In this document: in pieces, positions 1 through 63,951 of the stretch
How the letters are laid out: the number at the start of each line of letters is the position of its first letter
How positions within the stretch are numbered: the first letter of the stretch is position 1
Assembly: GCA_002070505.1 (NCBI GenBank)
Contig: MWDJ01000015.1
Location: forward strand, 1 to 63,951
Length of the DNA stretch: 63,951 nt
DNA from: Bacteroidetes bacterium ADurb.Bin145
GTDB taxonomy: Bacteria; Bacteroidota; Bacteroidia; Bacteroidales; VadinHA17
Direction of reading: 5' to 3'
Notes under the pieces: generated by a model
Seen by the model: only the letters and a program-made list of their open reading frames with translations
The model's database searches: none
Told to the model about the DNA's origin: nothing
Made by a program: the position numbers and the translations under genes

Positions 1-211
1 TGTTGTGTCATGATTCCCAAATTTAATTAGACCTAATTTGTTTTTCAAATTATGTCCAGTTATTTGGGGGGTTAAAACAAGAAAAATTTAACCTTTAACC
101 AGCTTTTTTGCTATATGAATGTAATTCCATTAACAATTTATATTTGTGCCTTGAGTGTCTGTTGTTCTCAGACCTTCGTTTAAAGTGGTCATAGAAGGAC
201 CGATTTTGAAG

Positions 212-1666
212 TTAGACAAGGTCAAAGTCCTTTTCCAGCTTCAACCTTAATTTGTTTATTATTTCAATAGCTTTGTCAATTGTTCTCAATTTGGTCCTGA
301 AAGAAAGAATCGCCATGCGTATTACGAATTTATTATTAATTACCGTTGAGCTAAAGAAGACATTTCCGTCTTTATGGATCAATTCCAATAGCTTTTTATT
401 AAACATATTCTCATCAACTATTTTAGACGGGTACCAGAAATAGCTTATCGAAAGATCTGGTGTTGGTCCGGTTTTAAAACCGATTTCCTGTAATTTTCTT
501 CTGAAATAGTCTATAAGCAATAATTTTTCATCGAGGCAGGCGATGAATGGTTCCAATCCATGGATTTGTAAAGGAAGCCATATCCGTAAGGCACGAAAAT
601 GTCTTGTTAATTCAGGAGACACATCGGCCGGATCATATATGTTTGTGATATTGCGAGCTGCATCCTGTAAATAATTTGCTGTGTATTGATGTGAATGTGT
701 AATTGCTTCCTTGTTTTTAACCAGGACGGCCCCTGACCCATAAGGAATAAACAATCCTTTATGAGGATCCGTGACTAGTGAGTCTGCCATTTCAATTCCA
801 TTGAAGATCTCTTTTTTTTGCCTGGACAGAATAAAAAAGCCTCCATAAGCTGCATCAATATGATACCATAGATTATTAACCCTGGCAATTTTGCCTATTT
901 CCATTAACGAATCGACAGCTCCTGTATCTGTTGTTCCTGCGGTAGCAATGATCAGAAAAGGATTTAATCCATTTGTTTTATCTTTATTGATTTGTAGATT
1001 TAGTTTCTTTGTATCAATTCTCGAATTCTTATCAAGATCTGAATAACGAAGAATCACATCTTCCAATCCAATTATTTTCAGTGCTTTATTAATACAATGA
1101 TGAGTCTGTGGACTTAAATAAACAACGCTTTTTGTGATCTTGTTGGATTTTATTTTATGATGATCGCGGGCCGCCGTTAATGCAATTAAATTAGCTATTG
1201 AACCTCCTGAAGTCAAGGCTCCTGCCGAGTCTTCCGGAAATCCAAAAATGGATTTCATCCAATTTAGTATTTCATTTTCCATGGTTACTGCCCCGGGTGA
1301 TGCATAAAACAAACCGGCATATTCGTTTGTGACATCAGCTAAATAATCAGCCAGAGCTGAAGTGTATATCCCACCTCCCGGAACATATCCAATGTGTCTG
1401 CCAGAAGCCGCGTTTATCCCTTTGTCGACTACTTCATCTGCATAAACCTGAAGCAACCTGCTTAAAGGTTTTTTACAACCATTTATTGACAGAACACCCT
1501 GTTTTACCTTCTTATCAGAATAAGCTTTAGTTTCTTCAATATCATTGATAAAATAATTTGTATAATCCTGAATTTGCTGAAAATATTTATTCCTTTTTGC
1601 CTCTGATGGTTCAAGTTCTTTAGATATATTCTCCAACTCCAGGATTCTTTTTATCAGTTTTTTCAT
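212..1666 (-). CDS. Group II PLP-dependent amino acid decarboxylase
   Basis: Likely cytosolic pyridoxal-phosphate decarboxylase of the aromatic-L-amino-acid/glutamate decarboxylase family (group II), releasing CO2 from an amino acid to give an amine. The 484-residue protein carries the family landmarks in order: QTHH near 187-190 (ring-stacking His), HIDAAYGG at 269-276 (Asp271 would bind the PLP ring nitrogen) and DPHKG at 300-304, where Lys303 is the expected Schiff-base lysine. Length matches the family, no signal peptide is visible, and the ATG start fits. The substrate (Tyr, Trp, DOPA, Glu or other) cannot be read from sequence. It is divergent from the carboxylesterase gene to its right and stands alone. 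Family assignment is strong; substrate is unknown. Confidence 0.9.
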   Translation of the reverse strand: MKKLIKRILELENISKELEPSEAKRNKYFQQIQDYTNYFINDIEETKAYSDKKVKQGVLSINGCKKPLSRLLQVYADEVVDKGINAASGRHIGYVPGGGIYTSALADYLADVTNEYAGLFYASPGAVTMENEILNWMKSIFGFPEDSAGALTSGGSIANLIALTAARDHHKIKSNKITKSVVYLSPQTHHCINKALKIIGLEDVILRYSDLDKNSRIDTKKLNLQINKDKTNGLNPFLIIATAGTTDTGAVDSLMEIGKIARVNNLWYHIDAAYGGFFILSRQKKEIFNGIEMADSLVTDPHKGLFIPYGSGAVLVKNKEAITHSHQYTANYLQDAARNITNIYDPADVSPELTRHFRALRIWLPLQIHGLEPFIACLDEKLLLIDYFRRKLQEIGFKTGPTPDLSISYFWYPSKIVDENMFNKKLLELIHKDGNVFFSSTVINNKFVIRMAILSFRTKLRTIDKAIEIINKLRLKLEKDFDLV

Positions 1667-1794
1667 TTATTTAAATTCAGATTGTTCCGTTCCTTAGGTA
1701 CAAAATTGTTTTAAATTTAAAAATTAATTGGTAGTATTTCCTGGAAAAGCCAGCAATCGCGAACCCGGCAGGATGATTTATATCAATAATTTAA

Positions 1795-1802
1795 TATTTT
1801 TG
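1795..1802 (+). promoter_or_regulatory. Candidate Bacteroidota -7 promoter element
   Basis: The octamer TATTTTTG matches the Bacteroidota -7 consensus TAnnTTTG about 36 bases before the carboxylesterase ATG. No clear TTTG -33 element is seen at the usual spacing. Matches to this six-base motif are expected by chance in AT-rich spacers, so it is only a candidate. It overlaps the left arm of the inverted repeat at 1798-1828. Confidence 0.35.
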
Positions 1803-1828
1803 TTGAACACTGCCATTATTCAACAAAA
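1798..1828. promoter_or_regulatory. Perfect 10-bp inverted repeat before a carboxylesterase gene
   Basis: TTTTGTTGAA (1798-1807) is matched exactly by its reverse complement TTCAACAAAA (1819-1828) across an 11-base loop. It begins inside the candidate -7 element and ends 9 bases before the ATG at 1838. It could be an operator for a dimeric repressor or a 5'-leader hairpin. It is not followed by a T-run, so a terminator is unlikely. Confidence 0.5.
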
Positions 1829-1837
1829 TTATTTACA

Positions 1838-3532
1838 ATGAAACCTAACCGACGTGTCTTTATCAAAACAATGAGTACCGGCGCTACCGGACTTGCCTTA
1901 GGGACTGTAGCATCAACAATGTCATCTTGCGTGTCCCCGGGAACTGGCAGACAGGAAGATGATGGTCAGATTCTTTTTATCGGCGACGATATTGCGGTCA
2001 CTGATACACAATATGGCAAAGTAAGAGGTTATAAGCTCAGGGACATCTTTTTTTTCCTGGGGATACCTTACGGAGCTGACACTTCAGGACCAAACAGGTT
2101 CATGCCTCCGCAGAAACCGGTACCCTGGACAGATATTTTCCCGGCAGTATGGTGGGGCAACTCTGCTCCTCAGAATATGGAAAACAGATATGCAAATGTA
2201 TATTCGGCGTTTGTAGATTCATGGAATTATGATGATGTTAGTGAAGACTGCCTAAGGTTAAATGTCTGGACTCCCGGAATTAATGACGGAAAGAAAAGGC
2301 CTGTCATAGTCTGGCTGCACGGCGGAGGTTTCACCAGCGGGAACGCGATTGAACAAGATGGTTATAAAGGGGAAAATTTTGCCCGGAAAGCTGATGCCGT
2401 ATTTGTATCAGTCAATCACAGGTTGGGTGCCTTTGGATTTACAGACCTTTCTGCAGTCGGAGGTGAAAAATTTGCAGCATCGGGCAATGTTGGAATGCTT
2501 GATCTTGTAGCTGCACTGGAATGGATTCGTGATAATATTGAAGCCTTCGGAGGCGATCCTGGTAGTGTCACTATCATTGGACAATCAGGCGGGGGTTCCA
2601 AGGTAACCACTCTTACAGCCATGCCTGCAGCCAAAGGGCTTTTCCATAAAGGTGTTGTTCTCAGTGGAGGGAGCTTAAGAGCCGGTGAAAAGGAATATTC
2701 CGAAAAACTGGGTGCTTACGTACTGAAAGAAGCCGGGTTGAAGGCGAATGAGATCGGTAGACTTCAGGAGATACCCTGGCAGGAGTATTTATTTATAGCC
2801 AACAATGCAGCCTCAAAACTTGCAAGTGAATCAATCTCTGCAGACTCAGGCGCCCGCCGGGGCGGTTTCAGCCCGGTAATGGATGGAAGAATTATTCCTC
2901 AACATCCCTTTTTCCCTGAAGCATCACCGACTGCAGCGGATGTTCCATTGATAATTTGTTCAACAATGAATGAAACAGCTCCAAGCCGTACAGACTCTGC
3001 TCTTGAGAATATCACACTCCCGGAAGTAATAGAAAGAGTAAAGACCTCCGCAAGGAACAGGGCAGGGTTCGGCGATAAAGCTGAAGAGATTGTCAATGCT
3101 TATGTAAAAGCTTTCCCTGACAAGAAACCGGTGGAGATATGGTCTATGGTCACCAGTAACCGTCAGAATGCTGTTGCTCTTGCAAATGCCAAATCAAAAC
3201 AGTCAGCTCCTGTTTATAACGCCTGGTTCTGCTGGCAGCCGCCGCTGTTCGATGGCAGATTACGCGCATTCCATTGTTCAGATATCTGTCACTGGTTCTA
3301 TAACACCGACCTTATGCTTACACATACCGGAGGAGGTGCAAGACCAAGAAAACTATCAGAGAAAATGTCAGGAGCTCTCCTTCAATTCATGAAAACAGGA
3401 AATCCTGATAATGGAGGATTGCCTGCCTGGCCAAGATATACAAGTGAGAACGGAGAGGTTATGATATTAAATGATGTCCCGGAAGTTAAAAATGATCCCG
3501 ACAGGGAAGCACGCAAAGCTATTCCTGTATAA
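1838..3532 (+). CDS. Type-B carboxylesterase, TAT-type lipoprotein
   Basis: Carboxylesterase of the COesterase (type-B) family, an alpha/beta hydrolase cleaving carboxylic esters, probably outside the cytoplasm. The N-terminus has a twin-arginine motif (RRVFIK, residues 5-10), a hydrophobic stretch and a lipobox ending SSC, so Cys31 is probably lipidated. Visible motifs are HGGGF at 161-165 (oxyanion hole), SEDCLRLNVW at 135-144 (family signature), GQSGGG with nucleophile Ser250, a probable acid Glu379, and His479 in the FHCSD segment. At 564 residues it is a full-length member. The gene is followed in the same direction by a second type-B carboxylesterase at 3672, and a third lies beyond in opposite orientation. 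Physiological substrate is unknown. Confidence 0.9.
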   Translation: MKPNRRVFIKTMSTGATGLALGTVASTMSSCVSPGTGRQEDDGQILFIGDDIAVTDTQYGKVRGYKLRDIFFFLGIPYGADTSGPNRFMPPQKPVPWTDIFPAVWWGNSAPQNMENRYANVYSAFVDSWNYDDVSEDCLRLNVWTPGINDGKKRPVIVWLHGGGFTSGNAIEQDGYKGENFARKADAVFVSVNHRLGAFGFTDLSAVGGEKFAASGNVGMLDLVAALEWIRDNIEAFGGDPGSVTIIGQSGGGSKVTTLTAMPAAKGLFHKGVVLSGGSLRAGEKEYSEKLGAYVLKEAGLKANEIGRLQEIPWQEYLFIANNAASKLASESISADSGARRGGFSPVMDGRIIPQHPFFPEASPTAADVPLIICSTMNETAPSRTDSALENITLPEVIERVKTSARNRAGFGDKAEEIVNAYVKAFPDKKPVEIWSMVTSNRQNAVALANAKSKQSAPVYNAWFCWQPPLFDGRLRAFHCSDICHWFYNTDLMLTHTGGGARPRKLSEKMSGALLQFMKTGNPDNGGLPAWPRYTSENGEVMILNDVPEVKNDPDREARKAIPV

Positions 3533-3671
3533 AGTTAAATAGCAATGGGGCGTCTAAAACATTGGTTATGATCCGGAAATGCAAGATCCAAATAAATTGT
3601 TATAAATGCTGATTTTCTAAGGATCGACTAATTAAAACAATTTAAAAACAATCAAAAAACCTGATGCTTTT

Positions 3672-5090
3672 ATGAAAAATTTATCAATAATTACTTTGAT
3701 GTTTGTGGCACTGGCAATGGCCTCATGCAGTGATTCGAATCCCGTATTGAAAATTGAAGGTGGCGAAGTAATCGGCGTACAGACTCCGACGAAGGGTATT
3801 ATTGCATATAAGGGTATTCCTTTTGCAGCCCCTCCTGTTGGCAACCTGCGCTGGAAAGAGCCGCAACCTGTAATACCCTGGGAAGGCGTAAAGGTAGCAG
3901 ACACATACGGTGATGCTGCCCCTCAAACAACGTGGGACCCCGAGAGTTTTTACGGCAGGGAATGGCGCGCCAGCGGCTCTGTTCCGTTTACCGAGGACTG
4001 CCTTTACCTGAATATCTGGACACCTGCAGCAGGCAAAACAGGTAAGAAACTCCCTGTTGCCATGTGGATACATGGCGGAGGCTTACGTGAAGGCTTTGCC
4101 TATGAACCGGAAATGGATGGCGGTGAGGATTGGGCTTCACGTGGTGTAATTTTGGTACAAATAACTTATCGTCTCGGTTCAATAGGATTCTTTTCACATC
4201 CTCTTTTGTCGGCTGAAAGCCCCCATGGTGTGTCGGGCAATTATGGCTTATTAGACCAGGTTGCAGCACTTAAATGGATCCATAATAATATTGAGCAGTT
4301 TGGCGGCGATCCTGACAATATAACCATCTTCGGCCAGAGTGCTGGCGCCGGCAGCGTTCAGTCATTATGCGCTTCTCCTCTGTCAAAGAACCTTATCAGC
4401 CATGCTATAAGCATGAGTGGCGGTGGTCTAAGCTCTGCAAGCCCGGGGGTCCCGCTCGATAGCGCCCAGCTTGCCAACAAGAATATGATGGACTATTTTA
4501 AGAAGACTACACTTGAGGAAATGCGTGCTCTGTCGTTCGAGGATCTTCGCCAAATGTCGGCTGATTACACTGCAGCCACCAAAAAAAGCGTTATGTGGAG
4601 CCGTATTGTCGACAATTATTTCTTAACAGGCACTTTCTATGATGTGGCACTCGCTAACGAGATTGCAGACATACCATATATGTTTGGAATGACTGCCAAT
4701 GATAGCAGAGATGCAACAGAAGCTATTGGAGATTTCTGTGCACTGCGTGCAGAAAAAAGCAGCAAGCCTGCATATGCCTATTTATTCAGACGCCAGCTGC
4801 CGGGTGATGAGAATGGGGCTTTCCACTCCTCTGATTTGTGGTATGTTTTCCATTCGTTCAGGCACAGCTGGAGGCCTTTCACAGCAGGAGACGAGGAACT
4901 GAGCCTTAAGATTGTCGATTTCTGGACCAATTTCGCCAAGTATGGAGATCCGAACGGGAAAGGTGGTGGTGTCTGGACTCCTTATACTCCTGAGGTTCCT
5001 GAATTTATGGTTTTCGACGCAGATGAGGAAAAAGCAATCTGCACCATGACTGACACTCCAAAATACGAGGGCGCCTCTCCCAGGAAGTAA
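3672..5090 (+). CDS. Type-B carboxylesterase, lipoprotein
   Basis: Exported carboxylesterase of the COesterase family. A signal peptide ends in the lipobox MASC (Cys19), predicting a membrane-anchored lipoprotein. Landmarks are the N-terminal strand region with GIPFAAPPVG, TEDCLYLNIW near 107-116, HGGG at 134-137 (oxyanion hole), GQSAG with nucleophile Ser223 and GAFHSSDL with His385. The acidic residue is probably Asp344 or Asp347, where other members have Glu in a DEG motif. It has 472 residues against about 500-560 in many members, with a shortened middle region. It closely resembles the minus-strand paralogue at 5344-6762, suggesting local duplication and inversion. A strong terminator follows. 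Confidence 0.9.
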   Translation: MKNLSIITLMFVALAMASCSDSNPVLKIEGGEVIGVQTPTKGIIAYKGIPFAAPPVGNLRWKEPQPVIPWEGVKVADTYGDAAPQTTWDPESFYGREWRASGSVPFTEDCLYLNIWTPAAGKTGKKLPVAMWIHGGGLREGFAYEPEMDGGEDWASRGVILVQITYRLGSIGFFSHPLLSAESPHGVSGNYGLLDQVAALKWIHNNIEQFGGDPDNITIFGQSAGAGSVQSLCASPLSKNLISHAISMSGGGLSSASPGVPLDSAQLANKNMMDYFKKTTLEEMRALSFEDLRQMSADYTAATKKSVMWSRIVDNYFLTGTFYDVALANEIADIPYMFGMTANDSRDATEAIGDFCALRAEKSSKPAYAYLFRRQLPGDENGAFHSSDLWYVFHSFRHSWRPFTAGDEELSLKIVDFWTNFAKYGDPNGKGGGVWTPYTPEVPEFMVFDADEEKAICTMTDTPKYEGASPRK

Positions 5091-5107
5091 AGAGATATTT
5101 TTCAAAG

Positions 5108-5148
5108 AAAAGCCCGATAACCTGACACAGAGGACGGGCTTTTTCTTT
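5108..5148 (+). terminator. Rho-independent terminator after the carboxylesterase
   Basis: AAAAGCCCG (5108-5116) pairs with CGGGCTTTT (5135-5143) across an 18-base loop, and the right arm runs into TTTTTCTTTT. It lies 18 bases after the stop at 5090 and would end the 3672 transcript. Confidence 0.85.
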
Positions 5149-5315
5149 TATTAAAAATGTAAACTTTGGACAAACTAGTTTCAGGAATATCATCCCGGGC
5201 AAAAATGGCTTGTCCTGCTCGCGCAACTGTTGCAATTGCCCAATCAACTTTCAGTAACAAACCCCATTTTACAACTGCAGGTTCGTAGCCGGTAACATTT
5301 ATATTTATTTGTTCC

Positions 5316-5345
5316 AGCAGGGGCGTTGCATACAACGTCCCTGCT
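5316..5345. repeat. REP-like palindrome, left copy
   Basis: AGCAGGGGCGTTG (5316-5328) and CAACGTCCCTGCT (5333-5345) form an imperfect 13-bp palindrome with a 4-base loop and one mismatch. A related palindrome with the same GGCGTTGCAT core lies at 6860-6885, so two copies bracket the carboxylesterase at 5344-6762. This copy overlaps the end of that gene by two bases. Confidence 0.6.
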
Positions 5346-6762
5346 ATTCGATATTGAACAGGTGAAAATAATTATTGTTTTTTGAACATCTTTCCCATAA
5401 TGATAACCCTTTTCCGTTCGGATCACCTGTTTTAGCGAAATTGGTCCAGTAATTCATCATCTTTTCGCTCAGGAGATAGTCGGCAGGAGTTAATGGTCTC
5501 CAGCATCTGTCTAAAGTACCGAAAACATACCACAATTCTGAAGAGTGAAAAGCCCCCGCATCATCACCGGGCATTTTACGATCAAAGAGATAGCAGAACG
5601 CAGGTTGATGACCATGTTGTTCAATAGCAAGACTAAAAGCCTTAATGGTACTTTCCATAGTGCCGGTACCATCCGCTATTTTGATATCATCGCCACAATA
5701 ACCGATCATGTAAGGAATATTCAGTATTTTGCCAGCTGCGGCCAGATCGGGGAAGTTGCCGATTGTCAGGTAATTGTCTATATTAAAAATAAAACTCACA
5801 CTTTTATTTTTCTCTTTTGAATATCTTGTTATAAGATCTTGCAGCTCGTCCAGGGACATCGCCCGCATTTCTTCAAGAGTTTTTATATTACCGTAATCCA
5901 GAACATCTTTACCAAGTTTCTCCAGGTCTGCCAGAAGAGGTTGCTGGTTACCTCCCGATGTCCCGCTTCCTACTCCCGGGAATGAATAAAGGCTGCTGTG
6001 AATAACCGCCTTATGCACCAGATCCTTTGTAAGGGGAGAAGCAACTAGTGTTTGAACGCTCCGGCCACCGCCGCTCTGTCCGAATATCATGACATTGTTG
6101 GGATCGCCTCCAAATTGCCGGATGTTTTTGTTAATCCATTTTAGTGCTGCCAGTTGATCCAGAATTCCATAATTTCCTGAACTGTGATTTTTGCTTTCCT
6201 TAGTAAGGAGGGGATGAACAAAAAAACCACTAAGTCCCAAACGATAATTGATTGTTACAAGTATTACACCGCGTTTTGCCAGCGCTTCTCCATCGAACTC
6301 CATTTCGTGTCCAAAACCCTGCATCATACCACCACCGTGGATCCACATGGCAACCGGAAGTTTAGTATCAGTTTTTCCCGCTGCTGATGTCCATACATTA
6401 AGATACAGACAATCTTCACTGCGAACGGGATCACCATCCGGGAAAAATTCGATTTGATAAAATTCACCTGGTGTCCGGTCAACCTGCATCGCAGCTGCAC
6501 CAAATTCATCAGCACATTTAATCCCTACCCAGGGTATAACCGGTTGTGCTTCTTTCCAGCGCAAGTCACCCACCGGAGGCGCTGCATACGGGATCCCTCG
6601 GTAAACATTGACACCTGGGGTGCATGTTTCAACACCAATGATCTTACCGCCCTCAATTGTCAGTACCGGATTTGTATCAGTCCCTTTGTACGGCTTATAT
6701 TGAGCTTTTACTACAAAAAGTCCTGAAAACACACAAATTAATAATACAACAATTTTTCTCAT
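5344..6762 (-). CDS. Type-B carboxylesterase, exported
   Basis: COesterase-family carboxylesterase, predicted periplasmic or secreted. I chose the ATG at 6762 because it gives a clean Sec signal peptide (MRKIVVLLICVFSGLFVVKA, then QYKP). The longer frame needs a TTG start at 6786 and adds eight residues that do not look like part of a signal peptide. With this start the protein has 472 residues: SEDCLYLNVW at 115-124, HGGG at 142-145, GQSGGG with nucleophile Ser230, and GAFHSSELWYVF carrying the catalytic His. It is most similar by eye to the 3672-5090 protein, sharing its spacing and C-terminal region. Unlike that protein it has no lipobox. It is flanked by two related palindromes (5316-5345 and 6860-6885). 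Confidence 0.88.
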   Translation of the reverse strand: MRKIVVLLICVFSGLFVVKAQYKPYKGTDTNPVLTIEGGKIIGVETCTPGVNVYRGIPYAAPPVGDLRWKEAQPVIPWVGIKCADEFGAAAMQVDRTPGEFYQIEFFPDGDPVRSEDCLYLNVWTSAAGKTDTKLPVAMWIHGGGMMQGFGHEMEFDGEALAKRGVILVTINYRLGLSGFFVHPLLTKESKNHSSGNYGILDQLAALKWINKNIRQFGGDPNNVMIFGQSGGGRSVQTLVASPLTKDLVHKAVIHSSLYSFPGVGSGTSGGNQQPLLADLEKLGKDVLDYGNIKTLEEMRAMSLDELQDLITRYSKEKNKSVSFIFNIDNYLTIGNFPDLAAAGKILNIPYMIGYCGDDIKIADGTGTMESTIKAFSLAIEQHGHQPAFCYLFDRKMPGDDAGAFHSSELWYVFGTLDRCWRPLTPADYLLSEKMMNYWTNFAKTGDPNGKGLSLWERCSKNNNYFHLFNIE

Positions 6763-6859
6763 GGAATGAATTAATTTGATAAACAAAATCCTAAAATTTT
6801 TTTGATGATAATTTAAATAAAAAAATCCAAAAAACAGGATTAATTGTTAATGAATATCG

Positions 6860-6885
6860 CAGAGGCGTTGCATGCAACGCCCCTG
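6860..6885. repeat. REP-like palindrome, right copy
   Basis: CAGAGGCGTTG (6860-6870) and CAACGCCCCTG (6875-6885) form an 11-bp palindrome with one mismatch around CATG. It has the same core as the palindrome at 5316-5345 on the other side of the carboxylesterase gene. No coding content. Confidence 0.6.
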
Positions 6886-6924
6886 AATTTCGTAAACGTT
6901 TATATCAAATTCCTGTCAATTTAT

Positions 6925-6932
6925 TATGTTTG
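6925..6932 (+). promoter_or_regulatory. Candidate -7 element upstream of the methyltransferase
   Basis: TATGTTTG matches TAnnTTTG about 118 bases before the GTG start at 7050. No convincing -33 TTTG is present. The match could be chance. Confidence 0.25.
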
Positions 6933-7049
6933 ATAAGGTAATGCATACGATACCCGTATATCGTGGTCAAAGAAGAACGGATTCTGCTGCCGATGAATTT
7001 CCCACCAAACCAAAAAGCTATATTTGAATAAAATTAACCTGAAGCATCT

Positions 7050-7616
7050 GTGAGAAAAGAAAAGCGACCATATGTTTGCCCGACGGAATTAGCCGGCAGC
7101 CTTGATAACATACTCAGAAAGGCTGTCCACAATCCCCGGAAGATACTGGAGCCGTATATCAGAAAAAATATGACTGTGCTTGATTTAGGTTGCGGACCCG
7201 GTTATTTTACAACAGAGCTTGCGAGGCTTGTTGGCGCAGAAGGCAGGATTATTGGAGTTGATCTTCAGCAGGGCATGCTGGAAAAAACGATCAGGAAGAT
7301 AAGAGGAACATATCTGGAACAAAGAGTTAAAATACACAAATGTCAGGAAGATAAAATCGGTGTGCCGGAGAAGGTGGATTTTGTCCTGTTATTCTGGATG
7401 ATCCATGAAGTGCCTGATCAGCAGAGGTTGTTCAGGGAACTTAAGTCAATCCTGAATCCAGATGGCAGAATCTGGATCATCGAACCGAAGATCCATGTCA
7501 GGAAAAGATCGTTCAATAATATGATCACCCTTTGTGAATTGTCAGGCTTTGAAATTATTGACAGACCAAAGGTATGCTTAAGCAGAACTGTCTTATTATC
7601 AATAAGAAATAAATAA
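7050..7616 (+). CDS. Class I SAM-dependent methyltransferase
   Basis: Small (188-residue) class I methyltransferase of the Methyltransf_11/UbiE-like type. The SAM-binding motif I is clear at VLDLGCGPGYFT (about residues 43-54), followed by the acidic strand end VIGVDLQ-like segment IIGVDLQ near 70-76 and the post-II strand VDFVLLFWMIHEV. The acceptor substrate is unknown. The gene opens with GTG; no in-frame ATG occurs before the SAM motif, so GTG is the best start. It is monocistronic, with a pyrimidine-rich spacer and a convergent gene following. Confidence 0.82.
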   Translation: MRKEKRPYVCPTELAGSLDNILRKAVHNPRKILEPYIRKNMTVLDLGCGPGYFTTELARLVGAEGRIIGVDLQQGMLEKTIRKIRGTYLEQRVKIHKCQEDKIGVPEKVDFVLLFWMIHEVPDQQRLFRELKSILNPDGRIWIIEPKIHVRKRSFNNMITLCELSGFEIIDRPKVCLSRTVLLSIRNK

Positions 7617-7619
7617 AAC

Positions 7620-7705
7620 TCATAACTCATCGCTCATAACCCCTCACCACATCACCCCCTCACCTCATCTCCCTCTCTCCCCTTCTCACTCTCCCCCCTT
7701 CTTCT
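7620..7705. other. Pyrimidine-rich low-complexity spacer
   Basis: The plus strand is almost entirely C and T with short CTC/CCC runs between the convergent genes at 7616 and 7758. No hairpin with a T-run, no promoter and no open frame of note. A shorter stretch of similar composition occurs near 12025-12055. Confidence 0.5.
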
Positions 7706-7757
7706 AAGGCGGGCAGAAAGTCCGGACTTTGAAGATGTGTCTGACAGCAAAATTCAA

Positions 7758-8480
7758 TTAAGCCAACGCATCAGGTCCCTCGGGATCGGCCGGAAAAACT
7801 GTTGTAAAAGGTGGTACCGGAACAGATCCTGATTCTGTTCGATATTCAAGCCTTTTTATCATCCATGCATCCTCTTTGCTTTTCCTTGTCAGGTATAATT
7901 TACATACGCCATTTTCACACCATTTATTTATACCCCCGCCATGCATACGTGCCATTTTTACAAGCACACTGTCAGAAATAACCGGGGTTCCTGCCTGCAT
8001 TGAATATGGGAAACAGGCTTCCGCAGATAAATGATCCTTTGATATATCAATCGAGTATCCGTTTTTGCTACCAGGAGTTACATCAATCTTCTTTCCTGTT
8101 AGACCATTCCTGAACAGGATATTATACATACGCTTTATGCCCGTATCCTTTCCCCTGAACACCCCGCCATTATATACAGATTCACCATCAGCTGCAAATA
8201 GTTCCGGTATCTTATCATAAATACCATCATTAAGCATTGATTCATAAGTATGATAAAGATTATCTATGCTTTTTTCTGCCTCAAGGACTGCAATTCTTTC
8301 GGATAATTTCTCTACTCTTCTTCCCAGGCCATCATCATTTCGCTCATCAGACTTTGCAGCTGCCGGCACTGTAGATGCAACAACTCCTGTTGCCACCACC
8401 GTTCCCATTTTCCGGATAAAGGAACGCCGTCCGGTGTATTTTTCACTTTTAGAACCTGAATGATTCACAGATGTGTTCAT
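7758..8480 (-). CDS. TAT-exported SnoaL-like (NTF2-fold) protein
   Basis: A 240-residue protein with a twin-arginine signal (GRRSFIRKMG near residues 18-27, then an Ala/Val-rich segment ending near AAAK), followed by a short helical linker and a SnoaL-like/NTF2-like domain beginning around LEAEKSIDNLYHTYESMLNDG. This fold includes polyketide cyclases, dehydratases and isomerases, as well as pure binding proteins, so activity cannot be stated. Its ATG overlaps the stop of the upstream MoaF-like gene (ATGA), with an AGGAGG ribosome site inside that gene's end. The two are therefore almost certainly one translationally coupled operon. Confidence 0.75.
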   Translation of the reverse strand: MNTSVNHSGSKSEKYTGRRSFIRKMGTVVATGVVASTVPAAAKSDERNDDGLGRRVEKLSERIAVLEAEKSIDNLYHTYESMLNDGIYDKIPELFAADGESVYNGGVFRGKDTGIKRMYNILFRNGLTGKKIDVTPGSKNGYSIDISKDHLSAEACFPYSMQAGTPVISDSVLVKMARMHGGGINKWCENGVCKLYLTRKSKEDAWMIKRLEYRTESGSVPVPPFTTVFPADPEGPDALA

Positions 8481-10261
8481 AATTGTACTCCTCCTTTTCT
8501 TGCCTTGGGGCCAAAATATTTTTTTATGTCATAACGGCCTATATGACGGCCAATTGCTCCAACAAGGTTTAACTGAACCCCATCTTTGCTTCCATAAAGA
8601 TCAAATCCGCAATCGTGCCTTATTTTTTCATTTATCATAACTACCATCGAATGACCATTACATGCTTCTTCACATTCAGCTAATATATGAACCCCATCAC
8701 GAACTTTTACCAGCAGGCTCGGACCACACCATTGGGACCCCAATGACTGGTCTGCTGTGTATATTGTCCATGAATGAGAGTTGGGTGCTGTAAAAAGATG
8801 CATGGAGGTCATAGCTTTGGAGTATGTCCAAGACCAGGCATTACCCACAAGATCATCTGAAAGCTCATGGCGAAGGTATTTGGGAGGGTTAATCCCTTCC
8901 ATCTCTGCCACGCCAAAGATGGCATAATAGGATACCTCATTGCCATAATATTCCGTTCCCATCCGGGAATGAATGCAGGTTGTCAGTCCGTTAGTTAAAT
9001 CAAGGGCTATCTCTAAGCTCGCCCTTGGTTTACTGTCAACAAGAAGATGAGCGAACCATGCAAGGTCGTGATCAGCTTCATAGGCCCTGTATTCAGCCTC
9101 GTACCAGGTACTTTCCTTATCTTCCCTGTATCTGAGTATGAATTTTTCATCAACCTTATAATGTATAACCGGGCCTCCCTGATCGTAGCGTAATGTAAAT
9201 TCTTTTCCCACCAATATGTCGCTAAATGGCATATTGTTTACAGCCATATCAGTAGGACCAAAGTTTGTTGTGCTCTTAAGCGCTGCCTGGTGCACCTCTT
9301 CATCACTCATATAAACAAAATCCCTTACAGGACGGTATGCCATCCTCTGTCCCTTCACCGGAGGTCTGGGAGTACCTGAAGCCGGAGCAAGCATCGGCTC
9401 ATTACCCAGCTTTTCAAATGGCCCGAGCGGAGTGAGTTCTCCAACAATCTCACCTTTACCCCTGAACATATAATATTCAAGTTCATCCCTTTCATTAAAA
9501 CCAAGCCTTACGCCAACCTGCGTCCTGGTGAAAAGATCAACTACGTATGAAGTGAAGATGCCTGAAAATTCGCATTCGGTCCTGTTGTATATAAACATAT
9601 TGTCATTTATAAGCACATAATCTGACGGGCTGCAATAGCCTAATTCATCCATGAGGCGCGTAAGTTCCACAAAGTTTGTTGAAACCACAGAGGAATAGAA
9701 TTCCAGTGTTTCTATACCTGTATCCTGCATCCAGTACATACCCTTGCCTTCTATTCTGTTTGTCAGGTGATGCCTGGTCTCAGGTGGAGCCTGTCCGTTC
9801 TTTTCAACGTAACCATAATAGATCTGACGCTGTACTTCCCTGTCATCAATTATTATCTCGGTCCCTCCCATTGTCCTTTCCTTTCTGCCACTGGAAAACC
9901 ATACCTCAATAATTGTCACAAGGTTTGTATCCTGATCAATGAATACATTAAATCCCCTTTGTTCTGATGGGATCAGATGGGAAAAGAAAATCATGTTTCC
10001 AAGGGTCAGGGCGCCATAGCTGCCTGTAAATGATTGACCATCAACCTTAACGAAAAGGTTCTTTTTATCCCTGAAGGAATAATCAAAAACAGGGCCATCG
10101 TCTGTTATGATTCTGATAGATTTCCCCGAAAGCTCACCTGTTAACTCTGATTTGCATACCGGACCTGATCCAGCAGAAGCCTTAAGCTTTTCTCCAATCT
10201 GGCTTTTAGTAAGTTTGGTGTATTTAAACCGGTGCATCGGGATGTTCATTGTTTGGTTCAT
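8477..10261 (-). CDS. MoaF-like protein, apparently a tandem duplication
   Basis: A 594-residue cytosolic protein resembling MoaF (lipocalin-like barrel), a family found in some molybdenum-cofactor and monoamine regulons whose reaction is not established. MoaF proteins are usually near 250-300 residues. Here two MoaF-type units seem present: an N-terminal strand pattern GKSIRIITDDGPVFDYSF near 46-63 and again GKEFTLRYDQGGPVIHYKV near 366-384, each followed by a MoaF_C-like segment (GKGMYWMQDT in the first half, GNAWSWTYSK in the second). No signal peptide. An AAAGGAG ribosome site precedes the ATG. It is first gene of an operon with the TAT-exported SnoaL-like protein. Family call rests on remembered motifs and needs profile confirmation. 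Confidence 0.6.
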   Translation of the reverse strand: MNQTMNIPMHRFKYTKLTKSQIGEKLKASAGSGPVCKSELTGELSGKSIRIITDDGPVFDYSFRDKKNLFVKVDGQSFTGSYGALTLGNMIFFSHLIPSEQRGFNVFIDQDTNLVTIIEVWFSSGRKERTMGGTEIIIDDREVQRQIYYGYVEKNGQAPPETRHHLTNRIEGKGMYWMQDTGIETLEFYSSVVSTNFVELTRLMDELGYCSPSDYVLINDNMFIYNRTECEFSGIFTSYVVDLFTRTQVGVRLGFNERDELEYYMFRGKGEIVGELTPLGPFEKLGNEPMLAPASGTPRPPVKGQRMAYRPVRDFVYMSDEEVHQAALKSTTNFGPTDMAVNNMPFSDILVGKEFTLRYDQGGPVIHYKVDEKFILRYREDKESTWYEAEYRAYEADHDLAWFAHLLVDSKPRASLEIALDLTNGLTTCIHSRMGTEYYGNEVSYYAIFGVAEMEGINPPKYLRHELSDDLVGNAWSWTYSKAMTSMHLFTAPNSHSWTIYTADQSLGSQWCGPSLLVKVRDGVHILAECEEACNGHSMVVMINEKIRHDCGFDLYGSKDGVQLNLVGAIGRHIGRYDIKKYFGPKARKGGVQL

Positions 10262-10525
10262 GTGACTTTCTCCTTTCTGGTTTTATTCTGATATATTATT
10301 AAATCCATTTCTATCTATGCGTAGTGCAGGACTTCTGTTAACTTTATCTGATAATTATTTGTTTAAGAAACTGTTAGTTTTACAAATTACCTTTAAATAT
10401 AAGTAATTTTGTCAATAAGTTAAGTCGTTTATAAAGCCTTAAATTGTCTGACAAGCATCTAACGTACCTTTAAAGATAAAAACATAGCTCTCCAGGATAT
10501 AAATATTGCAGTAACATTTATCATT

Positions 10526-11851
10526 TTAGGGATAACGAGTCCAACCACCGTTCTGGTTATCATATCTGAATTTTGGCCAGTAAGCTGATGGATCCAGCCC
10601 TTTGGATCCGGTCCGGATCGCATGTACATTACCGTTAAGGTCATTGATATAAAGAACTCCCTCCTTATCAATTGCGGGTGAAGACCAGATAATTGCGTTG
10701 GTAGTGGTCGTCATAGCTACCAGGGAGCCATCAGATGCTTTAAGGGCATAAACCCTTCCGAATTCCTGCCCGAAATAAATAAGTCCGTCTGAACCTATAG
10801 CCGGCGATGAGTATATATCAAAATGATCCCTGGGAACATTATCAGGCAGGTCCTCCGGAGTAAATATCCATTTGAGTGTCCCGTCGGAATTAATAGCAAA
10901 AAAAGCAGAAGAGGGACTACCATTGTTCAGTCCGAAATAAATTGATCCGTCAGATCCAACCGAGGGTGAAGACCTGAAGGTTCCTGAAAATCCTGCTGTT
11001 GCAATATCAAAGGTCCATAATAAAAGACCTTCATGCGAAACAGCATATAATATCCCCGGTTGAGTTGCTACATATAAGTTCCCGTCGACACCTATGGCCG
11101 GTGACGAAAAACAATGGTCATTCACACCAAGTGGAAGAGACCACTTTACAGAACCATCCTCCGGGCTCAGAGCTGTCAGCGGTACGTTATGGTAAACAAA
11201 ATAGACTGTCCCGTCTTTGCCGATGGCTGGAGCATTCCTTATCGCCTCAGGCCATTCTCCTGAGAATGTCCATTTGAGCGTTCCGTCCGAATTAATCGCA
11301 TACAAACGGTCCCCTCCAGCGTATACGGTGCCATCCGGTCCGATTGCAGGTACCGATAATCCCACATCAATAGTCAGTCTATCCGGATTGATGTCATATT
11401 TCCAAAGAAGATCGCCCTGAGAAGAGATATGCCATAATTCATCACCCGTTACCATTCCATTAACCGGATCACGTACTTCTAAAATGAAATAGACAGAATT
11501 ATCCGGAGATACGGCCGGTGCCGAACGGACCTCATTTAATCCAAGTTGTATCCGCCATTTCTCTCCCCCGTTTTGTACATCCAATGCAATAAAAAACTGA
11601 CTTTTATTGTGAATGCCAAGCAGAGATGTTGATGTTCCGATATATAGTGTCTGCTCATCTGTGCTCAAAGCAGGTGAACAATAATAGGTTTCAGCAGGAA
11701 GTTGTGTTACCCATATTTTAGGTAATGCCGCCTCAGATTCAGGCTCCTTCTTTTTTTTGCAGTCTGTTACGAAAATGGTTGTGAATAGAATTATGAGAAA
11801 AGTATCTCGCAAAGATATTTTTTGAAGAAAAATTTGAATACCTATTTTCAT
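10526..11851 (-). CDS. PQQ-like beta-propeller lipoprotein
   Basis: A 441-residue predicted lipoprotein. The N-terminal hydrophobic segment ends FVTDC, with Cys31 the likely lipidation site, followed by a charged KKKKEPE linker. The rest is built of about eight repeats with the pattern SSPAIGxDGTIYFG, each containing a WxF-type strand, typical of PQQ_2/beta-propeller blades. The repeats suggest a surface or periplasmic binding or scaffolding protein, or a degenerate quinoprotein. I see no clear PQQ-binding or metal motif, so enzymatic activity is not supported. It stands alone, divergent from the cytochrome peroxidase remnant. Confidence 0.75.
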   Translation of the reverse strand: MKIGIQIFLQKISLRDTFLIILFTTIFVTDCKKKKEPESEAALPKIWVTQLPAETYYCSPALSTDEQTLYIGTSTSLLGIHNKSQFFIALDVQNGGEKWRIQLGLNEVRSAPAVSPDNSVYFILEVRDPVNGMVTGDELWHISSQGDLLWKYDINPDRLTIDVGLSVPAIGPDGTVYAGGDRLYAINSDGTLKWTFSGEWPEAIRNAPAIGKDGTVYFVYHNVPLTALSPEDGSVKWSLPLGVNDHCFSSPAIGVDGNLYVATQPGILYAVSHEGLLLWTFDIATAGFSGTFRSSPSVGSDGSIYFGLNNGSPSSAFFAINSDGTLKWIFTPEDLPDNVPRDHFDIYSSPAIGSDGLIYFGQEFGRVYALKASDGSLVAMTTTTNAIIWSSPAIDKEGVLYINDLNGNVHAIRTGSKGLDPSAYWPKFRYDNQNGGWTRYP

Positions 11852-12104
11852 CTGATCAGATTATTTCTGCTTCCGGTATTGCACTTCAAATATTATAAGA
11901 GAATTTTATTTCAATGGGATCATGAAAAGAAAAATTGTTCTTATTCCAACTGGAACTGGTTATAATTTTTAATTAGTTATATCAAAGTTAAACTATCCTG
12001 AAACTAAAGTCAAGTAATTTTCATCTCACCCCTTTTCCCCCTCTCTACTTTTTTCTTTATGAAATTTTGAAGGGTAATAATAGCTTGATAAAACATACTT
12101 TTAC

Positions 12105-12112
12105 TAAATTTG
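12105..12112 (+). promoter_or_regulatory. Candidate -7 element of the cytochrome peroxidase gene
   Basis: TAAATTTG matches TAnnTTTG. A CTTG, partly matching the -33 TTTG, lies 17 bases upstream. The implied transcription start near 12119 would give a leader of about 145 bases to the ATG at 12266. Confidence 0.35.
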
Positions 12113-12265
12113 AGAAAGATCTAACCTGAACTTATTTAATCCTTTATGATTATGAGCAGATCAAGAAATTTATTCCGGTCAGGACAGTGTAAAAACGATG
12201 ATGCCAGTCATCAGTCGGTTTTTAGATCAGGTTATCCTGTCAGCACCCGATCAAGGCTCTTTCCG

Positions 12266-13543
12266 ATGTACATCTCCACATTGGTGATCATTGTTGTATT
12301 ATTATGCACATATTGCCGGCAGCAACCGGAAACTAAGATCCCTTCTCTGTCAGGGATGGATTATCTTCTTAACAACAAGGAATTGCAGTCGTTTGGCGAA
12401 AAGCTATTTTTCGACACAAATCTTTCCTCTCCTGAGGGGCAATCATGTGCTGCCTGTCACGGACCCGAAGTTGGATGGACCGGGCCGGATGAGACTGTAA
12501 ATAAGACCGGAGGCGTTTACCCGGGAGCACTTCATGAGCGTCACGGGAACCGGAAACCAAATAGTTCAGCTTATGCCTCACTCGCTCCTTTATTCAATGC
12601 TTTCGTTGAAAACGGGAAAGTGGTTTTTTCCGGAGGCAACTTCTGGGACGGAAGGGCAACCGGTCATTTACTCGGCAACCCGGCCGCTGACCAGGCACAG
12701 GGTCCTTTTCTGAATCCAGTTGAACAGAATATTGATAATGCAAAAACCCTGGTAGATAAAGTCTGCAATTCAGAATATGCCTCCCTCTTCAGAAAAGTGG
12801 GAAATGATATCTGGTAAGTGCCGGACATCTGCAACAGCAATAATCTTAACCTGCAATTCGGTATTATCGGTATTGCAATTGCCGTCTTTGAGAATTCCGA
12901 AAAAGTCAACAGTTTCTCATCCAAATATGATCTTTACCTTCAGGGTAAGGTTGAGCTGACGGCCAGCGAAGAACAGGGACTCGGGTTATTCAAGGGAAAG
13001 GCTAAATGCTCTAATTGCCATGTAATTGAATACGAAACCGGAAGTACTTTCCCGCTTTTTACCGATTTCACCTTTGATAATCTGGGGATACCCAAAAATC
13101 CTCAGAATCCCTGGTATTCTATGGATACAGCATTTAACAAAGATGGCTCAACCTGGATTGATCCGGGTCTTGCTGAGTTCCTTAAAGAAAAGCCTCAGTA
13201 TGCAATGTACGCAGAAGAAAATTATGGAAAGCATCAGGTCCCCACACTGAGAAATGTAGATAAACGTCCTTCACCTGATTTTGTTAAATGTTACGGACAT
13301 AACGGCTATTTTAAAAGCCTTGAAGAAATTGTGCATTTCTATAATACCCGTGATGTATTACCTCCGGTAACTGAGGTATCTGATCCCTTACCGGGAGTGA
13401 ACTGCTGGCCGTTACCAGAAGTCGCCATAAACATTAACAAAGAAGAACTGGGAAATCTGGGACTGACTGCCGAAGAAGAATCAGCAATCGTTGAGTTTAC
13501 GAAAACTCTTTCGGATGGTTACGTTTTACAAAATACGAAGTAA
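12266..13543 (+). pseudogene. Di-haem cytochrome c peroxidase (MauG/CcpA family), interrupted by in-frame TAA
   Basis: Two open frames, 12146-12817 and 12818-13543, are in the same frame and separated only by a TAA at 12815-12817. Together they form one di-haem peroxidase: CAACH (first haem site, 12446-12460) in the first part and CSNCH (second haem site, 13007-13021) in the second, with the usual helical region spanning the break. Such enzymes reduce periplasmic H2O2 or oxidise other substrates. I place the start at 12266 because the peptide from there (MYISTLVIIVVLLCTYC) is a lipoprotein-type signal; the frame is open back to 12146. A single substitution would restore the gene, so this is a recent nonsense mutation or a sequence error. 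Confidence 0.8.
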
Positions 13544-13577
13544 GGCTATTTACTTACTGATTTTTCAGTATTGTGTT

Positions 13578-13814
13578 ATTGAAACAGTAACTTGCCTTCT
13601 GAAGGGCGAAATTGAGCACGGAGACAGCCTGGGCAATAAGGGTGTAATAATTGACCTGCAATGCCAGTGGATGACAGCCGGATCTGGTATTATTCACCAG
13701 GAAATGCCTGTGGAATCAGAGAGGCTGCTGGGCTGCCAGCTCTGGGTTAACCTGGCGTTCAGCGAACTTCAGAACAAAACATTCATAAAACACAACAAAC
13801 CACAGGAATTCTGA
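13578..13814 (+). pseudogene. Pirin-family remnant (central fragment)
   Basis: In the frame ending at 13814, the peptide ETVTCLLKGEIEHGDSLGNK, followed soon after by QWMTAGSGIIHQEMP and LLGCQLWVNL, is unmistakably the central part of the pirin cupin domain. The conserved N-terminal HPHRGF-type metal-binding region is absent upstream, the GxG turn between the two segments is altered, and the protein stops shortly after LWVNLAFSE. It is therefore a decayed fragment, about a quarter to a third of a normal pirin (about 230-290 residues). It lies directly behind the broken cytochrome peroxidase, which suggests a decaying segment. Confidence 0.75.
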
Positions 13815-13823
13815 TCAGCGTCT

Positions 13824-14456
13824 TTAATTTATCAATCCTTTGCATTTTTTACGCCGGCAAAAAAACCACCAGAGTAATCCCGATTCGGGAAAATAATTGT
13901 CAAAGCTAAATACTCCTTTTTTAATTTTACCTTCCCTGAGTAACTCTGATAACTTCCTGATCTTCCGGAGTTGCCTCTTTGTCATAAACAAATTAACAAT
14001 GGAAAAAATCCTGAAGAATCCTTCAGATGAAATATCTTTGTTGTACCAGCCTTTTACTTTGCACCATAACCTGGCCTTTGCCCCTGGCTCCTGGATCCTG
14101 TATTCTATAAACATCTCTTTCAGATAACGGTTAACAGGCGGATTGATCGGCAAACAGAAACGACCTGCAATAAATGTATTTTCTTCAAATCCATATATAT
14201 GGAATGACAGTAAAAAATGTGAATTGATTTTAAGAGGAGGCAGATTTTCAATGATATATTCCGGCGATTTTCTGCCCCTGTTATCAAGAAAGTCAAAACT
14301 ATAAGGAGCTATCCGGAGCTGCTTCAGCCAAACATAAATATCAGATGCGCCCGCCTCTATCTCAATATTCCTGGTCAGCTCCCTGCAGTCTGAGCCTGAT
14401 ATATCAGGCAACGAATCAATAAAAAATACAGGAGTTGAAAGGTGCTTTTCGTTCAT
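13824..14456 (-). CDS. SRPBCC-family (START-like) protein
   Basis: A 210-residue soluble protein. The N-terminal half has the hallmark start of an SRPBCC/polyketide-cyclase-like domain: IEIEAGASDIYVWLKQL near 31-47, followed by a strand and a loop with SPEYI, then a segment beginning FLLSFHIYGFEENTFIAGRF. This fold binds hydrophobic ligands. The C-terminal portion is basic (KRQLRKIRKLSELL, and a terminal RRKKCKG) and does not look like a membrane anchor. No function can be assigned. Convergent with the pirin remnant, 9 bases apart. Confidence 0.55.
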   Translation of the reverse strand: MNEKHLSTPVFFIDSLPDISGSDCRELTRNIEIEAGASDIYVWLKQLRIAPYSFDFLDNRGRKSPEYIIENLPPLKINSHFLLSFHIYGFEENTFIAGRFCLPINPPVNRYLKEMFIEYRIQEPGAKARLWCKVKGWYNKDISSEGFFRIFSIVNLFMTKRQLRKIRKLSELLREGKIKKGVFSFDNYFPESGLLWWFFCRRKKCKGLIN

Positions 14457-14737
14457 TCAGACTTTAATCCCTTTTTAAAAATTAGGAATCTTCAATAAAG
14501 TTATTGATTCTTAAAATCATATGCAAAATTTCTATTTTGCAGAAAATATCTTTCCGGGATTTAAATATCCTGAATCCCATTTCAAACAGCAGCAAAGATT
14601 TACTGCATTTATTATTGAAGTTATGGTCCTTACAAATAAAATTTCGCACCCGGGTATTCAGTTTTTGAATGTATGATTAAAGTGGATATCTTTATAACAA
14701 GAATTAATGATTGTTCAGGATTTATAACTTATCAGAT

Positions 14738-15139
14738 ATGAGTAAAAATAATCTTCTCATTGAACAGATCAGCAGGTTTAACTTTGATCAGACTGTTGAC
14801 AAGATATTAAAGGAAGCAGAAAAAAGGGCATGGAATGTGCCTGCCATTCACAATCTGCAACAATCTTTGGCCAAATCGGGAAGAGCAGTTAAGCCCGTAA
14901 AAGTGATTGAGATATGCAAACCTGAATATTCCGGGCAGATGCTTGAATTAAATCATGAACGTATAATGTCGGTTATGATGCCATGCCGCATATCAGTTTA
15001 CGTAAAGGATGATGGTAAGACTTATACAGCGCTTGTCAATGGTGCAGAATTATCTGCCGGACAGCCGGAAAATATAGCAAAAGTCATGAAAGCTGCATCC
15101 GATGAGACGATGGAAATAGTAAAAACAGTTACCGGGTAA
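14738..15139 (+). CDS. DUF302 domain protein
   Basis: A 133-residue cytosolic protein of the DUF302 family, recognised by the segment VKVIEICKPEYSGQMLELN with the later PCRISVYVKDDGKTY (the family pattern of a Cys-containing ICxP strand then a PCxIxVY strand). Biochemical role is unknown; members are often near redox or sulfur genes. I chose the ATG at 14738; the longer frame requires a TTG at 14711. The gene ends 27 bases before the convergent ABC transporter gene, with a short hairpin (CTGATAT at 15146-15152 pairing with ATATCAG at 15164-15170) between them. Confidence 0.75.
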   Translation: MSKNNLLIEQISRFNFDQTVDKILKEAEKRAWNVPAIHNLQQSLAKSGRAVKPVKVIEICKPEYSGQMLELNHERIMSVMMPCRISVYVKDDGKTYTALVNGAELSAGQPENIAKVMKAASDETMEIVKTVTG

Positions 15140-15166
15140 TACTGTCTGATATTTGTCTTTACGATA

Positions 15167-16933
15167 TCAGGAAGATGGGTAACTGTGAACCGACTTCCTC
15201 TCACCAATCTGCTGCCTCCACATTGCATAATAGAGTCCCTTGTTCTCCAGAAGTGTCTTGTGATTCCCTTCCTCTACTATCCTTCCTTTTTCAAGCACAT
15301 AGATACGATCCGCATGCATTATTGTGGAAAGACGGTGCGCAATCATAAGTATAATCTGATTTTTTCCGGCGGAAATTTCCCTCAGCGTATTGGTTATCTC
15401 TTCTTCCGTAAGCGAATCAAGCGCAGATGTGGCCTCATCAAAAATAAGTATCCGCGGCTGGCGGACCAATGCTCTTGCAATTGCTAGTCTTTGTTTCTCA
15501 CCACCTGAGACCATCTTCCCTCCTTCACCCAATATTGTATCCAGGCCATCTTTTGAGTCTTCAATAACTTTAAGTGAAGATGCCTTTTTCAATGCAGCTA
15601 AAATCTCCTCGTCAGTGGCCTCGGGTTTCACAAACTGGAGATTTGCACGGACCGACCCGGAAAAGAGCTGCGTATCCTGAGTAACAAAGCCTAATTGCTT
15701 CCTCATCCTGTTATACCTTATATCCCTGGCCTGAACTTCATCGAAATAAATATTACCGCTTGTTGGAGGATAGAGCCCAACCAGAAGTTTAACAAGTGTC
15801 GATTTACCACATCCCGAAGGACCGACAAAGGCGATTGTCTCACCAATCCTTACCTTGAATGAGAGATCTTCAATTGCATCATGATCAGCTTTACGATAAC
15901 AGAAACTCACATCTTCAAAGCGGAGGCTTTCTATATCTCCTATATCGACAGGATCTTCCGGCCTGTATTCTGTCTCCTTCTGCATCAGGTTGCTGAAAAT
16001 CTGAAGCGAGGCTTCCGCCTCACGGTAAGCAAGAATTATGGATCCAAGCTCCTGCAGCGGGAACATGATTCTTGTGGAAATAAACTGCATTGCAATAAGT
16101 TCTCCCGTTGTCAGTAGGTGTCTGAATATGAGCCATAGAAGAATGAACAATATTGATTCCTTAAGTATAAGCAATACTGATCTCTGGAGAAAAAAGAGTG
16201 TCCTTATTTTTTTCACCTTTTTCATTTCCAGGTTGAAGATATTGCTTGTAAAAGTTTTGAGCCTCTTTATCTCCGGCCATGTAAGTCCCATACTTTTTAC
16301 AAATTCAATGTTGCGGAGTGACTCGGTAATTGTTCCGCTCATTTTATTAGTTTCCTGGATTACAGATCGTTGGATCGTTTTAATTTTGCGACTTAGCAGG
16401 CCGGTCAACCCACCCAGCCATGCCACAGCTATGAGAAATACCGGGATCAGTGCCCAATGCTTTGTTATTGAATACCATATAAGGAATGCAACACCCACCA
16501 GAGCCGAAAACAATGATGAGATGAATGAGCTGATGAACCTTTCATTGTCGTTCCTCACCTTCTGAAGCAATGATAAAATATGGCCGCTGCTTGTCTCTTC
16601 AAATTCGAAGTATGGAAGACGTAAGGTATGCTTCAATCCTTCATCGAAAACTGAAAGACCGAATTTCTGAACTACAAGGCGGGTAAAATAATCTGTGAAG
16701 GCACTGGCAAGCCTGGCAAGAAGTGCAACACCTACTGCAAGAACCAACAGGTTGAGGACTCCTCTTACAAGGACCTGCTCACTACGGCCATCAGTATTAA
16801 CTGCAAAATTATCTATTATTTTTCCGAATATAATGGGATCAATAAGTTCGAGGATCTGCGCAATTGCAGCAAGCGCCATTGCCAGAAAAAGCCATTTCCT
16901 GAAAGGCTTGAGATATTTCCAGATGATTTTCAT
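15167..16933 (-). CDS. ABC transporter, fused permease and ATPase (MsbA/exporter type)
   Basis: A 588-residue half-transporter that would act as a homodimer or heterodimer exporting a lipid, drug or peptide across the inner membrane. The N-terminal region contains about six hydrophobic segments (roughly 14-300). The nucleotide-binding domain has Walker A GPSGCGKST at 371-379, the Q-loop Gln419, the signature VSGGEKQ at 475-481, Walker B ILIFDE at 495-500 and the H-loop His533. All catalytic motifs are intact. It is transcribed alone; its partner, if any, is not in the window. Specific substrate cannot be predicted. Confidence 0.92.
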   Translation of the reverse strand: MKIIWKYLKPFRKWLFLAMALAAIAQILELIDPIIFGKIIDNFAVNTDGRSEQVLVRGVLNLLVLAVGVALLARLASAFTDYFTRLVVQKFGLSVFDEGLKHTLRLPYFEFEETSSGHILSLLQKVRNDNERFISSFISSLFSALVGVAFLIWYSITKHWALIPVFLIAVAWLGGLTGLLSRKIKTIQRSVIQETNKMSGTITESLRNIEFVKSMGLTWPEIKRLKTFTSNIFNLEMKKVKKIRTLFFLQRSVLLILKESILFILLWLIFRHLLTTGELIAMQFISTRIMFPLQELGSIILAYREAEASLQIFSNLMQKETEYRPEDPVDIGDIESLRFEDVSFCYRKADHDAIEDLSFKVRIGETIAFVGPSGCGKSTLVKLLVGLYPPTSGNIYFDEVQARDIRYNRMRKQLGFVTQDTQLFSGSVRANLQFVKPEATDEEILAALKKASSLKVIEDSKDGLDTILGEGGKMVSGGEKQRLAIARALVRQPRILIFDEATSALDSLTEEEITNTLREISAGKNQIILMIAHRLSTIMHADRIYVLEKGRIVEEGNHKTLLENKGLYYAMWRQQIGERKSVHSYPSS

Positions 16934-17083
16934 AATATCTTTCTTATCCGTGAACCCCTTGTCAGGAGAAATATTACTATTTCCTGATCTACTAAAATAG
17001 AGAATTAAACCTTCCGGCTATGTTATTTGTTAGGGAAAATATTAATTAGAATCATTCTAAAATACTTCATATATTTGCTTTAC

Positions 17084-17238
17084 AGATAAATGAATCATAT
17101 ATTGCCTTTATTGAATTAAACACTTATAATGAAGCCTGTTGCGCGAAGAAAATTATACGATCATATTTTAAATGATCCTTAATCAATACCTGACTGTAAA
17201 GAACACCTGAAAAGGGGGCTTTATAGTCCCCTTTTTTG
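17084..17238 (+). ncRNA. Candidate small RNA or leader with attenuator
   Basis: TATATTTG at 17070-17077 matches the Bacteroidota -7 element, and about 135 bases later a terminator (17210-17237) occurs with no gene between. Together they predict a transcript of about 150 bases. It contains a GATCAT/ATGATC hairpin (17159-17177) and a 17-codon frame starting at 17129 (MKPVARRKLYDHILNDP). It may be an independent small RNA, or the attenuated leader of the Rnk-like gene at 17347. No known RNA family was recognised. Confidence 0.35.
17210..17237 (+). terminator. Rho-independent terminator upstream of the Rnk-like gene
   Basis: AAAAGGGG (17210-17217) pairs with CCCCTTTT (17228-17235) and is followed by further T residues. 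It lies about 110 bases before the ATG at 17347, with no coding gene upstream on that strand. Confidence 0.75.
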
Positions 17239-17346
17239 TTTGACAGGCCATTTGAAGAATGGCATCAGAGCAAAGACTTATGATTTTTAGCTTTAATTAC
17301 AAGTAACATTGATTAATATAAAATACTAACATTTAAATAAATACAG

Positions 17347-17757
17347 ATGAATACGATAATTTTAAGCAAGTTGGATTTTTCGAGGATCCATAAATGCATT
17401 CACGATGCAAGGCGGATGAATACAATCGGTGCAAATGAAGCCGAAAATCTGATGAAGGAACTGAGCTCCGCAAAAGTAGTCGAACCGGAAGAGATCCCCC
17501 ATGATGTTGTAACAATGAATTCAATTGTTAAGATCAGCTTTCTGAATACAAAAAAAACACTTCAATTTCAGATAGTCTACCCCGATCAGGCAAATTTCAG
17601 AGAAAACAGGATATCTATTCTTTCTCCTGTCGCAACAGCCCTTATCGGATATAAGGTTTCAGACGAAATTGAATGGGTAGTGCCCTCAGGCCTGACTAAA
17701 TTAAGGATCGACGAGATTATCTATCAGCCTGAGGCTGCAGGTGATTTTGACAGGTAA
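17347..17757 (+). CDS. Rnk/GreA-C-terminal-like transcription factor
   Basis: A 136-residue protein resembling Rnk (nucleoside diphosphate kinase regulator) and the C-terminal domain of GreA. The segment VTMNSIVKISFLNTKKTLQFQIVYP is followed by ISILSPVATALIGYKVSDEIEWVVPSG, which matches the family beta-strand pattern (SPxGxALxGxxxGDxIxWxxP). Rnk proteins bind RNA polymerase and may influence transcript elongation. No long coiled coil is visible, so it is not a full GreA. A small unknown gene and the CNBD-AspA fusion follow in the same direction. Confidence 0.8.
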   Translation: MNTIILSKLDFSRIHKCIHDARRMNTIGANEAENLMKELSSAKVVEPEEIPHDVVTMNSIVKISFLNTKKTLQFQIVYPDQANFRENRISILSPVATALIGYKVSDEIEWVVPSGLTKLRIDEIIYQPEAAGDFDR

Positions 17758-17845
17758 ACATCCGGATTGAATCAGAATTACTGAGTCTGTTTTAAGGTAA
17801 TTAAAGAAACTGTTTTAAGAGTTACTTAACTGTAAATTCAACAAT

Positions 17846-18082
17846 ATGAAAAAAGATCCGACAGAAAAAAAAGAAAATCTGAAACTCGTGTCAGGGCATC
17901 CTGATAACTTGTTGCACACATTCGTAAGGTGGACGGAAGATGGCCGGATTTACAGAGGTACAGTTATCGATGTTTTTATACGTCAGGGTGTCAGATATCT
18001 CGATGTAATGACAATTTTTGGGACCAAACGCTCTGTAAGTTTGTCGAAAGTGAAATTCATTAATTTCAAAGATCAGATATAA
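17846..18082 (+). CDS. Small protein of unknown function
   Basis: A 78-residue basic protein not recognised. The predicted secondary structure is mostly beta strands in the second half (IYRGTVIDVFIRQGVRYLDVMTIFG), which could be a small SH3-like or OB-like barrel. It lies 88 bases after the Rnk-like gene, and its stop is 2 bases before the ATG of the CNBD-AspA gene, implying cotranscription with that gene. A regulatory role for AspA is possible but unsupported. Confidence 0.55.
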   Translation: MKKDPTEKKENLKLVSGHPDNLLHTFVRWTEDGRIYRGTVIDVFIRQGVRYLDVMTIFGTKRSVSLSKVKFINFKDQI

Positions 18083-18084
18083 CA

Positions 18085-19962
18085 ATGGACAGATATGCAA
18101 TGCTTCAATTCCTGAAAAGCATAGAGCTTTTCAGCGGCCTTAATAATAAGGAGTTACAGGAAGTATCAAAAAATTTAAAAGAGAAATTCTACAGCACTGG
18201 CAACATGCTGTTCCATGAAAATAGTCCCAGAAAAGCTATTTTTATTATTTATGAAGGGGACGTTGAACTTTATAAGTATAATTCATACGGAATAAAGGTC
18301 AGACTGGCTTTATTCAGCAAGGGAGATTTTCTTGGTGAAGGGATCTGGGACAGGCATTCACCTCATTCGACTTCTGCAGTAGTACTGGGTAAAGCGATTC
18401 TGTTTGTTGTCGACAGAGAAATGTTCAGTTACAGCTCCGGAACTTCCCTTAAAATCCTGTCAAATATAACCCGGATCATTTCGAGAAGGATGCGCAATGC
18501 AAATAACAGGATGCTGAATCTATCCACCCAGTATGAATCCGGGAGGACAAGAACCGAACATGATCTGCTTGGTAAACGTGATGTACCTTATGAATCTTAC
18601 TATGGTATTCAAACACTCAGGGCTGTTGAGAATTTCAATATCTCAGGGATAATCCTGAACTTTTTTCCTTCATTTATAGAAGCATTGTCGATGGTAAAAG
18701 AAGCAGCTGCCGAAGCTAATTTTGAGCTTGAATTGCTCGAAAAAGATATAAGGGATGCAATAGTTCTTGCCTGCCATAAATTACAAAACCGTAAATTTCA
18801 TAATCAATTCGTTGTTGATATGATCCAGGGCGGAGCAGGAACATCAACTAATATGAATGCCAACGAAGTTATAGCAAATATAGCTTTGGAAATACTCGGC
18901 CATAAAAAAGGAGAGTATATTTATTGCCACCCGAATAATCATGTAAATAAGTCCCAATCAACAAATGATGCTTATCCCACTGCAATAAAAATAGCTCTGT
19001 ATAATTCCAATAAAGAAATTGTAACAGTCCTTAAAGCCTTAGCTGATTCCTTCAGTAAAAAGGGAGAAGAATTTGCCCACATAATTAAGATGGGAAGGAC
19101 CCAGCTGCAGGATGCCGTACCAATGACCCTCGGCCAGGAATTTGAAGCTTATGCAATCACTCTTGAGGAAGAGATTGAAAGACTGAACCAGAATGCGGGG
19201 TTATTCCTGGAGGTCAATATGGGGGCAACTGCAATCGGCACCGGCATTAATTCTGAACCGGGGTATGCAGAAAAAGTCATTAAACATTTAAAAAGAATTA
19301 CCGGTCTAGATCTGATTCTGGCCTCAAACCTTGTTGAAGCTACACAGGATACCGGAGCATTTGTTATGTATTCATCTGCAGTAAAACGACTGGCAGTAAA
19401 ACTATCAAAGATATGCAATGACCTTCGCCTTCTTTCTTCCGGCCCCAGGACAGGCATTAATGAAATAAACCTGCCGCCTGTGCAACCCGGATCCTCAATT
19501 ATGCCCGGGAAGGTCAATCCGGTAATACCTGAAGTGGTAAACCAGATAGCTTTTAAGGTTATCGGAAACGATTTAACCGTAACAATGGCTTCGGAAGGAG
19601 GACAACTTGAACTTAATGTTTTTGAGCCTGTTATAGTCCAGAGTATCTTTGAATCAGTCGAGATGCTTATAAATGGAATGAATACACTTAAATACCGCTG
19701 CATTGACGGAATAACTGCCAATGAAGATCGTTGCAGGAATCTGGTCAAAAACAGTATAGGTCTGATAACCGCACTCCTTCCCTGGATCGGTTATGACGAC
19801 CTGAATGAACTGGCTAGAGAAGCCCTTGACAGTAATGATAGTGTTTATTCACTGGTGCTCAGGAAAGGTCTTTTATCAAGAGAAAAGCTTGACATGATAT
19901 TATTGCCTGAGAATATGATCAGGCCCGTTAAAACCAAAACAAATAAAGGCAATGATAACTGA
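18085..19962 (+). CDS. Cyclic-nucleotide-binding domain fused to aspartate ammonia-lyase
   Basis: A 625-residue fusion. Residues about 8-125 form a cNMP-binding (CRP-type) domain, beginning LKSIELFSGLNNKELQEVS and containing the DFLGEG turn near 81-86. Residues about 155-615 are aspartate ammonia-lyase, which splits aspartate to fumarate and ammonia: EHDLLGKRDVP at 158-168, TSTNMNANEVIAN at 253-265, KSQSTND at 289-295 and the lyase signature GSSIMPGKVNP at 469-479 with the mobile Ser loop. The lyase half is complete and looks active. The RNA/DNA-binding HTH of CRP is absent. The domain order suggests cNMP control of the lyase, which is an inference. The next gene starts 11 bases inside its 3' end. 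Confidence 0.92.
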   Translation: MDRYAMLQFLKSIELFSGLNNKELQEVSKNLKEKFYSTGNMLFHENSPRKAIFIIYEGDVELYKYNSYGIKVRLALFSKGDFLGEGIWDRHSPHSTSAVVLGKAILFVVDREMFSYSSGTSLKILSNITRIISRRMRNANNRMLNLSTQYESGRTRTEHDLLGKRDVPYESYYGIQTLRAVENFNISGIILNFFPSFIEALSMVKEAAAEANFELELLEKDIRDAIVLACHKLQNRKFHNQFVVDMIQGGAGTSTNMNANEVIANIALEILGHKKGEYIYCHPNNHVNKSQSTNDAYPTAIKIALYNSNKEIVTVLKALADSFSKKGEEFAHIIKMGRTQLQDAVPMTLGQEFEAYAITLEEEIERLNQNAGLFLEVNMGATAIGTGINSEPGYAEKVIKHLKRITGLDLILASNLVEATQDTGAFVMYSSAVKRLAVKLSKICNDLRLLSSGPRTGINEINLPPVQPGSSIMPGKVNPVIPEVVNQIAFKVIGNDLTVTMASEGGQLELNVFEPVIVQSIFESVEMLINGMNTLKYRCIDGITANEDRCRNLVKNSIGLITALLPWIGYDDLNELAREALDSNDSVYSLVLRKGLLSREKLDMILLPENMIRPVKTKTNKGNDN

Positions 19963-21076
19963 AATATTTGAAAAGAATATAGAGGATGTGTACAGGACAT
20001 CAATTGTACAGCAAACAGCCTTCTGGTCGGAAGTGAAAAGAAAACTCGGACTGGAAACAACAGCTATCGATTTCAAGGTAAAAATAGATGAAATAAGCAG
20101 GGTCTCTGAGGATAACTGTAGTGTGAACGGGGATGTACTTGTCATAATAAAAAAGATAGACAGAAATACCTCTGTTGCATATGTCCCTTATGGTCCCGAA
20201 ATCAAACCCGGAGAACAAAGCCAGAGCATATTCCTTGAAGAGCTTTCAGAAATTATGAGATCCTTCCTGCCTTCTGACTGTATAATGGTCCGGTTTGATC
20301 TGGCTTGGGAATCATACTGGGCAAAGGAACCCGATTTTTTCTGTCCTGACGGTAAATGGCTGGGGCCTCCGGCTAGTTCATTTCAGGAGATAAGATTTAA
20401 TTATAATACCGTTAAGTGGAACTTTAAGAAGGCTCTTTCAAACAATCTGCCGTCAAATACCATATTTATTGATCTGACAAAAAGTAAAGACGACCTTCTT
20501 AAATCAATGAAACAGAAAACCCGGTACAATATAAGCCTTTCAAAAAGGAAAAAAGTCACTGTGCGGATCGCCGGGATCAGGGAATTGGAAACATGGTATA
20601 GATTATACCGTGATACATCTGCCAGGAATCATATCTATCTTCATGATATTAATTATTTCCGGACTATCCTGAGTGTCGACTCCTGTAAAACCCAGTCCCC
20701 TGCAAATGTGATACTCCTTATTGCTGAAACAGATCATAAACCGCTTGCATCAATGTTCCTTGTAATTTCTGGAAACCGTGCCACATATCTCTATGGAGCA
20801 TCTTCATCGGAGAACAGAAATATGATGGCAAGTTATGCTCTCCAGTGGGAAGCCATGAATATTGCCAAAGAGATGGGTTGTACCGAATATGATATGTTCG
20901 GAGTGGCCCCGGCATCCGATCCTGGCCATCCTTTGTACGGACTGTACCGGTTCAAATCAGGGTTCGGCGGTGAATTGTTTCATTCGCTCGGATGCTGGGA
21001 TTATCCTTTTGATCTGGAAAAATACAAAACATTCTGCTCAGTGGAATTGACTCAGAAAGGCTATCATGATAACTGA
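19952..21076 (+). CDS. FemX-like aminoacyltransferase
   Basis: A 374-residue member of the FemABX family (peptidoglycan interpeptide bridge or related aminoacyltransferases). Hallmarks are the N-terminal QQTAFWSEVKRKLG segment, the KQKTRYNISLSKRKKV stretch near 188-203 and the C-terminal MFGVAPASDPGHPLYGLYRFK, which continues into a Lys-Ser-Gly-Phe-Gly-Gly turn. Its start overlaps the CNBD-AspA coding region by 11 bases in another frame, so the two are coupled. In this family the donor is an aminoacyl-tRNA; the acceptor could be a cell-wall precursor or another substrate. Gram-negative FemX homologues are common but little studied. Confidence 0.85.
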   Translation: MITEIFEKNIEDVYRTSIVQQTAFWSEVKRKLGLETTAIDFKVKIDEISRVSEDNCSVNGDVLVIIKKIDRNTSVAYVPYGPEIKPGEQSQSIFLEELSEIMRSFLPSDCIMVRFDLAWESYWAKEPDFFCPDGKWLGPPASSFQEIRFNYNTVKWNFKKALSNNLPSNTIFIDLTKSKDDLLKSMKQKTRYNISLSKRKKVTVRIAGIRELETWYRLYRDTSARNHIYLHDINYFRTILSVDSCKTQSPANVILLIAETDHKPLASMFLVISGNRATYLYGASSSENRNMMASYALQWEAMNIAKEMGCTEYDMFGVAPASDPGHPLYGLYRFKSGFGGELFHSLGCWDYPFDLEKYKTFCSVELTQKGYHDN

Positions 21077-21168
21077 TGCGGAGGTAGCAACATTGTGTAG
21101 AAATTTGCTGTAAATTTCGGATGTTAAATTCATAGCTGTTATTTTTACTCATTGACCGGAATGAAAAA

Positions 21169-21942
21169 ATGAAAATCATATCCTGGAATGTTAACGGCAT
21201 TCGCGCCATTGCAAAAAAATCATTTTTTAATGATCTGGGACTTTTGGATCCTGATATTATTTGTCTTCAGGAAACTAAAGCCCAGGACAGTCAGGTTTCC
21301 GAAACACTTGCTCCACTGAATGGTAGCTATATCTTTTCAAATTCAGCAGTGAGACCCGGATACTCGGGGACGGCAGTTATTTCAAAGATCAGGCCTCTGA
21401 ATGTCACAAAGGACATAGGTATAAAAGAACATGACTCTGAAGGCCGGGTACTATCTCTGGAGCTTGAACAATTCTTCCTAGTAAATGTGTATGTCCCTAA
21501 TTCCGGGGCTGAACTTGGCAGGTTAGGTTACAGACAGGAATGGGACATAGCTTTTTTCAGTTACCTGAAGAGCCTTGAAAAGATAAAACCCGTTGTCGTC
21601 TGCGGAGATCTTAATGTCGCCCATAAGAACATTGACCTGGCACGCCCTAAGGAAAACTACAATAAGACGGCCGGATATATGCAGGAAGAGATAAACGGGA
21701 TGGACAGGCTCACTGAAGGTGGTTTTACTGATACTTTCCGCCATTTCTATCCTGATGCGACAGGAAGATACTCATGGTGGAGCTTCAGGGCCGGAGCAAG
21801 ACCAAAGAACATCGGATGGAGAATCGATTATTTTCTTGTAAGCACACCCTTCCTTCCAAAGGTAAAAGATGCATTTATCCGCGAAGAAATAAACGGATCT
21901 GATCATTGTCCCGTGGGTATTATACTGGATCTTCCTGACTGA
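21169..21942 (+). CDS. xth: Exodeoxyribonuclease III (AP endonuclease family)
   Basis: A 257-residue enzyme of the exonuclease III/APE1 type, which repairs abasic sites and has 3' exonuclease activity. Motifs in order: SWNVNGIRA at 5-13, LQETK at 34-38 (metal-binding Glu), NVYVPNSG near 107-114, GDLNVAH near 145-151, GWRIDYF near 225-231, and SDHCPV near 246-251 with the catalytic His. All catalytic residues are present and the length matches the family. Convergent with the acyl-CoA synthetase gene, 42 bases apart. Confidence 0.93.
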   Translation: MKIISWNVNGIRAIAKKSFFNDLGLLDPDIICLQETKAQDSQVSETLAPLNGSYIFSNSAVRPGYSGTAVISKIRPLNVTKDIGIKEHDSEGRVLSLELEQFFLVNVYVPNSGAELGRLGYRQEWDIAFFSYLKSLEKIKPVVVCGDLNVAHKNIDLARPKENYNKTAGYMQEEINGMDRLTEGGFTDTFRHFYPDATGRYSWWSFRAGARPKNIGWRIDYFLVSTPFLPKVKDAFIREEINGSDHCPVGIILDLPD

Positions 21943-21984
21943 TACTTTGCCCGTAGACTGACAGGTTATAGGAGTCTTATATCC

Positions 21985-23640
21985 TCAGTTATTTTCCTCT
22001 CGGATCTGAACTCTTCTTATTTTACCGCTTATTGTCTTTGGCAATTCAGTAACAAATTCAATTATCCTGGGATATTTATAGGGAGCTGTAACTTTTTTGA
22101 CATGCTCCTGCAACTCTTTTGCCAGCTCTTCACTGGGATTATAATTTTTAGACAAAACTACGGTTGCTTTCACTATCTGTCCCCTGTCAGGGTCGGGGAC
22201 TGCCGTTACGGCACATTCAAGCACAGCTGGATGCTCAATGAGAGCACTTTCGACTTCAAAGGGACCTATTCTGTAGCCCGAGCTCTTTATAATATCATCT
22301 GCTCTGCCGACAAACCAGAAATAACCGTCTTCGTCGTACCATGCCATATCACCTGTTCTATATACACCATCAGACCAGACATTTTTTGTCAGTTCATCAT
22401 CACGGTAATATCCTTTAAACATACCAACCGGCTTTCTCCGGTCTGTATATATAACAATCTCTCCTTCATTGCCGATTTCACAAGTGTTACCAGCTTCGTC
22501 GACAATATCAATATCATAACCAGGTGTTGGTTTGCCCATTGACCCGGGTTTTGGTTCCATCCAGGGATAAGTGGCTATTGCCACAGTACATTCAGTCTGA
22601 CCATATCCTTCCATAAGCCTGAGTCCCGTCTTCTCATAGAAGTACCTGAATACTTCAGGATTCAGAGGTTCTCCGGCAACAACACAGTTCTTAAGAGCGC
22701 TCAGATCGTAGTTTGTAAGGTCTTCCTTAATAAGAAACCTGTAAATTGTTGGCGGTGCACAGAAAGTGGTGACTCTGTATTTTTCAATAATACCAAGAAT
22801 ATCTTTAGGGATAAACCTGTCGTAATCATATGTCATTACCGCACTGCCCGATATCCATTGACCGTAGATCTTTCCCCAGGCTGATTTAGCCCAGCCTGTA
22901 TCCGCAATAGTGAAATGAAGTCCGTTATCCTGAACATTCTGCCAGTATTTTGCAGTTACAATATGTCCCAGGGGATATGTAAAATCATGAGTTACCATCT
23001 TCGGCATCCCTGTGGTCCCCGATGTAAAATACAATAGCATTATATCATTATTGGCAGTTGCTTCATCCCCAATGGGTTCGTTAAATACGTCCGGACTCTC
23101 TTCCATGCCTTTTGTAAGATTCATCCAGCCTTCTTTGTCAGCATCAATCAGAACTTTGTATTTCAGAGAGGGTGATTTACTTTCCGATTCCTCAATATGC
23201 TGCATTACAAGATGATCAGTTACACAGACTATCATTTTTATCCCTGCGGCATTATTCCTGTATATTATATCTTTTGCCGAAAGAAGATGAGTTGCCGGAA
23301 TTGTAACTGCACCAATTTTGTTCAGGGCTAGACTACAGAACCAGAATGTATAGTGCCTCTTCAGGATCAACATTACTGGGTCTCCTTTACGTATGCCAGC
23401 CGATCTGAAGAAATTGGCAACCTTGTCGCTGTAATATTTCATCTGGCTGAAGGTAAAAACCTCCTGATTACCCTTATCATCACACCATACCATTGCTGTT
23501 TTTCCTGGTGTCCGGGCTGCTGTTTCATCAACAATATCCCTGGCAAAATTGAAATTCTCAGGAACCCTAATCTCAAATTCAGACCTGAACTCCTCATAGG
23601 ATTGGAATTCAGTCTTCTTAAGGTATTTTTCAAGAACCAT
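21985..23640 (-). CDS. Acyl-CoA synthetase (AMP-binding, medium-chain type)
   Basis: A 551-residue ANL-superfamily adenylating enzyme that forms acyl-CoA from a carboxylic acid, ATP and CoA. It has the P-loop [16 protein letters not shown] near 205-220, YGQTEC near 350-355 (motif A5 region), [20 protein letters not shown] with [11 protein letters not shown] in the hinge, and [10 protein letters not shown] near 535-543 with catalytic Lys540. By eye it is closest to the medium-chain (ACSM-like) branch. It lies 20 bases downstream of an XRE-cupin regulator gene in the same direction, so probably one operon. Fatty or aromatic acid preference is unknown. Confidence 0.9.
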
Positions 23641-23660
23641 AATAATACTACACTTATATT

Positions 23661-24215
23661 CTATAAAATAATTGCCAGAAATTTTACCTGCTCGTTGTTC
23701 AGAGCCTTCATTGCATGATTATAACCTGAATCATAATAAATCGAATCACCTTCATTCATAATTATTTCATGTCCGTCGATTATCGTCATCATTGCTCCTT
23801 TTATAACGTAATTAAATTCCTGCCCCGGATGAGAATTGAACTCTAACATAGTATCTTCTGGTTTAGGATCAATAGTCACCATAAATATTTCAGCTTTTTT
23901 ATGAATGAAATTGAACGCAAGGCTTTCATACCTGTATTGCTGCCTCCTTTCAAGTTTTAATCCTTTCCCGTTTCTCACTACACTGTAAATGTGAAGCTTT
24001 GGATTATCACCTCCCAGTAATACTGACAGCTCTACATTGAATAATTCAGATATCTCGAAAACTATCCCCACGGGGATATCAGCCTCTCCACTTTCATACT
24101 TATTATAAAGATCTGTATCAAGTCCAAGCTTCTGAGCCAGTGTTTCTACTGAAATACCCGATATTTCACGGATCTCTTTTATTCTGGCGGCAATCTGTCT
24201 TATCTGTTCCGTCAT
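23661..24215 (-). CDS. XRE-family regulator with C-terminal cupin domain
   Basis: A 184-residue transcription regulator. Residues about 8-62 are a lambda-repressor-type HTH ([20 protein letters not shown] and [11 protein letters not shown]). Residues about 105-180 form a small cupin, visible in [20 protein letters not shown] and the [13 protein letters not shown] turn, which probably senses a small ligand. It lies immediately upstream of the acyl-CoA synthetase gene on the same strand. It therefore probably controls that gene, and may bind an acyl-CoA or organic acid; this is inference. Confidence 0.88.
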
Positions 24216-24457
24216 AACTTCCCGTTTTAAAATCCCAATATTATATAAATTATTTAAATGTGACTATTGGATTTATGACTGAATAAATAATTCATTGCAC
24301 CGGTATTTAAGTTTATCAGGTCTTTAATTGTAAAAAACAGCCATTCGATGAATTTATATTTTGTGAATTATCTGTTAATAGTTTAGCATAAAAAGTTACC
24401 CTGAATAAGATAGTTTTTCTATATTTTTCACTTCACCTTCCGCATGTAACTTTTTTT

Positions 24458-25486
24458 ATGAAAGTTCTTGTAATTTATGACCTCGATCCCGCCTGGGAAC
24501 AGCATGAAATCCGGGAGGCCCGGAATTCAGGCAGAGTGCTTTTTCAGTCTTTGAAAAAAGAAGGTATCGAAACTTATCTTGAAGAACTGCAGGATCAATT
24601 TCTTGAAAGAAGACTGGAAAGATATAATCCGGCAGATACCATAGTTTTCAATCTTTGTGAAACAATGCCAGGAATACCTTGCGGTGAAAGAAAAATTGTT
24701 GAGATCATTGAAAACCGGGGATTCACTTATACTGGAAATGTACCGGAAGTGATAGAAACCAGTTATGATAAAATGAAAGTAAAGGAAATCCTGATCTCTC
24801 TTGGGATCAGAGTTCCTTACGGTGAAGTGCTTAGTGCGGAAGAGGCTGAGAACTGGACTTTATTTCCTGCAATAGTTAAACCCTCACATGAGCACTGCAG
24901 CCTTACAATCAGTGAAAAATCTGTGGTTTATAATACATCGGAACTACGGGAACGGATCCTTTTTGTAAATAACGAACTGAAACAATCTGCAATTGTTGAA
25001 GATTTTATTGATGGCCGTGAATTTCATGTTTCAGTATGGAACAATGATGAACCCGAAGTTCTGCCACCAGCTGAAATGGATTTTTCTGCTTTCCATGAAG
25101 CACGTGAAAAACTCTGTACTTTTGATTCAAAGAGCATACCTGGTTCGGACCATTACGAAAAGATCCAGATCCGGATTCCTGCTCCTCTTGATGAACGACA
25201 TCTAAGAAAACTCGAAAAGATAGCCCTGACTACATGGAGAGGATTCGGGTGTCTCGATTATGCCCGGTTCGATTTCAGGTTGCGTGATAATAAATTCTAT
25301 CTGCTCGATATTAATCCGAATAACGATATAAGTGTTGACACCAGCTTCGCCATGGCAGCAGAATTTAAGAATTATTCATACAGCAAGATGGTACGACGGA
25401 TAATAATGATGGCAGCCCAGAGACATCCTGAAATTGGAGAGGAAGTAATGGTACAAAGTACAATCAATAATTCATTTTACCTGTAA
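24458..25486 (+). CDS. ATP-grasp ligase, D-alanine-D-alanine ligase-like
   Basis: A 342-residue ATP-grasp enzyme resembling D-Ala-D-Ala ligase. The N-terminal domain (LVIYDLDPAWEQHEIREA) is followed by the FNLCE turn near 67-71, the YTGN segment (residues 91-94), the central ATP-binding region with FPAIVKPS near 142-149, and the C-terminal metal-binding LLDINPNNDIS near 285-295 (normally NxN). The usual GNPELPSG-type motif is not clear. It could be a true peptidoglycan ligase or an amino-acid ligase with a different substrate. It is divergent from the XRE-cupin gene and convergent with the 5'-nucleotidase gene. Confidence 0.8.
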   Translation: MKVLVIYDLDPAWEQHEIREARNSGRVLFQSLKKEGIETYLEELQDQFLERRLERYNPADTIVFNLCETMPGIPCGERKIVEIIENRGFTYTGNVPEVIETSYDKMKVKEILISLGIRVPYGEVLSAEEAENWTLFPAIVKPSHEHCSLTISEKSVVYNTSELRERILFVNNELKQSAIVEDFIDGREFHVSVWNNDEPEVLPPAEMDFSAFHEAREKLCTFDSKSIPGSDHYEKIQIRIPAPLDERHLRKLEKIALTTWRGFGCLDYARFDFRLRDNKFYLLDINPNNDISVDTSFAMAAEFKNYSYSKMVRRIIMMAAQRHPEIGEEVMVQSTINNSFYL

Positions 25487-25501
25487 GAATATCCCTCTGG
25501 T

Positions 25502-27172
25502 TTACTGCCTGTCTATCTGTATTCTTTTTTCACCTTTATAACTTCTTACATTCTTAATATCTCTCAGGTACGCAATCAACGCATCAGCTGAAGTAATAAA
25601 AAGCGACTGCCCCGGATCATTATGCTGATATTTGTAAACCTGTGTCATATAACTGTTCATCGCTACAGAGTAAGTCTGGTCCATTGGTAGTGGAATACCG
25701 TCTACAGTCAGGAGATCTACTTCTGCAAGATTACCGTTGGGATCCGTTCTGAGTTTTGTTCTTATGCCTGAAGGATAAAGGGGCGTTTTGTCATCTATGG
25801 AATATGCCGCAAGCATAAGAGAATTGATTTCGTTCCCGGTAAGTTTTGTTACAACAAGTTCATTCCCGAATGGATCAAGCTGATAAATATCCATTATTCT
25901 TATCGGGCCCTGGGGCAGGCGATCGATCCTGACCCCTCCCGGATTTACCAGGGCAATGTCAGCCCTTGCGGCATTACGTTGTCCGTCGGCCATCAGATAA
26001 CCCAGCTCCTCATGTGATGAAAAACCAGCGGTCGCTGTTGCAATCACTTCTTTTAGAACAGGATTATCGTTTAATTTATCAACCATGGCCCGGATGGAAG
26101 CTTTCTCATTCTTTGAGCTCCTTATGTCAATAAGCTCCATGCTTCTTTGCAAGGTCCCATCGATCTTTTTAGTCATTTTTATCAGAGTGCCGTATTTCAG
26201 TTTATTCTCAGCCTGTGTGATCATGATGCCATTATGGATCTGTTCCTTTTCAACTTTTGTATGGGAATGACCTCCGATTATCAGATCAATACCCGGAGGC
26301 ATTGCCTCAGCCAGTTGTACGTCGTTCTCAAAGCCAATATGGGTCAATGCAATAAAAATATCACATTGATCTTTCAGCCATATATACTCACGTGCAGTTT
26401 CAAAAGGAGAGCGGAAAGAAAATTCTTTTACATTATCAGGATGCGAATCGGGAATCCCGTTCTGGTTTATATGTAAGAGACCCAGAAATGTCAGCTTTAA
26501 TCCATTGGGTAAAGTAATGATCTCATACGGATTCACCTTCAGGTTATCAGTTCCGCTTTTTGTCATATTTGCACAGATAAATCCAAAGTTTGCCTTATAG
26601 CTCAGTTTTCTGAATCCTTCAGGGCTTGAATCGAATTCGTGGTTTCCCACAGCACTCAGATCAAAGCCTGTTGCATTCATTAATTCAACAACCGGTAAGC
26701 CCTTCTCCGGATACTGATCATTCACCGGATTTCCTGTCTGGTTATCCCCGGCGGCAACTAAAAGCATATCCGGATAAATGGCTTCAAGGCTATCAACTAT
26801 ATAAGCCAGCTTTGGGAAATTGTCAATTGTTGCATGTATATCGTTTACAGCGAAAATAACAGCCTGCTTGTTATTCTGACCGCCGCTTATTACTTTCTTC
26901 CCCGTGCCGCAGGCGAAAAGAAGTCCTATTGCAAGTATGACTGAGCCAAGCTTCAGAATCGATTTTCTCTTCCCCCGTTTTTCACGGATGAAAAGCGAAT
27001 TACCATCTGAGAGTTCTCCGTCTTCTGCTACTTTGTTCCCATAGCGATCTTCAACAGGCGGGATCTTTTCCGGTATCTTTTTACCCAGCTGAGAATAATA
27101 TTTAAGGATAGCATCCTTTACTTTAGCCCCGCTGTAAAGTTCAAGTATAGTGTTGTTTACTTCGATTTTCAT
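25502..27172 (-). CDS. Metallophosphatase/5'-nucleotidase with N-terminal ubiquitin-like domain and membrane anchor
   Basis: A 556-residue protein with two parts. The C-terminal 450 residues are a bifunctional 5'-nucleotidase/UDP-sugar-hydrolase type metallophosphoesterase: AVNDIHA at 108-114 (metal Asp111 and His113), AGDNQTGNP at 141-149, GNHEFD, GGHSHTKVE and a 5_nucleotid_C domain at about 390-530. Residues 1-65 form a compact beta-grasp-like domain (IEVNNTILELYSGAKVKDAI, then EDRYGNKVAEDGELSDGNSL), reminiscent of ThiS/MoaD/ubiquitin folds. A positively charged stretch and a hydrophobic segment (about 73-88, ending LLFAC) follow. This implies a cytosolic beta-grasp domain, one membrane anchor and a periplasmic catalytic domain. 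Confidence 0.85.
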   Translation of the reverse strand: MKIEVNNTILELYSGAKVKDAILKYYSQLGKKIPEKIPPVEDRYGNKVAEDGELSDGNSLFIREKRGKRKSILKLGSVILAIGLLFACGTGKKVISGGQNNKQAVIFAVNDIHATIDNFPKLAYIVDSLEAIYPDMLLVAAGDNQTGNPVNDQYPEKGLPVVELMNATGFDLSAVGNHEFDSSPEGFRKLSYKANFGFICANMTKSGTDNLKVNPYEIITLPNGLKLTFLGLLHINQNGIPDSHPDNVKEFSFRSPFETAREYIWLKDQCDIFIALTHIGFENDVQLAEAMPPGIDLIIGGHSHTKVEKEQIHNGIMITQAENKLKYGTLIKMTKKIDGTLQRSMELIDIRSSKNEKASIRAMVDKLNDNPVLKEVIATATAGFSSHEELGYLMADGQRNAARADIALVNPGGVRIDRLPQGPIRIMDIYQLDPFGNELVVTKLTGNEINSLMLAAYSIDDKTPLYPSGIRTKLRTDPNGNLAEVDLLTVDGIPLPMDQTYSVAMNSYMTQVYKYQHNDPGQSLFITSADALIAYLRDIKNVRSYKGEKRIQIDRQ

Positions 27173-27269
27173 TAATTACATTTTTGCTATTGACATACAG
27201 ACTTGAACTACATCATTTTCAACAGACATAGTTGCGATCCGGGCCAGAGCCTTCATATTTTTATAAAGA

Positions 27270-28841
27270 CTAATTTCCCTGACTCACCCACGCTTCTCCT
27301 TCAGGTGTCCGCCGCCATGCAAAATAAGAATCAAGGATTGCCAGAGATTCAGCGCTTGGCACCGGTCCCTGTTTAGGTGTCTGGTTGAAATGCATTACCA
27401 CAGGGTTGGCATCACTGAAAGCCGGCCATTCAGGCACACCTTCTCCGTTAGGATTGCCGTACTTTGCAAAGTTGGTCCAGTAAGTAGCCATAGCTTCAGA
27501 TATTGCATGATCTGTCTCTGTCAATTGCGGGTTTGAGGCATCCAGATGCTTAAAGACGTAGGCCACATCCTGGCCATGAGGAGAGCCATAACCTGCTCTT
27601 GGCGAATCGGCAGGATAGTCGGGATGCTGATCGAAATAATAATAAAAAACCTTTGATTTTCCGGTCTTTGACTGGAGCCGCGCCCATATCCATGTATGCC
27701 AGCCGAAAGCTGCATCGCGAGCCAGGTCACGGGCTGTTTTTGGTACTGAGTTCTCCCCGGGAGGATAAGCTTTAATAAGATCTTCTGCAAATTTACCGTA
27801 ACGGGTTTTTACCCCGGTAATAAATTCCTCAGGACTTTTTTCCCGGGAAAAGCTGGCTCCTTCATCAGAGTTATAACCTACGAGTATAGGGGTATCGTTA
27901 TATTTACCTGCCTCATAGAGCTTGTATTGATCATCAGGGATCACCCACCCGTCTATAATTGGCCAGGACATTCCAAGACCTCTTCCGGCCGGAAGTTTAT
28001 CAGCTTCAATTTTTCTCAGTTCTTCTATCGATGTAACACCTGCACTTTTAAGGTAAACCTCTCCATCGCGTTCTGCATCTGCAAGTCTTTTCAGATTCTC
28101 TCCCGGGAAGGTTGTCGGCCGTGGTGGTCCGAATGAACCTCCGCTTTGCGAAATGGCTCCGTGGAATAATCCTTTTGCCAGCGGTGATGCGCACAGCATG
28201 CTTACAGCAATTCCTCCAGCTGATTCACCGAATATTGTCACTTTATCGGGGTCGCCGCCAAAAGCTGCAATATTTTTCTGCACCCACTGCAGACCAGCTA
28301 TCATATCAAGCAGACCGTAATTCCCGGAAACATTTTGCGGACTTTCCTTGCTCAGTTCCGGGTGGGCAAGGAATCCCAGCTGACCGACACGGTATGCAAT
28401 GCTGACAAGTACGACACCTTTTTCAGCAAGTTTCTCTCCGCTGTAATTTGGTTCAGATGTTGATCCGGCACCGAATCCTCCACCGTAAATCCATACGAGA
28501 ACCGGAATCCGGTCTTTTTTTGATTTAGCTGGTGTCCACACATTGAGATACAAGCAATCCTCGCTCTTCCCTGCAGGTGGATTACCACCTTGTATCGGGC
28601 CGGGAGCAAATTTATTAGCTTCCAGCACTCCCTCCCATTTAGGTGCCGGCTGGGGAGCGCGCCACCGGAGATCACCGACAGGCGGGGCGGCAAAAGGAAT
28701 ACCTTTAAAAACCGTTAATCCGCCTTCGATAGTACCCTGTAATAATCCGCCATCGGTCTTAACCTTTCCTGGCTGCTGTTTGCCACAGGATCCGATCGCA
28801 AACATCATAATTATTGCTGCAATAAAAGTAGCTTTTTTCAT
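27270..28841 (-). CDS. Type-B carboxylesterase, lipoprotein
   Basis: A 523-residue COesterase-family esterase with a lipoprotein signal ending AIGSC (Cys19) and an excellent AGGAGG ribosome site. Landmarks are KGIPFAAPPVG near 46-56, SEDCLYLNVW at 93-102, the oxyanion YGGGF at 119-123, GESAGG with nucleophile Ser207, NSDEG with acid Glu327 and SPHGQDVAYVF with His422. It is closer to the classical family length than the three esterases at 1.8-6.8 kb. It stands between the 5'-nucleotidase gene and a peroxiredoxin gene. Substrate is unknown. Confidence 0.9.
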   Translation of the reverse strand: MKKATFIAAIIMMFAIGSCGKQQPGKVKTDGGLLQGTIEGGLTVFKGIPFAAPPVGDLRWRAPQPAPKWEGVLEANKFAPGPIQGGNPPAGKSEDCLYLNVWTPAKSKKDRIPVLVWIYGGGFGAGSTSEPNYSGEKLAEKGVVLVSIAYRVGQLGFLAHPELSKESPQNVSGNYGLLDMIAGLQWVQKNIAAFGGDPDKVTIFGESAGGIAVSMLCASPLAKGLFHGAISQSGGSFGPPRPTTFPGENLKRLADAERDGEVYLKSAGVTSIEELRKIEADKLPAGRGLGMSWPIIDGWVIPDDQYKLYEAGKYNDTPILVGYNSDEGASFSREKSPEEFITGVKTRYGKFAEDLIKAYPPGENSVPKTARDLARDAAFGWHTWIWARLQSKTGKSKVFYYYFDQHPDYPADSPRAGYGSPHGQDVAYVFKHLDASNPQLTETDHAISEAMATYWTNFAKYGNPNGEGVPEWPAFSDANPVVMHFNQTPKQGPVPSAESLAILDSYFAWRRTPEGEAWVSQGN

Positions 28842-28999
28842 ATACCCTCCTCCTGTTTTTTTGATTTTTAATCTTTACTAAAACAGTATTTTTTGTGTGC
28901 TGCTGTTTACAATAAAGATAATGACAAAATTGAATCCAGAGATGAAGGGGAATGAAAAATTAAGTCGGGAGGATTAATAAACAATATCCCCTGCAAGGC

Positions 29000-29728
29000 T
29001 TAGGAAATCCATTTCTTAAATATCATAAACCAGGAAAGCTGGTAGTATTCTCCTGATTCCTTATTCATAAGTGCCATATTTGCTTTCAGAGGAAAAGGGA
29101 CAAGCACATCATGTCCTGTTTTCCAGTTGGCAGGGGTCATCACGTTATCGGTATGAGTCACCTGAAGGGCTTTGACCGTCCTTATAAGTTCTTCCATATT
29201 CCTTCCGACTTCCTGAGGGTAAAAGAATTCTGCCCTGATCTTATTATCCGGATCAATTATAAATACCCCTCTCACGTCCCTTATATTATCTGTTCCCCGA
29301 TGTATCATCCCATATAACTTTGCAATGTTAAGCCCGGAATCATCCATTATCGGAAAGTTGATGTTCTGCTGAGAGTATCCCCTGTATTCAATATTTTCCA
29401 GTGTAGTTTTCCATTGATTATGAGTATCAAGAGGATCTGTTGAAACGACAAGTAATTTAACTCCCAGATCATCAAATTCGTTCTGAAGGTTTGCAAGTTC
29501 AATCAATTCAGTGGAACACACAGGAGTAAAATCCATCGGGTGACTGAATATTACTTTCCAGCTCTTCCCAAAATCCGAGGGGAAATTTACAGGTCCGGCT
29601 GTCGATTCAGCATAAAACGGTGGTGCCTCTTCCCCTATTAGAGGAATCCGGAAGTTCCTGCTCTCAGTATTCCGGTTTACCTTATCGGTTTTCCCTCCCG
29701 GCTTGAAAATATTTCTGAAAATTGACAT
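29000..29728 (-). CDS. 1-Cys peroxiredoxin (PRDX6-like)
   Basis: A 242-residue thiol peroxidase of the AhpC/TSA superfamily. The active site is PMDFTPVCSTE near 64-74 with peroxidatic Cys71, and no second resolving Cys is found in the expected C-terminal position, so the 1-Cys type is indicated. The C-terminal extension (TPANWKTGHDVLVPFP) fits the 1-cysPrx_C domain. The N-terminal 24 residues are an extra basic extension. Likely role is reduction of peroxides in the cytosol. Monocistronic. Confidence 0.9.
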   Translation of the reverse strand: MSIFRNIFKPGGKTDKVNRNTESRNFRIPLIGEEAPPFYAESTAGPVNFPSDFGKSWKVIFSHPMDFTPVCSTELIELANLQNEFDDLGVKLLVVSTDPLDTHNQWKTTLENIEYRGYSQQNINFPIMDDSGLNIAKLYGMIHRGTDNIRDVRGVFIIDPDNKIRAEFFYPQEVGRNMEELIRTVKALQVTHTDNVMTPANWKTGHDVLVPFPLKANMALMNKESGEYYQLSWFMIFKKWIS

Positions 29729-29921
29729 CTTCTAAAAAATCTGGTAGAAACTGTTTTTAAAAAGAACCGGATACTCATTAAAACAAACTGAAATGACTTA
29801 TGTTCATGGTTGTTCCCGGTATTTATAACTACCTGTAAAAAGTTTAAGTAATTATTATTACAATGCTTAAATTCGTTTATATATCAATGTTTTATTATGC
29901 AATATTCTTGTTGACTGCCTA

Positions 29922-30928
29922 TCATTTTGATGAAATCCAGTTGACCAGATCCCTGACTACTTTTACTGAATCACTATCCCAGAATACTGAATGCCTGCTG
30001 TTGGGATAAATAAGCAATTCCCTCCTTGAATTTACCAGGTTCCGGTTTAAAAAATAAGCCCCTCGTATTGAACTGATTTTATCATTTCCTCCATGGATGA
30101 TAAGGACTGGCAGAGATATACTCGAAAGCGCGGACTTTCTCTTGCATTCTCTTTGAATTTTCCGAACCTTCAGAAGGTAATCCATACTTATATAATGGAT
30201 AGACAAGCTGTCGTTTCTTCTTGCATCAATATATTCCTGATCATTGACGGAAGATTCAAGTCTTCTTCCATCAAGATAAAGAAATGGCCTTTTCCTGTTG
30301 AATATTAAAGGGAAGATGCATGAGATATTATCAAAATGAACTATCTGAGATCTATGAACCCTCAGCGGACTGCCGATAAGAATTAATCCGGCAAGATGTG
30401 AAGCAGTAGAATCATTCATGGCTGAGGCAAGAGCGTAAACACTGCCCATGCTTACTCCCATCAGATAAATTTCAGCGTACTTATTTTCTTCATCAATTAA
30501 TAAGATCAGACTGTCTATTGATGCTAAGATGTTTTTATTTGATTCGATAACACCCTGGGATTTCCGGAAAGACCATGCCCTGGCATATCAATTGCGTAAA
30601 CAAGGACACTGTCATTCTCAATATACTTAGTGATCTTCCCGTATGGATAACTGTGAAATCCTATACCGTGCAATATCAACAGGATCTTCCTGTTATTTGC
30701 TATTACAGGAGATCCCCATTTTCTGTAGAATATCCTTTCTCCGTTGCTCTCAAAACTAAAAACAGAATCATTATCGCTCCGTATTTTATCACTTGATTGG
30801 TCAATCAGAGATAAAGTATCCTGAGCTCCAAGTGAATTTGAGAAAAAAGAGATTATGATTATAAATACGGCATTAATCAGTTGCCTTTTTAATGCCGGTA
30901 ATACTACCTGATAAGATTTAGGGCACAA
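29922..30928 (-). pseudogene. Alpha/beta hydrolase (monoacylglycerol lipase-like), frameshifted
   Basis: Two minus-strand frames together make one alpha/beta hydrolase: 30928-30524 gives a Sec-type signal followed by LILHGIGFHSYPYG and IDMPGHGLSGNPR, and a second frame resumes with GVIESNKNILASIDSLI and reaches GVSMGSVYA (nucleophile Ser) and LPVLIIHGGNDKISS, ending at 29922 after SRHSVFWD (His). The frames meet at 30549-30557, where a single G missing from a GGG run explains the shift. The start would be a TTG at 30928; no upstream ATG fits. This is either a recent loss or a homopolymer sequence error. Confidence 0.8.
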
Positions 30929-31060
30929 GGTCGATTTTAATACAATTTACAACAAATTCGGATAATTTCAAAATAATTTCATTCTAAAATTATTATCTAT
31001 TATCTCTCATTATAACTTATATGTCGTAAACATACGTTATATAATGATCTCTTAAGGAAA

Positions 31061-31092
31061 ACAAAAACAGGGGCATTAAAAATCTGCCCCTG
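31061..31092 (-). terminator. Rho-independent terminator after the serine hydrolase gene
   Basis: CAGGGGCA (31068-31075) pairs with TGCCCCTG (31085-31092). Read on the minus strand, the stem is followed by TTTTTGTTTT. It lies 29 bases after the stop at 31121 and suits that gene. Confidence 0.85.
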
Positions 31093-31120
31093 CCTTAATG
31101 TGCAATTTTATTTAAGCTGG

Positions 31121-32680
31121 TTATTCCTGAATGCTGCCCTCTATAGGCGGTACCTTTCTGAATCCCGGACCCGCAGTTCCCGGAAAATCGATAAATACCT
31201 TGTTATCCTCAAAACGGAAATTCATTATTTCATTGTGAACACTTTCTATATATCTGAGAGTCATTTCCAGTGACTGATCTTCTTTCCAGGTATAGGCACC
31301 TGCTATTTTGAAGGGAGGCAGTCCATTCAGACTGTTTACAGCTGTCGAGAAAATAGATGGCCCGTGCCTGAGTGTTTCACCAAACGCCCATTTACCTGAC
31401 CCAAACGCAAGATCAAAAGAAGCTGTATCAGTCTTCATATTAAGATGGCATACATCATCCCTGAATTGAAAAGTAAGGCTTTGAATGTTTCTGTTATTTT
31501 CTGACAATTTGAATGTTTTCCCCGATATTTTTGATGTAATTTCCTCATTGGATCTTTTGGGTGGTACGGGCAGAGCAAGAGAAGCCAGTCTCTGCTTCAG
31601 TAATGAGACTGAACCTTCGTCAGCTGGCAGCGGATCACCTTCCATCGCCGGATAGAGATATTTCCATACCATATCAAGTTCTCCCCACATATCATTTGAA
31701 TTTGCAGTGAATACCACCACCGCATCTTTCTCAGGAATAATAAGAATAAACTGTCCGAAAGCGCCATTGGCCTGGTACGAGTTATGTCGTGCGCGCCAGA
31801 ACTGGTAACAATAACCCTGCACATCATCGAGTGAGGAATCTCTCTTCGATTGTGTTATTTCGGGCCTTTGCTGTATTTTTAAAGAGGTAGCCTCTTCAAC
31901 CCATTTTTCAGGAAGCAGTTGCTTGCCGTTCCATTTTCCCTTATTGAGATAGAGCTGCCCTAGTTTTGCCATATCCTCGGTTTTCACCCTCAGTCCCCAA
32001 CCTCCGGTATTAATGCCTCCGGGCGCTGTCTCCCAATCTATCCCTTCAATCCCCAATGGTTCAAATAACCTTGGTGTGAGATAATCGATCACCTTTTGTC
32101 CGCTTACTTTCTGAACTATCGCCGAGAGCATAAACGTTGCCAAAGAACTATACCTGTATCTGGTCCCTGGTTCAATTTCAACGGGTGTCTCCAGGTATGA
32201 TTTAACCCAGTCCTGCGTAGTCGTTGGCGGTTCACGCCTCTGACCGGCAGACATCATCAGCAGGTGTTTTACCCTGAGCTGCTCAAGGTTTGGACTAATA
32301 GAATCAGGCAGCTTATCGGGGAAAAAAGATATGATCTTATCCTCGATACTGAGTTTCTTTTCCTTTACTGCAAATCCTACTGCAGTTGAGGTAAAGCTCT
32401 TGCTGGCCGAGTACATAGTGTGTTTAAGATCAGGACGGTAAGGATCCCACCATCCTTCAGCAATAACTTTCCCATGCCTGAGAAGCATAAAACTATGGAA
32501 CTCTGTCCTGGTATTTGCTGCTGCCGAATCAAGAAACGTAATTATCGCCTTTGATGAAACTCCTTCGGCTTCAGGAGTGCTTCTGGGAAGCGATTTGTTA
32601 ACCTGTTTTTCAGAACAGGAAGCCAAAAGATAACAAAGAAGAAATAATAAAACCGCTGATTTTTTATAAGCTCTTTTCAT
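31121..32680 (-). CDS. Class-C beta-lactamase-like serine hydrolase, lipoprotein
   Basis: A 519-residue lipoprotein (lipobox LLASC, Cys22) of the beta-lactamase/transpeptidase-like family (PBP-type). The SxxK motif is at MYSASK (Ser91 and Lys94), the YxS/N motif at RYRYSS near 172-177, and the third-motif region (normally KTG) probably lies near NGAFGQF. The 140-residue C-terminal part is an extra beta domain. Such proteins include esterases, D-aminopeptidases and peptidoglycan hydrolases as well as beta-lactamases. The broad esterase context makes an esterase activity plausible. It ends in a clear terminator and stands alone. Confidence 0.85.
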   Translation of the reverse strand: MKRAYKKSAVLLFLLCYLLASCSEKQVNKSLPRSTPEAEGVSSKAIITFLDSAAANTRTEFHSFMLLRHGKVIAEGWWDPYRPDLKHTMYSASKSFTSTAVGFAVKEKKLSIEDKIISFFPDKLPDSISPNLEQLRVKHLLMMSAGQRREPPTTTQDWVKSYLETPVEIEPGTRYRYSSLATFMLSAIVQKVSGQKVIDYLTPRLFEPLGIEGIDWETAPGGINTGGWGLRVKTEDMAKLGQLYLNKGKWNGKQLLPEKWVEEATSLKIQQRPEITQSKRDSSLDDVQGYCYQFWRARHNSYQANGAFGQFILIIPEKDAVVVFTANSNDMWGELDMVWKYLYPAMEGDPLPADEGSVSLLKQRLASLALPVPPKRSNEEITSKISGKTFKLSENNRNIQSLTFQFRDDVCHLNMKTDTASFDLAFGSGKWAFGETLRHGPSIFSTAVNSLNGLPPFKIAGAYTWKEDQSLEMTLRYIESVHNEIMNFRFEDNKVFIDFPGTAGPGFRKVPPIEGSIQE

Positions 32681-32846
32681 AGGGTAGTGTTTAAAGAAAT
32701 ATCAATCAGAAATCTGGTCTATAAAAATATGATTAATTCAATAATTCTATTCCCGGTTTGCTAATTTTTCTTTCAGTTTTTCTTTAATATCACAGTCTGT
32801 TGACTTACTTTTAGTGAATCTGAAAATGAAAAAAACGGAGGTTAAA

Positions 32847-34118
32847 ATGAACAGAAGCAATTTTCTGAAAACAATGGCAGCTACGGTTCCGGCCGCTACA
32901 GTAGTCCCGAATTTAAGCCATCTGGCAGAGTCAGAGGCAGGCAAGGTAAGGATCACTGATGTGAAATGTATGAGGGTCCAGATGGATGGTAGAGGACATG
33001 TGTTACCTCTTGTCAGGATAGATACGGATGCCGGCGTATATGGAATCGGTGAATGTCACCATGATGTCACAGGCCTGGGTGCTAAGGATGTAGTCGAGAA
33101 TGCATTCAAACAGATCCTTGTCAAGCAGGATCCTTTCGACATTGCCCGGCTGACTGAACAGATGAAGTTCCGGGTATCTTACCTGGGCGGCAACGGAGGC
33201 ATTGGCATCCATGCTGTTACCGGTTGTGAGGTAGCCTTGTGGGACCTGGTAGGCAAGCTTCTTGGCATGCCGCTGCGTAAGATCCTGGGAGGAGGATGTT
33301 ACACCGACAAGGTAAGGGCTTACCTGACCAGCCAGCCCAGGAATATGCTCGATCCCGCTGTCTGCAAGGAATGGATGGATTATGTCAACCAGTCGGTCCA
33401 GAAATGGACAGCAGCAAAACCGTTCAGGATATCCCGGCGCCCCGGAGGTGAAGCATTGAACCGACGGCTTTCCTACAGCGAACTGAAAAACAATATTCGC
33501 GGATTTACCAACTTAAGAGAAGCTGCTGGTGACGAATTTGAGATCATCGTACATTGCCACTGGGAATTCGGATTCTGGGATGCTATCAGTTTTGCCAGAG
33601 CACTTGAACCCATCAGACCATGGTGGATCGAGGATCCTATGCCAATTGAATATGTTGATACATGGGCGAAACTTACAGCTGCTTCACCAATACCTATACT
33701 CTGTGGTGAGAATCTTTATACATTGCACGATTTCCTGCCTTTTATCGTTAACCAGGCTGTTCATATGGTTGAAATTGATATATCAATGGCCGGAGGTCTG
33801 CTTGAGGCCAAGAAAATTGCCGATCTGGCAAATGCATATTACATGCCTGTAGCCACACATAATGTAATGGGACCCGTAGCAACAATCGCCTCAGCGAATT
33901 GTGCATCAACAATTTATGATTTTATCGGACACGAAAGCTATGATTACAAATCAACCTCCCGTGATGGTCACGCAGGATGGGAAACCCTCATTGAATATGA
34001 CAGGGAAATCATACAGGATGGATATATACAGCTATCAGACAAACCCGGCCTTGGACTGGATCTGAATAAAGAAGTAGCCACCAGGAATCTGGTTAAAGGA
34101 GAAAAATGGTGGGGATAA
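32847..34118 (+). CDS. Enolase-superfamily enzyme, mandelate racemase/muconate-lactonising type
   Basis: A 423-residue member of the enolase superfamily, with an N-terminal export-type signal (MNRSNFLKTMAATVPAATVV). I chose the ATG at 32847 because it follows a strong GGAGG ribosome site by 6 bases; a GTG at 32814 would add 11 residues. Expected metal ligands and catalytic residues: the His-containing strand IIVHCHWEFG near 233-242, WIEDPMP with Glu262, LCGENLY with Glu288, EIDISMAGG with Asp311, and ATHNVMG with His338, suggesting the Asp-His dyad of mandelate racemase and acid-sugar dehydratases. Likely acts on an acid sugar. Export of this family is unusual. Confidence 0.85.
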   Translation: MNRSNFLKTMAATVPAATVVPNLSHLAESEAGKVRITDVKCMRVQMDGRGHVLPLVRIDTDAGVYGIGECHHDVTGLGAKDVVENAFKQILVKQDPFDIARLTEQMKFRVSYLGGNGGIGIHAVTGCEVALWDLVGKLLGMPLRKILGGGCYTDKVRAYLTSQPRNMLDPAVCKEWMDYVNQSVQKWTAAKPFRISRRPGGEALNRRLSYSELKNNIRGFTNLREAAGDEFEIIVHCHWEFGFWDAISFARALEPIRPWWIEDPMPIEYVDTWAKLTAASPIPILCGENLYTLHDFLPFIVNQAVHMVEIDISMAGGLLEAKKIADLANAYYMPVATHNVMGPVATIASANCASTIYDFIGHESYDYKSTSRDGHAGWETLIEYDREIIQDGYIQLSDKPGLGLDLNKEVATRNLVKGEKWWG

Positions 34119-34140
34119 AAAACAATCCTGATTTTTAATT

Positions 34141-34188
34141 ACTTCCATTAAATATTGCTGGTGTGGCAATATTTAATGGAAGTTTTTT
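34141..34188. terminator. Strong bidirectional terminator
   Basis: A perfect 18-bp stem (34141-34158 and 34166-34183) with a 7-base loop and TTTTTT following on the plus strand. It separates the enolase-superfamily gene (ending 34118) from the convergent esterase gene (ending 34205). Confidence 0.9.
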
Positions 34189-34204
34189 AATTGATCAAAA
34201 AATC

Positions 34205-35362
34205 CTATTTAAATATCCTCTGGGCGAAATCATGGAGTGATTTTCTCCAGACCTGCCATTCATGTGCTCCGGGAAAGGATGCAAACGTAACATTTAATCC
34301 TTTGTCCCTGAATGTCTGAATTAGCTTCTTTGTTGGCTCTATCCGTGGATCCTGTTCTCCTACTGATATATAAAAAACCTTAAGTTTTTTATTGAACGAG
34401 GCAGGATTTGACAGTAGTCCTGGTATTGTGGCTTCGGCATCAAATGCCATGGCTCCTCCACCTGGTTGTCCGATGCCGCCAAAGAGTCCTGTACTGAATA
34501 CCCCTACATTGGCAAAAACATCAGTATTACGCAAGCCTGTATAAAAAGCCTGACCGCCACCCATTGATAAACCGGATATAGCTCTGTTCTGCGCTCCGGA
34601 TTTTACCCTGTAATTCTTCTCGATGAAGGGGATTATATTATCTATAAGTTCATCCTTAAAGACAGCCATGGCTTCATCATTATAGCCTCCGGCCTGCGTG
34701 CCGGGGCGGGATACATTACCATTGGGAATTACGACTATCATTGGTTTTGCTTTTCCTTCGGCGATAAGATTATCGAGAATAATATCTGTTTTTCCCTGGA
34801 TTGCCCAGCCTCGTTCATCTTCGCCCCCGCCATGCTGAATATAAAGGACAGGGTATTGTTCTTTCCCTGAATTGTCATAACCGGGTGGTGTGTAAATATT
34901 CAAACTTCTCCATGTGCCGGTAACTTTCGAAAAGTATAGTTTGTGTCTTATATCCCCGTGAGGTACATCCTTAACTGTGTAAAAATCAGCACCAGGTTCC
35001 GGAATATCAATGGCACTCGACATCCTGCCTGTTCCATAAAAGGATTCACTTGCAGGGTCCGAAAACCTGAACCCGTCAATCACAAGGGAGTAATAATGAA
35101 ACCCGGGAACCTGCGGATCGGTCGTGACCTTCCAGATTCCCTTTTCATCTTTTTGCATATCATAAAGCTTGCCAAGGTCTACCTGTACATTCTTTGCCTG
35201 CGGTGCATTTACCTGGAAGACGACGCTGCCATCAGGCATTATACGCGGATATCGGGCATTCCCAATATTTGTCGGTGCCGGAATACCTTCTTCGGTATTC
35301 TGTGCATTTATCAGCCCCGCTCCGAGCAGAAGCAGGATGGATATTAAAATATTGTATCTCAT
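34205..35362 (-). CDS. CE1-like esterase with N-terminal E-set domain
   Basis: A 385-residue exported esterase of the esterase_D/CE1 type (feruloyl and acetyl-xylan esterases, with enterobactin-esterase-like relatives). A Sec signal (MRYNILISILLLLGAGLINA) is followed by an immunoglobulin-like E-set domain (about 40-120, FHYYSLVIDG and a DPxSE segment) and the alpha/beta hydrolase domain, with YPVLYIQHGGGEDERGW, nucleophile Ser266 in ISGLSMGGG and His367 in GAHEWQVW. It is the last of seven related esterases in this run and lies just beyond the DMT transporter gene. It lacks the low-complexity insert of several siblings. Exact ester substrate unknown. Confidence 0.88.
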   Translation of the reverse strand: MRYNILISILLLLGAGLINAQNTEEGIPAPTNIGNARYPRIMPDGSVVFQVNAPQAKNVQVDLGKLYDMQKDEKGIWKVTTDPQVPGFHYYSLVIDGFRFSDPASESFYGTGRMSSAIDIPEPGADFYTVKDVPHGDIRHKLYFSKVTGTWRSLNIYTPPGYDNSGKEQYPVLYIQHGGGEDERGWAIQGKTDIILDNLIAEGKAKPMIVVIPNGNVSRPGTQAGGYNDEAMAVFKDELIDNIIPFIEKNYRVKSGAQNRAISGLSMGGGQAFYTGLRNTDVFANVGVFSTGLFGGIGQPGGGAMAFDAEATIPGLLSNPASFNKKLKVFYISVGEQDPRIEPTKKLIQTFRDKGLNVTFASFPGAHEWQVWRKSLHDFAQRIFK

Positions 35363-35402
35363 TAGTTCAGATTGAGGTTAATAATTCGTTACCATGTTTC
35401 AA

Positions 35403-36407
35403 TTATGTATTCCTTGCCATAGTGATCAAAGCAAGTCCTGCAATGAAGCATATGAACATTATAGTAAGTAACCAGTTTGTCTTTTTTGGAGCTTCCCTGA
35501 ATTCTTTCCAGACAAATACTCCCCATGCAGCTCCGACCATTGTTGAGCCTTGTCCAAGCCCGTAAGATATTGCAGGTCCGGCCTGCTCAGCTGCTATAAT
35601 ACTGAACGAGAGTCCCATGGCCCAGATCATCCCTCCGATAATGCCGCTTATATGTACCTTAGGAGAAGTTTCTTTGTAATATTCTCCGTAAGTTGAGGCC
35701 CTTCCTTCTACAGGTCTGTACATAAAATAGGTGTTCCAGATAAAGCCTGACAGATAACAACCAATCGAGAATACAAGGACTGCAGAGTATGGAGTTAATT
35801 TTCCGGCTTCCGGATTGGAGAAGTTAAGGGAAATGCTATCAGCAACAAATCCGTAGAAAAATCCCATGATAATACCTGCAAGTACTGAAAGGATAACTCC
35901 TTTACGTGTATCGCCCTTGACTTTGGACGGGATAGTCTGATAAGCTATTGCATTGACTACAATTGCAACAACAACAAGCCCCACTCCTGCAAAAAGCAAC
36001 ACCGGATCACCTGTGGATTCGGAAATATAATTATAAATTACTCCTATGACCAATGCCAGGCCCACTGCAATGGGAAAAGCCACTGACATACCGGCTACTG
36101 CTGCTGCAGCTACCCACAGAAGATTTGAAAGATTAAATACTACCCCTCCGAGGAATGCGGAACCAAGAGATTTGATATCGGCCTGGCCAAGGTCCTTGAA
36201 CAGACTTCTTCCTTCAGATCCGATACTCCCGAGTGTCAATCCGAGAATAAGTGTAAAAATCACAATACCAAGGCAGTAATCCCAATAGAAAAGCGGATTC
36301 GGCCATGTTTTTGGTTTCAGGTTCATTGTATTTGCCCATGAACCCCAGCATATCATAGTAATAACGCAGAGGATCACGGCTAGCGGATAAGAACTGACAA
36401 TATACAT
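35403..36407 (-). CDS. DMT-superfamily sugar transporter (GRP/RhaT-like)
   Basis: A 334-residue integral inner-membrane protein with about ten hydrophobic helices and short loops. It resembles glucose/ribose uptake-type (GRP) and rhamnose-proton symporter (RhaT)-like members of the drug/metabolite transporter superfamily: early WGSWANT, GGVVFNLSNLLWVAAAA, and QGSTMVGAAWGVFVWKEF near the C-terminus. It sits inside the esterase cluster between two esterase genes. A role in sugar uptake after degradation fits, although a different small substrate is possible. Confidence 0.8.
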   Translation of the reverse strand: MYIVSSYPLAVILCVITMICWGSWANTMNLKPKTWPNPLFYWDYCLGIVIFTLILGLTLGSIGSEGRSLFKDLGQADIKSLGSAFLGGVVFNLSNLLWVAAAAVAGMSVAFPIAVGLALVIGVIYNYISESTGDPVLLFAGVGLVVVAIVVNAIAYQTIPSKVKGDTRKGVILSVLAGIIMGFFYGFVADSISLNFSNPEAGKLTPYSAVLVFSIGCYLSGFIWNTYFMYRPVEGRASTYGEYYKETSPKVHISGIIGGMIWAMGLSFSIIAAEQAGPAISYGLGQGSTMVGAAWGVFVWKEFREAPKKTNWLLTIMFICFIAGLALITMARNT

Positions 36408-36520
36408 AGTTTAATATTTAAGTATCATTTCTGCTTAGTCAGAAAGTCTGATAAAAATTTTGTACCCCATCCCTGCAGACCGAACCTGCTTTCCGTTCTT
36501 TGTAATACTGGCGTTTAAAA

Positions 36521-37813
36521 TTATTTAAAAAGAAGCTGCGTGAATCCATGCAGGCTCTTGCGCCAGGTCTGAAATTCATGTGCTGTGCCCGGCGCTTCAA
36601 AGTAAACATGTTTAATCCCGGCCTTCTCCAGCTGTTCATGAATGCTTCGTCCTGTACCTGCACCCTCTTTCGAACCCATGCTTATATAGAAAACTTTAAC
36701 CTGTTTAGCAAATTCTTCCGGTTTTAGGAGCAATCCGTTGTAGCCTGTCTCTACACCCGGAAAACCAAAGGGGGCGCTGAAAATACCTATATTTGCGAAT
36801 TTGTCAAGATTGGCCTGTGTGATCTGATAGGTCTGGGTTCCTCCAAGGGAAAGTCCTGCCATTGCTCTGTTTTCACGATTTGCCAGAGTTCTGAAGTTCG
36901 CATCAATTGCCGGAATAAGATCTTTTATAATAACTGACCCGAATCCATCCCAGAAGGAAGGCATGCCGCTGGGTCCCTGTCCCGGACCGCCAGGGCGTTG
37001 TCCCTGACCCGGTCCTGCACCCTGTGGAGGCTGTCCCTGTCCTTGTTGTGGTCTTGCACCTTGTGCCTGCTGACCCTGTCCCTGTCCTTGTCCGGGCCCG
37101 GCACCCTGGGCGCCTGCTCCTGCCGGACGGCGTGCGCCACCCATGCCCGCTGCAATACCTCCGTCTTCCATAACAACAATCATTGGTTTAGCTTTACCTT
37201 CAGCAATAAGATTGTCAAGTATGAAATTTGTGCGCCCCTGATTTGCCCAGGCACGCCTGTCTTCTCCCATTCCATGCTGGAGATAAAGGACCGGATATCT
37301 CTTGTCATTGTTCTTCATATAATCAGGAGGAAGGTAGACATATGCCTGCCTGGTCTCACCTGTCGATTCAGCAAAATACCAGAATGAGACAATCTGCCCG
37401 TGGGGTACTTTTTTTACGAGGTAAAAATCTACTCCTTCTTCAGGAACTTCAATACCGCTCATTACACGCCCTGATCCAAAAAAGGTCTCACTTGAAGGAT
37501 CATTAACCTCCACACCATTAATTCTCAGGTTATAATAATGGAATCCCGGGTCCAGAGGTGCAGTCACTCCTGTCCAGAAACCATCATCACCTAAGGTCAG
37601 TGCAGTGTTGCCCAGTCCAACCACAACGCTTTGAGCTTCCGGTGCTCTAACACGAAAAATGGCCCTGCGTTGTGCATCAATACGAGGGTACTCAGCCCCG
37701 ACAATATTTGTTGATGCAGGCTTTGAGTTTTGAAATAACTCATCAGTCTGACTAAATAAAGATCCATTTACTGTAAAAAATGCTGCGATGAGAAATACAG
37801 AAGTTTTATTCAT
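36521..37813 (-). CDS. CE1-like esterase with E-set domain and Gly/Gln-rich insert
   Basis: A 430-residue exported esterase of the same paralogue family. Signal peptide 1-21, E-set domain about 40-135 (GFHYYNLRING and DPSSETFFG), then the hydrolase with [17 protein letters not shown], nucleophile Ser322 in AMAGLSLGG and His412 in GTAHEFQTW. The distinguishing feature is a low-complexity insert of Gly, Gln, Pro and Ala (about residues 224-283) between a core strand and the FWDGFGSVIIKDLIP segment. The insert is likely a surface-exposed flexible loop. It is 18 bases from its neighbour at 37832, so probably cotranscribed. Confidence 0.88.
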   Translation of the reverse strand: MNKTSVFLIAAFFTVNGSLFSQTDELFQNSKPASTNIVGAEYPRIDAQRRAIFRVRAPEAQSVVVGLGNTALTLGDDGFWTGVTAPLDPGFHYYNLRINGVEVNDPSSETFFGSGRVMSGIEVPEEGVDFYLVKKVPHGQIVSFWYFAESTGETRQAYVYLPPDYMKNNDKRYPVLYLQHGMGEDRRAWANQGRTNFILDNLIAEGKAKPMIVVMEDGGIAAGMGGARRPAGAGAQGAGPGQGQGQGQQAQGARPQQGQGQPPQGAGPGQGQRPGGPGQGPSGMPSFWDGFGSVIIKDLIPAIDANFRTLANRENRAMAGLSLGGTQTYQITQANLDKFANIGIFSAPFGFPGVETGYNGLLLKPEEFAKQVKVFYISMGSKEGAGTGRSIHEQLEKAGIKHVYFEAPGTAHEFQTWRKSLHGFTQLLFK

Positions 37814-37831
37814 AATAATAATGTATATAAG

Positions 37832-39034
<1,203 letters not shown>

Positions 39035-39045
39035 TCAGAATTTCC

Positions 39046-39084
39046 CTCAGGGGCAGAAAGCAATGATTGTCCTTCTCCCCTGAG
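39046..39084. other. Intergenic hairpin between esterase genes
   Basis: CTCAGGGG at 39046-39053 pairs with CCCCTGAG at 39077-39084, and the adjoining AGAAAG and CTTCT segments extend the stem with a bulged C. There is no T-run on the minus strand. This may protect upstream mRNA or mark a processing site rather than end transcription. A similar GGGGAGAAG-type stem occurs after susD. Confidence 0.55.
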
Positions 39085-39116
39085 AGTAAACCCTGATTTA
39101 TGTGTATTATTTAATA

Positions 39117-41744
<2,628 letters not shown>

Positions 41745-41776
41745 TTATATCAGATTATTAGTTTGTTCTGGATATT

Positions 41777-43018
41777 TCAATCCCTGAAAAGAAGAAGTGA
41801 GAACTCGCGGAGGCTGCGTCTCCATGACTGCCACTCATGAGCGGTAAGTGGAGATACATACGATACACTTTTAATACCGGCTTTGTTTAATTCATCAGCA
41901 GCAGCTTTCAGACCATCGGCTCCGTTTTCACGGCTTCCGAAACTCATGAAAACCAATTTGAAATTCGAGTTTTCGGGGATGTCAGCAGGCGCAATGCTCC
42001 CGCCGCTGAAAATACCTATATATGAGAATTTATCCGGATGAGCAAGGGTGATCTGCCTTGTCACTCCGCTACCCATTGATAACCCGGCCATAGCCCGGTA
42101 CTGCTGATCGGAAAGCGTACGGAAATTACTGTCTACCCATGGTATCAGTTCGTTGATCATAACCTCTTCATAAGTGTTAAATGAAAAACGAAGACGCGGC
42201 GGTGCAGCTTGTCCCGGTTGTGCTGCCGGTGGTGCTGCTGCAGGAACGGGTTGTGCCCCCGGGGTTCTTGTTCTGGCAACTCCCGGTGCTCCCTGACGCA
42301 TTGCAGGGGGAGCTTCTCCAGGTTTGTAAGCTGCACTGGTTTCCATAACAACAATAAAAGGTTTAACTCTTCCTTCTGCTATCAGATTGTCAAGTATCAG
42401 GTTTGTCCGACCCATTTCAATCCATACCCTCTGATCTTCTCCTCCTCCATGCTGAAGATAAAGTACCGGATATTTTGCTGTTGTGTTCGTTTCATAATCC
42501 GGAGGTGTGTAAATATAAACATGCCGCCAGCCATTTGTAATGTTTGAAAAATAATTTTTGATCAACACATTGCCGTGAGGTACATCTTTAAGTTCATAAA
42601 AACCTCCGTCAGGATCAGGGATCTCAAAACCATTGCACATATGACTATAACCTATGAATGCGTCGGTAGCCGGATCCAGCATAATAGCGCTGTCAACTAT
42701 CATCCAGTAGTTATGATAACCTGCGTCCTGCGGTTCACTGGTATAGGTCCATACACCGCTGCTGTCTTTTACCATATCATAAGGAACGTTATAGATAGAA
42801 ACCTGAACTTTCTTCGCGTTGGGCGCGTTAAAGCGAAAGGTTACCCTGGAATCTGCTTCGATACGCGGGAACTGTGCCCCTGAGAGATTGTAGGGTGAAG
42901 GATGCGCTTCAAAAGTAAATGGAGCCGCATCTTTTTTTGGCCCTTTGCAGGCCTGAACCAGACAGATACCAGCAACTATCGTAACTGTCAGTAAAATAAT
43001 TCTTAGTGTTTTTCTCAT
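41777..43018 (-). CDS. CE1-like esterase lipoprotein
   Basis: A 413-residue paralogue with a lipoprotein signal (LVQAC, Cys24), unlike its Sec-exported siblings, so it is probably membrane-anchored. E-set domain about 60-135 with the same [16 protein letters not shown] segment as the 40458 protein. The hydrolase domain has [17 protein letters not shown], nucleophile Ser314 in [10 protein letters not shown] and His394 in LTAHEWQSW. A Pro/Ala/Gln-rich insert occupies about 238-273. A strong AGGAGG ribosome site precedes the ATG. Confidence 0.88.
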   Translation of the reverse strand: MRKTLRIILLTVTIVAGICLVQACKGPKKDAAPFTFEAHPSPYNLSGAQFPRIEADSRVTFRFNAPNAKKVQVSIYNVPYDMVKDSSGVWTYTSEPQDAGYHNYWMIVDSAIMLDPATDAFIGYSHMCNGFEIPDPDGGFYELKDVPHGNVLIKNYFSNITNGWRHVYIYTPPDYETNTTAKYPVLYLQHGGGEDQRVWIEMGRTNLILDNLIAEGRVKPFIVVMETSAAYKPGEAPPAMRQGAPGVARTRTPGAQPVPAAAPPAAQPGQAAPPRLRFSFNTYEEVMINELIPWVDSNFRTLSDQQYRAMAGLSMGSGVTRQITLAHPDKFSYIGIFSGGSIAPADIPENSNFKLVFMSFGSRENGADGLKAAADELNKAGIKSVSYVSPLTAHEWQSWRRSLREFSLLLFRD

Positions 43019-43069
43019 TTTAAAACCTCCTGTTAATTTTAGTTTTGATACTTTGTATATTTGACTTTT

Positions 43070-44197
43070 TTAATCTTTAAACAGAAGAGGAGCTGTTTCA
43101 TTGAGGAACTTCTTACAATTCATCCATGTATGCCCCCCGGTGGTAAAGAATGTCTGATATTTGATTTTTTTCTCATCAAGGACTTTAATATATTGCTGTA
43201 AAGTTCCATAGGTAGGGTCTTCTTTTCCGCAAGCAAAATAGAGAAGCTTTAAGCGCTTGTTTGTCAGTGCCGGATCGGCAAAAGGAACAGCATTGTTCCT
43301 TTCAAATTCTGCCTGCACCATCCCCGGCGCATAACCGCATACATATGCGAAAAGATCAGGATTGCCGAGTCCGATATATAATGAAGTGCCTCCGCCGCCT
43401 GAGAAACCTGCAATTGCTTTATTTTCCGGTCCCGGTTTAACCCTGTAGTTCTTTTCCACAAAAGGGACTATATAATTTTTAAAATCTTTCTGGAACTCCT
43501 GGAGATTTTCCCAGGTTCTTAAAGAGCCGGATTCTTTAGTTATCACAGGGAATGCCCTTCCATAAGGCATGACGATTATCATCGGTTTGGCTTTGCCCTG
43601 AGCAATCAGATTGTCAAGTATAATGTTAGCCCTGCCAACCTTGGTCCATGTCTCTTCAGTGTCTGATGAGCCATGCAGCAGGAAGAACACGGGGTATTTC
43701 TCGTTTACAGACTCTTCATATCCCGGAGGAGTATAGATTACCAAGGGCCTTGTCCCGAGCTCATTTGAATAATAATACCTGTACGACACTGTTCCATGAG
43801 GGATATTCTGGATGCTATATGCCTTTGGCGTTGCATCGGGAATTTCAATAACACTGTTCTGGAAGCCCTCGTTGGGAAAGATCCAGGTGTTTTTCGGATC
43901 AGCTACCTGTATGCCGTCCACAACAAAGCAATAAGGATAAATATCCGGTTCAACGGGGCCCAGGGTAATGCTCCATATTCCGTTCGCATCCTTTGTCATA
44001 GCTTGTTGTCCGTTTATAAACTGCGTACTTAACTTTACATCTTTGGCATTTGGCGCACGGAAACGGAAAGTAACAGTCCTGTCTTTCTTCACTTCAGGTG
44101 AAATGAAATTCTGCATGCCCGGCTGACCGCTCATCACGGATGAAGCAATAAAGAAAAATATTAGTGTATAAATCACACTTTTATTTATATTTCTCAT
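43070..44197 (-). CDS. CE1-like esterase, divergent paralogue
   Basis: A 375-residue exported esterase, first of the seven after susD. I chose the ATG at 44197; the longer frame needs a TTG at 44206. Signal peptide (1-23), a shorter E-set domain (about 40-115), and a hydrolase domain with YPVFFLLHGSSDTEETW and YNLI-like spacing to NLIAQGKAKPMIIVMPYG. The nucleophile motif is GFSGGGG (Ser266) rather than GLSMG, and the catalytic His (His356) is in GGHTWMNC, without the HEW/HEF pair of its siblings. It has no low-complexity insert. This gene is the most distant family member of the cluster and may differ in specificity. Confidence 0.85.
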   Translation of the reverse strand: MRNINKSVIYTLIFFFIASSVMSGQPGMQNFISPEVKKDRTVTFRFRAPNAKDVKLSTQFINGQQAMTKDANGIWSITLGPVEPDIYPYCFVVDGIQVADPKNTWIFPNEGFQNSVIEIPDATPKAYSIQNIPHGTVSYRYYYSNELGTRPLVIYTPPGYEESVNEKYPVFFLLHGSSDTEETWTKVGRANIILDNLIAQGKAKPMIIVMPYGRAFPVITKESGSLRTWENLQEFQKDFKNYIVPFVEKNYRVKPGPENKAIAGFSGGGGTSLYIGLGNPDLFAYVCGYAPGMVQAEFERNNAVPFADPALTNKRLKLLYFACGKEDPTYGTLQQYIKVLDEKKIKYQTFFTTGGHTWMNCKKFLNETAPLLFKD

Positions 44198-44275
44198 AGT
44201 CAACAATTTAAAGTTATAATAACCAGCCTTTAGATTCAGGGGGATTAATTACCTGAAAAGATACTGCTTTTTAGT

Positions 44276-44283
44276 CAAATCTA
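44276..44283 (-). promoter_or_regulatory. Candidate -7 element upstream of the esterase run
   Basis: On the minus strand this reads TAGATTTG, matching TAnnTTTG. It lies between the susD hairpin (44385-44416) and the first esterase ATG at 44197, so it could be an internal promoter that transcribes the esterases apart from susCD. No good -33 element is visible. Confidence 0.35.
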
Positions 44284-44384
44284 TGGAATTTACTTTAATT
44301 AAAATAATACTAAAAATGAATTTTCATGTATCATCCTGATTTACTAATTTCTGAAATCATGTTACTATTTGTTTTAACAAATTA

Positions 44385-44416
44385 AAGGGGAGAAGTTTAG
44401 GATCGCTTCTCCCCTT
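44385..44416 (-). terminator. Hairpin after susD, possible terminator/attenuator
   Basis: AAGGGGAGAAG (44385-44395) pairs perfectly with CTTCTCCCCTT (44406-44416) across a 10-base loop. On the minus strand the stem is followed by TAATTTG, a weak T-tract, so termination may be partial, as often proposed after susD in such loci. Confidence 0.6.
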
Positions 44417-44474
44417 AACCCACCACCTAAAATTACCTGCTTATATTAACATTTACCTGAAATTAACTGTGAGA

Positions 44475-45950
44475 TTAATCCAGCAGGTTTGGATTAACAT
44501 CGGTTTCTACGTTTGGAAGAGGCAGGAAGTATTTAATCGGGCCTTTGGGCTGAAGCTCATCAGGATCTTTCTTGTCAACAGTCTCCTGTACAAGCTGAAG
44601 ACGTACAAGATCGAACCAGCGGCAAAATTCTCCTGCAAATTCCCATCCTTTTTCCGTGATGATCTCTTTCTGTGTCAGCGATGTTGCATCAACAGCGGGA
44701 TTCGGAGTATTCAGCGGAAGACCGGCCCCGCGGCGTTTGATTTTGTTGAAAGCCTCAAGTGCGTCAGGATCAGAAGGATTTCCGGTTGCCATGATCTTAG
44801 CTTCAGCAAAATTCAGATAAGTTTCAGCCATTCTTTCAAGAGGCATAGATATTGCATTCACAAATGTTAATTTATTCCCCTGTAATTTTTTATAGTATGG
44901 ACGTTTGGTCTGATATTGAGTAAACGGGATCCATACACCATTTTTATCGTAGCCAACCTCGAAAGTGACATCTTTTCTGTAACCTGCCGGAAAGTCATAG
45001 AAGAATCTTAATTCACACATATAATCATCCCATCCTCCGCGGTCTCCAGGAATTGCTGCAATTCCGGCCCAGGCATTGGCGCTTCCTCCGGACATCTGCC
45101 CCTGGAAATTAAGTGCAAAAACTTCTTCCTTGTTTCCATCATTATTAACTGTAGCACTAACCCATAGTGATGCGAAATCGTCCATAAGACCAAGTCCATA
45201 AGTAGCCTGATTATCTATAACTTCCTTTGCTTTAGCAGCTGCCAGAGCATATTTTGTAGCATCATTAACCGGATAACCGGTCATCTGAAGATATACTTCA
45301 GCCAGAACAGCTTTGACAGTCCCCAGGCATATCCTTCCGGGCGCTGGTTTTTTATTTGCAACAAGTGTTTCTGCTTTTTGCAGGTCTGTAATTATCTGTG
45401 CATAAATATCTGTTATTGAAGAGGAACTAATGCTGAGTAATGCCTCATCAAAAATGTGTGAATTTAATACCAAAGGAGCTTTGCCCCACAGCCTGACAAT
45501 CCAGAAGTAATTATAAGCTCTCAGAAAGAGGGCCTCTCCTTCAATCTGGTTTAGTGTGGCCTGTACTCCGGTTGCATTAGGAATTGCGGCTATTATATTA
45601 TTGCACTGCTGAATTGATTTATATGCTCCTTTCCAGACAAACGGAAGTCGCTGATTTGTATTGTTGACAACAAACTGGTCGAATTCCCTGAAGTCAGCCT
45701 TATTACTTGCTTTATGAGTTGTAAGGTCGTCACTTCCCATAAGGATCGCAGCAGTGGAAGCATTTCCCAGACCCTGGGCCCATACCTGAGCCATCGGTTT
45801 ATAGGCTCCTGCCAATGCTGCAGTAAGACCGGTCACATCAGAAAGCGCACCACTGTCTGATGTAATGAGTCTCGAAAGATCTTCTTCATAGAAGTCACTG
45901 CATGAAGTTCCTATGAAAATAAGTATAAGTAAAAACAATATCTTTTTCAT
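44475..45950 (-). CDS. susD: SusD/RagB-family surface glycan-binding lipoprotein
   Basis: A 491-residue outer-membrane lipoprotein (lipobox GTSC) of the SusD/RagB family, which binds oligosaccharides at the cell surface and forms a lid on its SusC partner. The N-terminal TPR-like region (LTAALAGAYKPMAQVW and IEGEALFLRAYNYFWIVRLWG) and the C-terminal RWFDLVRL, PLPN-type and NPNL segments are typical of the family. Its 5' neighbour is a complete susC gene 55 bases upstream, so it is cotranscribed. Ligand specificity is not predictable by eye. Confidence 0.9.
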   Translation of the reverse strand: MKKILFLLILIFIGTSCSDFYEEDLSRLITSDSGALSDVTGLTAALAGAYKPMAQVWAQGLGNASTAAILMGSDDLTTHKASNKADFREFDQFVVNNTNQRLPFVWKGAYKSIQQCNNIIAAIPNATGVQATLNQIEGEALFLRAYNYFWIVRLWGKAPLVLNSHIFDEALLSISSSSITDIYAQIITDLQKAETLVANKKPAPGRICLGTVKAVLAEVYLQMTGYPVNDATKYALAAAKAKEVIDNQATYGLGLMDDFASLWVSATVNNDGNKEEVFALNFQGQMSGGSANAWAGIAAIPGDRGGWDDYMCELRFFYDFPAGYRKDVTFEVGYDKNGVWIPFTQYQTKRPYYKKLQGNKLTFVNAISMPLERMAETYLNFAEAKIMATGNPSDPDALEAFNKIKRRGAGLPLNTPNPAVDATSLTQKEIITEKGWEFAGEFCRWFDLVRLQLVQETVDKKDPDELQPKGPIKYFLPLPNVETDVNPNLLD

Positions 45951-46005
45951 ATATAAATAATTTTGATTTTTAAGATAATACAGAGTTCATAGTATTTGCT
46001 TAGAA

Positions 46006-49000
46006 TTAAAAGTTCAGAGTAACTCCAAAGGTCCATGTTTTAGCACCCGGATATGAACCGCCGTCACCTCCGCGCTGATCACCAGAACCCAGATTTGAAT
46101 ATGTTTCAGGGTCTATCCATTTATATTTTGTGAAAGTTAACAGATTTTGTGCACTTATCATGGCCGTAAGATCTCCCCACTTCAATATATTTCTTGGCAA
46201 AGCATACTGCAAACTTAAGTTTTTAAGCCTTAGGTAATTCCCACTTTCTATATATTCCGATGACTGTATCCTCGGAACATTCGTTTTACTGAAAGCTGCC
46301 ACCCTGGAGGTGGGATTGTCCGGAGACCACCTGTTTAATATATCCCTGTGAACATATTCACGTGCATCGGCTGCAGATATCATAATCTGGGCATAGGCAA
46401 AATCCCATTTCCCGTAATCCAACATTGATTGGAAAAATGCATTAAGGGTGAAATTCTTATACCTGAGGGTGCTGTTCAGTCCGAGAACTTTCTTTGGCAT
46501 CCCCGATCCGATGATCTGGAAATCACTTCCTGTAATAGCATAATCGCCGTTAACATCTTCATACCTGTAATCTCCCGGCTGATTTCCATATTTTGCTGCC
46601 AGCTCAGCATCTGCCACCTGCCAGATTCCAAGAGATTTAAATCCATAATAGCTCGAAATGCAATATCCTGGTTTAAGAATCATTTCGGGATTTGTCAGCA
46701 TACCTGCTCCTGCTCCACCGGAAGTTAAAATGAATGGATTGTCTCCGAGATCGGTTACTTCATTATGCAGGACCGACACGTTGAAATTCAGGTTCCACGA
46801 GAAATTTTTTCTTTCTATTACCCTTGCATTCAAATTAAACTCAAATCCGGAATTTCTTACTGCCCCTACATTTCTGTAAATACTTCCTCCACCCACATAA
46901 CCCGGAAGAGGTTCGCTCAGAAGAAGGTCTGTTGTGTTCTTCAGGAAATAATCAGCTTCAAGGGTGAATCTGTCTTTCAGGAGGCCCAGATCGAATCCCA
47001 CATTTGTTTGTGTGGTGGTCTCCCATTTCAGATTCTCATTACCCGGATTACCTATATTAATACCTGATGTCAGAGTGCCATTCAGCCAGGATGTTGCAGC
47101 TACATTAGCGGCAGTATTATAAGATGTCACTGTTCCATAAACATTGACAGCCTGGCTTCCTGTCTGACCCCAGCTGGCCCTTAGTTTCAAATTGCTGATA
47201 ACCGGAACTCCCTGCATAAACTCTTCTTCTGAAATACGCCATCCAATACCGACCGACGGGAAGACACTTGTCTGGTTTTTTCCTCGGAATTTGGATGAGC
47301 GGTCGCTTCTTATTGATGCTGTAACAAGGTACCGGTTCAACAGGTTATAATTGACCCTGCCGATATATGAGCCGATTGTTGACTTTGTGTAATTATTAGT
47401 AGTAGCATATGAATTAGCCAGTACTATATTATTGTATCTCAGGAAAGGAAATAATAAGACATTTGCTGTAACCCCAAAACTTTCGGCCTGCTGCCACTGG
47501 TATTCTGCCACACCTGTTATTATTATATTATGAATATCATTGAAAGTTCTGTTATATGTCAGCATGTTTGTATTCTGGAGGAATATTGTCTCATTGGAAG
47601 TACGTGAGGCAGATGGCTGATTGGTTTGTAAACTCTGATTGAAATTCTTTCCCTGAGTATTGTTATAATCAACACCAAATCCTACATCAAGTGATAATCC
47701 TTTAATGATCTGGTAAACAAAATTCCCGTTTGTGCTGAATGTATTTGATTGGTTAATAGCATCATTCGTTGCAAGTTCAATAGGATTCGTTTTAATTGAA
47801 CTGACAGGATCCACAAGTGTTAGTTTCCCGTTTGCATCATATGGAGGAGTTGTAGGTGCCCATGCTGTTGCTCCTGCTACAAGACTGTTTGTATTAAGGG
47901 ATCCCGATGTATTGTTCGTTTCTCTTCTGGCAAAATTCACCTTCAGAGAACCTCTGAGTTTTTCCGATAATTTTGCATCGATGTTTGTCCTTAATGAGTA
48001 TCTTTTAAAACCGGAATTTATAATTATCCCATCCTGATCGAAATAATTACCTGAAATGAAATATGTCACAGCGTCTGTTCCTCCCGAATAGTCCATCTGA
48101 ACTTCCTGTCCTCCGGCTGTTCTGAAGATCATATCCTGCCAGTCATATCCTCCGTTTGCTATAAAATCGGCTACCTGCTGGTCTGTAAACGGACGTGAAG
48201 ATCCTAAAACGTCAGCTCTTTCATTAGCGACCTGAGCAAATTCGCCAGCGTTCAAAAGAGGTATCTTCTTTAAAACATTGCTTACAAAATAGCGTCCCGT
48301 AACAGAAAGCTTTGGTTTCCCGACAGTACCTTTTTTTGTTGTTATCAACACTACCCCGTTAGCTCCCCTGCTGCCATATATAGCAGTTGATGAAGCATCC
48401 TTAAGGACCTGTATTGTTTCAATATCCGTAGGATTGACATTTGCCATATTCCCCCCGACAAATCCGTCAATTACATAAAGAGGCTCATTATTCCCGGTTA
48501 TTGAATTCGATCCTCTGATCCTTATGGATGTGGTACCTCCGGGTGCACCTGATACACTTGTTACATTTACTCCGGCGCTACGTCCCTGAAGTATATCATC
48601 AACGCGTACTACCGGTTGATTCTTGTATGTATCTTCAGTAACTGCTACGATAGATCCTGTAAGATCTGATTTCTTGGAAGTTCCGTATCCTACAACCACA
48701 ACCTCTTCGAGGCTTGATACCGAAGGTTCCATTGATACATTAATGGAACTTTTTCCCGCCACAGGAATTTTTTGTTGATTGTAGCCAACAAACGAAAATA
48801 CAAGTACTGCATTCTGGTTGCTTACTGTAATTGAATATTTCCCGCTGGCATCCGAGATAGTCCCGATTGTCGTTCCTTCTACCTGAATATTAACGCCCGG
48901 CATAGGACTGCCAATTTCATCAGAAATTACACCTGATATTACCTGCTGCTGAAGCGCCATCAAATTATCCGGATCGTCTGCTAAAACCCTTGTATTTCCA

Positions 49001-49092
49001 AGGGTTAACATAAATCCGGCAAAGACAAAGCTTAGAAGAACTATTTTAAGTGGGCACTTAAATAATTCATCCCTTGTTGGAGTTTTTTTCAT
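46006..49092 (-). CDS. susC: SusC/RagA-family TonB-dependent receptor
   Basis: A 1028-residue outer-membrane transporter. Signal peptide, carboxypeptidase-regulatory-like domain at about 50-130 (GVISDEIGSPMPGVNIQVEG), TonB-box/plug start SLEEVVVVGYGTSKKSDLTGS near 127-147, plug domain (about 140-260, IRIRGSNSITGNNEPLYVIDG and YGSRGANGVVLITTKKG) and a long beta-barrel with C-terminal Phe. It has no N-terminal STN domain. It would import oligosaccharides with the SusD at 44475. A 574-bp stretch of its barrel coding region is identical to the neighbouring STN-susC gene. Confidence 0.93.
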   Translation of the reverse strand: MKKTPTRDELFKCPLKIVLLSFVFAGFMLTLGNTRVLADDPDNLMALQQQVISGVISDEIGSPMPGVNIQVEGTTIGTISDASGKYSITVSNQNAVLVFSFVGYNQQKIPVAGKSSINVSMEPSVSSLEEVVVVGYGTSKKSDLTGSIVAVTEDTYKNQPVVRVDDILQGRSAGVNVTSVSGAPGGTTSIRIRGSNSITGNNEPLYVIDGFVGGNMANVNPTDIETIQVLKDASSTAIYGSRGANGVVLITTKKGTVGKPKLSVTGRYFVSNVLKKIPLLNAGEFAQVANERADVLGSSRPFTDQQVADFIANGGYDWQDMIFRTAGGQEVQMDYSGGTDAVTYFISGNYFDQDGIIINSGFKRYSLRTNIDAKLSEKLRGSLKVNFARRETNNTSGSLNTNSLVAGATAWAPTTPPYDANGKLTLVDPVSSIKTNPIELATNDAINQSNTFSTNGNFVYQIIKGLSLDVGFGVDYNNTQGKNFNQSLQTNQPSASRTSNETIFLQNTNMLTYNRTFNDIHNIIITGVAEYQWQQAESFGVTANVLLFPFLRYNNIVLANSYATTNNYTKSTIGSYIGRVNYNLLNRYLVTASIRSDRSSKFRGKNQTSVFPSVGIGWRISEEEFMQGVPVISNLKLRASWGQTGSQAVNVYGTVTSYNTAANVAATSWLNGTLTSGINIGNPGNENLKWETTTQTNVGFDLGLLKDRFTLEADYFLKNTTDLLLSEPLPGYVGGGSIYRNVGAVRNSGFEFNLNARVIERKNFSWNLNFNVSVLHNEVTDLGDNPFILTSGGAGAGMLTNPEMILKPGYCISSYYGFKSLGIWQVADAELAAKYGNQPGDYRYEDVNGDYAITGSDFQIIGSGMPKKVLGLNSTLRYKNFTLNAFFQSMLDYGKWDFAYAQIMISAADAREYVHRDILNRWSPDNPTSRVAAFSKTNVPRIQSSEYIESGNYLRLKNLSLQYALPRNILKWGDLTAMISAQNLLTFTKYKWIDPETYSNLGSGDQRGGDGGSYPGAKTWTFGVTLNF
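46159..46732. repeat. 574-bp tract identical to the neighbouring susC (copy 1)
   Basis: Every base from 46159 to 46732 equals 49498-50071 (offset 3339), inside the C-terminal barrel coding region of the two susC genes. The sequences diverge abruptly at both ends (for example c/t before 49498/46159 and a/t after 46732/50071). This is a direct repeat left by recent recombination or gene conversion. Confidence 0.95.
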
Positions 49093-49344
49093 AAGTAATT
49101 GGTTTAGGGTTAATAAATATTAAAATATTACCTGACAGATTGTCGGGTATCAAATTTTTTAATTAAGATCTTATGAACTATCTGTTATTATCATATCTTT
49201 AAGTTTAATAATCAGATATGTATATATAAATATGTCTTCATGCCTCTGAAGGCAATAATAAACATCCGAAATGGACAATACTAATACCCTTATCTTTGAT
49301 AAATCTCACAAAGAAAATCAGGAATATTTTTCAAAAAATCTGTA

Positions 49345-52300
49345 TTAAAAGCTTAAAGCCAGTCCGAAAGTCCATGTTTTGGCCCCCGGATATGCACCCC
49401 CGTCACCTCCGCGCTGATCACCAGAACCCAGATTTGAATATGTTTCAGGGTCTATGCCTTTATATTTTGTTATAGTAAAAAGATTTTGCGCACTTACCAT
49501 GGCCGTAAGATCTCCCCACTTCAATATATTTCTTGGCAAAGCATACTGCAAACTTAAGTTTTTAAGCCTTAGGTAATTCCCACTTTCTATATATTCCGAT
49601 GACTGTATCCTCGGAACATTCGTTTTACTGAAAGCTGCCACCCTGGAGGTGGGATTGTCCGGAGACCACCTGTTTAATATATCCCTGTGAACATATTCAC
49701 GTGCATCGGCTGCAGATATCATAATCTGGGCATAGGCAAAATCCCATTTCCCGTAATCCAACATTGATTGGAAAAATGCATTAAGGGTGAAATTCTTATA
49801 CCTGAGGGTGCTGTTCAGTCCGAGAACTTTCTTTGGCATCCCCGATCCGATGATCTGGAAATCACTTCCTGTAATAGCATAATCGCCGTTAACATCTTCA
49901 TACCTGTAATCTCCCGGCTGATTTCCATATTTTGCTGCCAGCTCAGCATCTGCCACCTGCCAGATTCCAAGAGATTTAAATCCATAATAGCTCGAAATGC
50001 AATATCCTGGTTTAAGAATCATTTCGGGATTTGTCAGCATACCTGCTCCTGCTCCACCGGAAGTTAAAATGTAAGGATAGTATCCGAGATTCATAACTTC
50101 ATTATGCAGGACCGACATGTTGAAATTCATGTTCCATGAAAAATTATTCCTTTCCATTATCCTTGCATTCAAATTAAACTCAAAACCGGAATTCCTTACT
50201 GCACCAACGTTTCTGTAAATATTCCCTCCTCCTACATATCCCGGCAGTGGTTCGCTCAGAAGAAGGTCTGTAGTGTTTTTCAGGAAATAATCAGCTTCGA
50301 GGGTGAACCTGTCTTTTAAAAGACCAAGATCGAATCCAATATTTGTTTGTGAAGTGGTCTCCCATTTCAGATTCTCATTACCCGGATTACCTATATTAAT
50401 ACCTGATGTCAGAGTTCCATTCTGCCAGGATGTTCCTGCCAGTATTGCTGATGTATTATATGAAGTTACTGTTCCATAAACATTTACAGCCTGGCTCCCT
50501 GTCTGACCCCAGCTGGCCCTTAATTTTAAATTACTGATAAGCGGCAAGTCCTGCATAAATGATTCTTCTGAAATACGCCAGCCAAGACCGACTGAAGGGA
50601 AGACACTTGTCTGGTTTTTTCCCCGGAACTTTGATGAGCGATCTGTCCGTACAGACAGTGTGATAAGATACCTGTCGTGCAAACTGTAATTTACTCTCCC
50701 TATGTACGATCCTATTGTCGATTTCGTAAAATCATTTGATAGAGAATAAGTTTTAGCTAAAGTAATATTGTTATATTTTAAAATAGGAAACAACAGATCT
50801 GCAGCTGCAGCCATATAGTAATCATTTCTCTGAAGCTGGAATTCAGCTGCAGCTGTCAGAGCAAATTTATGTATATTATTAATGGTCTTGCTGTAAGTAA
50901 GCATATTTGTGTTTTGCAGAAATATTGATTCACTCGAAGAACGAGAGGCTGTCGGATTCTTTGGCATAAGACTTTGGACAAAGGTCTTTGCCTGTGTATT
51001 ATTATAGTTCATACCGAATCCAAGATCGAGCGTTAATCCGCTCATTATCCTGAATATTATATTCCCAATTGTATTAAATGTATTGGATTCATTAATGTTG
51101 TCATTCATTGCAAGTTCAATCGGATTGATCTTTATTGAAGAGATTGGATCCGCAAGTGTAGGTATACCGTTTTCGTCATATGCCGGAGTAGTAGGGGCCC
51201 AGGCAGTTGCGCCGGCTACCACTCCGCTTGTAGTGTAATCTCCTGATGTATTATTGGTCTCTCTTCTGGCAAAATTAACTTTCAGTACACATTCGAGTCT
51301 CTCAGATATTTTCGCATCAAGATTTGTCCTTAAAGAATATCTCTTAAAATCAGAATTGATAATAATCCCTTTCTGGTCAAGAAAATTACCTGAAACAAAG
51401 AAAGTCACGGCATCACTTCCTCCTGAATAATCCATCTGTAATTCCTGCCCCCCGGCTGTCCTGAAGATCTCTTTCTGCCAGTCAGTTCCGCCATTGGCGA
51501 TATAATAGGAAACCTGCTCATTTGTAAAGGGACGGGCATAACCTAACACATCGGCCCTTTCATTGCATACCTGTGCAAACTCACCTGCATTGAGCAAAGG
51601 CCATAGTTTTAACGGATTGCTGACATAATATCTTCCTGTTACTGAAAATCCCGGTTTTCCTATGATCCCTCTCTTGGTTGTTATAAGTACCACACCGTTA
51701 GCTCCCCTGCTGCCATAATATGGCAGTTGATGAAGCATCCTTAAGGATCTGTATCGTTTCGACATCGGTTGGATTGACATCTTCCATATTCCCACCTACG
51801 AATCCGTCGATTACGTACAGTGGTTCATTGCTTCCTGTTATTGAATTGGCTCCCCTTATCCTGATAGAGGTTGTTCCTCCCGGCGCCCCGGAGACATTTA
51901 TTACATTTACTCCACCGGCTCTTCCCTGAAGGATATCGTCAACACGTGCAACCGGCTGGTTCAGGTATATGTCCTCAGAAACTGTCGCGACAGACCCTGT
52001 CAGGTCTGATTTCTTGATAGACCCATATCCGACAACTATTACTTCCTTAAGATTCGATACGGAAGGTTCCATTGATATATTGACAGAAGTCCTTCCTTCT
52101 ACGGGAATTTTCATTTGTTTATATCCGATAAACGAAAATACAAGAACTGCATCGGGGTTACTTATATTAAGTGAATATCTCCCCCTGTCATTTGATATGG
52201 TCCCTAATTTGGTTCCTTCTATATGAATATTTACTCCGGGTAATGGATTGCCATATTCATCCGAAGCAATCCCTGATACTGTTACTACCTTATTAAACTC

Positions 52301-52612
52301 CAGATAATCAGGAGATAGAATTATCTTATTATTGATTATTGAATATTTAATATTGGTATTTTTAAACAACTCATCAAGCAAATTGCTGATTATCTTATCC
52401 TTTGCATTAATCGTAACTTTTTGCGCTGTATTAATCAGCTTCTCATTAAAAAGGAAGAAATATCCTGTTTCCTTTTCAATCCTTTCAAATATACTGATGA
52501 GTTCCGTATCTGTATAATTTAAAGAAATTCCAGCTTCCTGCGGATAACACCATAAGGTTGTTATCATTATCAGAAGCATCCCGGTAATTAATTTCTTCAC
52601 ATGTGAATACAT
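49345..52612 (-). pseudogene. STN-domain SusC/FecA-type TonB receptor, frameshifted
   Basis: Two minus-strand frames belong to one gene: 52612-51698 (signal, STN domain, carboxypeptidase-regulatory-like domain, plug start) and 51795-49345 (rest of plug and barrel). The STN domain (about residues 28-100; SLNYTDTELISIFERIEKET) marks a transducer-type receptor that signals to a FecR anti-sigma factor, found next door. In the plug, the expected ASSTAIYGSRGANG becomes ASSTAILWQQGS then stop: compared with the intact susC at 48361-48420, one extra base lies within 51713-51722. The C-terminal barrel is intact and closely related to the neighbour. Either a real inactivation or a sequence error; both halves look under purifying selection by eye. 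Confidence 0.85.
49498..50071. repeat. 574-bp tract identical to the neighbouring susC (copy 2)
   Basis: Second copy of the identical tract described at 46159-46732. It covers a stretch of barrel strands. Outside it the two genes differ at many positions. Confidence 0.95.
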
Positions 52613-52777
52613 ATCCTTAATGAATTATGTTCAACCTTATAAATCCAAGATATCCTGTAATATATTAAGTCAGATATATAGAAAAACAGAGGAGTTGAAT
52701 TTATCATATAGTCTCAGGTCTGATCTGAAGTTCAAAAACCGCATCATTTCCGGATTAACCAGACATTAATATGAAAA

Positions 52778-52785
52778 CAAAATTA
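52778..52785 (-). promoter_or_regulatory. Candidate -7 element of the STN-susC gene
   Basis: Reads TAATTTTG on the minus strand, matching TAnnTTTG, about 166 bases before the ATG at 52612. No -33 element is evident; chance match is possible. The gene may instead depend on the neighbouring ECF sigma factor. Confidence 0.25.
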
Positions 52786-52907
52786 AATAAAAACTAAGGT
52801 TATTTAATAATCTCGGCAGAAGAACCTGGCAACAATTTGCAAAATAGTAAAATAATGGAAGAAACGAGGGTGTCTCAAAAGCCTGAAAACCACCCCTTGC
52901 CCCCTAA

Positions 52908-53220
52908 CTACCCTTTATACACATCTTTTAATTCACTTATATTATAAGCTGGAGATTCCTCATTACGTCCCGCTGGGGCGTGACTTCATTCGGAATGACA
53001 CGGTGTTTTTATGTGTAGTAGGGGGAATGAGGCGGGGCGTTTTGCCAGAAGGCTGTTTCAAGAAAAAAATTATATCAAAACGCCCCGCCTCATTCCCCCT
53101 TATCCCCAAGGAGACCGTGTCATCCCGAACAAGTTAATCCTGAGGGTTTACGAAGGATTAACGAGTGAGGGATCTCCTCCTTTCGGCAGAGAATAAAAGA
53201 AGGATGTGTATAAAGGGTAG
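52908..53220. repeat. Nested palindromic (MITE-like/REP-like) element
   Basis: Outer 18-bp arms CTACCCTTTATACACATC (52908-52925) and its exact reverse complement (53203-53220). Intermediate arms include GGAATGACACGGTG-type sequence near 52992-53005 against ACCGTGTCATCCCGAA near 53114-53129. An inner 25-bp arm at 53020-53044 (AGGGGGAATGAGG, then CGGGGCGTTTTG) matches 53076-53100 exactly as reverse complement, with a 31-base centre. The TCATTC/ATCCCGAA-type segments resemble dispersed Bacteroidota repeats. No transposase is present, and no target-site duplication was identified. Confidence 0.75.
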
Positions 53221-53275
53221 TGTCCCCTAAAGGGGGTTCTCTAGAATCCTGAATTTCAATAAGTATTGGATATAT

Positions 53276-54349
53276 TCAGTTTATTGATATATCCTTCAAC
53301 ATCCGGATTATGATTTTTTGTTTCTGAAAGGTGCTGTCGGGCAGCATTTCTCCCGGAATAATTTCATAACTAATCGGAGATGTCATTGCCAGGAACTTAA
53401 GAATATCTTCAATTTTATCATCCTGGAAAGTCCCCCTGAAAGAATAACTTTCAAGTTGCTGGTCAACAAGTTCAATATCAACATTATACCATCGGGCGAT
53501 CCTTCTGGCCACTTCTCCCATGGAGTCTCCTCTGAAAACAAGCTTCCCTTCAGTCCAGGCATTATATTTGGAGGTATCAATTACCGATTTACTGAGGTTC
53601 CCGTTGCGGAGTATAAGCCGCTCCGATGGCATTAATCTTATTTTCTCTTCACTGTCTTTATTGAAGAATTCGACTTCGCCCTGTGTGAGGATTATTTCAA
53701 GATATTTTTCGTCAGGGTAAGCACTTAAATTGAAAGATGTACCAAGTACTTTGATTGTTGAATTCAAAGCATTAATGATAAAGGGATGCTCTGCATCATA
53801 TTTTACTTCAAACCAGCCTTCTCCTGAAAGTTCAATCTGCCGGTCATTATTGAATGGGAACGAATAACTTATAGTGGAACCGCTGTTTAACATCCCGGTG
53901 GTACCATCGGGAAGGGTGAAAGATATCCTTGATCCCAGGGGTGCGTAAATAGTAGAACTTACTGACTCAGCGACTGCCGGAGCTGCGTTCCTTTTATTTA
54001 GGTACAGCAATCCTCCCGCAATTATCAAAGGTATAAGCATTACAGCAGCTGCCTTCATGTAAAATCTCAGGATCTTCCTTACAGGTTTCTGGCTTTCGCC
54101 AAATTCATTATTCTTTATTATCTGATATATATTTCCAAGCAGGTTGCCGTCCAATTTTCGATGATCCGGAACTTCTTCCATGATTTTATTAAAATCCTTT
54201 TCCAATGAACTGCGCAGAAAAGAGTTTGTCTCGCCGTTCAGAAATAACGATTCCATTTCAGATCTCTCCTTTTCATCTGAAATGCCTCTGATGAATTTTT
54301 CAATTTTTGTTTTTGTCTCTTTTTCCAAAATATCTGTATTAAAAATCAA
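53276..54349 (-). CDS. FecR-family anti-sigma factor
   Basis: A 357-residue inner-membrane regulator. Cytoplasmic N-terminus (1-98) with an anti-sigma-type helical segment, one transmembrane helix (about 99-117) and a periplasmic FecR domain: TIYAPLGSRISFTLPDGTTGMLNSGS, then SGEGWFEVKYDAEHPFII, which is the family core. It should hold the ECF sigma at 54467-55051 until the STN-SusC transmits a substrate signal. The start is a TTG at 54349; no upstream ATG is in frame and the next Met is residue 32, within the N-terminal domain. A rare start codon or wrong N-terminus is possible. The palindromic element lies between it and susC. Confidence 0.9.
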   Translation of the reverse strand: MIFNTDILEKETKTKIEKFIRGISDEKERSEMESLFLNGETNSFLRSSLEKDFNKIMEEVPDHRKLDGNLLGNIYQIIKNNEFGESQKPVRKILRFYMKAAAVMLIPLIIAGGLLYLNKRNAAPAVAESVSSTIYAPLGSRISFTLPDGTTGMLNSGSTISYSFPFNNDRQIELSGEGWFEVKYDAEHPFIINALNSTIKVLGTSFNLSAYPDEKYLEIILTQGEVEFFNKDSEEKIRLMPSERLILRNGNLSKSVIDTSKYNAWTEGKLVFRGDSMGEVARRIARWYNVDIELVDQQLESYSFRGTFQDDKIEDILKFLAMTSPISYEIIPGEMLPDSTFQKQKIIIRMLKDISIN

Positions 54350-54466
54350 AAATATGCTTTAGCGGGTATTAATTATCTGACCTTATACCCTTGGGATATA
54401 TTATTCTCATATTTAAAAATTAAATATTTGACTAAAATCCTTTAACATTATATAAAAGTGCTCATT

Positions 54467-55051
54467 TTAAGGATTAAAATCATCAGCGATAAATTTAAGT
54501 CTTGATTTAATGAAATTAATTGATGCTGATATATAATTATCAACAGTCCCGGGAGATAAACCAACATCTTCTGCGATTTCCTTTGTCGATTTTCCCTCGT
54601 ACCTGCTCTTAATAAAAACAGTTTTCTGCTTCTCGGGCAACTTTTCAATTATCTTTTCCAGGCTGTCTATCAATGATTTGTAATCAATACTTCGTTCCAT
54701 TTCGGAAGATGGATGGTTTAAATAAAGGATCTCATTTACAAATTCTTTATTGTATTTCCGTTTTCTGAAGAGTTTACACATATTATTATAGGCTATTGTG
54801 AAAATGAAGGATTTAAATGAAGTATCCGTTTTTATCTTCTTTCGTAAATCCCATATTTTAACAAATATCGATTGCACCATCTCCTGTGCTTCATCTTCAG
54901 ATCTGAGATATTTCAGTGCAAATCTGTAAAGGTTAACGGCATACCTGGAATAAATGAGTTCGAAAGCCCTTATATCATCTTTATGAAGCCTGGTTATAAG
55001 CTCATTATCAGGATATTCAGTTTTTATATTTAAATCATTCCGGGCTGGCAC
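54467..55051 (-). CDS. ECF-type RNA polymerase sigma factor
   Basis: A 194-residue ECF sigma factor. Region 2 spans about 15-90 (AFELIYSRYAVNLYRFALKYLRSEDEAQEMVQSIFVKIW) and region 4 about 125-180 (IEKLPEKQKTVFIKSRYEGKSTKEIAEDVGLSPGTVDNYI, the HTH). It is directly upstream of the FecR gene, 117 bases apart, in the Bacteroidota order sigma-FecR-SusC. It probably drives the esterase locus in response to substrate. The gene uses a GTG start at 55051; no ATG earlier in the frame is supported. Confidence 0.9.
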   Translation of the reverse strand: MPARNDLNIKTEYPDNELITRLHKDDIRAFELIYSRYAVNLYRFALKYLRSEDEAQEMVQSIFVKIWDLRKKIKTDTSFKSFIFTIAYNNMCKLFRKRKYNKEFVNEILYLNHPSSEMERSIDYKSLIDSLEKIIEKLPEKQKTVFIKSRYEGKSTKEIAEDVGLSPGTVDNYISASINFIKSRLKFIADDFNP

Positions 55052-55389
55052 TTAATCCTTAATATTTTAATACTAACTATTGAAGAATTATTTGAGTTTT
55101 TATTTATCGAAATCTGCAAAATTTATATTTATAAATATCTGTATTCTTTTTAAATTTTAAATTTACACTTATTTGAAAATATTTTTTACCTTTATTAAAA
55201 TTTTCATTCCCCGGATAGGCTGATCAGGGTATTGGTTTTCATGTGAAATATAGGAAAAATTCGGCTAAAAGTGATATCCTCTTTATTAAAAAAGATGAAA
55301 TCATCGATCCGGGAATCGGAATTTATCCTGGCAGGAACTTGTTCATTATATTTATTCCATTGATAATCAATTAAATAATTCCCAGGATC
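55052..55389. other. Divergent promoter region between the ECF sigma gene and the GH5-like gene
   Basis: A 338-base AT-rich spacer separating the minus-strand esterase locus from the plus-strand glycosidase cluster. No perfect TAnnTTTG match on either strand and no strong hairpin were found; near matches occur (TATATTTA near 55346). A shared regulator could act here. Confidence 0.5.
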
Positions 55390-56601
55390 ATGAAAAACCT
55401 CGTTTTCAAATCAATGTTTCTGAGCTGCCTTATTCTGGCAGCATGCAAAGGTCCGGAAACAAAAATCTCAAAATTTGATTTTACCGGCCCCAGGGACCCT
55501 TCTCTTATCAGGGGATTCAATTATACTCCTGCCAACGTTGCAGCTCCACGGCACCATGTGGATTGCTGGGTAAAATACGATTCAGCAACAGTAGAATTTG
55601 ATATGGATCTTGCCAAAGGTCTTAATCTTAATCAGGTCAGAGTTTTTGTCCCTTATCAGGCTTATACCGAGGACAGCGCTGCTCTTCCGGCTAAACTCAG
55701 GCATTTTGTACGCACATGTCATGCAAGAAATATAGGAGTCATGCCTGTTCTCCAGGGCGGACCCTGGGTGAGGGATACATCACTGCGTTACCAGGCCAGG
55801 AATTGGGCCCGCTTCCTTGTTAATGCTATTTCTGAGGAACCCGGACTTGCAATGTGGGACGTAATGAATGAACCAAGACCAACGTATTTTGAGCACTGTA
55901 AGTTCATGTCGAAAGTATTTCATGAACTCGACCCGAATACACCGGTGACAATAGGTATGGAAAAGGTTGATGGGATGATTGAAATGGCTGATTATGTGGA
56001 TGTACTTCAGTTTCATGATTATCTGCAAACCCGCGAGCAGATAAGGAATAGCATAACAAGGGCGAAAGAATTTGCGGCAAAAGTGAACAAACCTCTTATT
56101 AATGGAGAGATTGGTTGTATTGCACGTGCCAATCCTTATGATATTACTCTCCAGGAACATATGAACGCAAAAGTGGGATGGTATATATGGGAACTGATGA
56201 TAGTCAAGCAGGGATGGGGGACTGTTCATGGTGTATTTTATGAAGACGGGAGTGTCAGGGATCCCTCAATTGCTGCCGCGATCATGGGATACTTCCGTAA
56301 ACGTACAGCAGACATAATGCCTGCTGTTCCCGATCAGGAAGGCTGGGTGACAAGGATAACTGACCGCAGTGATCAATGGCTTAAAGATCCGGCAGCTACA
56401 TGGAAAGATGGACTTGATATTGCTGAAACATCAGCCCACCTTCTTGAAGCAGGAGAGCTTACCGCGATGAGAATACCTCCCACATGGGAAGTAGAAATGC
56501 TCAGAAAAGGTGAACCCGACATGAAAGCACTGAAAGAACTGATAATCAGATTCAGGGATCAGCTTGTCCCTTTTATAAAACCTCCCGTACAGAATAAGTG
56601 A
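55390..56601 (+). CDS. GH5-like (clan GH-A) glycoside hydrolase, lipoprotein
   Basis: A 403-residue lipoprotein (lipobox LAAC, Cys19) with a TIM-barrel glycosidase domain. It starts SLIRGFNYTPANVAAPRHHVD, and carries the clan GH-A acid/base WDVMNEPR (Glu161) and nucleophile-type PLINGEIG (Glu240). A retaining endo- or exo-glycosidase of the GH5/GH2-like clan is predicted. The polysaccharide target is unknown; mannan, xylan or glucan are all possible. It opens a five-gene plus-strand cluster divergent from the esterase locus. Confidence 0.8.
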   Translation: MKNLVFKSMFLSCLILAACKGPETKISKFDFTGPRDPSLIRGFNYTPANVAAPRHHVDCWVKYDSATVEFDMDLAKGLNLNQVRVFVPYQAYTEDSAALPAKLRHFVRTCHARNIGVMPVLQGGPWVRDTSLRYQARNWARFLVNAISEEPGLAMWDVMNEPRPTYFEHCKFMSKVFHELDPNTPVTIGMEKVDGMIEMADYVDVLQFHDYLQTREQIRNSITRAKEFAAKVNKPLINGEIGCIARANPYDITLQEHMNAKVGWYIWELMIVKQGWGTVHGVFYEDGSVRDPSIAAAIMGYFRKRTADIMPAVPDQEGWVTRITDRSDQWLKDPAATWKDGLDIAETSAHLLEAGELTAMRIPPTWEVEMLRKGEPDMKALKELIIRFRDQLVPFIKPPVQNK

Positions 56602-56652
56602 TAACCTATATCTGCTGGTTTACTGTTCTGTCTAACCTAAATCATCAGAAAA

Positions 56653-58107
56653 ATGGGATATAAGAATTTGAAGCGCAGTTATTATTCAATATTGCTGTTA
56701 CTGCTTATCTCTTCGTTTCCCGGCATTCAGGCCCAGGATGTTCAGAAAAGCAGGGTGATCATCCTTACCGATGTTGAGAATGAACCCGATGATTCCCAGT
56801 CTCTTGTCAGACTTGTCCTGTATTCAAATGTGATTGATATCAAGGGGATTATAGCCACTACTTCAGTTCATATGAAAAGTGATGTACACCCTGAAACGAT
56901 CCGGAAGGTCATCCTTGCATATGAAAAGGTACAGCCAAACCTTTTAAAACATGAAGCAGGTTTCCCTGATGCATCGTCACTGTTAAGTATCGTAAAACAG
57001 GGTATCCCTGAATATGGAATGGGAGGTGTCGGAGAGGGAAAAGATTCAGAGGGTTCGGAGTGGATAATTAAGATCCTTGATGAGAATGATCCCCGTCCGC
57101 TCTGGGTATGCGCCTGGGGTGGTCCCAATACTCTTGCCCAGGCATTATTTAAGATCAGAAAAACAAGGTCAAAGTCAGAGGCAGACAAAATGATCAGGAA
57201 ACTTAGGGTCTATACTATATCTGACCAGGATGACAGCGGTAACTGGATGCGGAAAAATTTCCCTGACTTATTTTATATTGTCAGTCCGGGAGGTTATGAT
57301 ACCTCAACATGGGGAGCAATAAACCAGTTCGTCCCGGGGATCGATAACGAAACTGTCAGTAACACCTGGCTGGCAAAAAATATACAGCAGAATCACGGCC
57401 CGCTGGGACAAATTTACCCCGATGTAGCCTATGGAATGGAAGGTGATACTCCGTCTTTCCTGCTCCTGATCCCAAACGGGCTTAATGATCCTGATCATCC
57501 CGAATGGGGCGGCTGGGGTGGCAGATATGAGCTCTACCAGCCTGATTACAGTTCCCTGAATACAAAAGGATTTACAGGAGGTGTGCCGGTCGAACCTGAA
57601 ACCAGACCTATATGGACCAATGCAAATGACCGTTATACACCTTATATCTTTAGCAAATACGGACAGGCAACAAGAAGGGATACGATCACATTCTTTAATA
57701 ACAAAGCCACCCTTTTCCGCTGGAGAGATGAGTTCCAGAATGACTTTGCTGCCAGGATTGACTGGTGTACGAAACCTTACCGGGAGGCCAACCACCCGCC
57801 GGTCCCGCTGCTTGAGCAACCCGATCAGATTACTGTTAAATCAGGTGATGTTTTCACTCTCCGGGCCAGCAGTTCAACAGATCCTGACAATGATAACCTC
57901 AGCTATCTCTGGTTCCAGTATCCCGAAGCCAGTACTTATAAAAAAACTGTCCGTTTTTCACAGGTTGAGAATATCTACAGGGTTATCATCACTGCTCCTG
58001 AAGTAGATAAGAAAGAAACCGTTCATTTCATTTTAAAGGTAACCGATAAGGGCGATCCGCCACTTACAAGATATAAAAGGATAATCGTCAATATCACACC
58101 AGAATGA
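56653..58107 (+). CDS. DUF1593 protein (nucleoside-hydrolase-like) with C-terminal Ig-like domain
   Basis: A 484-residue exported protein (signal peptide about 1-27) with an N-terminal DUF1593 domain: ILTDVENEPDDSQSLVRLVLYSN near 36-58, with the acidic cluster seen in nucleoside hydrolases, and CAWGGPNTLAQALFKI near 151-166. The last 90 residues (about 395-484) are an Ig-like/PKD-like domain (SSTDPDNDNLSYLWFQYPEA). DUF1593 proteins occur in polysaccharide loci, where they may cleave glycosidic bonds by analogy to nucleoside hydrolases; this is unproven. Probably cotranscribed with its neighbours. Confidence 0.8.
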   Translation: MGYKNLKRSYYSILLLLLISSFPGIQAQDVQKSRVIILTDVENEPDDSQSLVRLVLYSNVIDIKGIIATTSVHMKSDVHPETIRKVILAYEKVQPNLLKHEAGFPDASSLLSIVKQGIPEYGMGGVGEGKDSEGSEWIIKILDENDPRPLWVCAWGGPNTLAQALFKIRKTRSKSEADKMIRKLRVYTISDQDDSGNWMRKNFPDLFYIVSPGGYDTSTWGAINQFVPGIDNETVSNTWLAKNIQQNHGPLGQIYPDVAYGMEGDTPSFLLLIPNGLNDPDHPEWGGWGGRYELYQPDYSSLNTKGFTGGVPVEPETRPIWTNANDRYTPYIFSKYGQATRRDTITFFNNKATLFRWRDEFQNDFAARIDWCTKPYREANHPPVPLLEQPDQITVKSGDVFTLRASSSTDPDNDNLSYLWFQYPEASTYKKTVRFSQVENIYRVIITAPEVDKKETVHFILKVTDKGDPPLTRYKRIIVNITPE

Positions 58108-58131
58108 CTTTAAAAGCATTAAGAAATACTC

Positions 58132-59049
58132 ATGAAGCCAACTTTTCTTTTATTCTTGATTTTCATATCTTCTCCGGTTTTTGGACAGCAATTCTCTAAA
58201 AGCTGGAAAGATGTTAACTACGCCGGCGATGACAAAACATATCATCTCCTTGATATTTACCTGCCACTTATTGAAAAGCCATCCTATCCCGTTGTAGTGG
58301 TTATCTACGGCAGCGCCTGGCGCAGCAATAACCTTAAGGGAACTGATCTGAATACCCTTGGTAAGGCATTGCTGAATGCGGGATTTGCTGTGGTGATGCC
58401 GAATCACCGTTCAAGTACAGATGCAAAATTCCCGGCTCAGATAAACGATATCAAGGCTGTTGTGAGGTATGTAAGGGGAAATGCCCCGGTGTATAATTTC
58501 GACACTTCATTTATAGGTATAACCGGGAGTTCTTCGGGAGGGCACCTTGCATCACTGACCGGGACCTCCGGATCAGTAAAAGAATTTACCCTTCGATCAG
58601 CCACAGCTGATCTGGAGGGTGATATAGGACAATTCGGGGCTTACAGCAGCTCAGTGGATGCAGTTGTTGACTGGTTTGGGCCCACTGACTTCCTGACAAT
58701 GGATTCCTGCGGCAGCCAGCAAGCTCATAATCCTGCGGATTCTCCGGAATCAAACCTTATCGGCGGACCAATCCAGGAAAACACTGATAAATGCGCTCTT
58801 GCAAATCCGATGACTTATGTTGATGCTGATGACCCGCCATTTCTGATCTTCCATGGCGATAAAGACCCTCTGGTCCCATTCTGTCAGAGTGAAATGTTCT
58901 TTAAGGTTCTGCAAAATGCAAAAGTCCCTGTCCAGTATTTCCTGGTGCCGGGTGCCCAGCATGGACCCGGATTATTTGTTGAGAAGTATTTTAAAATTAT
59001 GTCCAGTTTTTTCGAAATACAAGTCGAAGTAAAAAAAATTAAAAAATGA
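58132..59049 (+). CDS. Alpha/beta hydrolase, BD-FAE-like esterase
   Basis: A 305-residue exported (signal ending VFGQQ) alpha/beta hydrolase of the BD-FAE/hormone-sensitive-lipase-like type. Motifs are VVVVIYGSAWRSNN (oxyanion region), GSSSGG with the probable nucleophile Ser134, FHGDKDPLVPF with Asp, and GAQHGPG with His. Such enzymes remove acetyl or feruloyl groups from oligosaccharides. Its TGA overlaps the next gene's ATG, so both are one unit. Confidence 0.82.
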   Translation: MKPTFLLFLIFISSPVFGQQFSKSWKDVNYAGDDKTYHLLDIYLPLIEKPSYPVVVVIYGSAWRSNNLKGTDLNTLGKALLNAGFAVVMPNHRSSTDAKFPAQINDIKAVVRYVRGNAPVYNFDTSFIGITGSSSGGHLASLTGTSGSVKEFTLRSATADLEGDIGQFGAYSSSVDAVVDWFGPTDFLTMDSCGSQQAHNPADSPESNLIGGPIQENTDKCALANPMTYVDADDPPFLIFHGDKDPLVPFCQSEMFFKVLQNAKVPVQYFLVPGAQHGPGLFVEKYFKIMSSFFEIQVEVKKIKK

Positions 59050-59957
59050 AAAGGATCATATTATTTCTAATGTCGCTTACAGTCGTTTCTGTATTCACAT
59101 CAGCTCAGGAATTGATCAGGTTATATTCCGGAGCCATCCCGGGCTCAACAGGTTCAACAATTAAAGAACCCCCGGGCACTAAGCCAACACCTGGCATGAT
59201 CTCACTGGTACTTGATCCGGAACTGGAAATTTATCTTCCGGAAAAGGAGAAAGCTACCGGAGCAGCTGTTATTATTTGTCCCGGTGGAAGTTACAAAGTG
59301 CTGACCTACCAGGCAGAAGGTGTAAGGACAGCACAGGAATTTGCAAGAAACGGGATTGCGGCGTTTGTTCTGAAATACAGGCTGCCCGATGATGCAACAA
59401 TGAAAGATAAAAAGACAGGACCCCTCCAGGATGCTCAACAGGCAATAAAAGTAGTCAGGGAAAATGCCGTGAAATGGGGAATTGATATTAACCGCGTAGG
59501 AATAGCGGGATTTTCAGCAGGCGGCCATCTCGCCTCAACTGCTGCCACACATTTTGAAAAATCTCTGATCGATAATCCCGGCAAAATCAATCTGCGTCCC
59601 GATTTCCTTATCCTTGTATATCCTGTTATAAGTATGCAGGATAATCTCACGCATCCCGATTCAAGAACAAACCTGCTGGGACCAAGTCCTTCAAAGGAAG
59701 TTATAGACCTTTTCTCCAACGAGATGCAGGTTTCAGACAACACCCCTCCCACTTATATAATACATGCTGCCGATGATAAACTGGTGGATGTTGATAATAG
59801 TATTTTATTTTTTGAAGCATTGAGACATCATAATGTACCGGTGGAAATGCACATATTTCCTAAAGGCGGACATGGTTTTGTTCTTCGCCAGAAACCCGAA
59901 GAATGGATGTTGCCTTTATTCAGCTGGATGAAGAATTTAAAAATCATTCTCAACTGA
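59046..59957 (+). CDS. Alpha/beta hydrolase, acetyl-esterase-like
   Basis: A 303-residue exported alpha/beta hydrolase (signal ending TSAQE) resembling acetyl-xylan esterases of the Axe7/HSL-like type. It has AVIICPGGSYK (oxyanion region), GFSAGGH with nucleophile Ser157, HAADDKLVDV with Asp and GGHGFVL with His. It starts inside the stop of the preceding gene (ATGA overlap), and the GH43-like gene follows 46 bases later. Together they suggest removal of acyl decorations before glycosidic cleavage. Confidence 0.82.
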   Translation: MKRIILFLMSLTVVSVFTSAQELIRLYSGAIPGSTGSTIKEPPGTKPTPGMISLVLDPELEIYLPEKEKATGAAVIICPGGSYKVLTYQAEGVRTAQEFARNGIAAFVLKYRLPDDATMKDKKTGPLQDAQQAIKVVRENAVKWGIDINRVGIAGFSAGGHLASTAATHFEKSLIDNPGKINLRPDFLILVYPVISMQDNLTHPDSRTNLLGPSPSKEVIDLFSNEMQVSDNTPPTYIIHAADDKLVDVDNSILFFEALRHHNVPVEMHIFPKGGHGFVLRQKPEEWMLPLFSWMKNLKIILN

Positions 59958-60003
59958 TATTAAACCAAATTTAAAAGAATAAAAACTCTAATACCTGATC
60001 GAT

Positions 60004-61578
60004 ATGAACCAAAAGTCTGTTTTTCGCTTAACTTTTACAGGAATAATTATACTATTTCTTGTCGCCTGCTCCAGTACTGATAAAGCTGATAAAGGACAAA
60101 ATCCCGAAATCGGTAAAGCAGCACGCTATTGTAATCCGTTACCAATGGTAATAGGGCCCGGTGGAAATGCATCAGGTGATGTAACCGTCATTAAAGAGGG
60201 AAGCAAATACTACATGTTCTGCACTGGCGGCGGTGCATGGATCTCTGACGATATGCTGAACTGGACCTTCCAGAGGGTTGAACACGTACCTGTTGCTCCT
60301 GATGTTATTAAATACAATGGTAGTTTTTATATGTGCGGGAATGATGGACCTCTTTATAAGGCCGATAACCCGCTTGGCCCATATGAGAGTCTTGGAGACT
60401 GGAAGAACACTCCGGATGTTGCAGGAGGATGGAACGGCGCTTTCGACATGGAAATCTTCATCGACGATGACAATACACCTTATTTATATTATCCAGGCCG
60501 GGGTGTCAGCGGTATCTTTGTTGTAAAACTCGATCCTGAAGATCTCACAAAATTCTCCGGCCCTGTCAAACATCTTTTCGGATTTAACAATTCCCACATA
60601 TGGGAACGGTACGGCGAGATGAACGAATATCCGGATGTTGCATGGGTTGAAGGACCCTGGATGCAGAAATATAAAGGAACTTACTATCTGGAATATTCAG
60701 CCTCAGGAACCCAGTGGAAAACATACGCTGAAGGGTACTATACGTCAAAGTCTCCGATGGGGCCTTTCACCTATGCCCCCAATAACCCTCTTCTCCGAAA
60801 AACAGAAGGTCTTGTGACCGGTCCTGCTCACGGCAGTATAGTTGAGGGACCGGACGGTCAATTGTGGCAGTTCTACACGATTGTTCTTTCAAATCCGCCC
60901 GGAGGGCGCCGTATAGGTATGGACCGTGTTGTTTTTGATAAAAACGGCAATATGTCGGTGGAGGTTACAGACACACCTCAGTGGGCGCCCGGTGTTATAA
61001 CTGATCCGGAAAAAGGTAATAGCGGTTCATTACCGGTCACTATTAACAAGCTCAATGCCATGAACTCTCTTTCAAAAGCCTCATCCCAGCAACCGGGAAG
61101 AGATGCTGCCTATGCTGCTGACAATTCGAGCGGCACCTGGTGGGAACCTTTACCCACTGATACACTGCCCTCACTTACAATAGAGCTTTCACCGGCTACC
61201 GAATTTGATGTTGTGCAATTGTTTACGATTGATGGCCTCCGTCTTATGTTTAACGGCGGCAGAAGGATGTTCGGCAGGCCGCCTTCAACACCGGCCTCTG
61301 CAACGGAAACCGGAGATAAACCAGTCACCGATGCATACCAGTACAAACTCGAAGTGTCTATGGACGGGGAAACATATAATACAGTACTTGATCAAACGCA
61401 GAATAAGATCCAGAGAAATACAATCTTCGAGGAGATCCGGCCTGTTCAGTGCCGTTTTGTAAGGCTTACAATGACTAACTGGCCAAGGACAACACCACTC
61501 GGGATCATCGAATTAACCGTATTCGGGAAGGCTTCAGGGTTTTTGCCGGCAGCCGAGCCGATTCCGGTAACAAACTAA
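60004..61578 (+). CDS. GH43-like glycosidase with C-terminal discoidin/CBM32-like domain, lipoprotein
   Basis: A 524-residue lipoprotein (lipobox LVAC, Cys22). The N-terminal part is a five-bladed propeller as in GH43 (arabinofuranosidases and xylosidases), with segments SGDVTVIKEGSKYYMFCTGGG, AFDMEIFIDDDNTPYLYY and WVEGPWMQKYKGTYYLEYSAS matching the family's inverting-enzyme architecture. Residues about 355-515 are a discoidin-like carbohydrate-binding domain (SSGTWWEPLP, then FDVVQLFTIDG and LEVSMDGETY). Its substrate fits arabinose- or xylose-containing side chains. Confidence 0.85.
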   Translation: MNQKSVFRLTFTGIIILFLVACSSTDKADKGQNPEIGKAARYCNPLPMVIGPGGNASGDVTVIKEGSKYYMFCTGGGAWISDDMLNWTFQRVEHVPVAPDVIKYNGSFYMCGNDGPLYKADNPLGPYESLGDWKNTPDVAGGWNGAFDMEIFIDDDNTPYLYYPGRGVSGIFVVKLDPEDLTKFSGPVKHLFGFNNSHIWERYGEMNEYPDVAWVEGPWMQKYKGTYYLEYSASGTQWKTYAEGYYTSKSPMGPFTYAPNNPLLRKTEGLVTGPAHGSIVEGPDGQLWQFYTIVLSNPPGGRRIGMDRVVFDKNGNMSVEVTDTPQWAPGVITDPEKGNSGSLPVTINKLNAMNSLSKASSQQPGRDAAYAADNSSGTWWEPLPTDTLPSLTIELSPATEFDVVQLFTIDGLRLMFNGGRRMFGRPPSTPASATETGDKPVTDAYQYKLEVSMDGETYNTVLDQTQNKIQRNTIFEEIRPVQCRFVRLTMTNWPRTTPLGIIELTVFGKASGFLPAAEPIPVTN

Positions 61579-61676
61579 CCTGTCAGATTTCCTTTAATTC
61601 AATGGCCATTCGATGGTTATTCATGGTCATTCATGGTCATTCAATTGTAATTCAATTGTAATTCGATTGTTTGACT

Positions 61677-61814
61677 ATGAATGACAGCGAAGCGAATGAC
61701 AGCAAAGCGAATGACAGCAAAGCGAATGACAGCAAAGCGAATGACAGTAAAGCGAATGACAGCAAAGCGAATGACAGCAAAGCCAACGACAATGTTTATT
61801 ACCTCCCAGTATAA
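61677..61814 (+). CDS. Possible 45-residue repeat peptide (NDSKA)n
   Basis: An ATG at 61677 opens a frame through the tandem repeat: M, then NDSEA, six NDSKA-type units and NDNVYYLPV, ending at a TAA (61812-61814). The frame remains open only because the repeat unit is 15 bp. No ribosome site or homology supports translation. I list it because the region is otherwise unexplained; a non-coding repeat is more likely. Confidence 0.15.
   Translation: MNDSEANDSKANDSKANDSKANDSKANDSKANDSKANDNVYYLPV
61679..61783. repeat. 15-bp tandem repeat, seven copies
   Basis: Seven copies of GAATGACAGCAAAGC (first copy GCGAAGC, fifth copy AGTAAAGC), with an eighth degenerate copy to 61798. Upstream direct repeats at 61620-61645 (TGGTCATTCA) contain the complementary GTCATTC, so the two arrays can pair. 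No spacers, so not a CRISPR array. Confidence 0.9.
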
Positions 61815-61879
61815 GTGAGTTTTTAGATGTATTAAATTTTAAAAATATTTACCTTTTTTCTTTTATTAAAATATTTCAT

Positions 61880-61887
61880 TATATTTG
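61880..61887 (+). promoter_or_regulatory. Candidate -7 element of the partial susC
   Basis: TATATTTG matches TAnnTTTG, about 288 bases before the ATG at 62175. No clear -33 element. Long 5' leaders are common for susC genes, but chance cannot be excluded. Confidence 0.3.
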
Positions 61888-62174
61888 ACGATACTAACCA
61901 ACACTGATCACTTTTTAGTAAATAATTTTTTATTCTTGTGAATAAATAATAACAAATGTAAAGCAGGAGGCTGTTTTTTACAGGTCTTCTGAAAATTTGT
62001 GTTTTTTATTAATTTACATAAACAACTAAAAATAAATGAAAGCCTATGGTACATAAAAAGAAAAGCAAACCCTAAACCCCCTGATAATTTATTAATCAGG
62101 GTATTGTTTCAAACAAATTATTCCTTTACCATCATTCGGAAAAACTTGTTTTAATCTAAAAAATTCATTTAATT

Positions 62175-63951
62175 ATGAAACAAAAACTATCTAACCTTAT
62201 TCCTTACTGTGTACCAGGAACGAATAAACCTGTTTTTATAATCAGGTTAATTCTGGTCGCAGTATTTCTCAGCACCATCCAGATAAATGCGGCAGGTGCA
62301 GGAGATAAGAAAAATTCAAAATTCAATGATCCAAATTCAGCTGCTTTAGCCGATTTTCAACAGATTGTAGTAAGTGGTACTGTAAAGGACGAAGCAGGAC
62401 AGCCAATGCCTGGTGTAAACATACGGGTTGAAGGAACGACACTTGGAAGTATAACAGATATTAATGGTAAATATTCCATTTCTGTGCCTAATGCAAATGC
62501 CACACTTATATTTTCATTTGTAGGTTATAATGAACTAAAAGTTCCTGTTGCCGGCAAATCAGTAGTTGATGCCGTACTTCAGTCATCAACTGAGAGCCTC
62601 GATGAGGTTGTTGTTATCGGTTATGGCACGCAAAAAAAGAAGGACCTTGCTTCGGCTATTGCGGTTGTTAGCACGGAAGAAATTTCAAAACAGCCTGTGG
62701 CTAACATTGGAATCGCGCTTCAGGGGCTTACCTCGGGTGTTAATGTAACGGCCACACGAACCGGAGAACCTGACATTGTAATTCGTGGTTTAGGTACTAC
62801 CAGTGGTAATAACAGTCCTTTATATGTTATTGATGGTATTCCTTCAAACAGTTCGAATGTTAACCCTTCGGATATTGAAACCATGCAGATTTTGAAGGAT
62901 GCTGCATCAACAGCTATTTACGGTGCACGTGGTGCTAACGGTGTAATTCTTATTACTACCAAAAGCGGTAAAAACACAAATATCGGACAACCAAAGGTAA
63001 GCCTTAGCAGCTATTATGGCTTTGAAGAAGCATGGAAATTGCTCGATTTGACAAATACTGAAGAATGGGCATCGATTGTTTACGAAAGTAATAAAGCTGC
63101 AGGTGGAGATCCTCCGCCACTTGCAAAATGGATTATTGAAGAAAACGGCGGTAAATACGACGGACCTGAAACGGATTGGCAAGACGAGATTTTCCAGAGG
63201 GGTCTTATTACTCAAAATGGAATTAACATTTCTGGCGGTACTAATGCTGGAAACTATTATTTCTCAACAGAGCAATTTAAACAGGAAGGCATTCTTATTA
63301 CAACGCCGCGTGAAAGATATTCGGTTCGTATGAACTCAAGCTGGAAAGCCGGAAAATTCAGTTTTGGCGAAAATATTAGTTTTACCTATGGTAAAACAAG
63401 AAGTGAATCAGTACCTGATGGTCGTACTGCTTTTCAACAGGCAATAAATATGGTGCCGAATATTCCTGTGTATGATGAAAGAAACCAGCCGGGCGGATAT
63501 GCAGGAGCAGGCTGGACGAATCCGGATTACTCTCCAGGTCCTACAGGACAAGATGCTTCTAACGTTGTTGCATTTTTAAACAGGGTTAGAAACATGAACT
63601 TTTCCAAAAGATTTATGGCAAGTGCTTATGGTGAGTACGAGATAATCAACGGTCTTACTTTTAGAAGTACATTTGGAATTATCAGTACGGATAGTGATCA
63701 ACATAACCATAGTCTGGAGACCCGTATGGGCGCGAAAGAGATTCCAAATACAACGCTTAGTGACAGTCACTCCTGGGGGTACGACTGGAACTGGGATCAA
63801 ACCCTTACTTATAGTAAACGTTTTGGCCGGCACGATCTTAATCTTATGGGGACTTATTCTGCTGAGTATTCGAAAAATCGCAACTTTAATGCATCAGGTC
63901 AGGGTATCCAGACTGAAGTACATGATGTGCTTGGCAAAGTTGAAAGCAACT
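62175..63951 (+). CDS. SusC/RagA-family TonB-dependent receptor, partial (3' end outside window)
   Basis: An open frame from the ATG at 62175 continues past the window edge (592 codons seen, no stop). Signal peptide (about 1-40), carboxypeptidase-regulatory-like domain around 65-140 (GTVKDEAGQPMPGVNIRVEG), SLDEVVVIGYG near 141-151, plug (IVIRGLGTTSGNNSPLYVIDG, YGARGANGVILITTKSG) and the start of the barrel. No STN domain. The next gene to the right is probably a susD. This begins a second SusC-type locus, distinct from the esterase locus. Confidence 0.93.
   Translation, partial: MKQKLSNLIPYCVPGTNKPVFIIRLILVAVFLSTIQINAAGAGDKKNSKFNDPNSAALADFQQIVVSGTVKDEAGQPMPGVNIRVEGTTLGSITDINGKYSISVPNANATLIFSFVGYNELKVPVAGKSVVDAVLQSSTESLDEVVVIGYGTQKKKDLASAIAVVSTEEISKQPVANIGIALQGLTSGVNVTATRTGEPDIVIRGLGTTSGNNSPLYVIDGIPSNSSNVNPSDIETMQILKDAASTAIYGARGANGVILITTKSGKNTNIGQPKVSLSSYYGFEEAWKLLDLTNTEEWASIVYESNKAAGGDPPPLAKWIIEENGGKYDGPETDWQDEIFQRGLITQNGINISGGTNAGNYYFSTEQFKQEGILITTPRERYSVRMNSSWKAGKFSFGENISFTYGKTRSESVPDGRTAFQQAINMVPNIPVYDERNQPGGYAGAGWTNPDYSPGPTGQDASNVVAFLNRVRNMNFSKRFMASAYGEYEIINGLTFRSTFGIISTDSDQHNHSLETRMGAKEIPNTTLSDSHSWGYDWNWDQTLTYSKRFGRHDLNLMGTYSAEYSKNRNFNASGQGIQTEVHDVLGKVESN

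Follow-up and report, generated by a model that had tools for sequence, protein, structure and literature searches.

The window analyzed here is a whole contig of 63951 bases, on whose minus strand runs a series of genes coding for an ECF sigma factor (54467..55051; PF08281/PF04542), a FecR-type protein (53276..54349; PF16344/PF04773), an STN-SusC-like receptor (SusC2; 49345..52612), a SusC (46006..49092; TIGR04056, 867.9 bits), which at 1028 aa is the longest ORF in the window, a SusD (44475..45950; PF14322/PF07980), seven PF00756 esterases (E1–E7) and, between the genes for E6 and E7, a DMT-type permease of the ureide permease/RhaT-like kind (35403..36407; PF07168 and PF06800, with TIGR00776 below cut-off). 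The ORFs and their Pfam matches confirm the places that a first-pass annotation had given to the esterases, permease, SusC/SusD, FecR and ECF sigma factor. The STN-SusC of that annotation is present as a receptor gene, but in this assembly a one-base frameshift splits it into overlapping ORFs, 51698-52612 in one frame and 49345-51795 in another; 574 consecutive bases of it are identical to the neighboring SusC gene.

The same annotation saw no glycoside hydrolase (GH) in this run, which is true of the minus strand but not of the genes that diverge immediately from it. On the plus strand, the first of these codes for a clan-A GH-like protein (55390..56601; PF02836 above cut-off, PF00150 below it) with NEP and GE motifs that are kept in three orthologues and that we take to have a catalytic role; its structural model is poor (mean pLDDT 47.3). 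It is followed by genes for an Sde182-like (DUF1593) protein (56653..58107; PF07632/PF21027), two BD-FAE esterases, both above the PF20434 cut-off (58132..59049, 252.5 bits; 59046..59957, 96.3 bits), a GH43 with an F5/8 type C domain (60004..61578; PF04616) and a third SusC-like protein (62175..63951). Because this last ORF runs past the contig end, the locus may be cut off at the right. Elsewhere on the minus strand lie a beta-lactamase-fold serine hydrolase (31121..32680), with 65% relatives near esterase arrays in two other loci (L156, L182), and a PF00135 carboxylesterase (27270..28841) that may belong to the set as an outlying gene. A Pfam scan of the window's ORFs, less several at 1-15 kb, recognized no xylanase, GH3, GH67/115 or HTCS.

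The esterase array and its kinship

In all seven esterases, the PF00756 catalytic domain scores above cut-off (E-values 2e-15 to 1e-26), and alignment reveals a complete Ser-His-Asp/Glu triad: E1 (43070..44206; S269-H359-D330), E2 (41777..43018; S314-H394-E364), E3 (40458..41717; S321-H401-E371), E4 (39117..40442; S344-H423-E394), E5 (37832..39010, with an NYP motif; S276-H374-E342), E6 (36521..37813; S322-H412-E383) and E7 (34205..35362; S266-H367-D338), all on the minus strand. The GFSGG nucleophile motif is confined to E1, and the HEW/HEF differences reported earlier are real, with E1 having HTW instead. A PDB profile search with all seven ranks CBM48-CE1 feruloyl/acetyl-xylan esterases first. 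Single-protein searches, run for the six other than E2, find as best matches 6NE9 for E5 (566 bits), 6RZO for E4 (443 bits) and E3 (328 bits), 7B5V for E7 (358 bits) and E6 (347 bits) and 8BBP for E1 (232 bits), the last having 6RZN alongside it as nearest solved relative. These alignments, from the six single searches as well as the profile, also cover the N-terminal CBM48/E-set domain; the Pfam CBM_48 model matches E1 alone, below cut-off. Judged by homology, E1–E7 are CBM48-CE1 enzymes of the feruloyl/acetyl-xylan esterase kind, and esterase activity may be predicted for them. DmCE1B_ct, the nearest to E6 and E7, has minimal activity on model substrates according to PMC8040265, and 6NE9 is labelled differently in places between that paper and PMC7815789.

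Pairwise identity among the seven is 32–69%, and in a tree of 107 of the 165 usable sequences, picked by locus, each groups in a supported clade with sequences of other genomes. A recent lineage-specific seven-fold duplication is ruled out by both observations; the only fairly young pair is E2/E3, and even this pair is present in another genome (G070, L158). Neither is the number seven unique, as G016 has seven CE1-like genes in a row with one SASA esterase interrupting (L154/L155). On the grounds of the tree, the array is a shared toolkit. That the seven have different nearest characterized enzymes or clades lends good support to the first-pass suggestion that the paralogues would differ in ester specificity.

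One loop is enlarged in E2, E3, E4 and E6 by inserts rich in Pro, Ala, Gly and Gln, with P/A/G/Q prevailing in E2, P/G/A/Q in E3 and Q/G/P in E6. The E4 insert (residues 232-308, ~77 residues; 39519..39749, minus strand) has a pLDDT under 50 in the model and is largely a 75-bp tandem repeat (39535-39727); no insert occurs at this site in nine of the ten orthologues aligned, and 6RZO has approximately six residues between the two matched stretches there. The E6 loop holds a 39-bp repeat (36999-37084). By motif, 132 loops were delimited in 174 ORFs, a few of them overrunning the nucleophile. The enzymes wtsFae1A/wtsFae1B (6RZO, 6RZN) are described, in the secondary account of PMC8040265, as having a long flexible loop at the active site, though 6RZO is without an E4-type insert. 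The insert-bearing loop is proposed to shape specificity. A more speculative extension, which we put forward as having only a small chance of being right, is that diversity in CE1 arrays comes from this one loop having grown again and again by low-complexity sequence, with partly repeat-driven and probably disordered inserts between a strand and the next helix arising independently in several subfamilies; changes in minisatellite copy number could then tune substrate access, so that slipped-strand events would vary the set of enzymes available for a heterogeneous acylated xylan.

Related loci and linkage to glycoside hydrolases

Out of at least 585 confirmed matches, the 80 best were kept as related loci; 11 of these have at least three such esterases, and three (L085, L098 and L128) have no esterase ORF under a simple gene caller. 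Within the sequence retrieved around each array, 10 of the 11 include a GH; in that of the other, L113, none was recognized beside its four CE1-like esterases. (Here PF09206 is taken to be GH54, PF01120 to be GH29, PF06964 to be GH51-like, PF03629 to be CE6-like and PF22244 to be CE15.) Within the same genus, arrays lie beside GH127, GH54, GH97 and GH43 (L154/L155, with HTCS-like ORFs upstream in L154 and likewise in L156), GH127 and GH67 (L157) or GH3 and GH127 (L163), and in L181, E1-like esterases, a window-type GH43 and a PF00135 esterase occur beside GH54, GH127, GH51-like and GH97 genes. E7 orthologues in L064, L065 and L116 keep other company, namely PQQ protein, cupin, RraA-like and IlvD-like genes.

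The genes around the window's array recur with such esterases too. A search of 62 genomes of the genus found the clan-A GH in four others, adjoining an esterase in three; the GH43 in five others, adjoining an esterase in three; and the PF00135 esterase in six others, on a contig with such esterases in three. Hypergeometric values for this linkage run from 9e-6 to 4e-4, with the relatedness of the genomes ignored; in L183 and L184 the GH43 stands away from esterases of this kind, as does the PF00135 gene in L187. Further, an 86% relative of the third SusC adjoins a clan-A GH relative (L185), a 72% relative of the Sde182-like protein adjoins an E3 relative (L076) and relatives of the second BD-FAE esterase stand beside esterases in L091, L124, L157 and L165. 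In other genomes, the divergent GHs and carbohydrate esterases are often on one strand with the esterase subfamilies, beside arabinoxylan-type GHs. The plus-strand GHs and esterases very probably belong to the same set as E1–E7. The xylan GHs proper are seen solely in relatives, while the window has its GH43 and clan-A GH before the cut contig end.

Close relatives of SusD are rare. In 60 relatives the identity is at most 41%, no CE1 esterase of this kind occurs in the 13 loci around SusD relatives (L051-L063), and among 11 relatives picked because their esterases match strongly, 10 have no SusD match at E<=1e-30. The one close SusD relative found (66%) is in G070; before it comes a SusC whose last 80 residues are 79-80% identical, and after it, beyond one gene, a CE1-like esterase begins. 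In L054, a BD-FAE relative adjoins SusD.

Substrate and function of the locus

Three other readings may be weighed against an arabinoxylan substrate. It is improbable that the esterase-rich locus serves another acylated plant glycan, e.g., feruloylated pectic arabinan or acetylated xyloglucan: loci with these esterases do hold GH127, GH54, GH51-like, GH95, GH97, GH29 and GH2, which include activities on arabinan or xyloglucan, and the window is without a recognized xylanase, but GH10, GH3, GH67 and CE15 accompany the arrays across L124, L157, L163 and L079, and the best NCBIfam model in the three esterases tested is the xylanase/feruloyl esterase (160–291 bits, below a whole-protein cut-off of 1200 that was set for a two-domain protein). 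Equally hard to credit, and if anything slightly more so, is a glycosidase-free uptake locus for an ester-rich substrate, as the first-pass annotation had it, whose divergent GHs would be unrelated neighbors; besides the GH-free ECF-to-E7 run and L113, it could invoke L160 of the same genus, where ECF-FecR-SusC-SusD genes precede eight esterases (one PF00756 of 576 aa, four CE1-like, two PF00135 and one GDSL) with no GH recognized inside. However, a GH3-like ORF lies ~2 kb upstream of that operon, its partial relative in G029 (L177) includes a GH3-like gene, the window's own divergent GHs and carbohydrate esterases keep company with the same esterase subfamilies elsewhere, and its contig is cut at the end, so that this claim of the earlier annotation is not supported. 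A siderophore/catecholate system, to which the ECF-FecR-STN receptor architecture, the enterochelin-type esterases also held by PF00756 and weak NF007758 matches might point, can be dismissed as most improbable, for SusD is present and, where three of the seven esterases were scanned, NF007758 scores 20-36 bits when 222 would be needed to pass, far under the xylanase/feruloyl esterase scores of the same three even with that model's own cut-off unreached.

Esterase-rich loci of this type are already known, and the window is a large new member of the esterase genes-enriched (EGE) PULs, which were defined in 2021 for feruloylated arabinoxylan as PULs with more than two known or putative carbohydrate esterase genes (PMC7815789): it has a SusC/SusD pair, seven PF00756 genes downstream of SusD and two divergent BD-FAE genes. 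According to that paper, the Bacteroides intestinalis EGE PUL shares with it SusC/SusD, GH43 and more than two carbohydrate esterases, among them CE1 enzymes with an N-terminal Ig-like/E-set domain, and supplies the nearest solved relative of E5 (BACINT_01039, 6NE9). Multi-esterase SusCD loci are on record, though with up to five putative esterases there versus seven CE1-like and two BD-FAE here; that PUL also has an HTCS (typical, though outside the definition) where the window has ECF/FecR, and three GH43 and a GH3 as opposed to one GH43 and one clan-A GH before the contig end. Arabinoxylan GHs, too, are typical of EGE PULs without entering the definition. Dysgonomonas mossii PUL 17 likewise combines several distinct CBM48-CE1 enzymes but, unlike the window, codes for 39 proteins with GH8, GH10, GH67, GH115 and others, and has a CE1-CE1 fusion among three CE proteins (PMC8040265). 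BD-PH_PUL30 has a BD-FAE with five predicted CEs (CE1, CE6) and, unlike the window, four putative arabinofuranosidases (GH43, GH51); the accessible description mentions no seven-gene CE1 array (PMC8165983).

The window thus very probably holds part of a large, rearranged, esterase-enriched PUL, most likely for (glucurono)arabinoxylan, and the first-pass proposal of ester stripping from a highly acylated glycan is well supported by the sequence relationships. Weighing against the arabinoxylan reading are the lack of a recognized xylanase in the window, the GH relatives that stand away from esterases, the scarcity of close SusD relatives, the other company of some E7 orthologues and the GH-less L113. 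On this arabinoxylan reading, the ECF/FecR pair and the STN receptor would sense the substrate, SusC/SusD would import acetylated and feruloylated xylo-oligosaccharides, and E1–E7, as old and diverged CBM48-CE1 enzymes that are presumably exported, would each remove acetyl or hydroxycinnamoyl substituents at positions of their own, assisted by the two BD-FAE esterases and perhaps the PF00135 esterase. De-esterification would open the way for the two GHs of the window, GH43 and clan-A, and for others whose genes lie past the contig end or elsewhere in the genome. Xylan from cereals and grasses is harder to break down because of its feruloyl and acetyl groups, and the six old CE1 subfamilies, common to the genus and beyond, make up a panel on which to study the ester that each enzyme takes off and the reason why so many have been kept, with the variable low-complexity loop as a direct, testable handle on specificity.

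Gene content of the locus

On the minus strand, ORF calls and domain models place, from 55051 to 34205, genes for an ECF sigma factor, FecR, an STN-SusC-like receptor with a frameshift (49345-52612), SusC (46006-49092), SusD, six CE1-like esterases of family PF00756 (E1, 43070-44206; E2, 41777-43018; E3, 40458-41717; E4, 39117-40442; E5, 37832-39010; E6, 36521-37813), then a DMT-type permease and, last, another esterase of that family (E7, 34205-35362); the E-values put these assignments beyond chance. The single-strand run of the first-pass annotation is thereby upheld, with the receptor gene frameshifted. On the divergent plus strand, domain models recognize a clan-A glycoside hydrolase (GH)-like protein (55390-56601), a Sde182-like protein, two BD-FAE esterases and a GH43, beyond which an ORF call gives a third SusC (62175-63951) running off the contig. 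The absence of glycoside hydrolases asserted at first holds for the minus-strand run but not for the locus, which has the divergent clan-A GH and GH43 and whose esterases have relatives beside GHs elsewhere. The window is a complete contig of a genome in 218 contigs, and its domain scan covered the ORFs save several in the left part (1-15 kb).

Several further features were observed. The tandem SusC genes share 574 consecutive identical bases (46159-46732 and 49498-50071), explained either by recent gene conversion or by an artefact of the assembly, and are 42-88% alike outside this block in 150-base steps. The one-base frameshift that splits the STN-SusC gene (51698-51795) is either a real loss or an assembly error. 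The clan-A GH is missing nine residues directly after its NEP motif relative to both aligned orthologues, and two adjoining short tandem arrays of 11-bp and 15-bp units (61595-61664 and 61679-61791) lie between the GH43 and the third SusC. An alpha/beta hydrolase (PF12146, 29922-30928) is in two pieces in separate ORFs, and a beta-lactamase-fold protein (31121-32680) scores 405.5 bits against the 3-succinylated cholic acid synthase model, below its cut-off of 800.

Glycoside hydrolases beside the same esterases

Among related loci taken as the best 80 of 585 confirmed matches, 11 carry at least three esterases of the E1-E7 kinds, and 10 of these have a GH within the fetched stretch: GH95 and GH43 (L066), GH127 (L072), GH95 (L074), GH127 and two GH54 (L076), GH29 with a CE15 (L079), GH43 (L091), GH54 (L110), GH2 and GH3 (L121), GH3-like and GH51-like by blastp alone (L122), and GH10 and GH3 (L124). 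No GH was recognized in the stretch fetched for the eleventh, L113; by length and gene content its 15.9-kb contig is that of L159, and four CE1-like esterases lie there alongside an M28 peptidase and an EstA-like protein, with no recognized GH. The counterpart in genome G016 runs on a single strand from ECF and FecR, a broken SusC-like gene (two pieces), a SusD-like gene, a DUF362 protein and a clan-A GH (79%), through relatives of E3, E4, E5 and E6, two E1-like genes, a SASA esterase and one further E1-like gene, to GH127, a GH76-like protein, GH54, GH97 and two GH43. Clan-A GH and GH43 also flank E2/E3-, E4- and E5-type genes in G062; in G082 a GH43 adjoins an E5 relative, with GH127, GH3 and a PF00135 esterase also there; and the window's own genome has a second esterase cluster adjoining a SusD, with GH127, GH43 and GH54 (L045).

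So that loci were not picked by their esterases, three window neighbors (clan-A GH, GH43 and PF00135 esterase) were searched over 62 genomes of the genus. The clan-A GH occurs in four other genomes and adjoins an esterase in three, the fourth copy being a contig-end fragment next to a relative of the third SusC; the GH43 occurs in five, adjacent to an esterase in three and apart in two. The PF00135 esterase occurs in six and, in a contig comparison covering all of these but G062 and G060, shares a contig with esterases of the E1-E7 family in three (in one, G022, just 33-42% like the window's) and stands apart from them in G024. All four clan-A GH genomes and all five GH43 genomes fall within the 8 of 61 strongest for esterase matches (hypergeometric 1.3e-4 and 9.4e-6; 4.0e-4 and 4.2e-5 at a looser top-10 cut; with related genomes, the values do not amount to true probabilities). 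Both searches speak against the notion of a glycosidase-free locus.

Counted against the linkage are two observations. The window SusD has few close relatives (at most 41% identity in 60 relatives, with 10 of 11 relatives picked for their strong esterase matches lacking one at E<=1e-30), and the nearest E7 relatives (L064, L065, L116) keep other gene company. The one close SusD relative, at 66%, is found on a 3.9-kb contig of G070, preceded by a SusC fragment 79-80% identical and followed by one gene and then the start of a CE1-like esterase.

The nearest match to the esterase-only locus first pictured is L160 (G005:C60:5314-26271), of the same genus. There, an ECF/FecR-governed SusCD operon encodes eight esterases: a PF00756 protein of 576 aa, four that are CE1-like, two from PF00135 and a GDSL enzyme. 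Next come an old-yellow-enzyme-type reductase and a peroxiredoxin. No GH was recognized within this operon; some 2 kb upstream of it is a GH3-like ORF, and a GH3-like gene is present in its partial relative L177.

Catalysis, ancestry and loops of the esterases

The catalytic triad is intact by alignment in all seven esterases; E1 and E7 have Asp as the acid, whereas E2-E6 have Glu. Pairwise identities range over 32-69%. A profile built from the seven finds CBM48-CE1 enzymes first in the PDB, in agreement with the family originally proposed. Single-protein comparisons (E1 and E3-E7) give as nearest entries 6NE9 for E5 (566 bits), 6RZO for E4 (443) and E3 (328), 7B5V for E7 (358) and E6 (347, with 6MOU almost level at 340), and 8BBP/6RZN for E1 (232). 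The 6MOU protein, BACINT_01033, is a feruloyl esterase according to PMC7815789, which names 6NE9 an acetyl-xylan esterase and suggests that its Tyr295-Pro296 hinder ferulate; the NYP motif is present by alignment in E5 only. The 6NE9 label is open to some doubt, since two passages of PMC8040265 differ on it, one having a putative acetyl xylan esterase and the other a putative feruloyl esterase.

In a tree of 107 of 165 usable sequences, picked by locus, each of E1-E7 falls with sequences of other genomes in a clade of SH-aLRT 99-100. By this phylogeny the array is a set of old subfamilies common to other genomes rather than the product of a fresh duplication burst.

E2, E3, E4 and E6 bear Pro/Ala/Gly/Gln-rich inserts after the strand ending P-(M/F)-I-(I/V)-V and before the next helix. 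The E4 loop, 118 residues up to the nucleophile, is the longest of 132 loops found by motif in 174 ORFs, a few of these loops overrunning the nucleophile; comparable low-complexity loops occur in the Verrucomicrobiales locus L130 and others. A 75-bp repeat (2.6 copies, 99% matches, 39535-39727) makes up most of the E4 insert; nine of 10 aligned E4 relatives lack an insert of this kind, and the tenth, in L091, has a different one. In the E4 structure model the core is confident and residues 232-308 have pLDDT <50. GC-rich minisatellites lie within the coding sequences of E4 (39535-39727) and E6 (36999-37084), lengthening a loop near the active site. A flexible beta2-alpha2 loop has been proposed as a specificity feature (PMC8040265), and residues 493-508 of DmCE1B_ct, which could not be modelled there, would lie at the site of the inserts on a count from the nucleophile in the E7 alignment. 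Of the two CE1 structures in PMC7815789, the matching loop (221-233 / 220-240) is named as the main point of difference, with a contribution that the paper calls unknown. Among the titles listed for low-complexity or flexible loops in CE1, none names such inserts.

Relation to known esterase-rich loci and proposed working

Esterase genes-enriched polysaccharide-utilization loci (EGE PULs) are defined in PMC7815789 by more than two esterase genes, and the window locus, having more than two, is one by that definition. Esterase-rich loci were hence already described. The present one differs from those of that paper, which reports up to five esterases, in esterase number, regulator and arrangement.

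Given its parts and their conserved company, the most likely working of the locus is one in which SusC/SusD would import acylated xylo-oligosaccharides, the esterases, presumably exported, would take off acetyl and feruloyl groups, each by its specificity, and the glycoside hydrolases would act after them, while the DMT permease may serve uptake and the ECF/FecR pair control.
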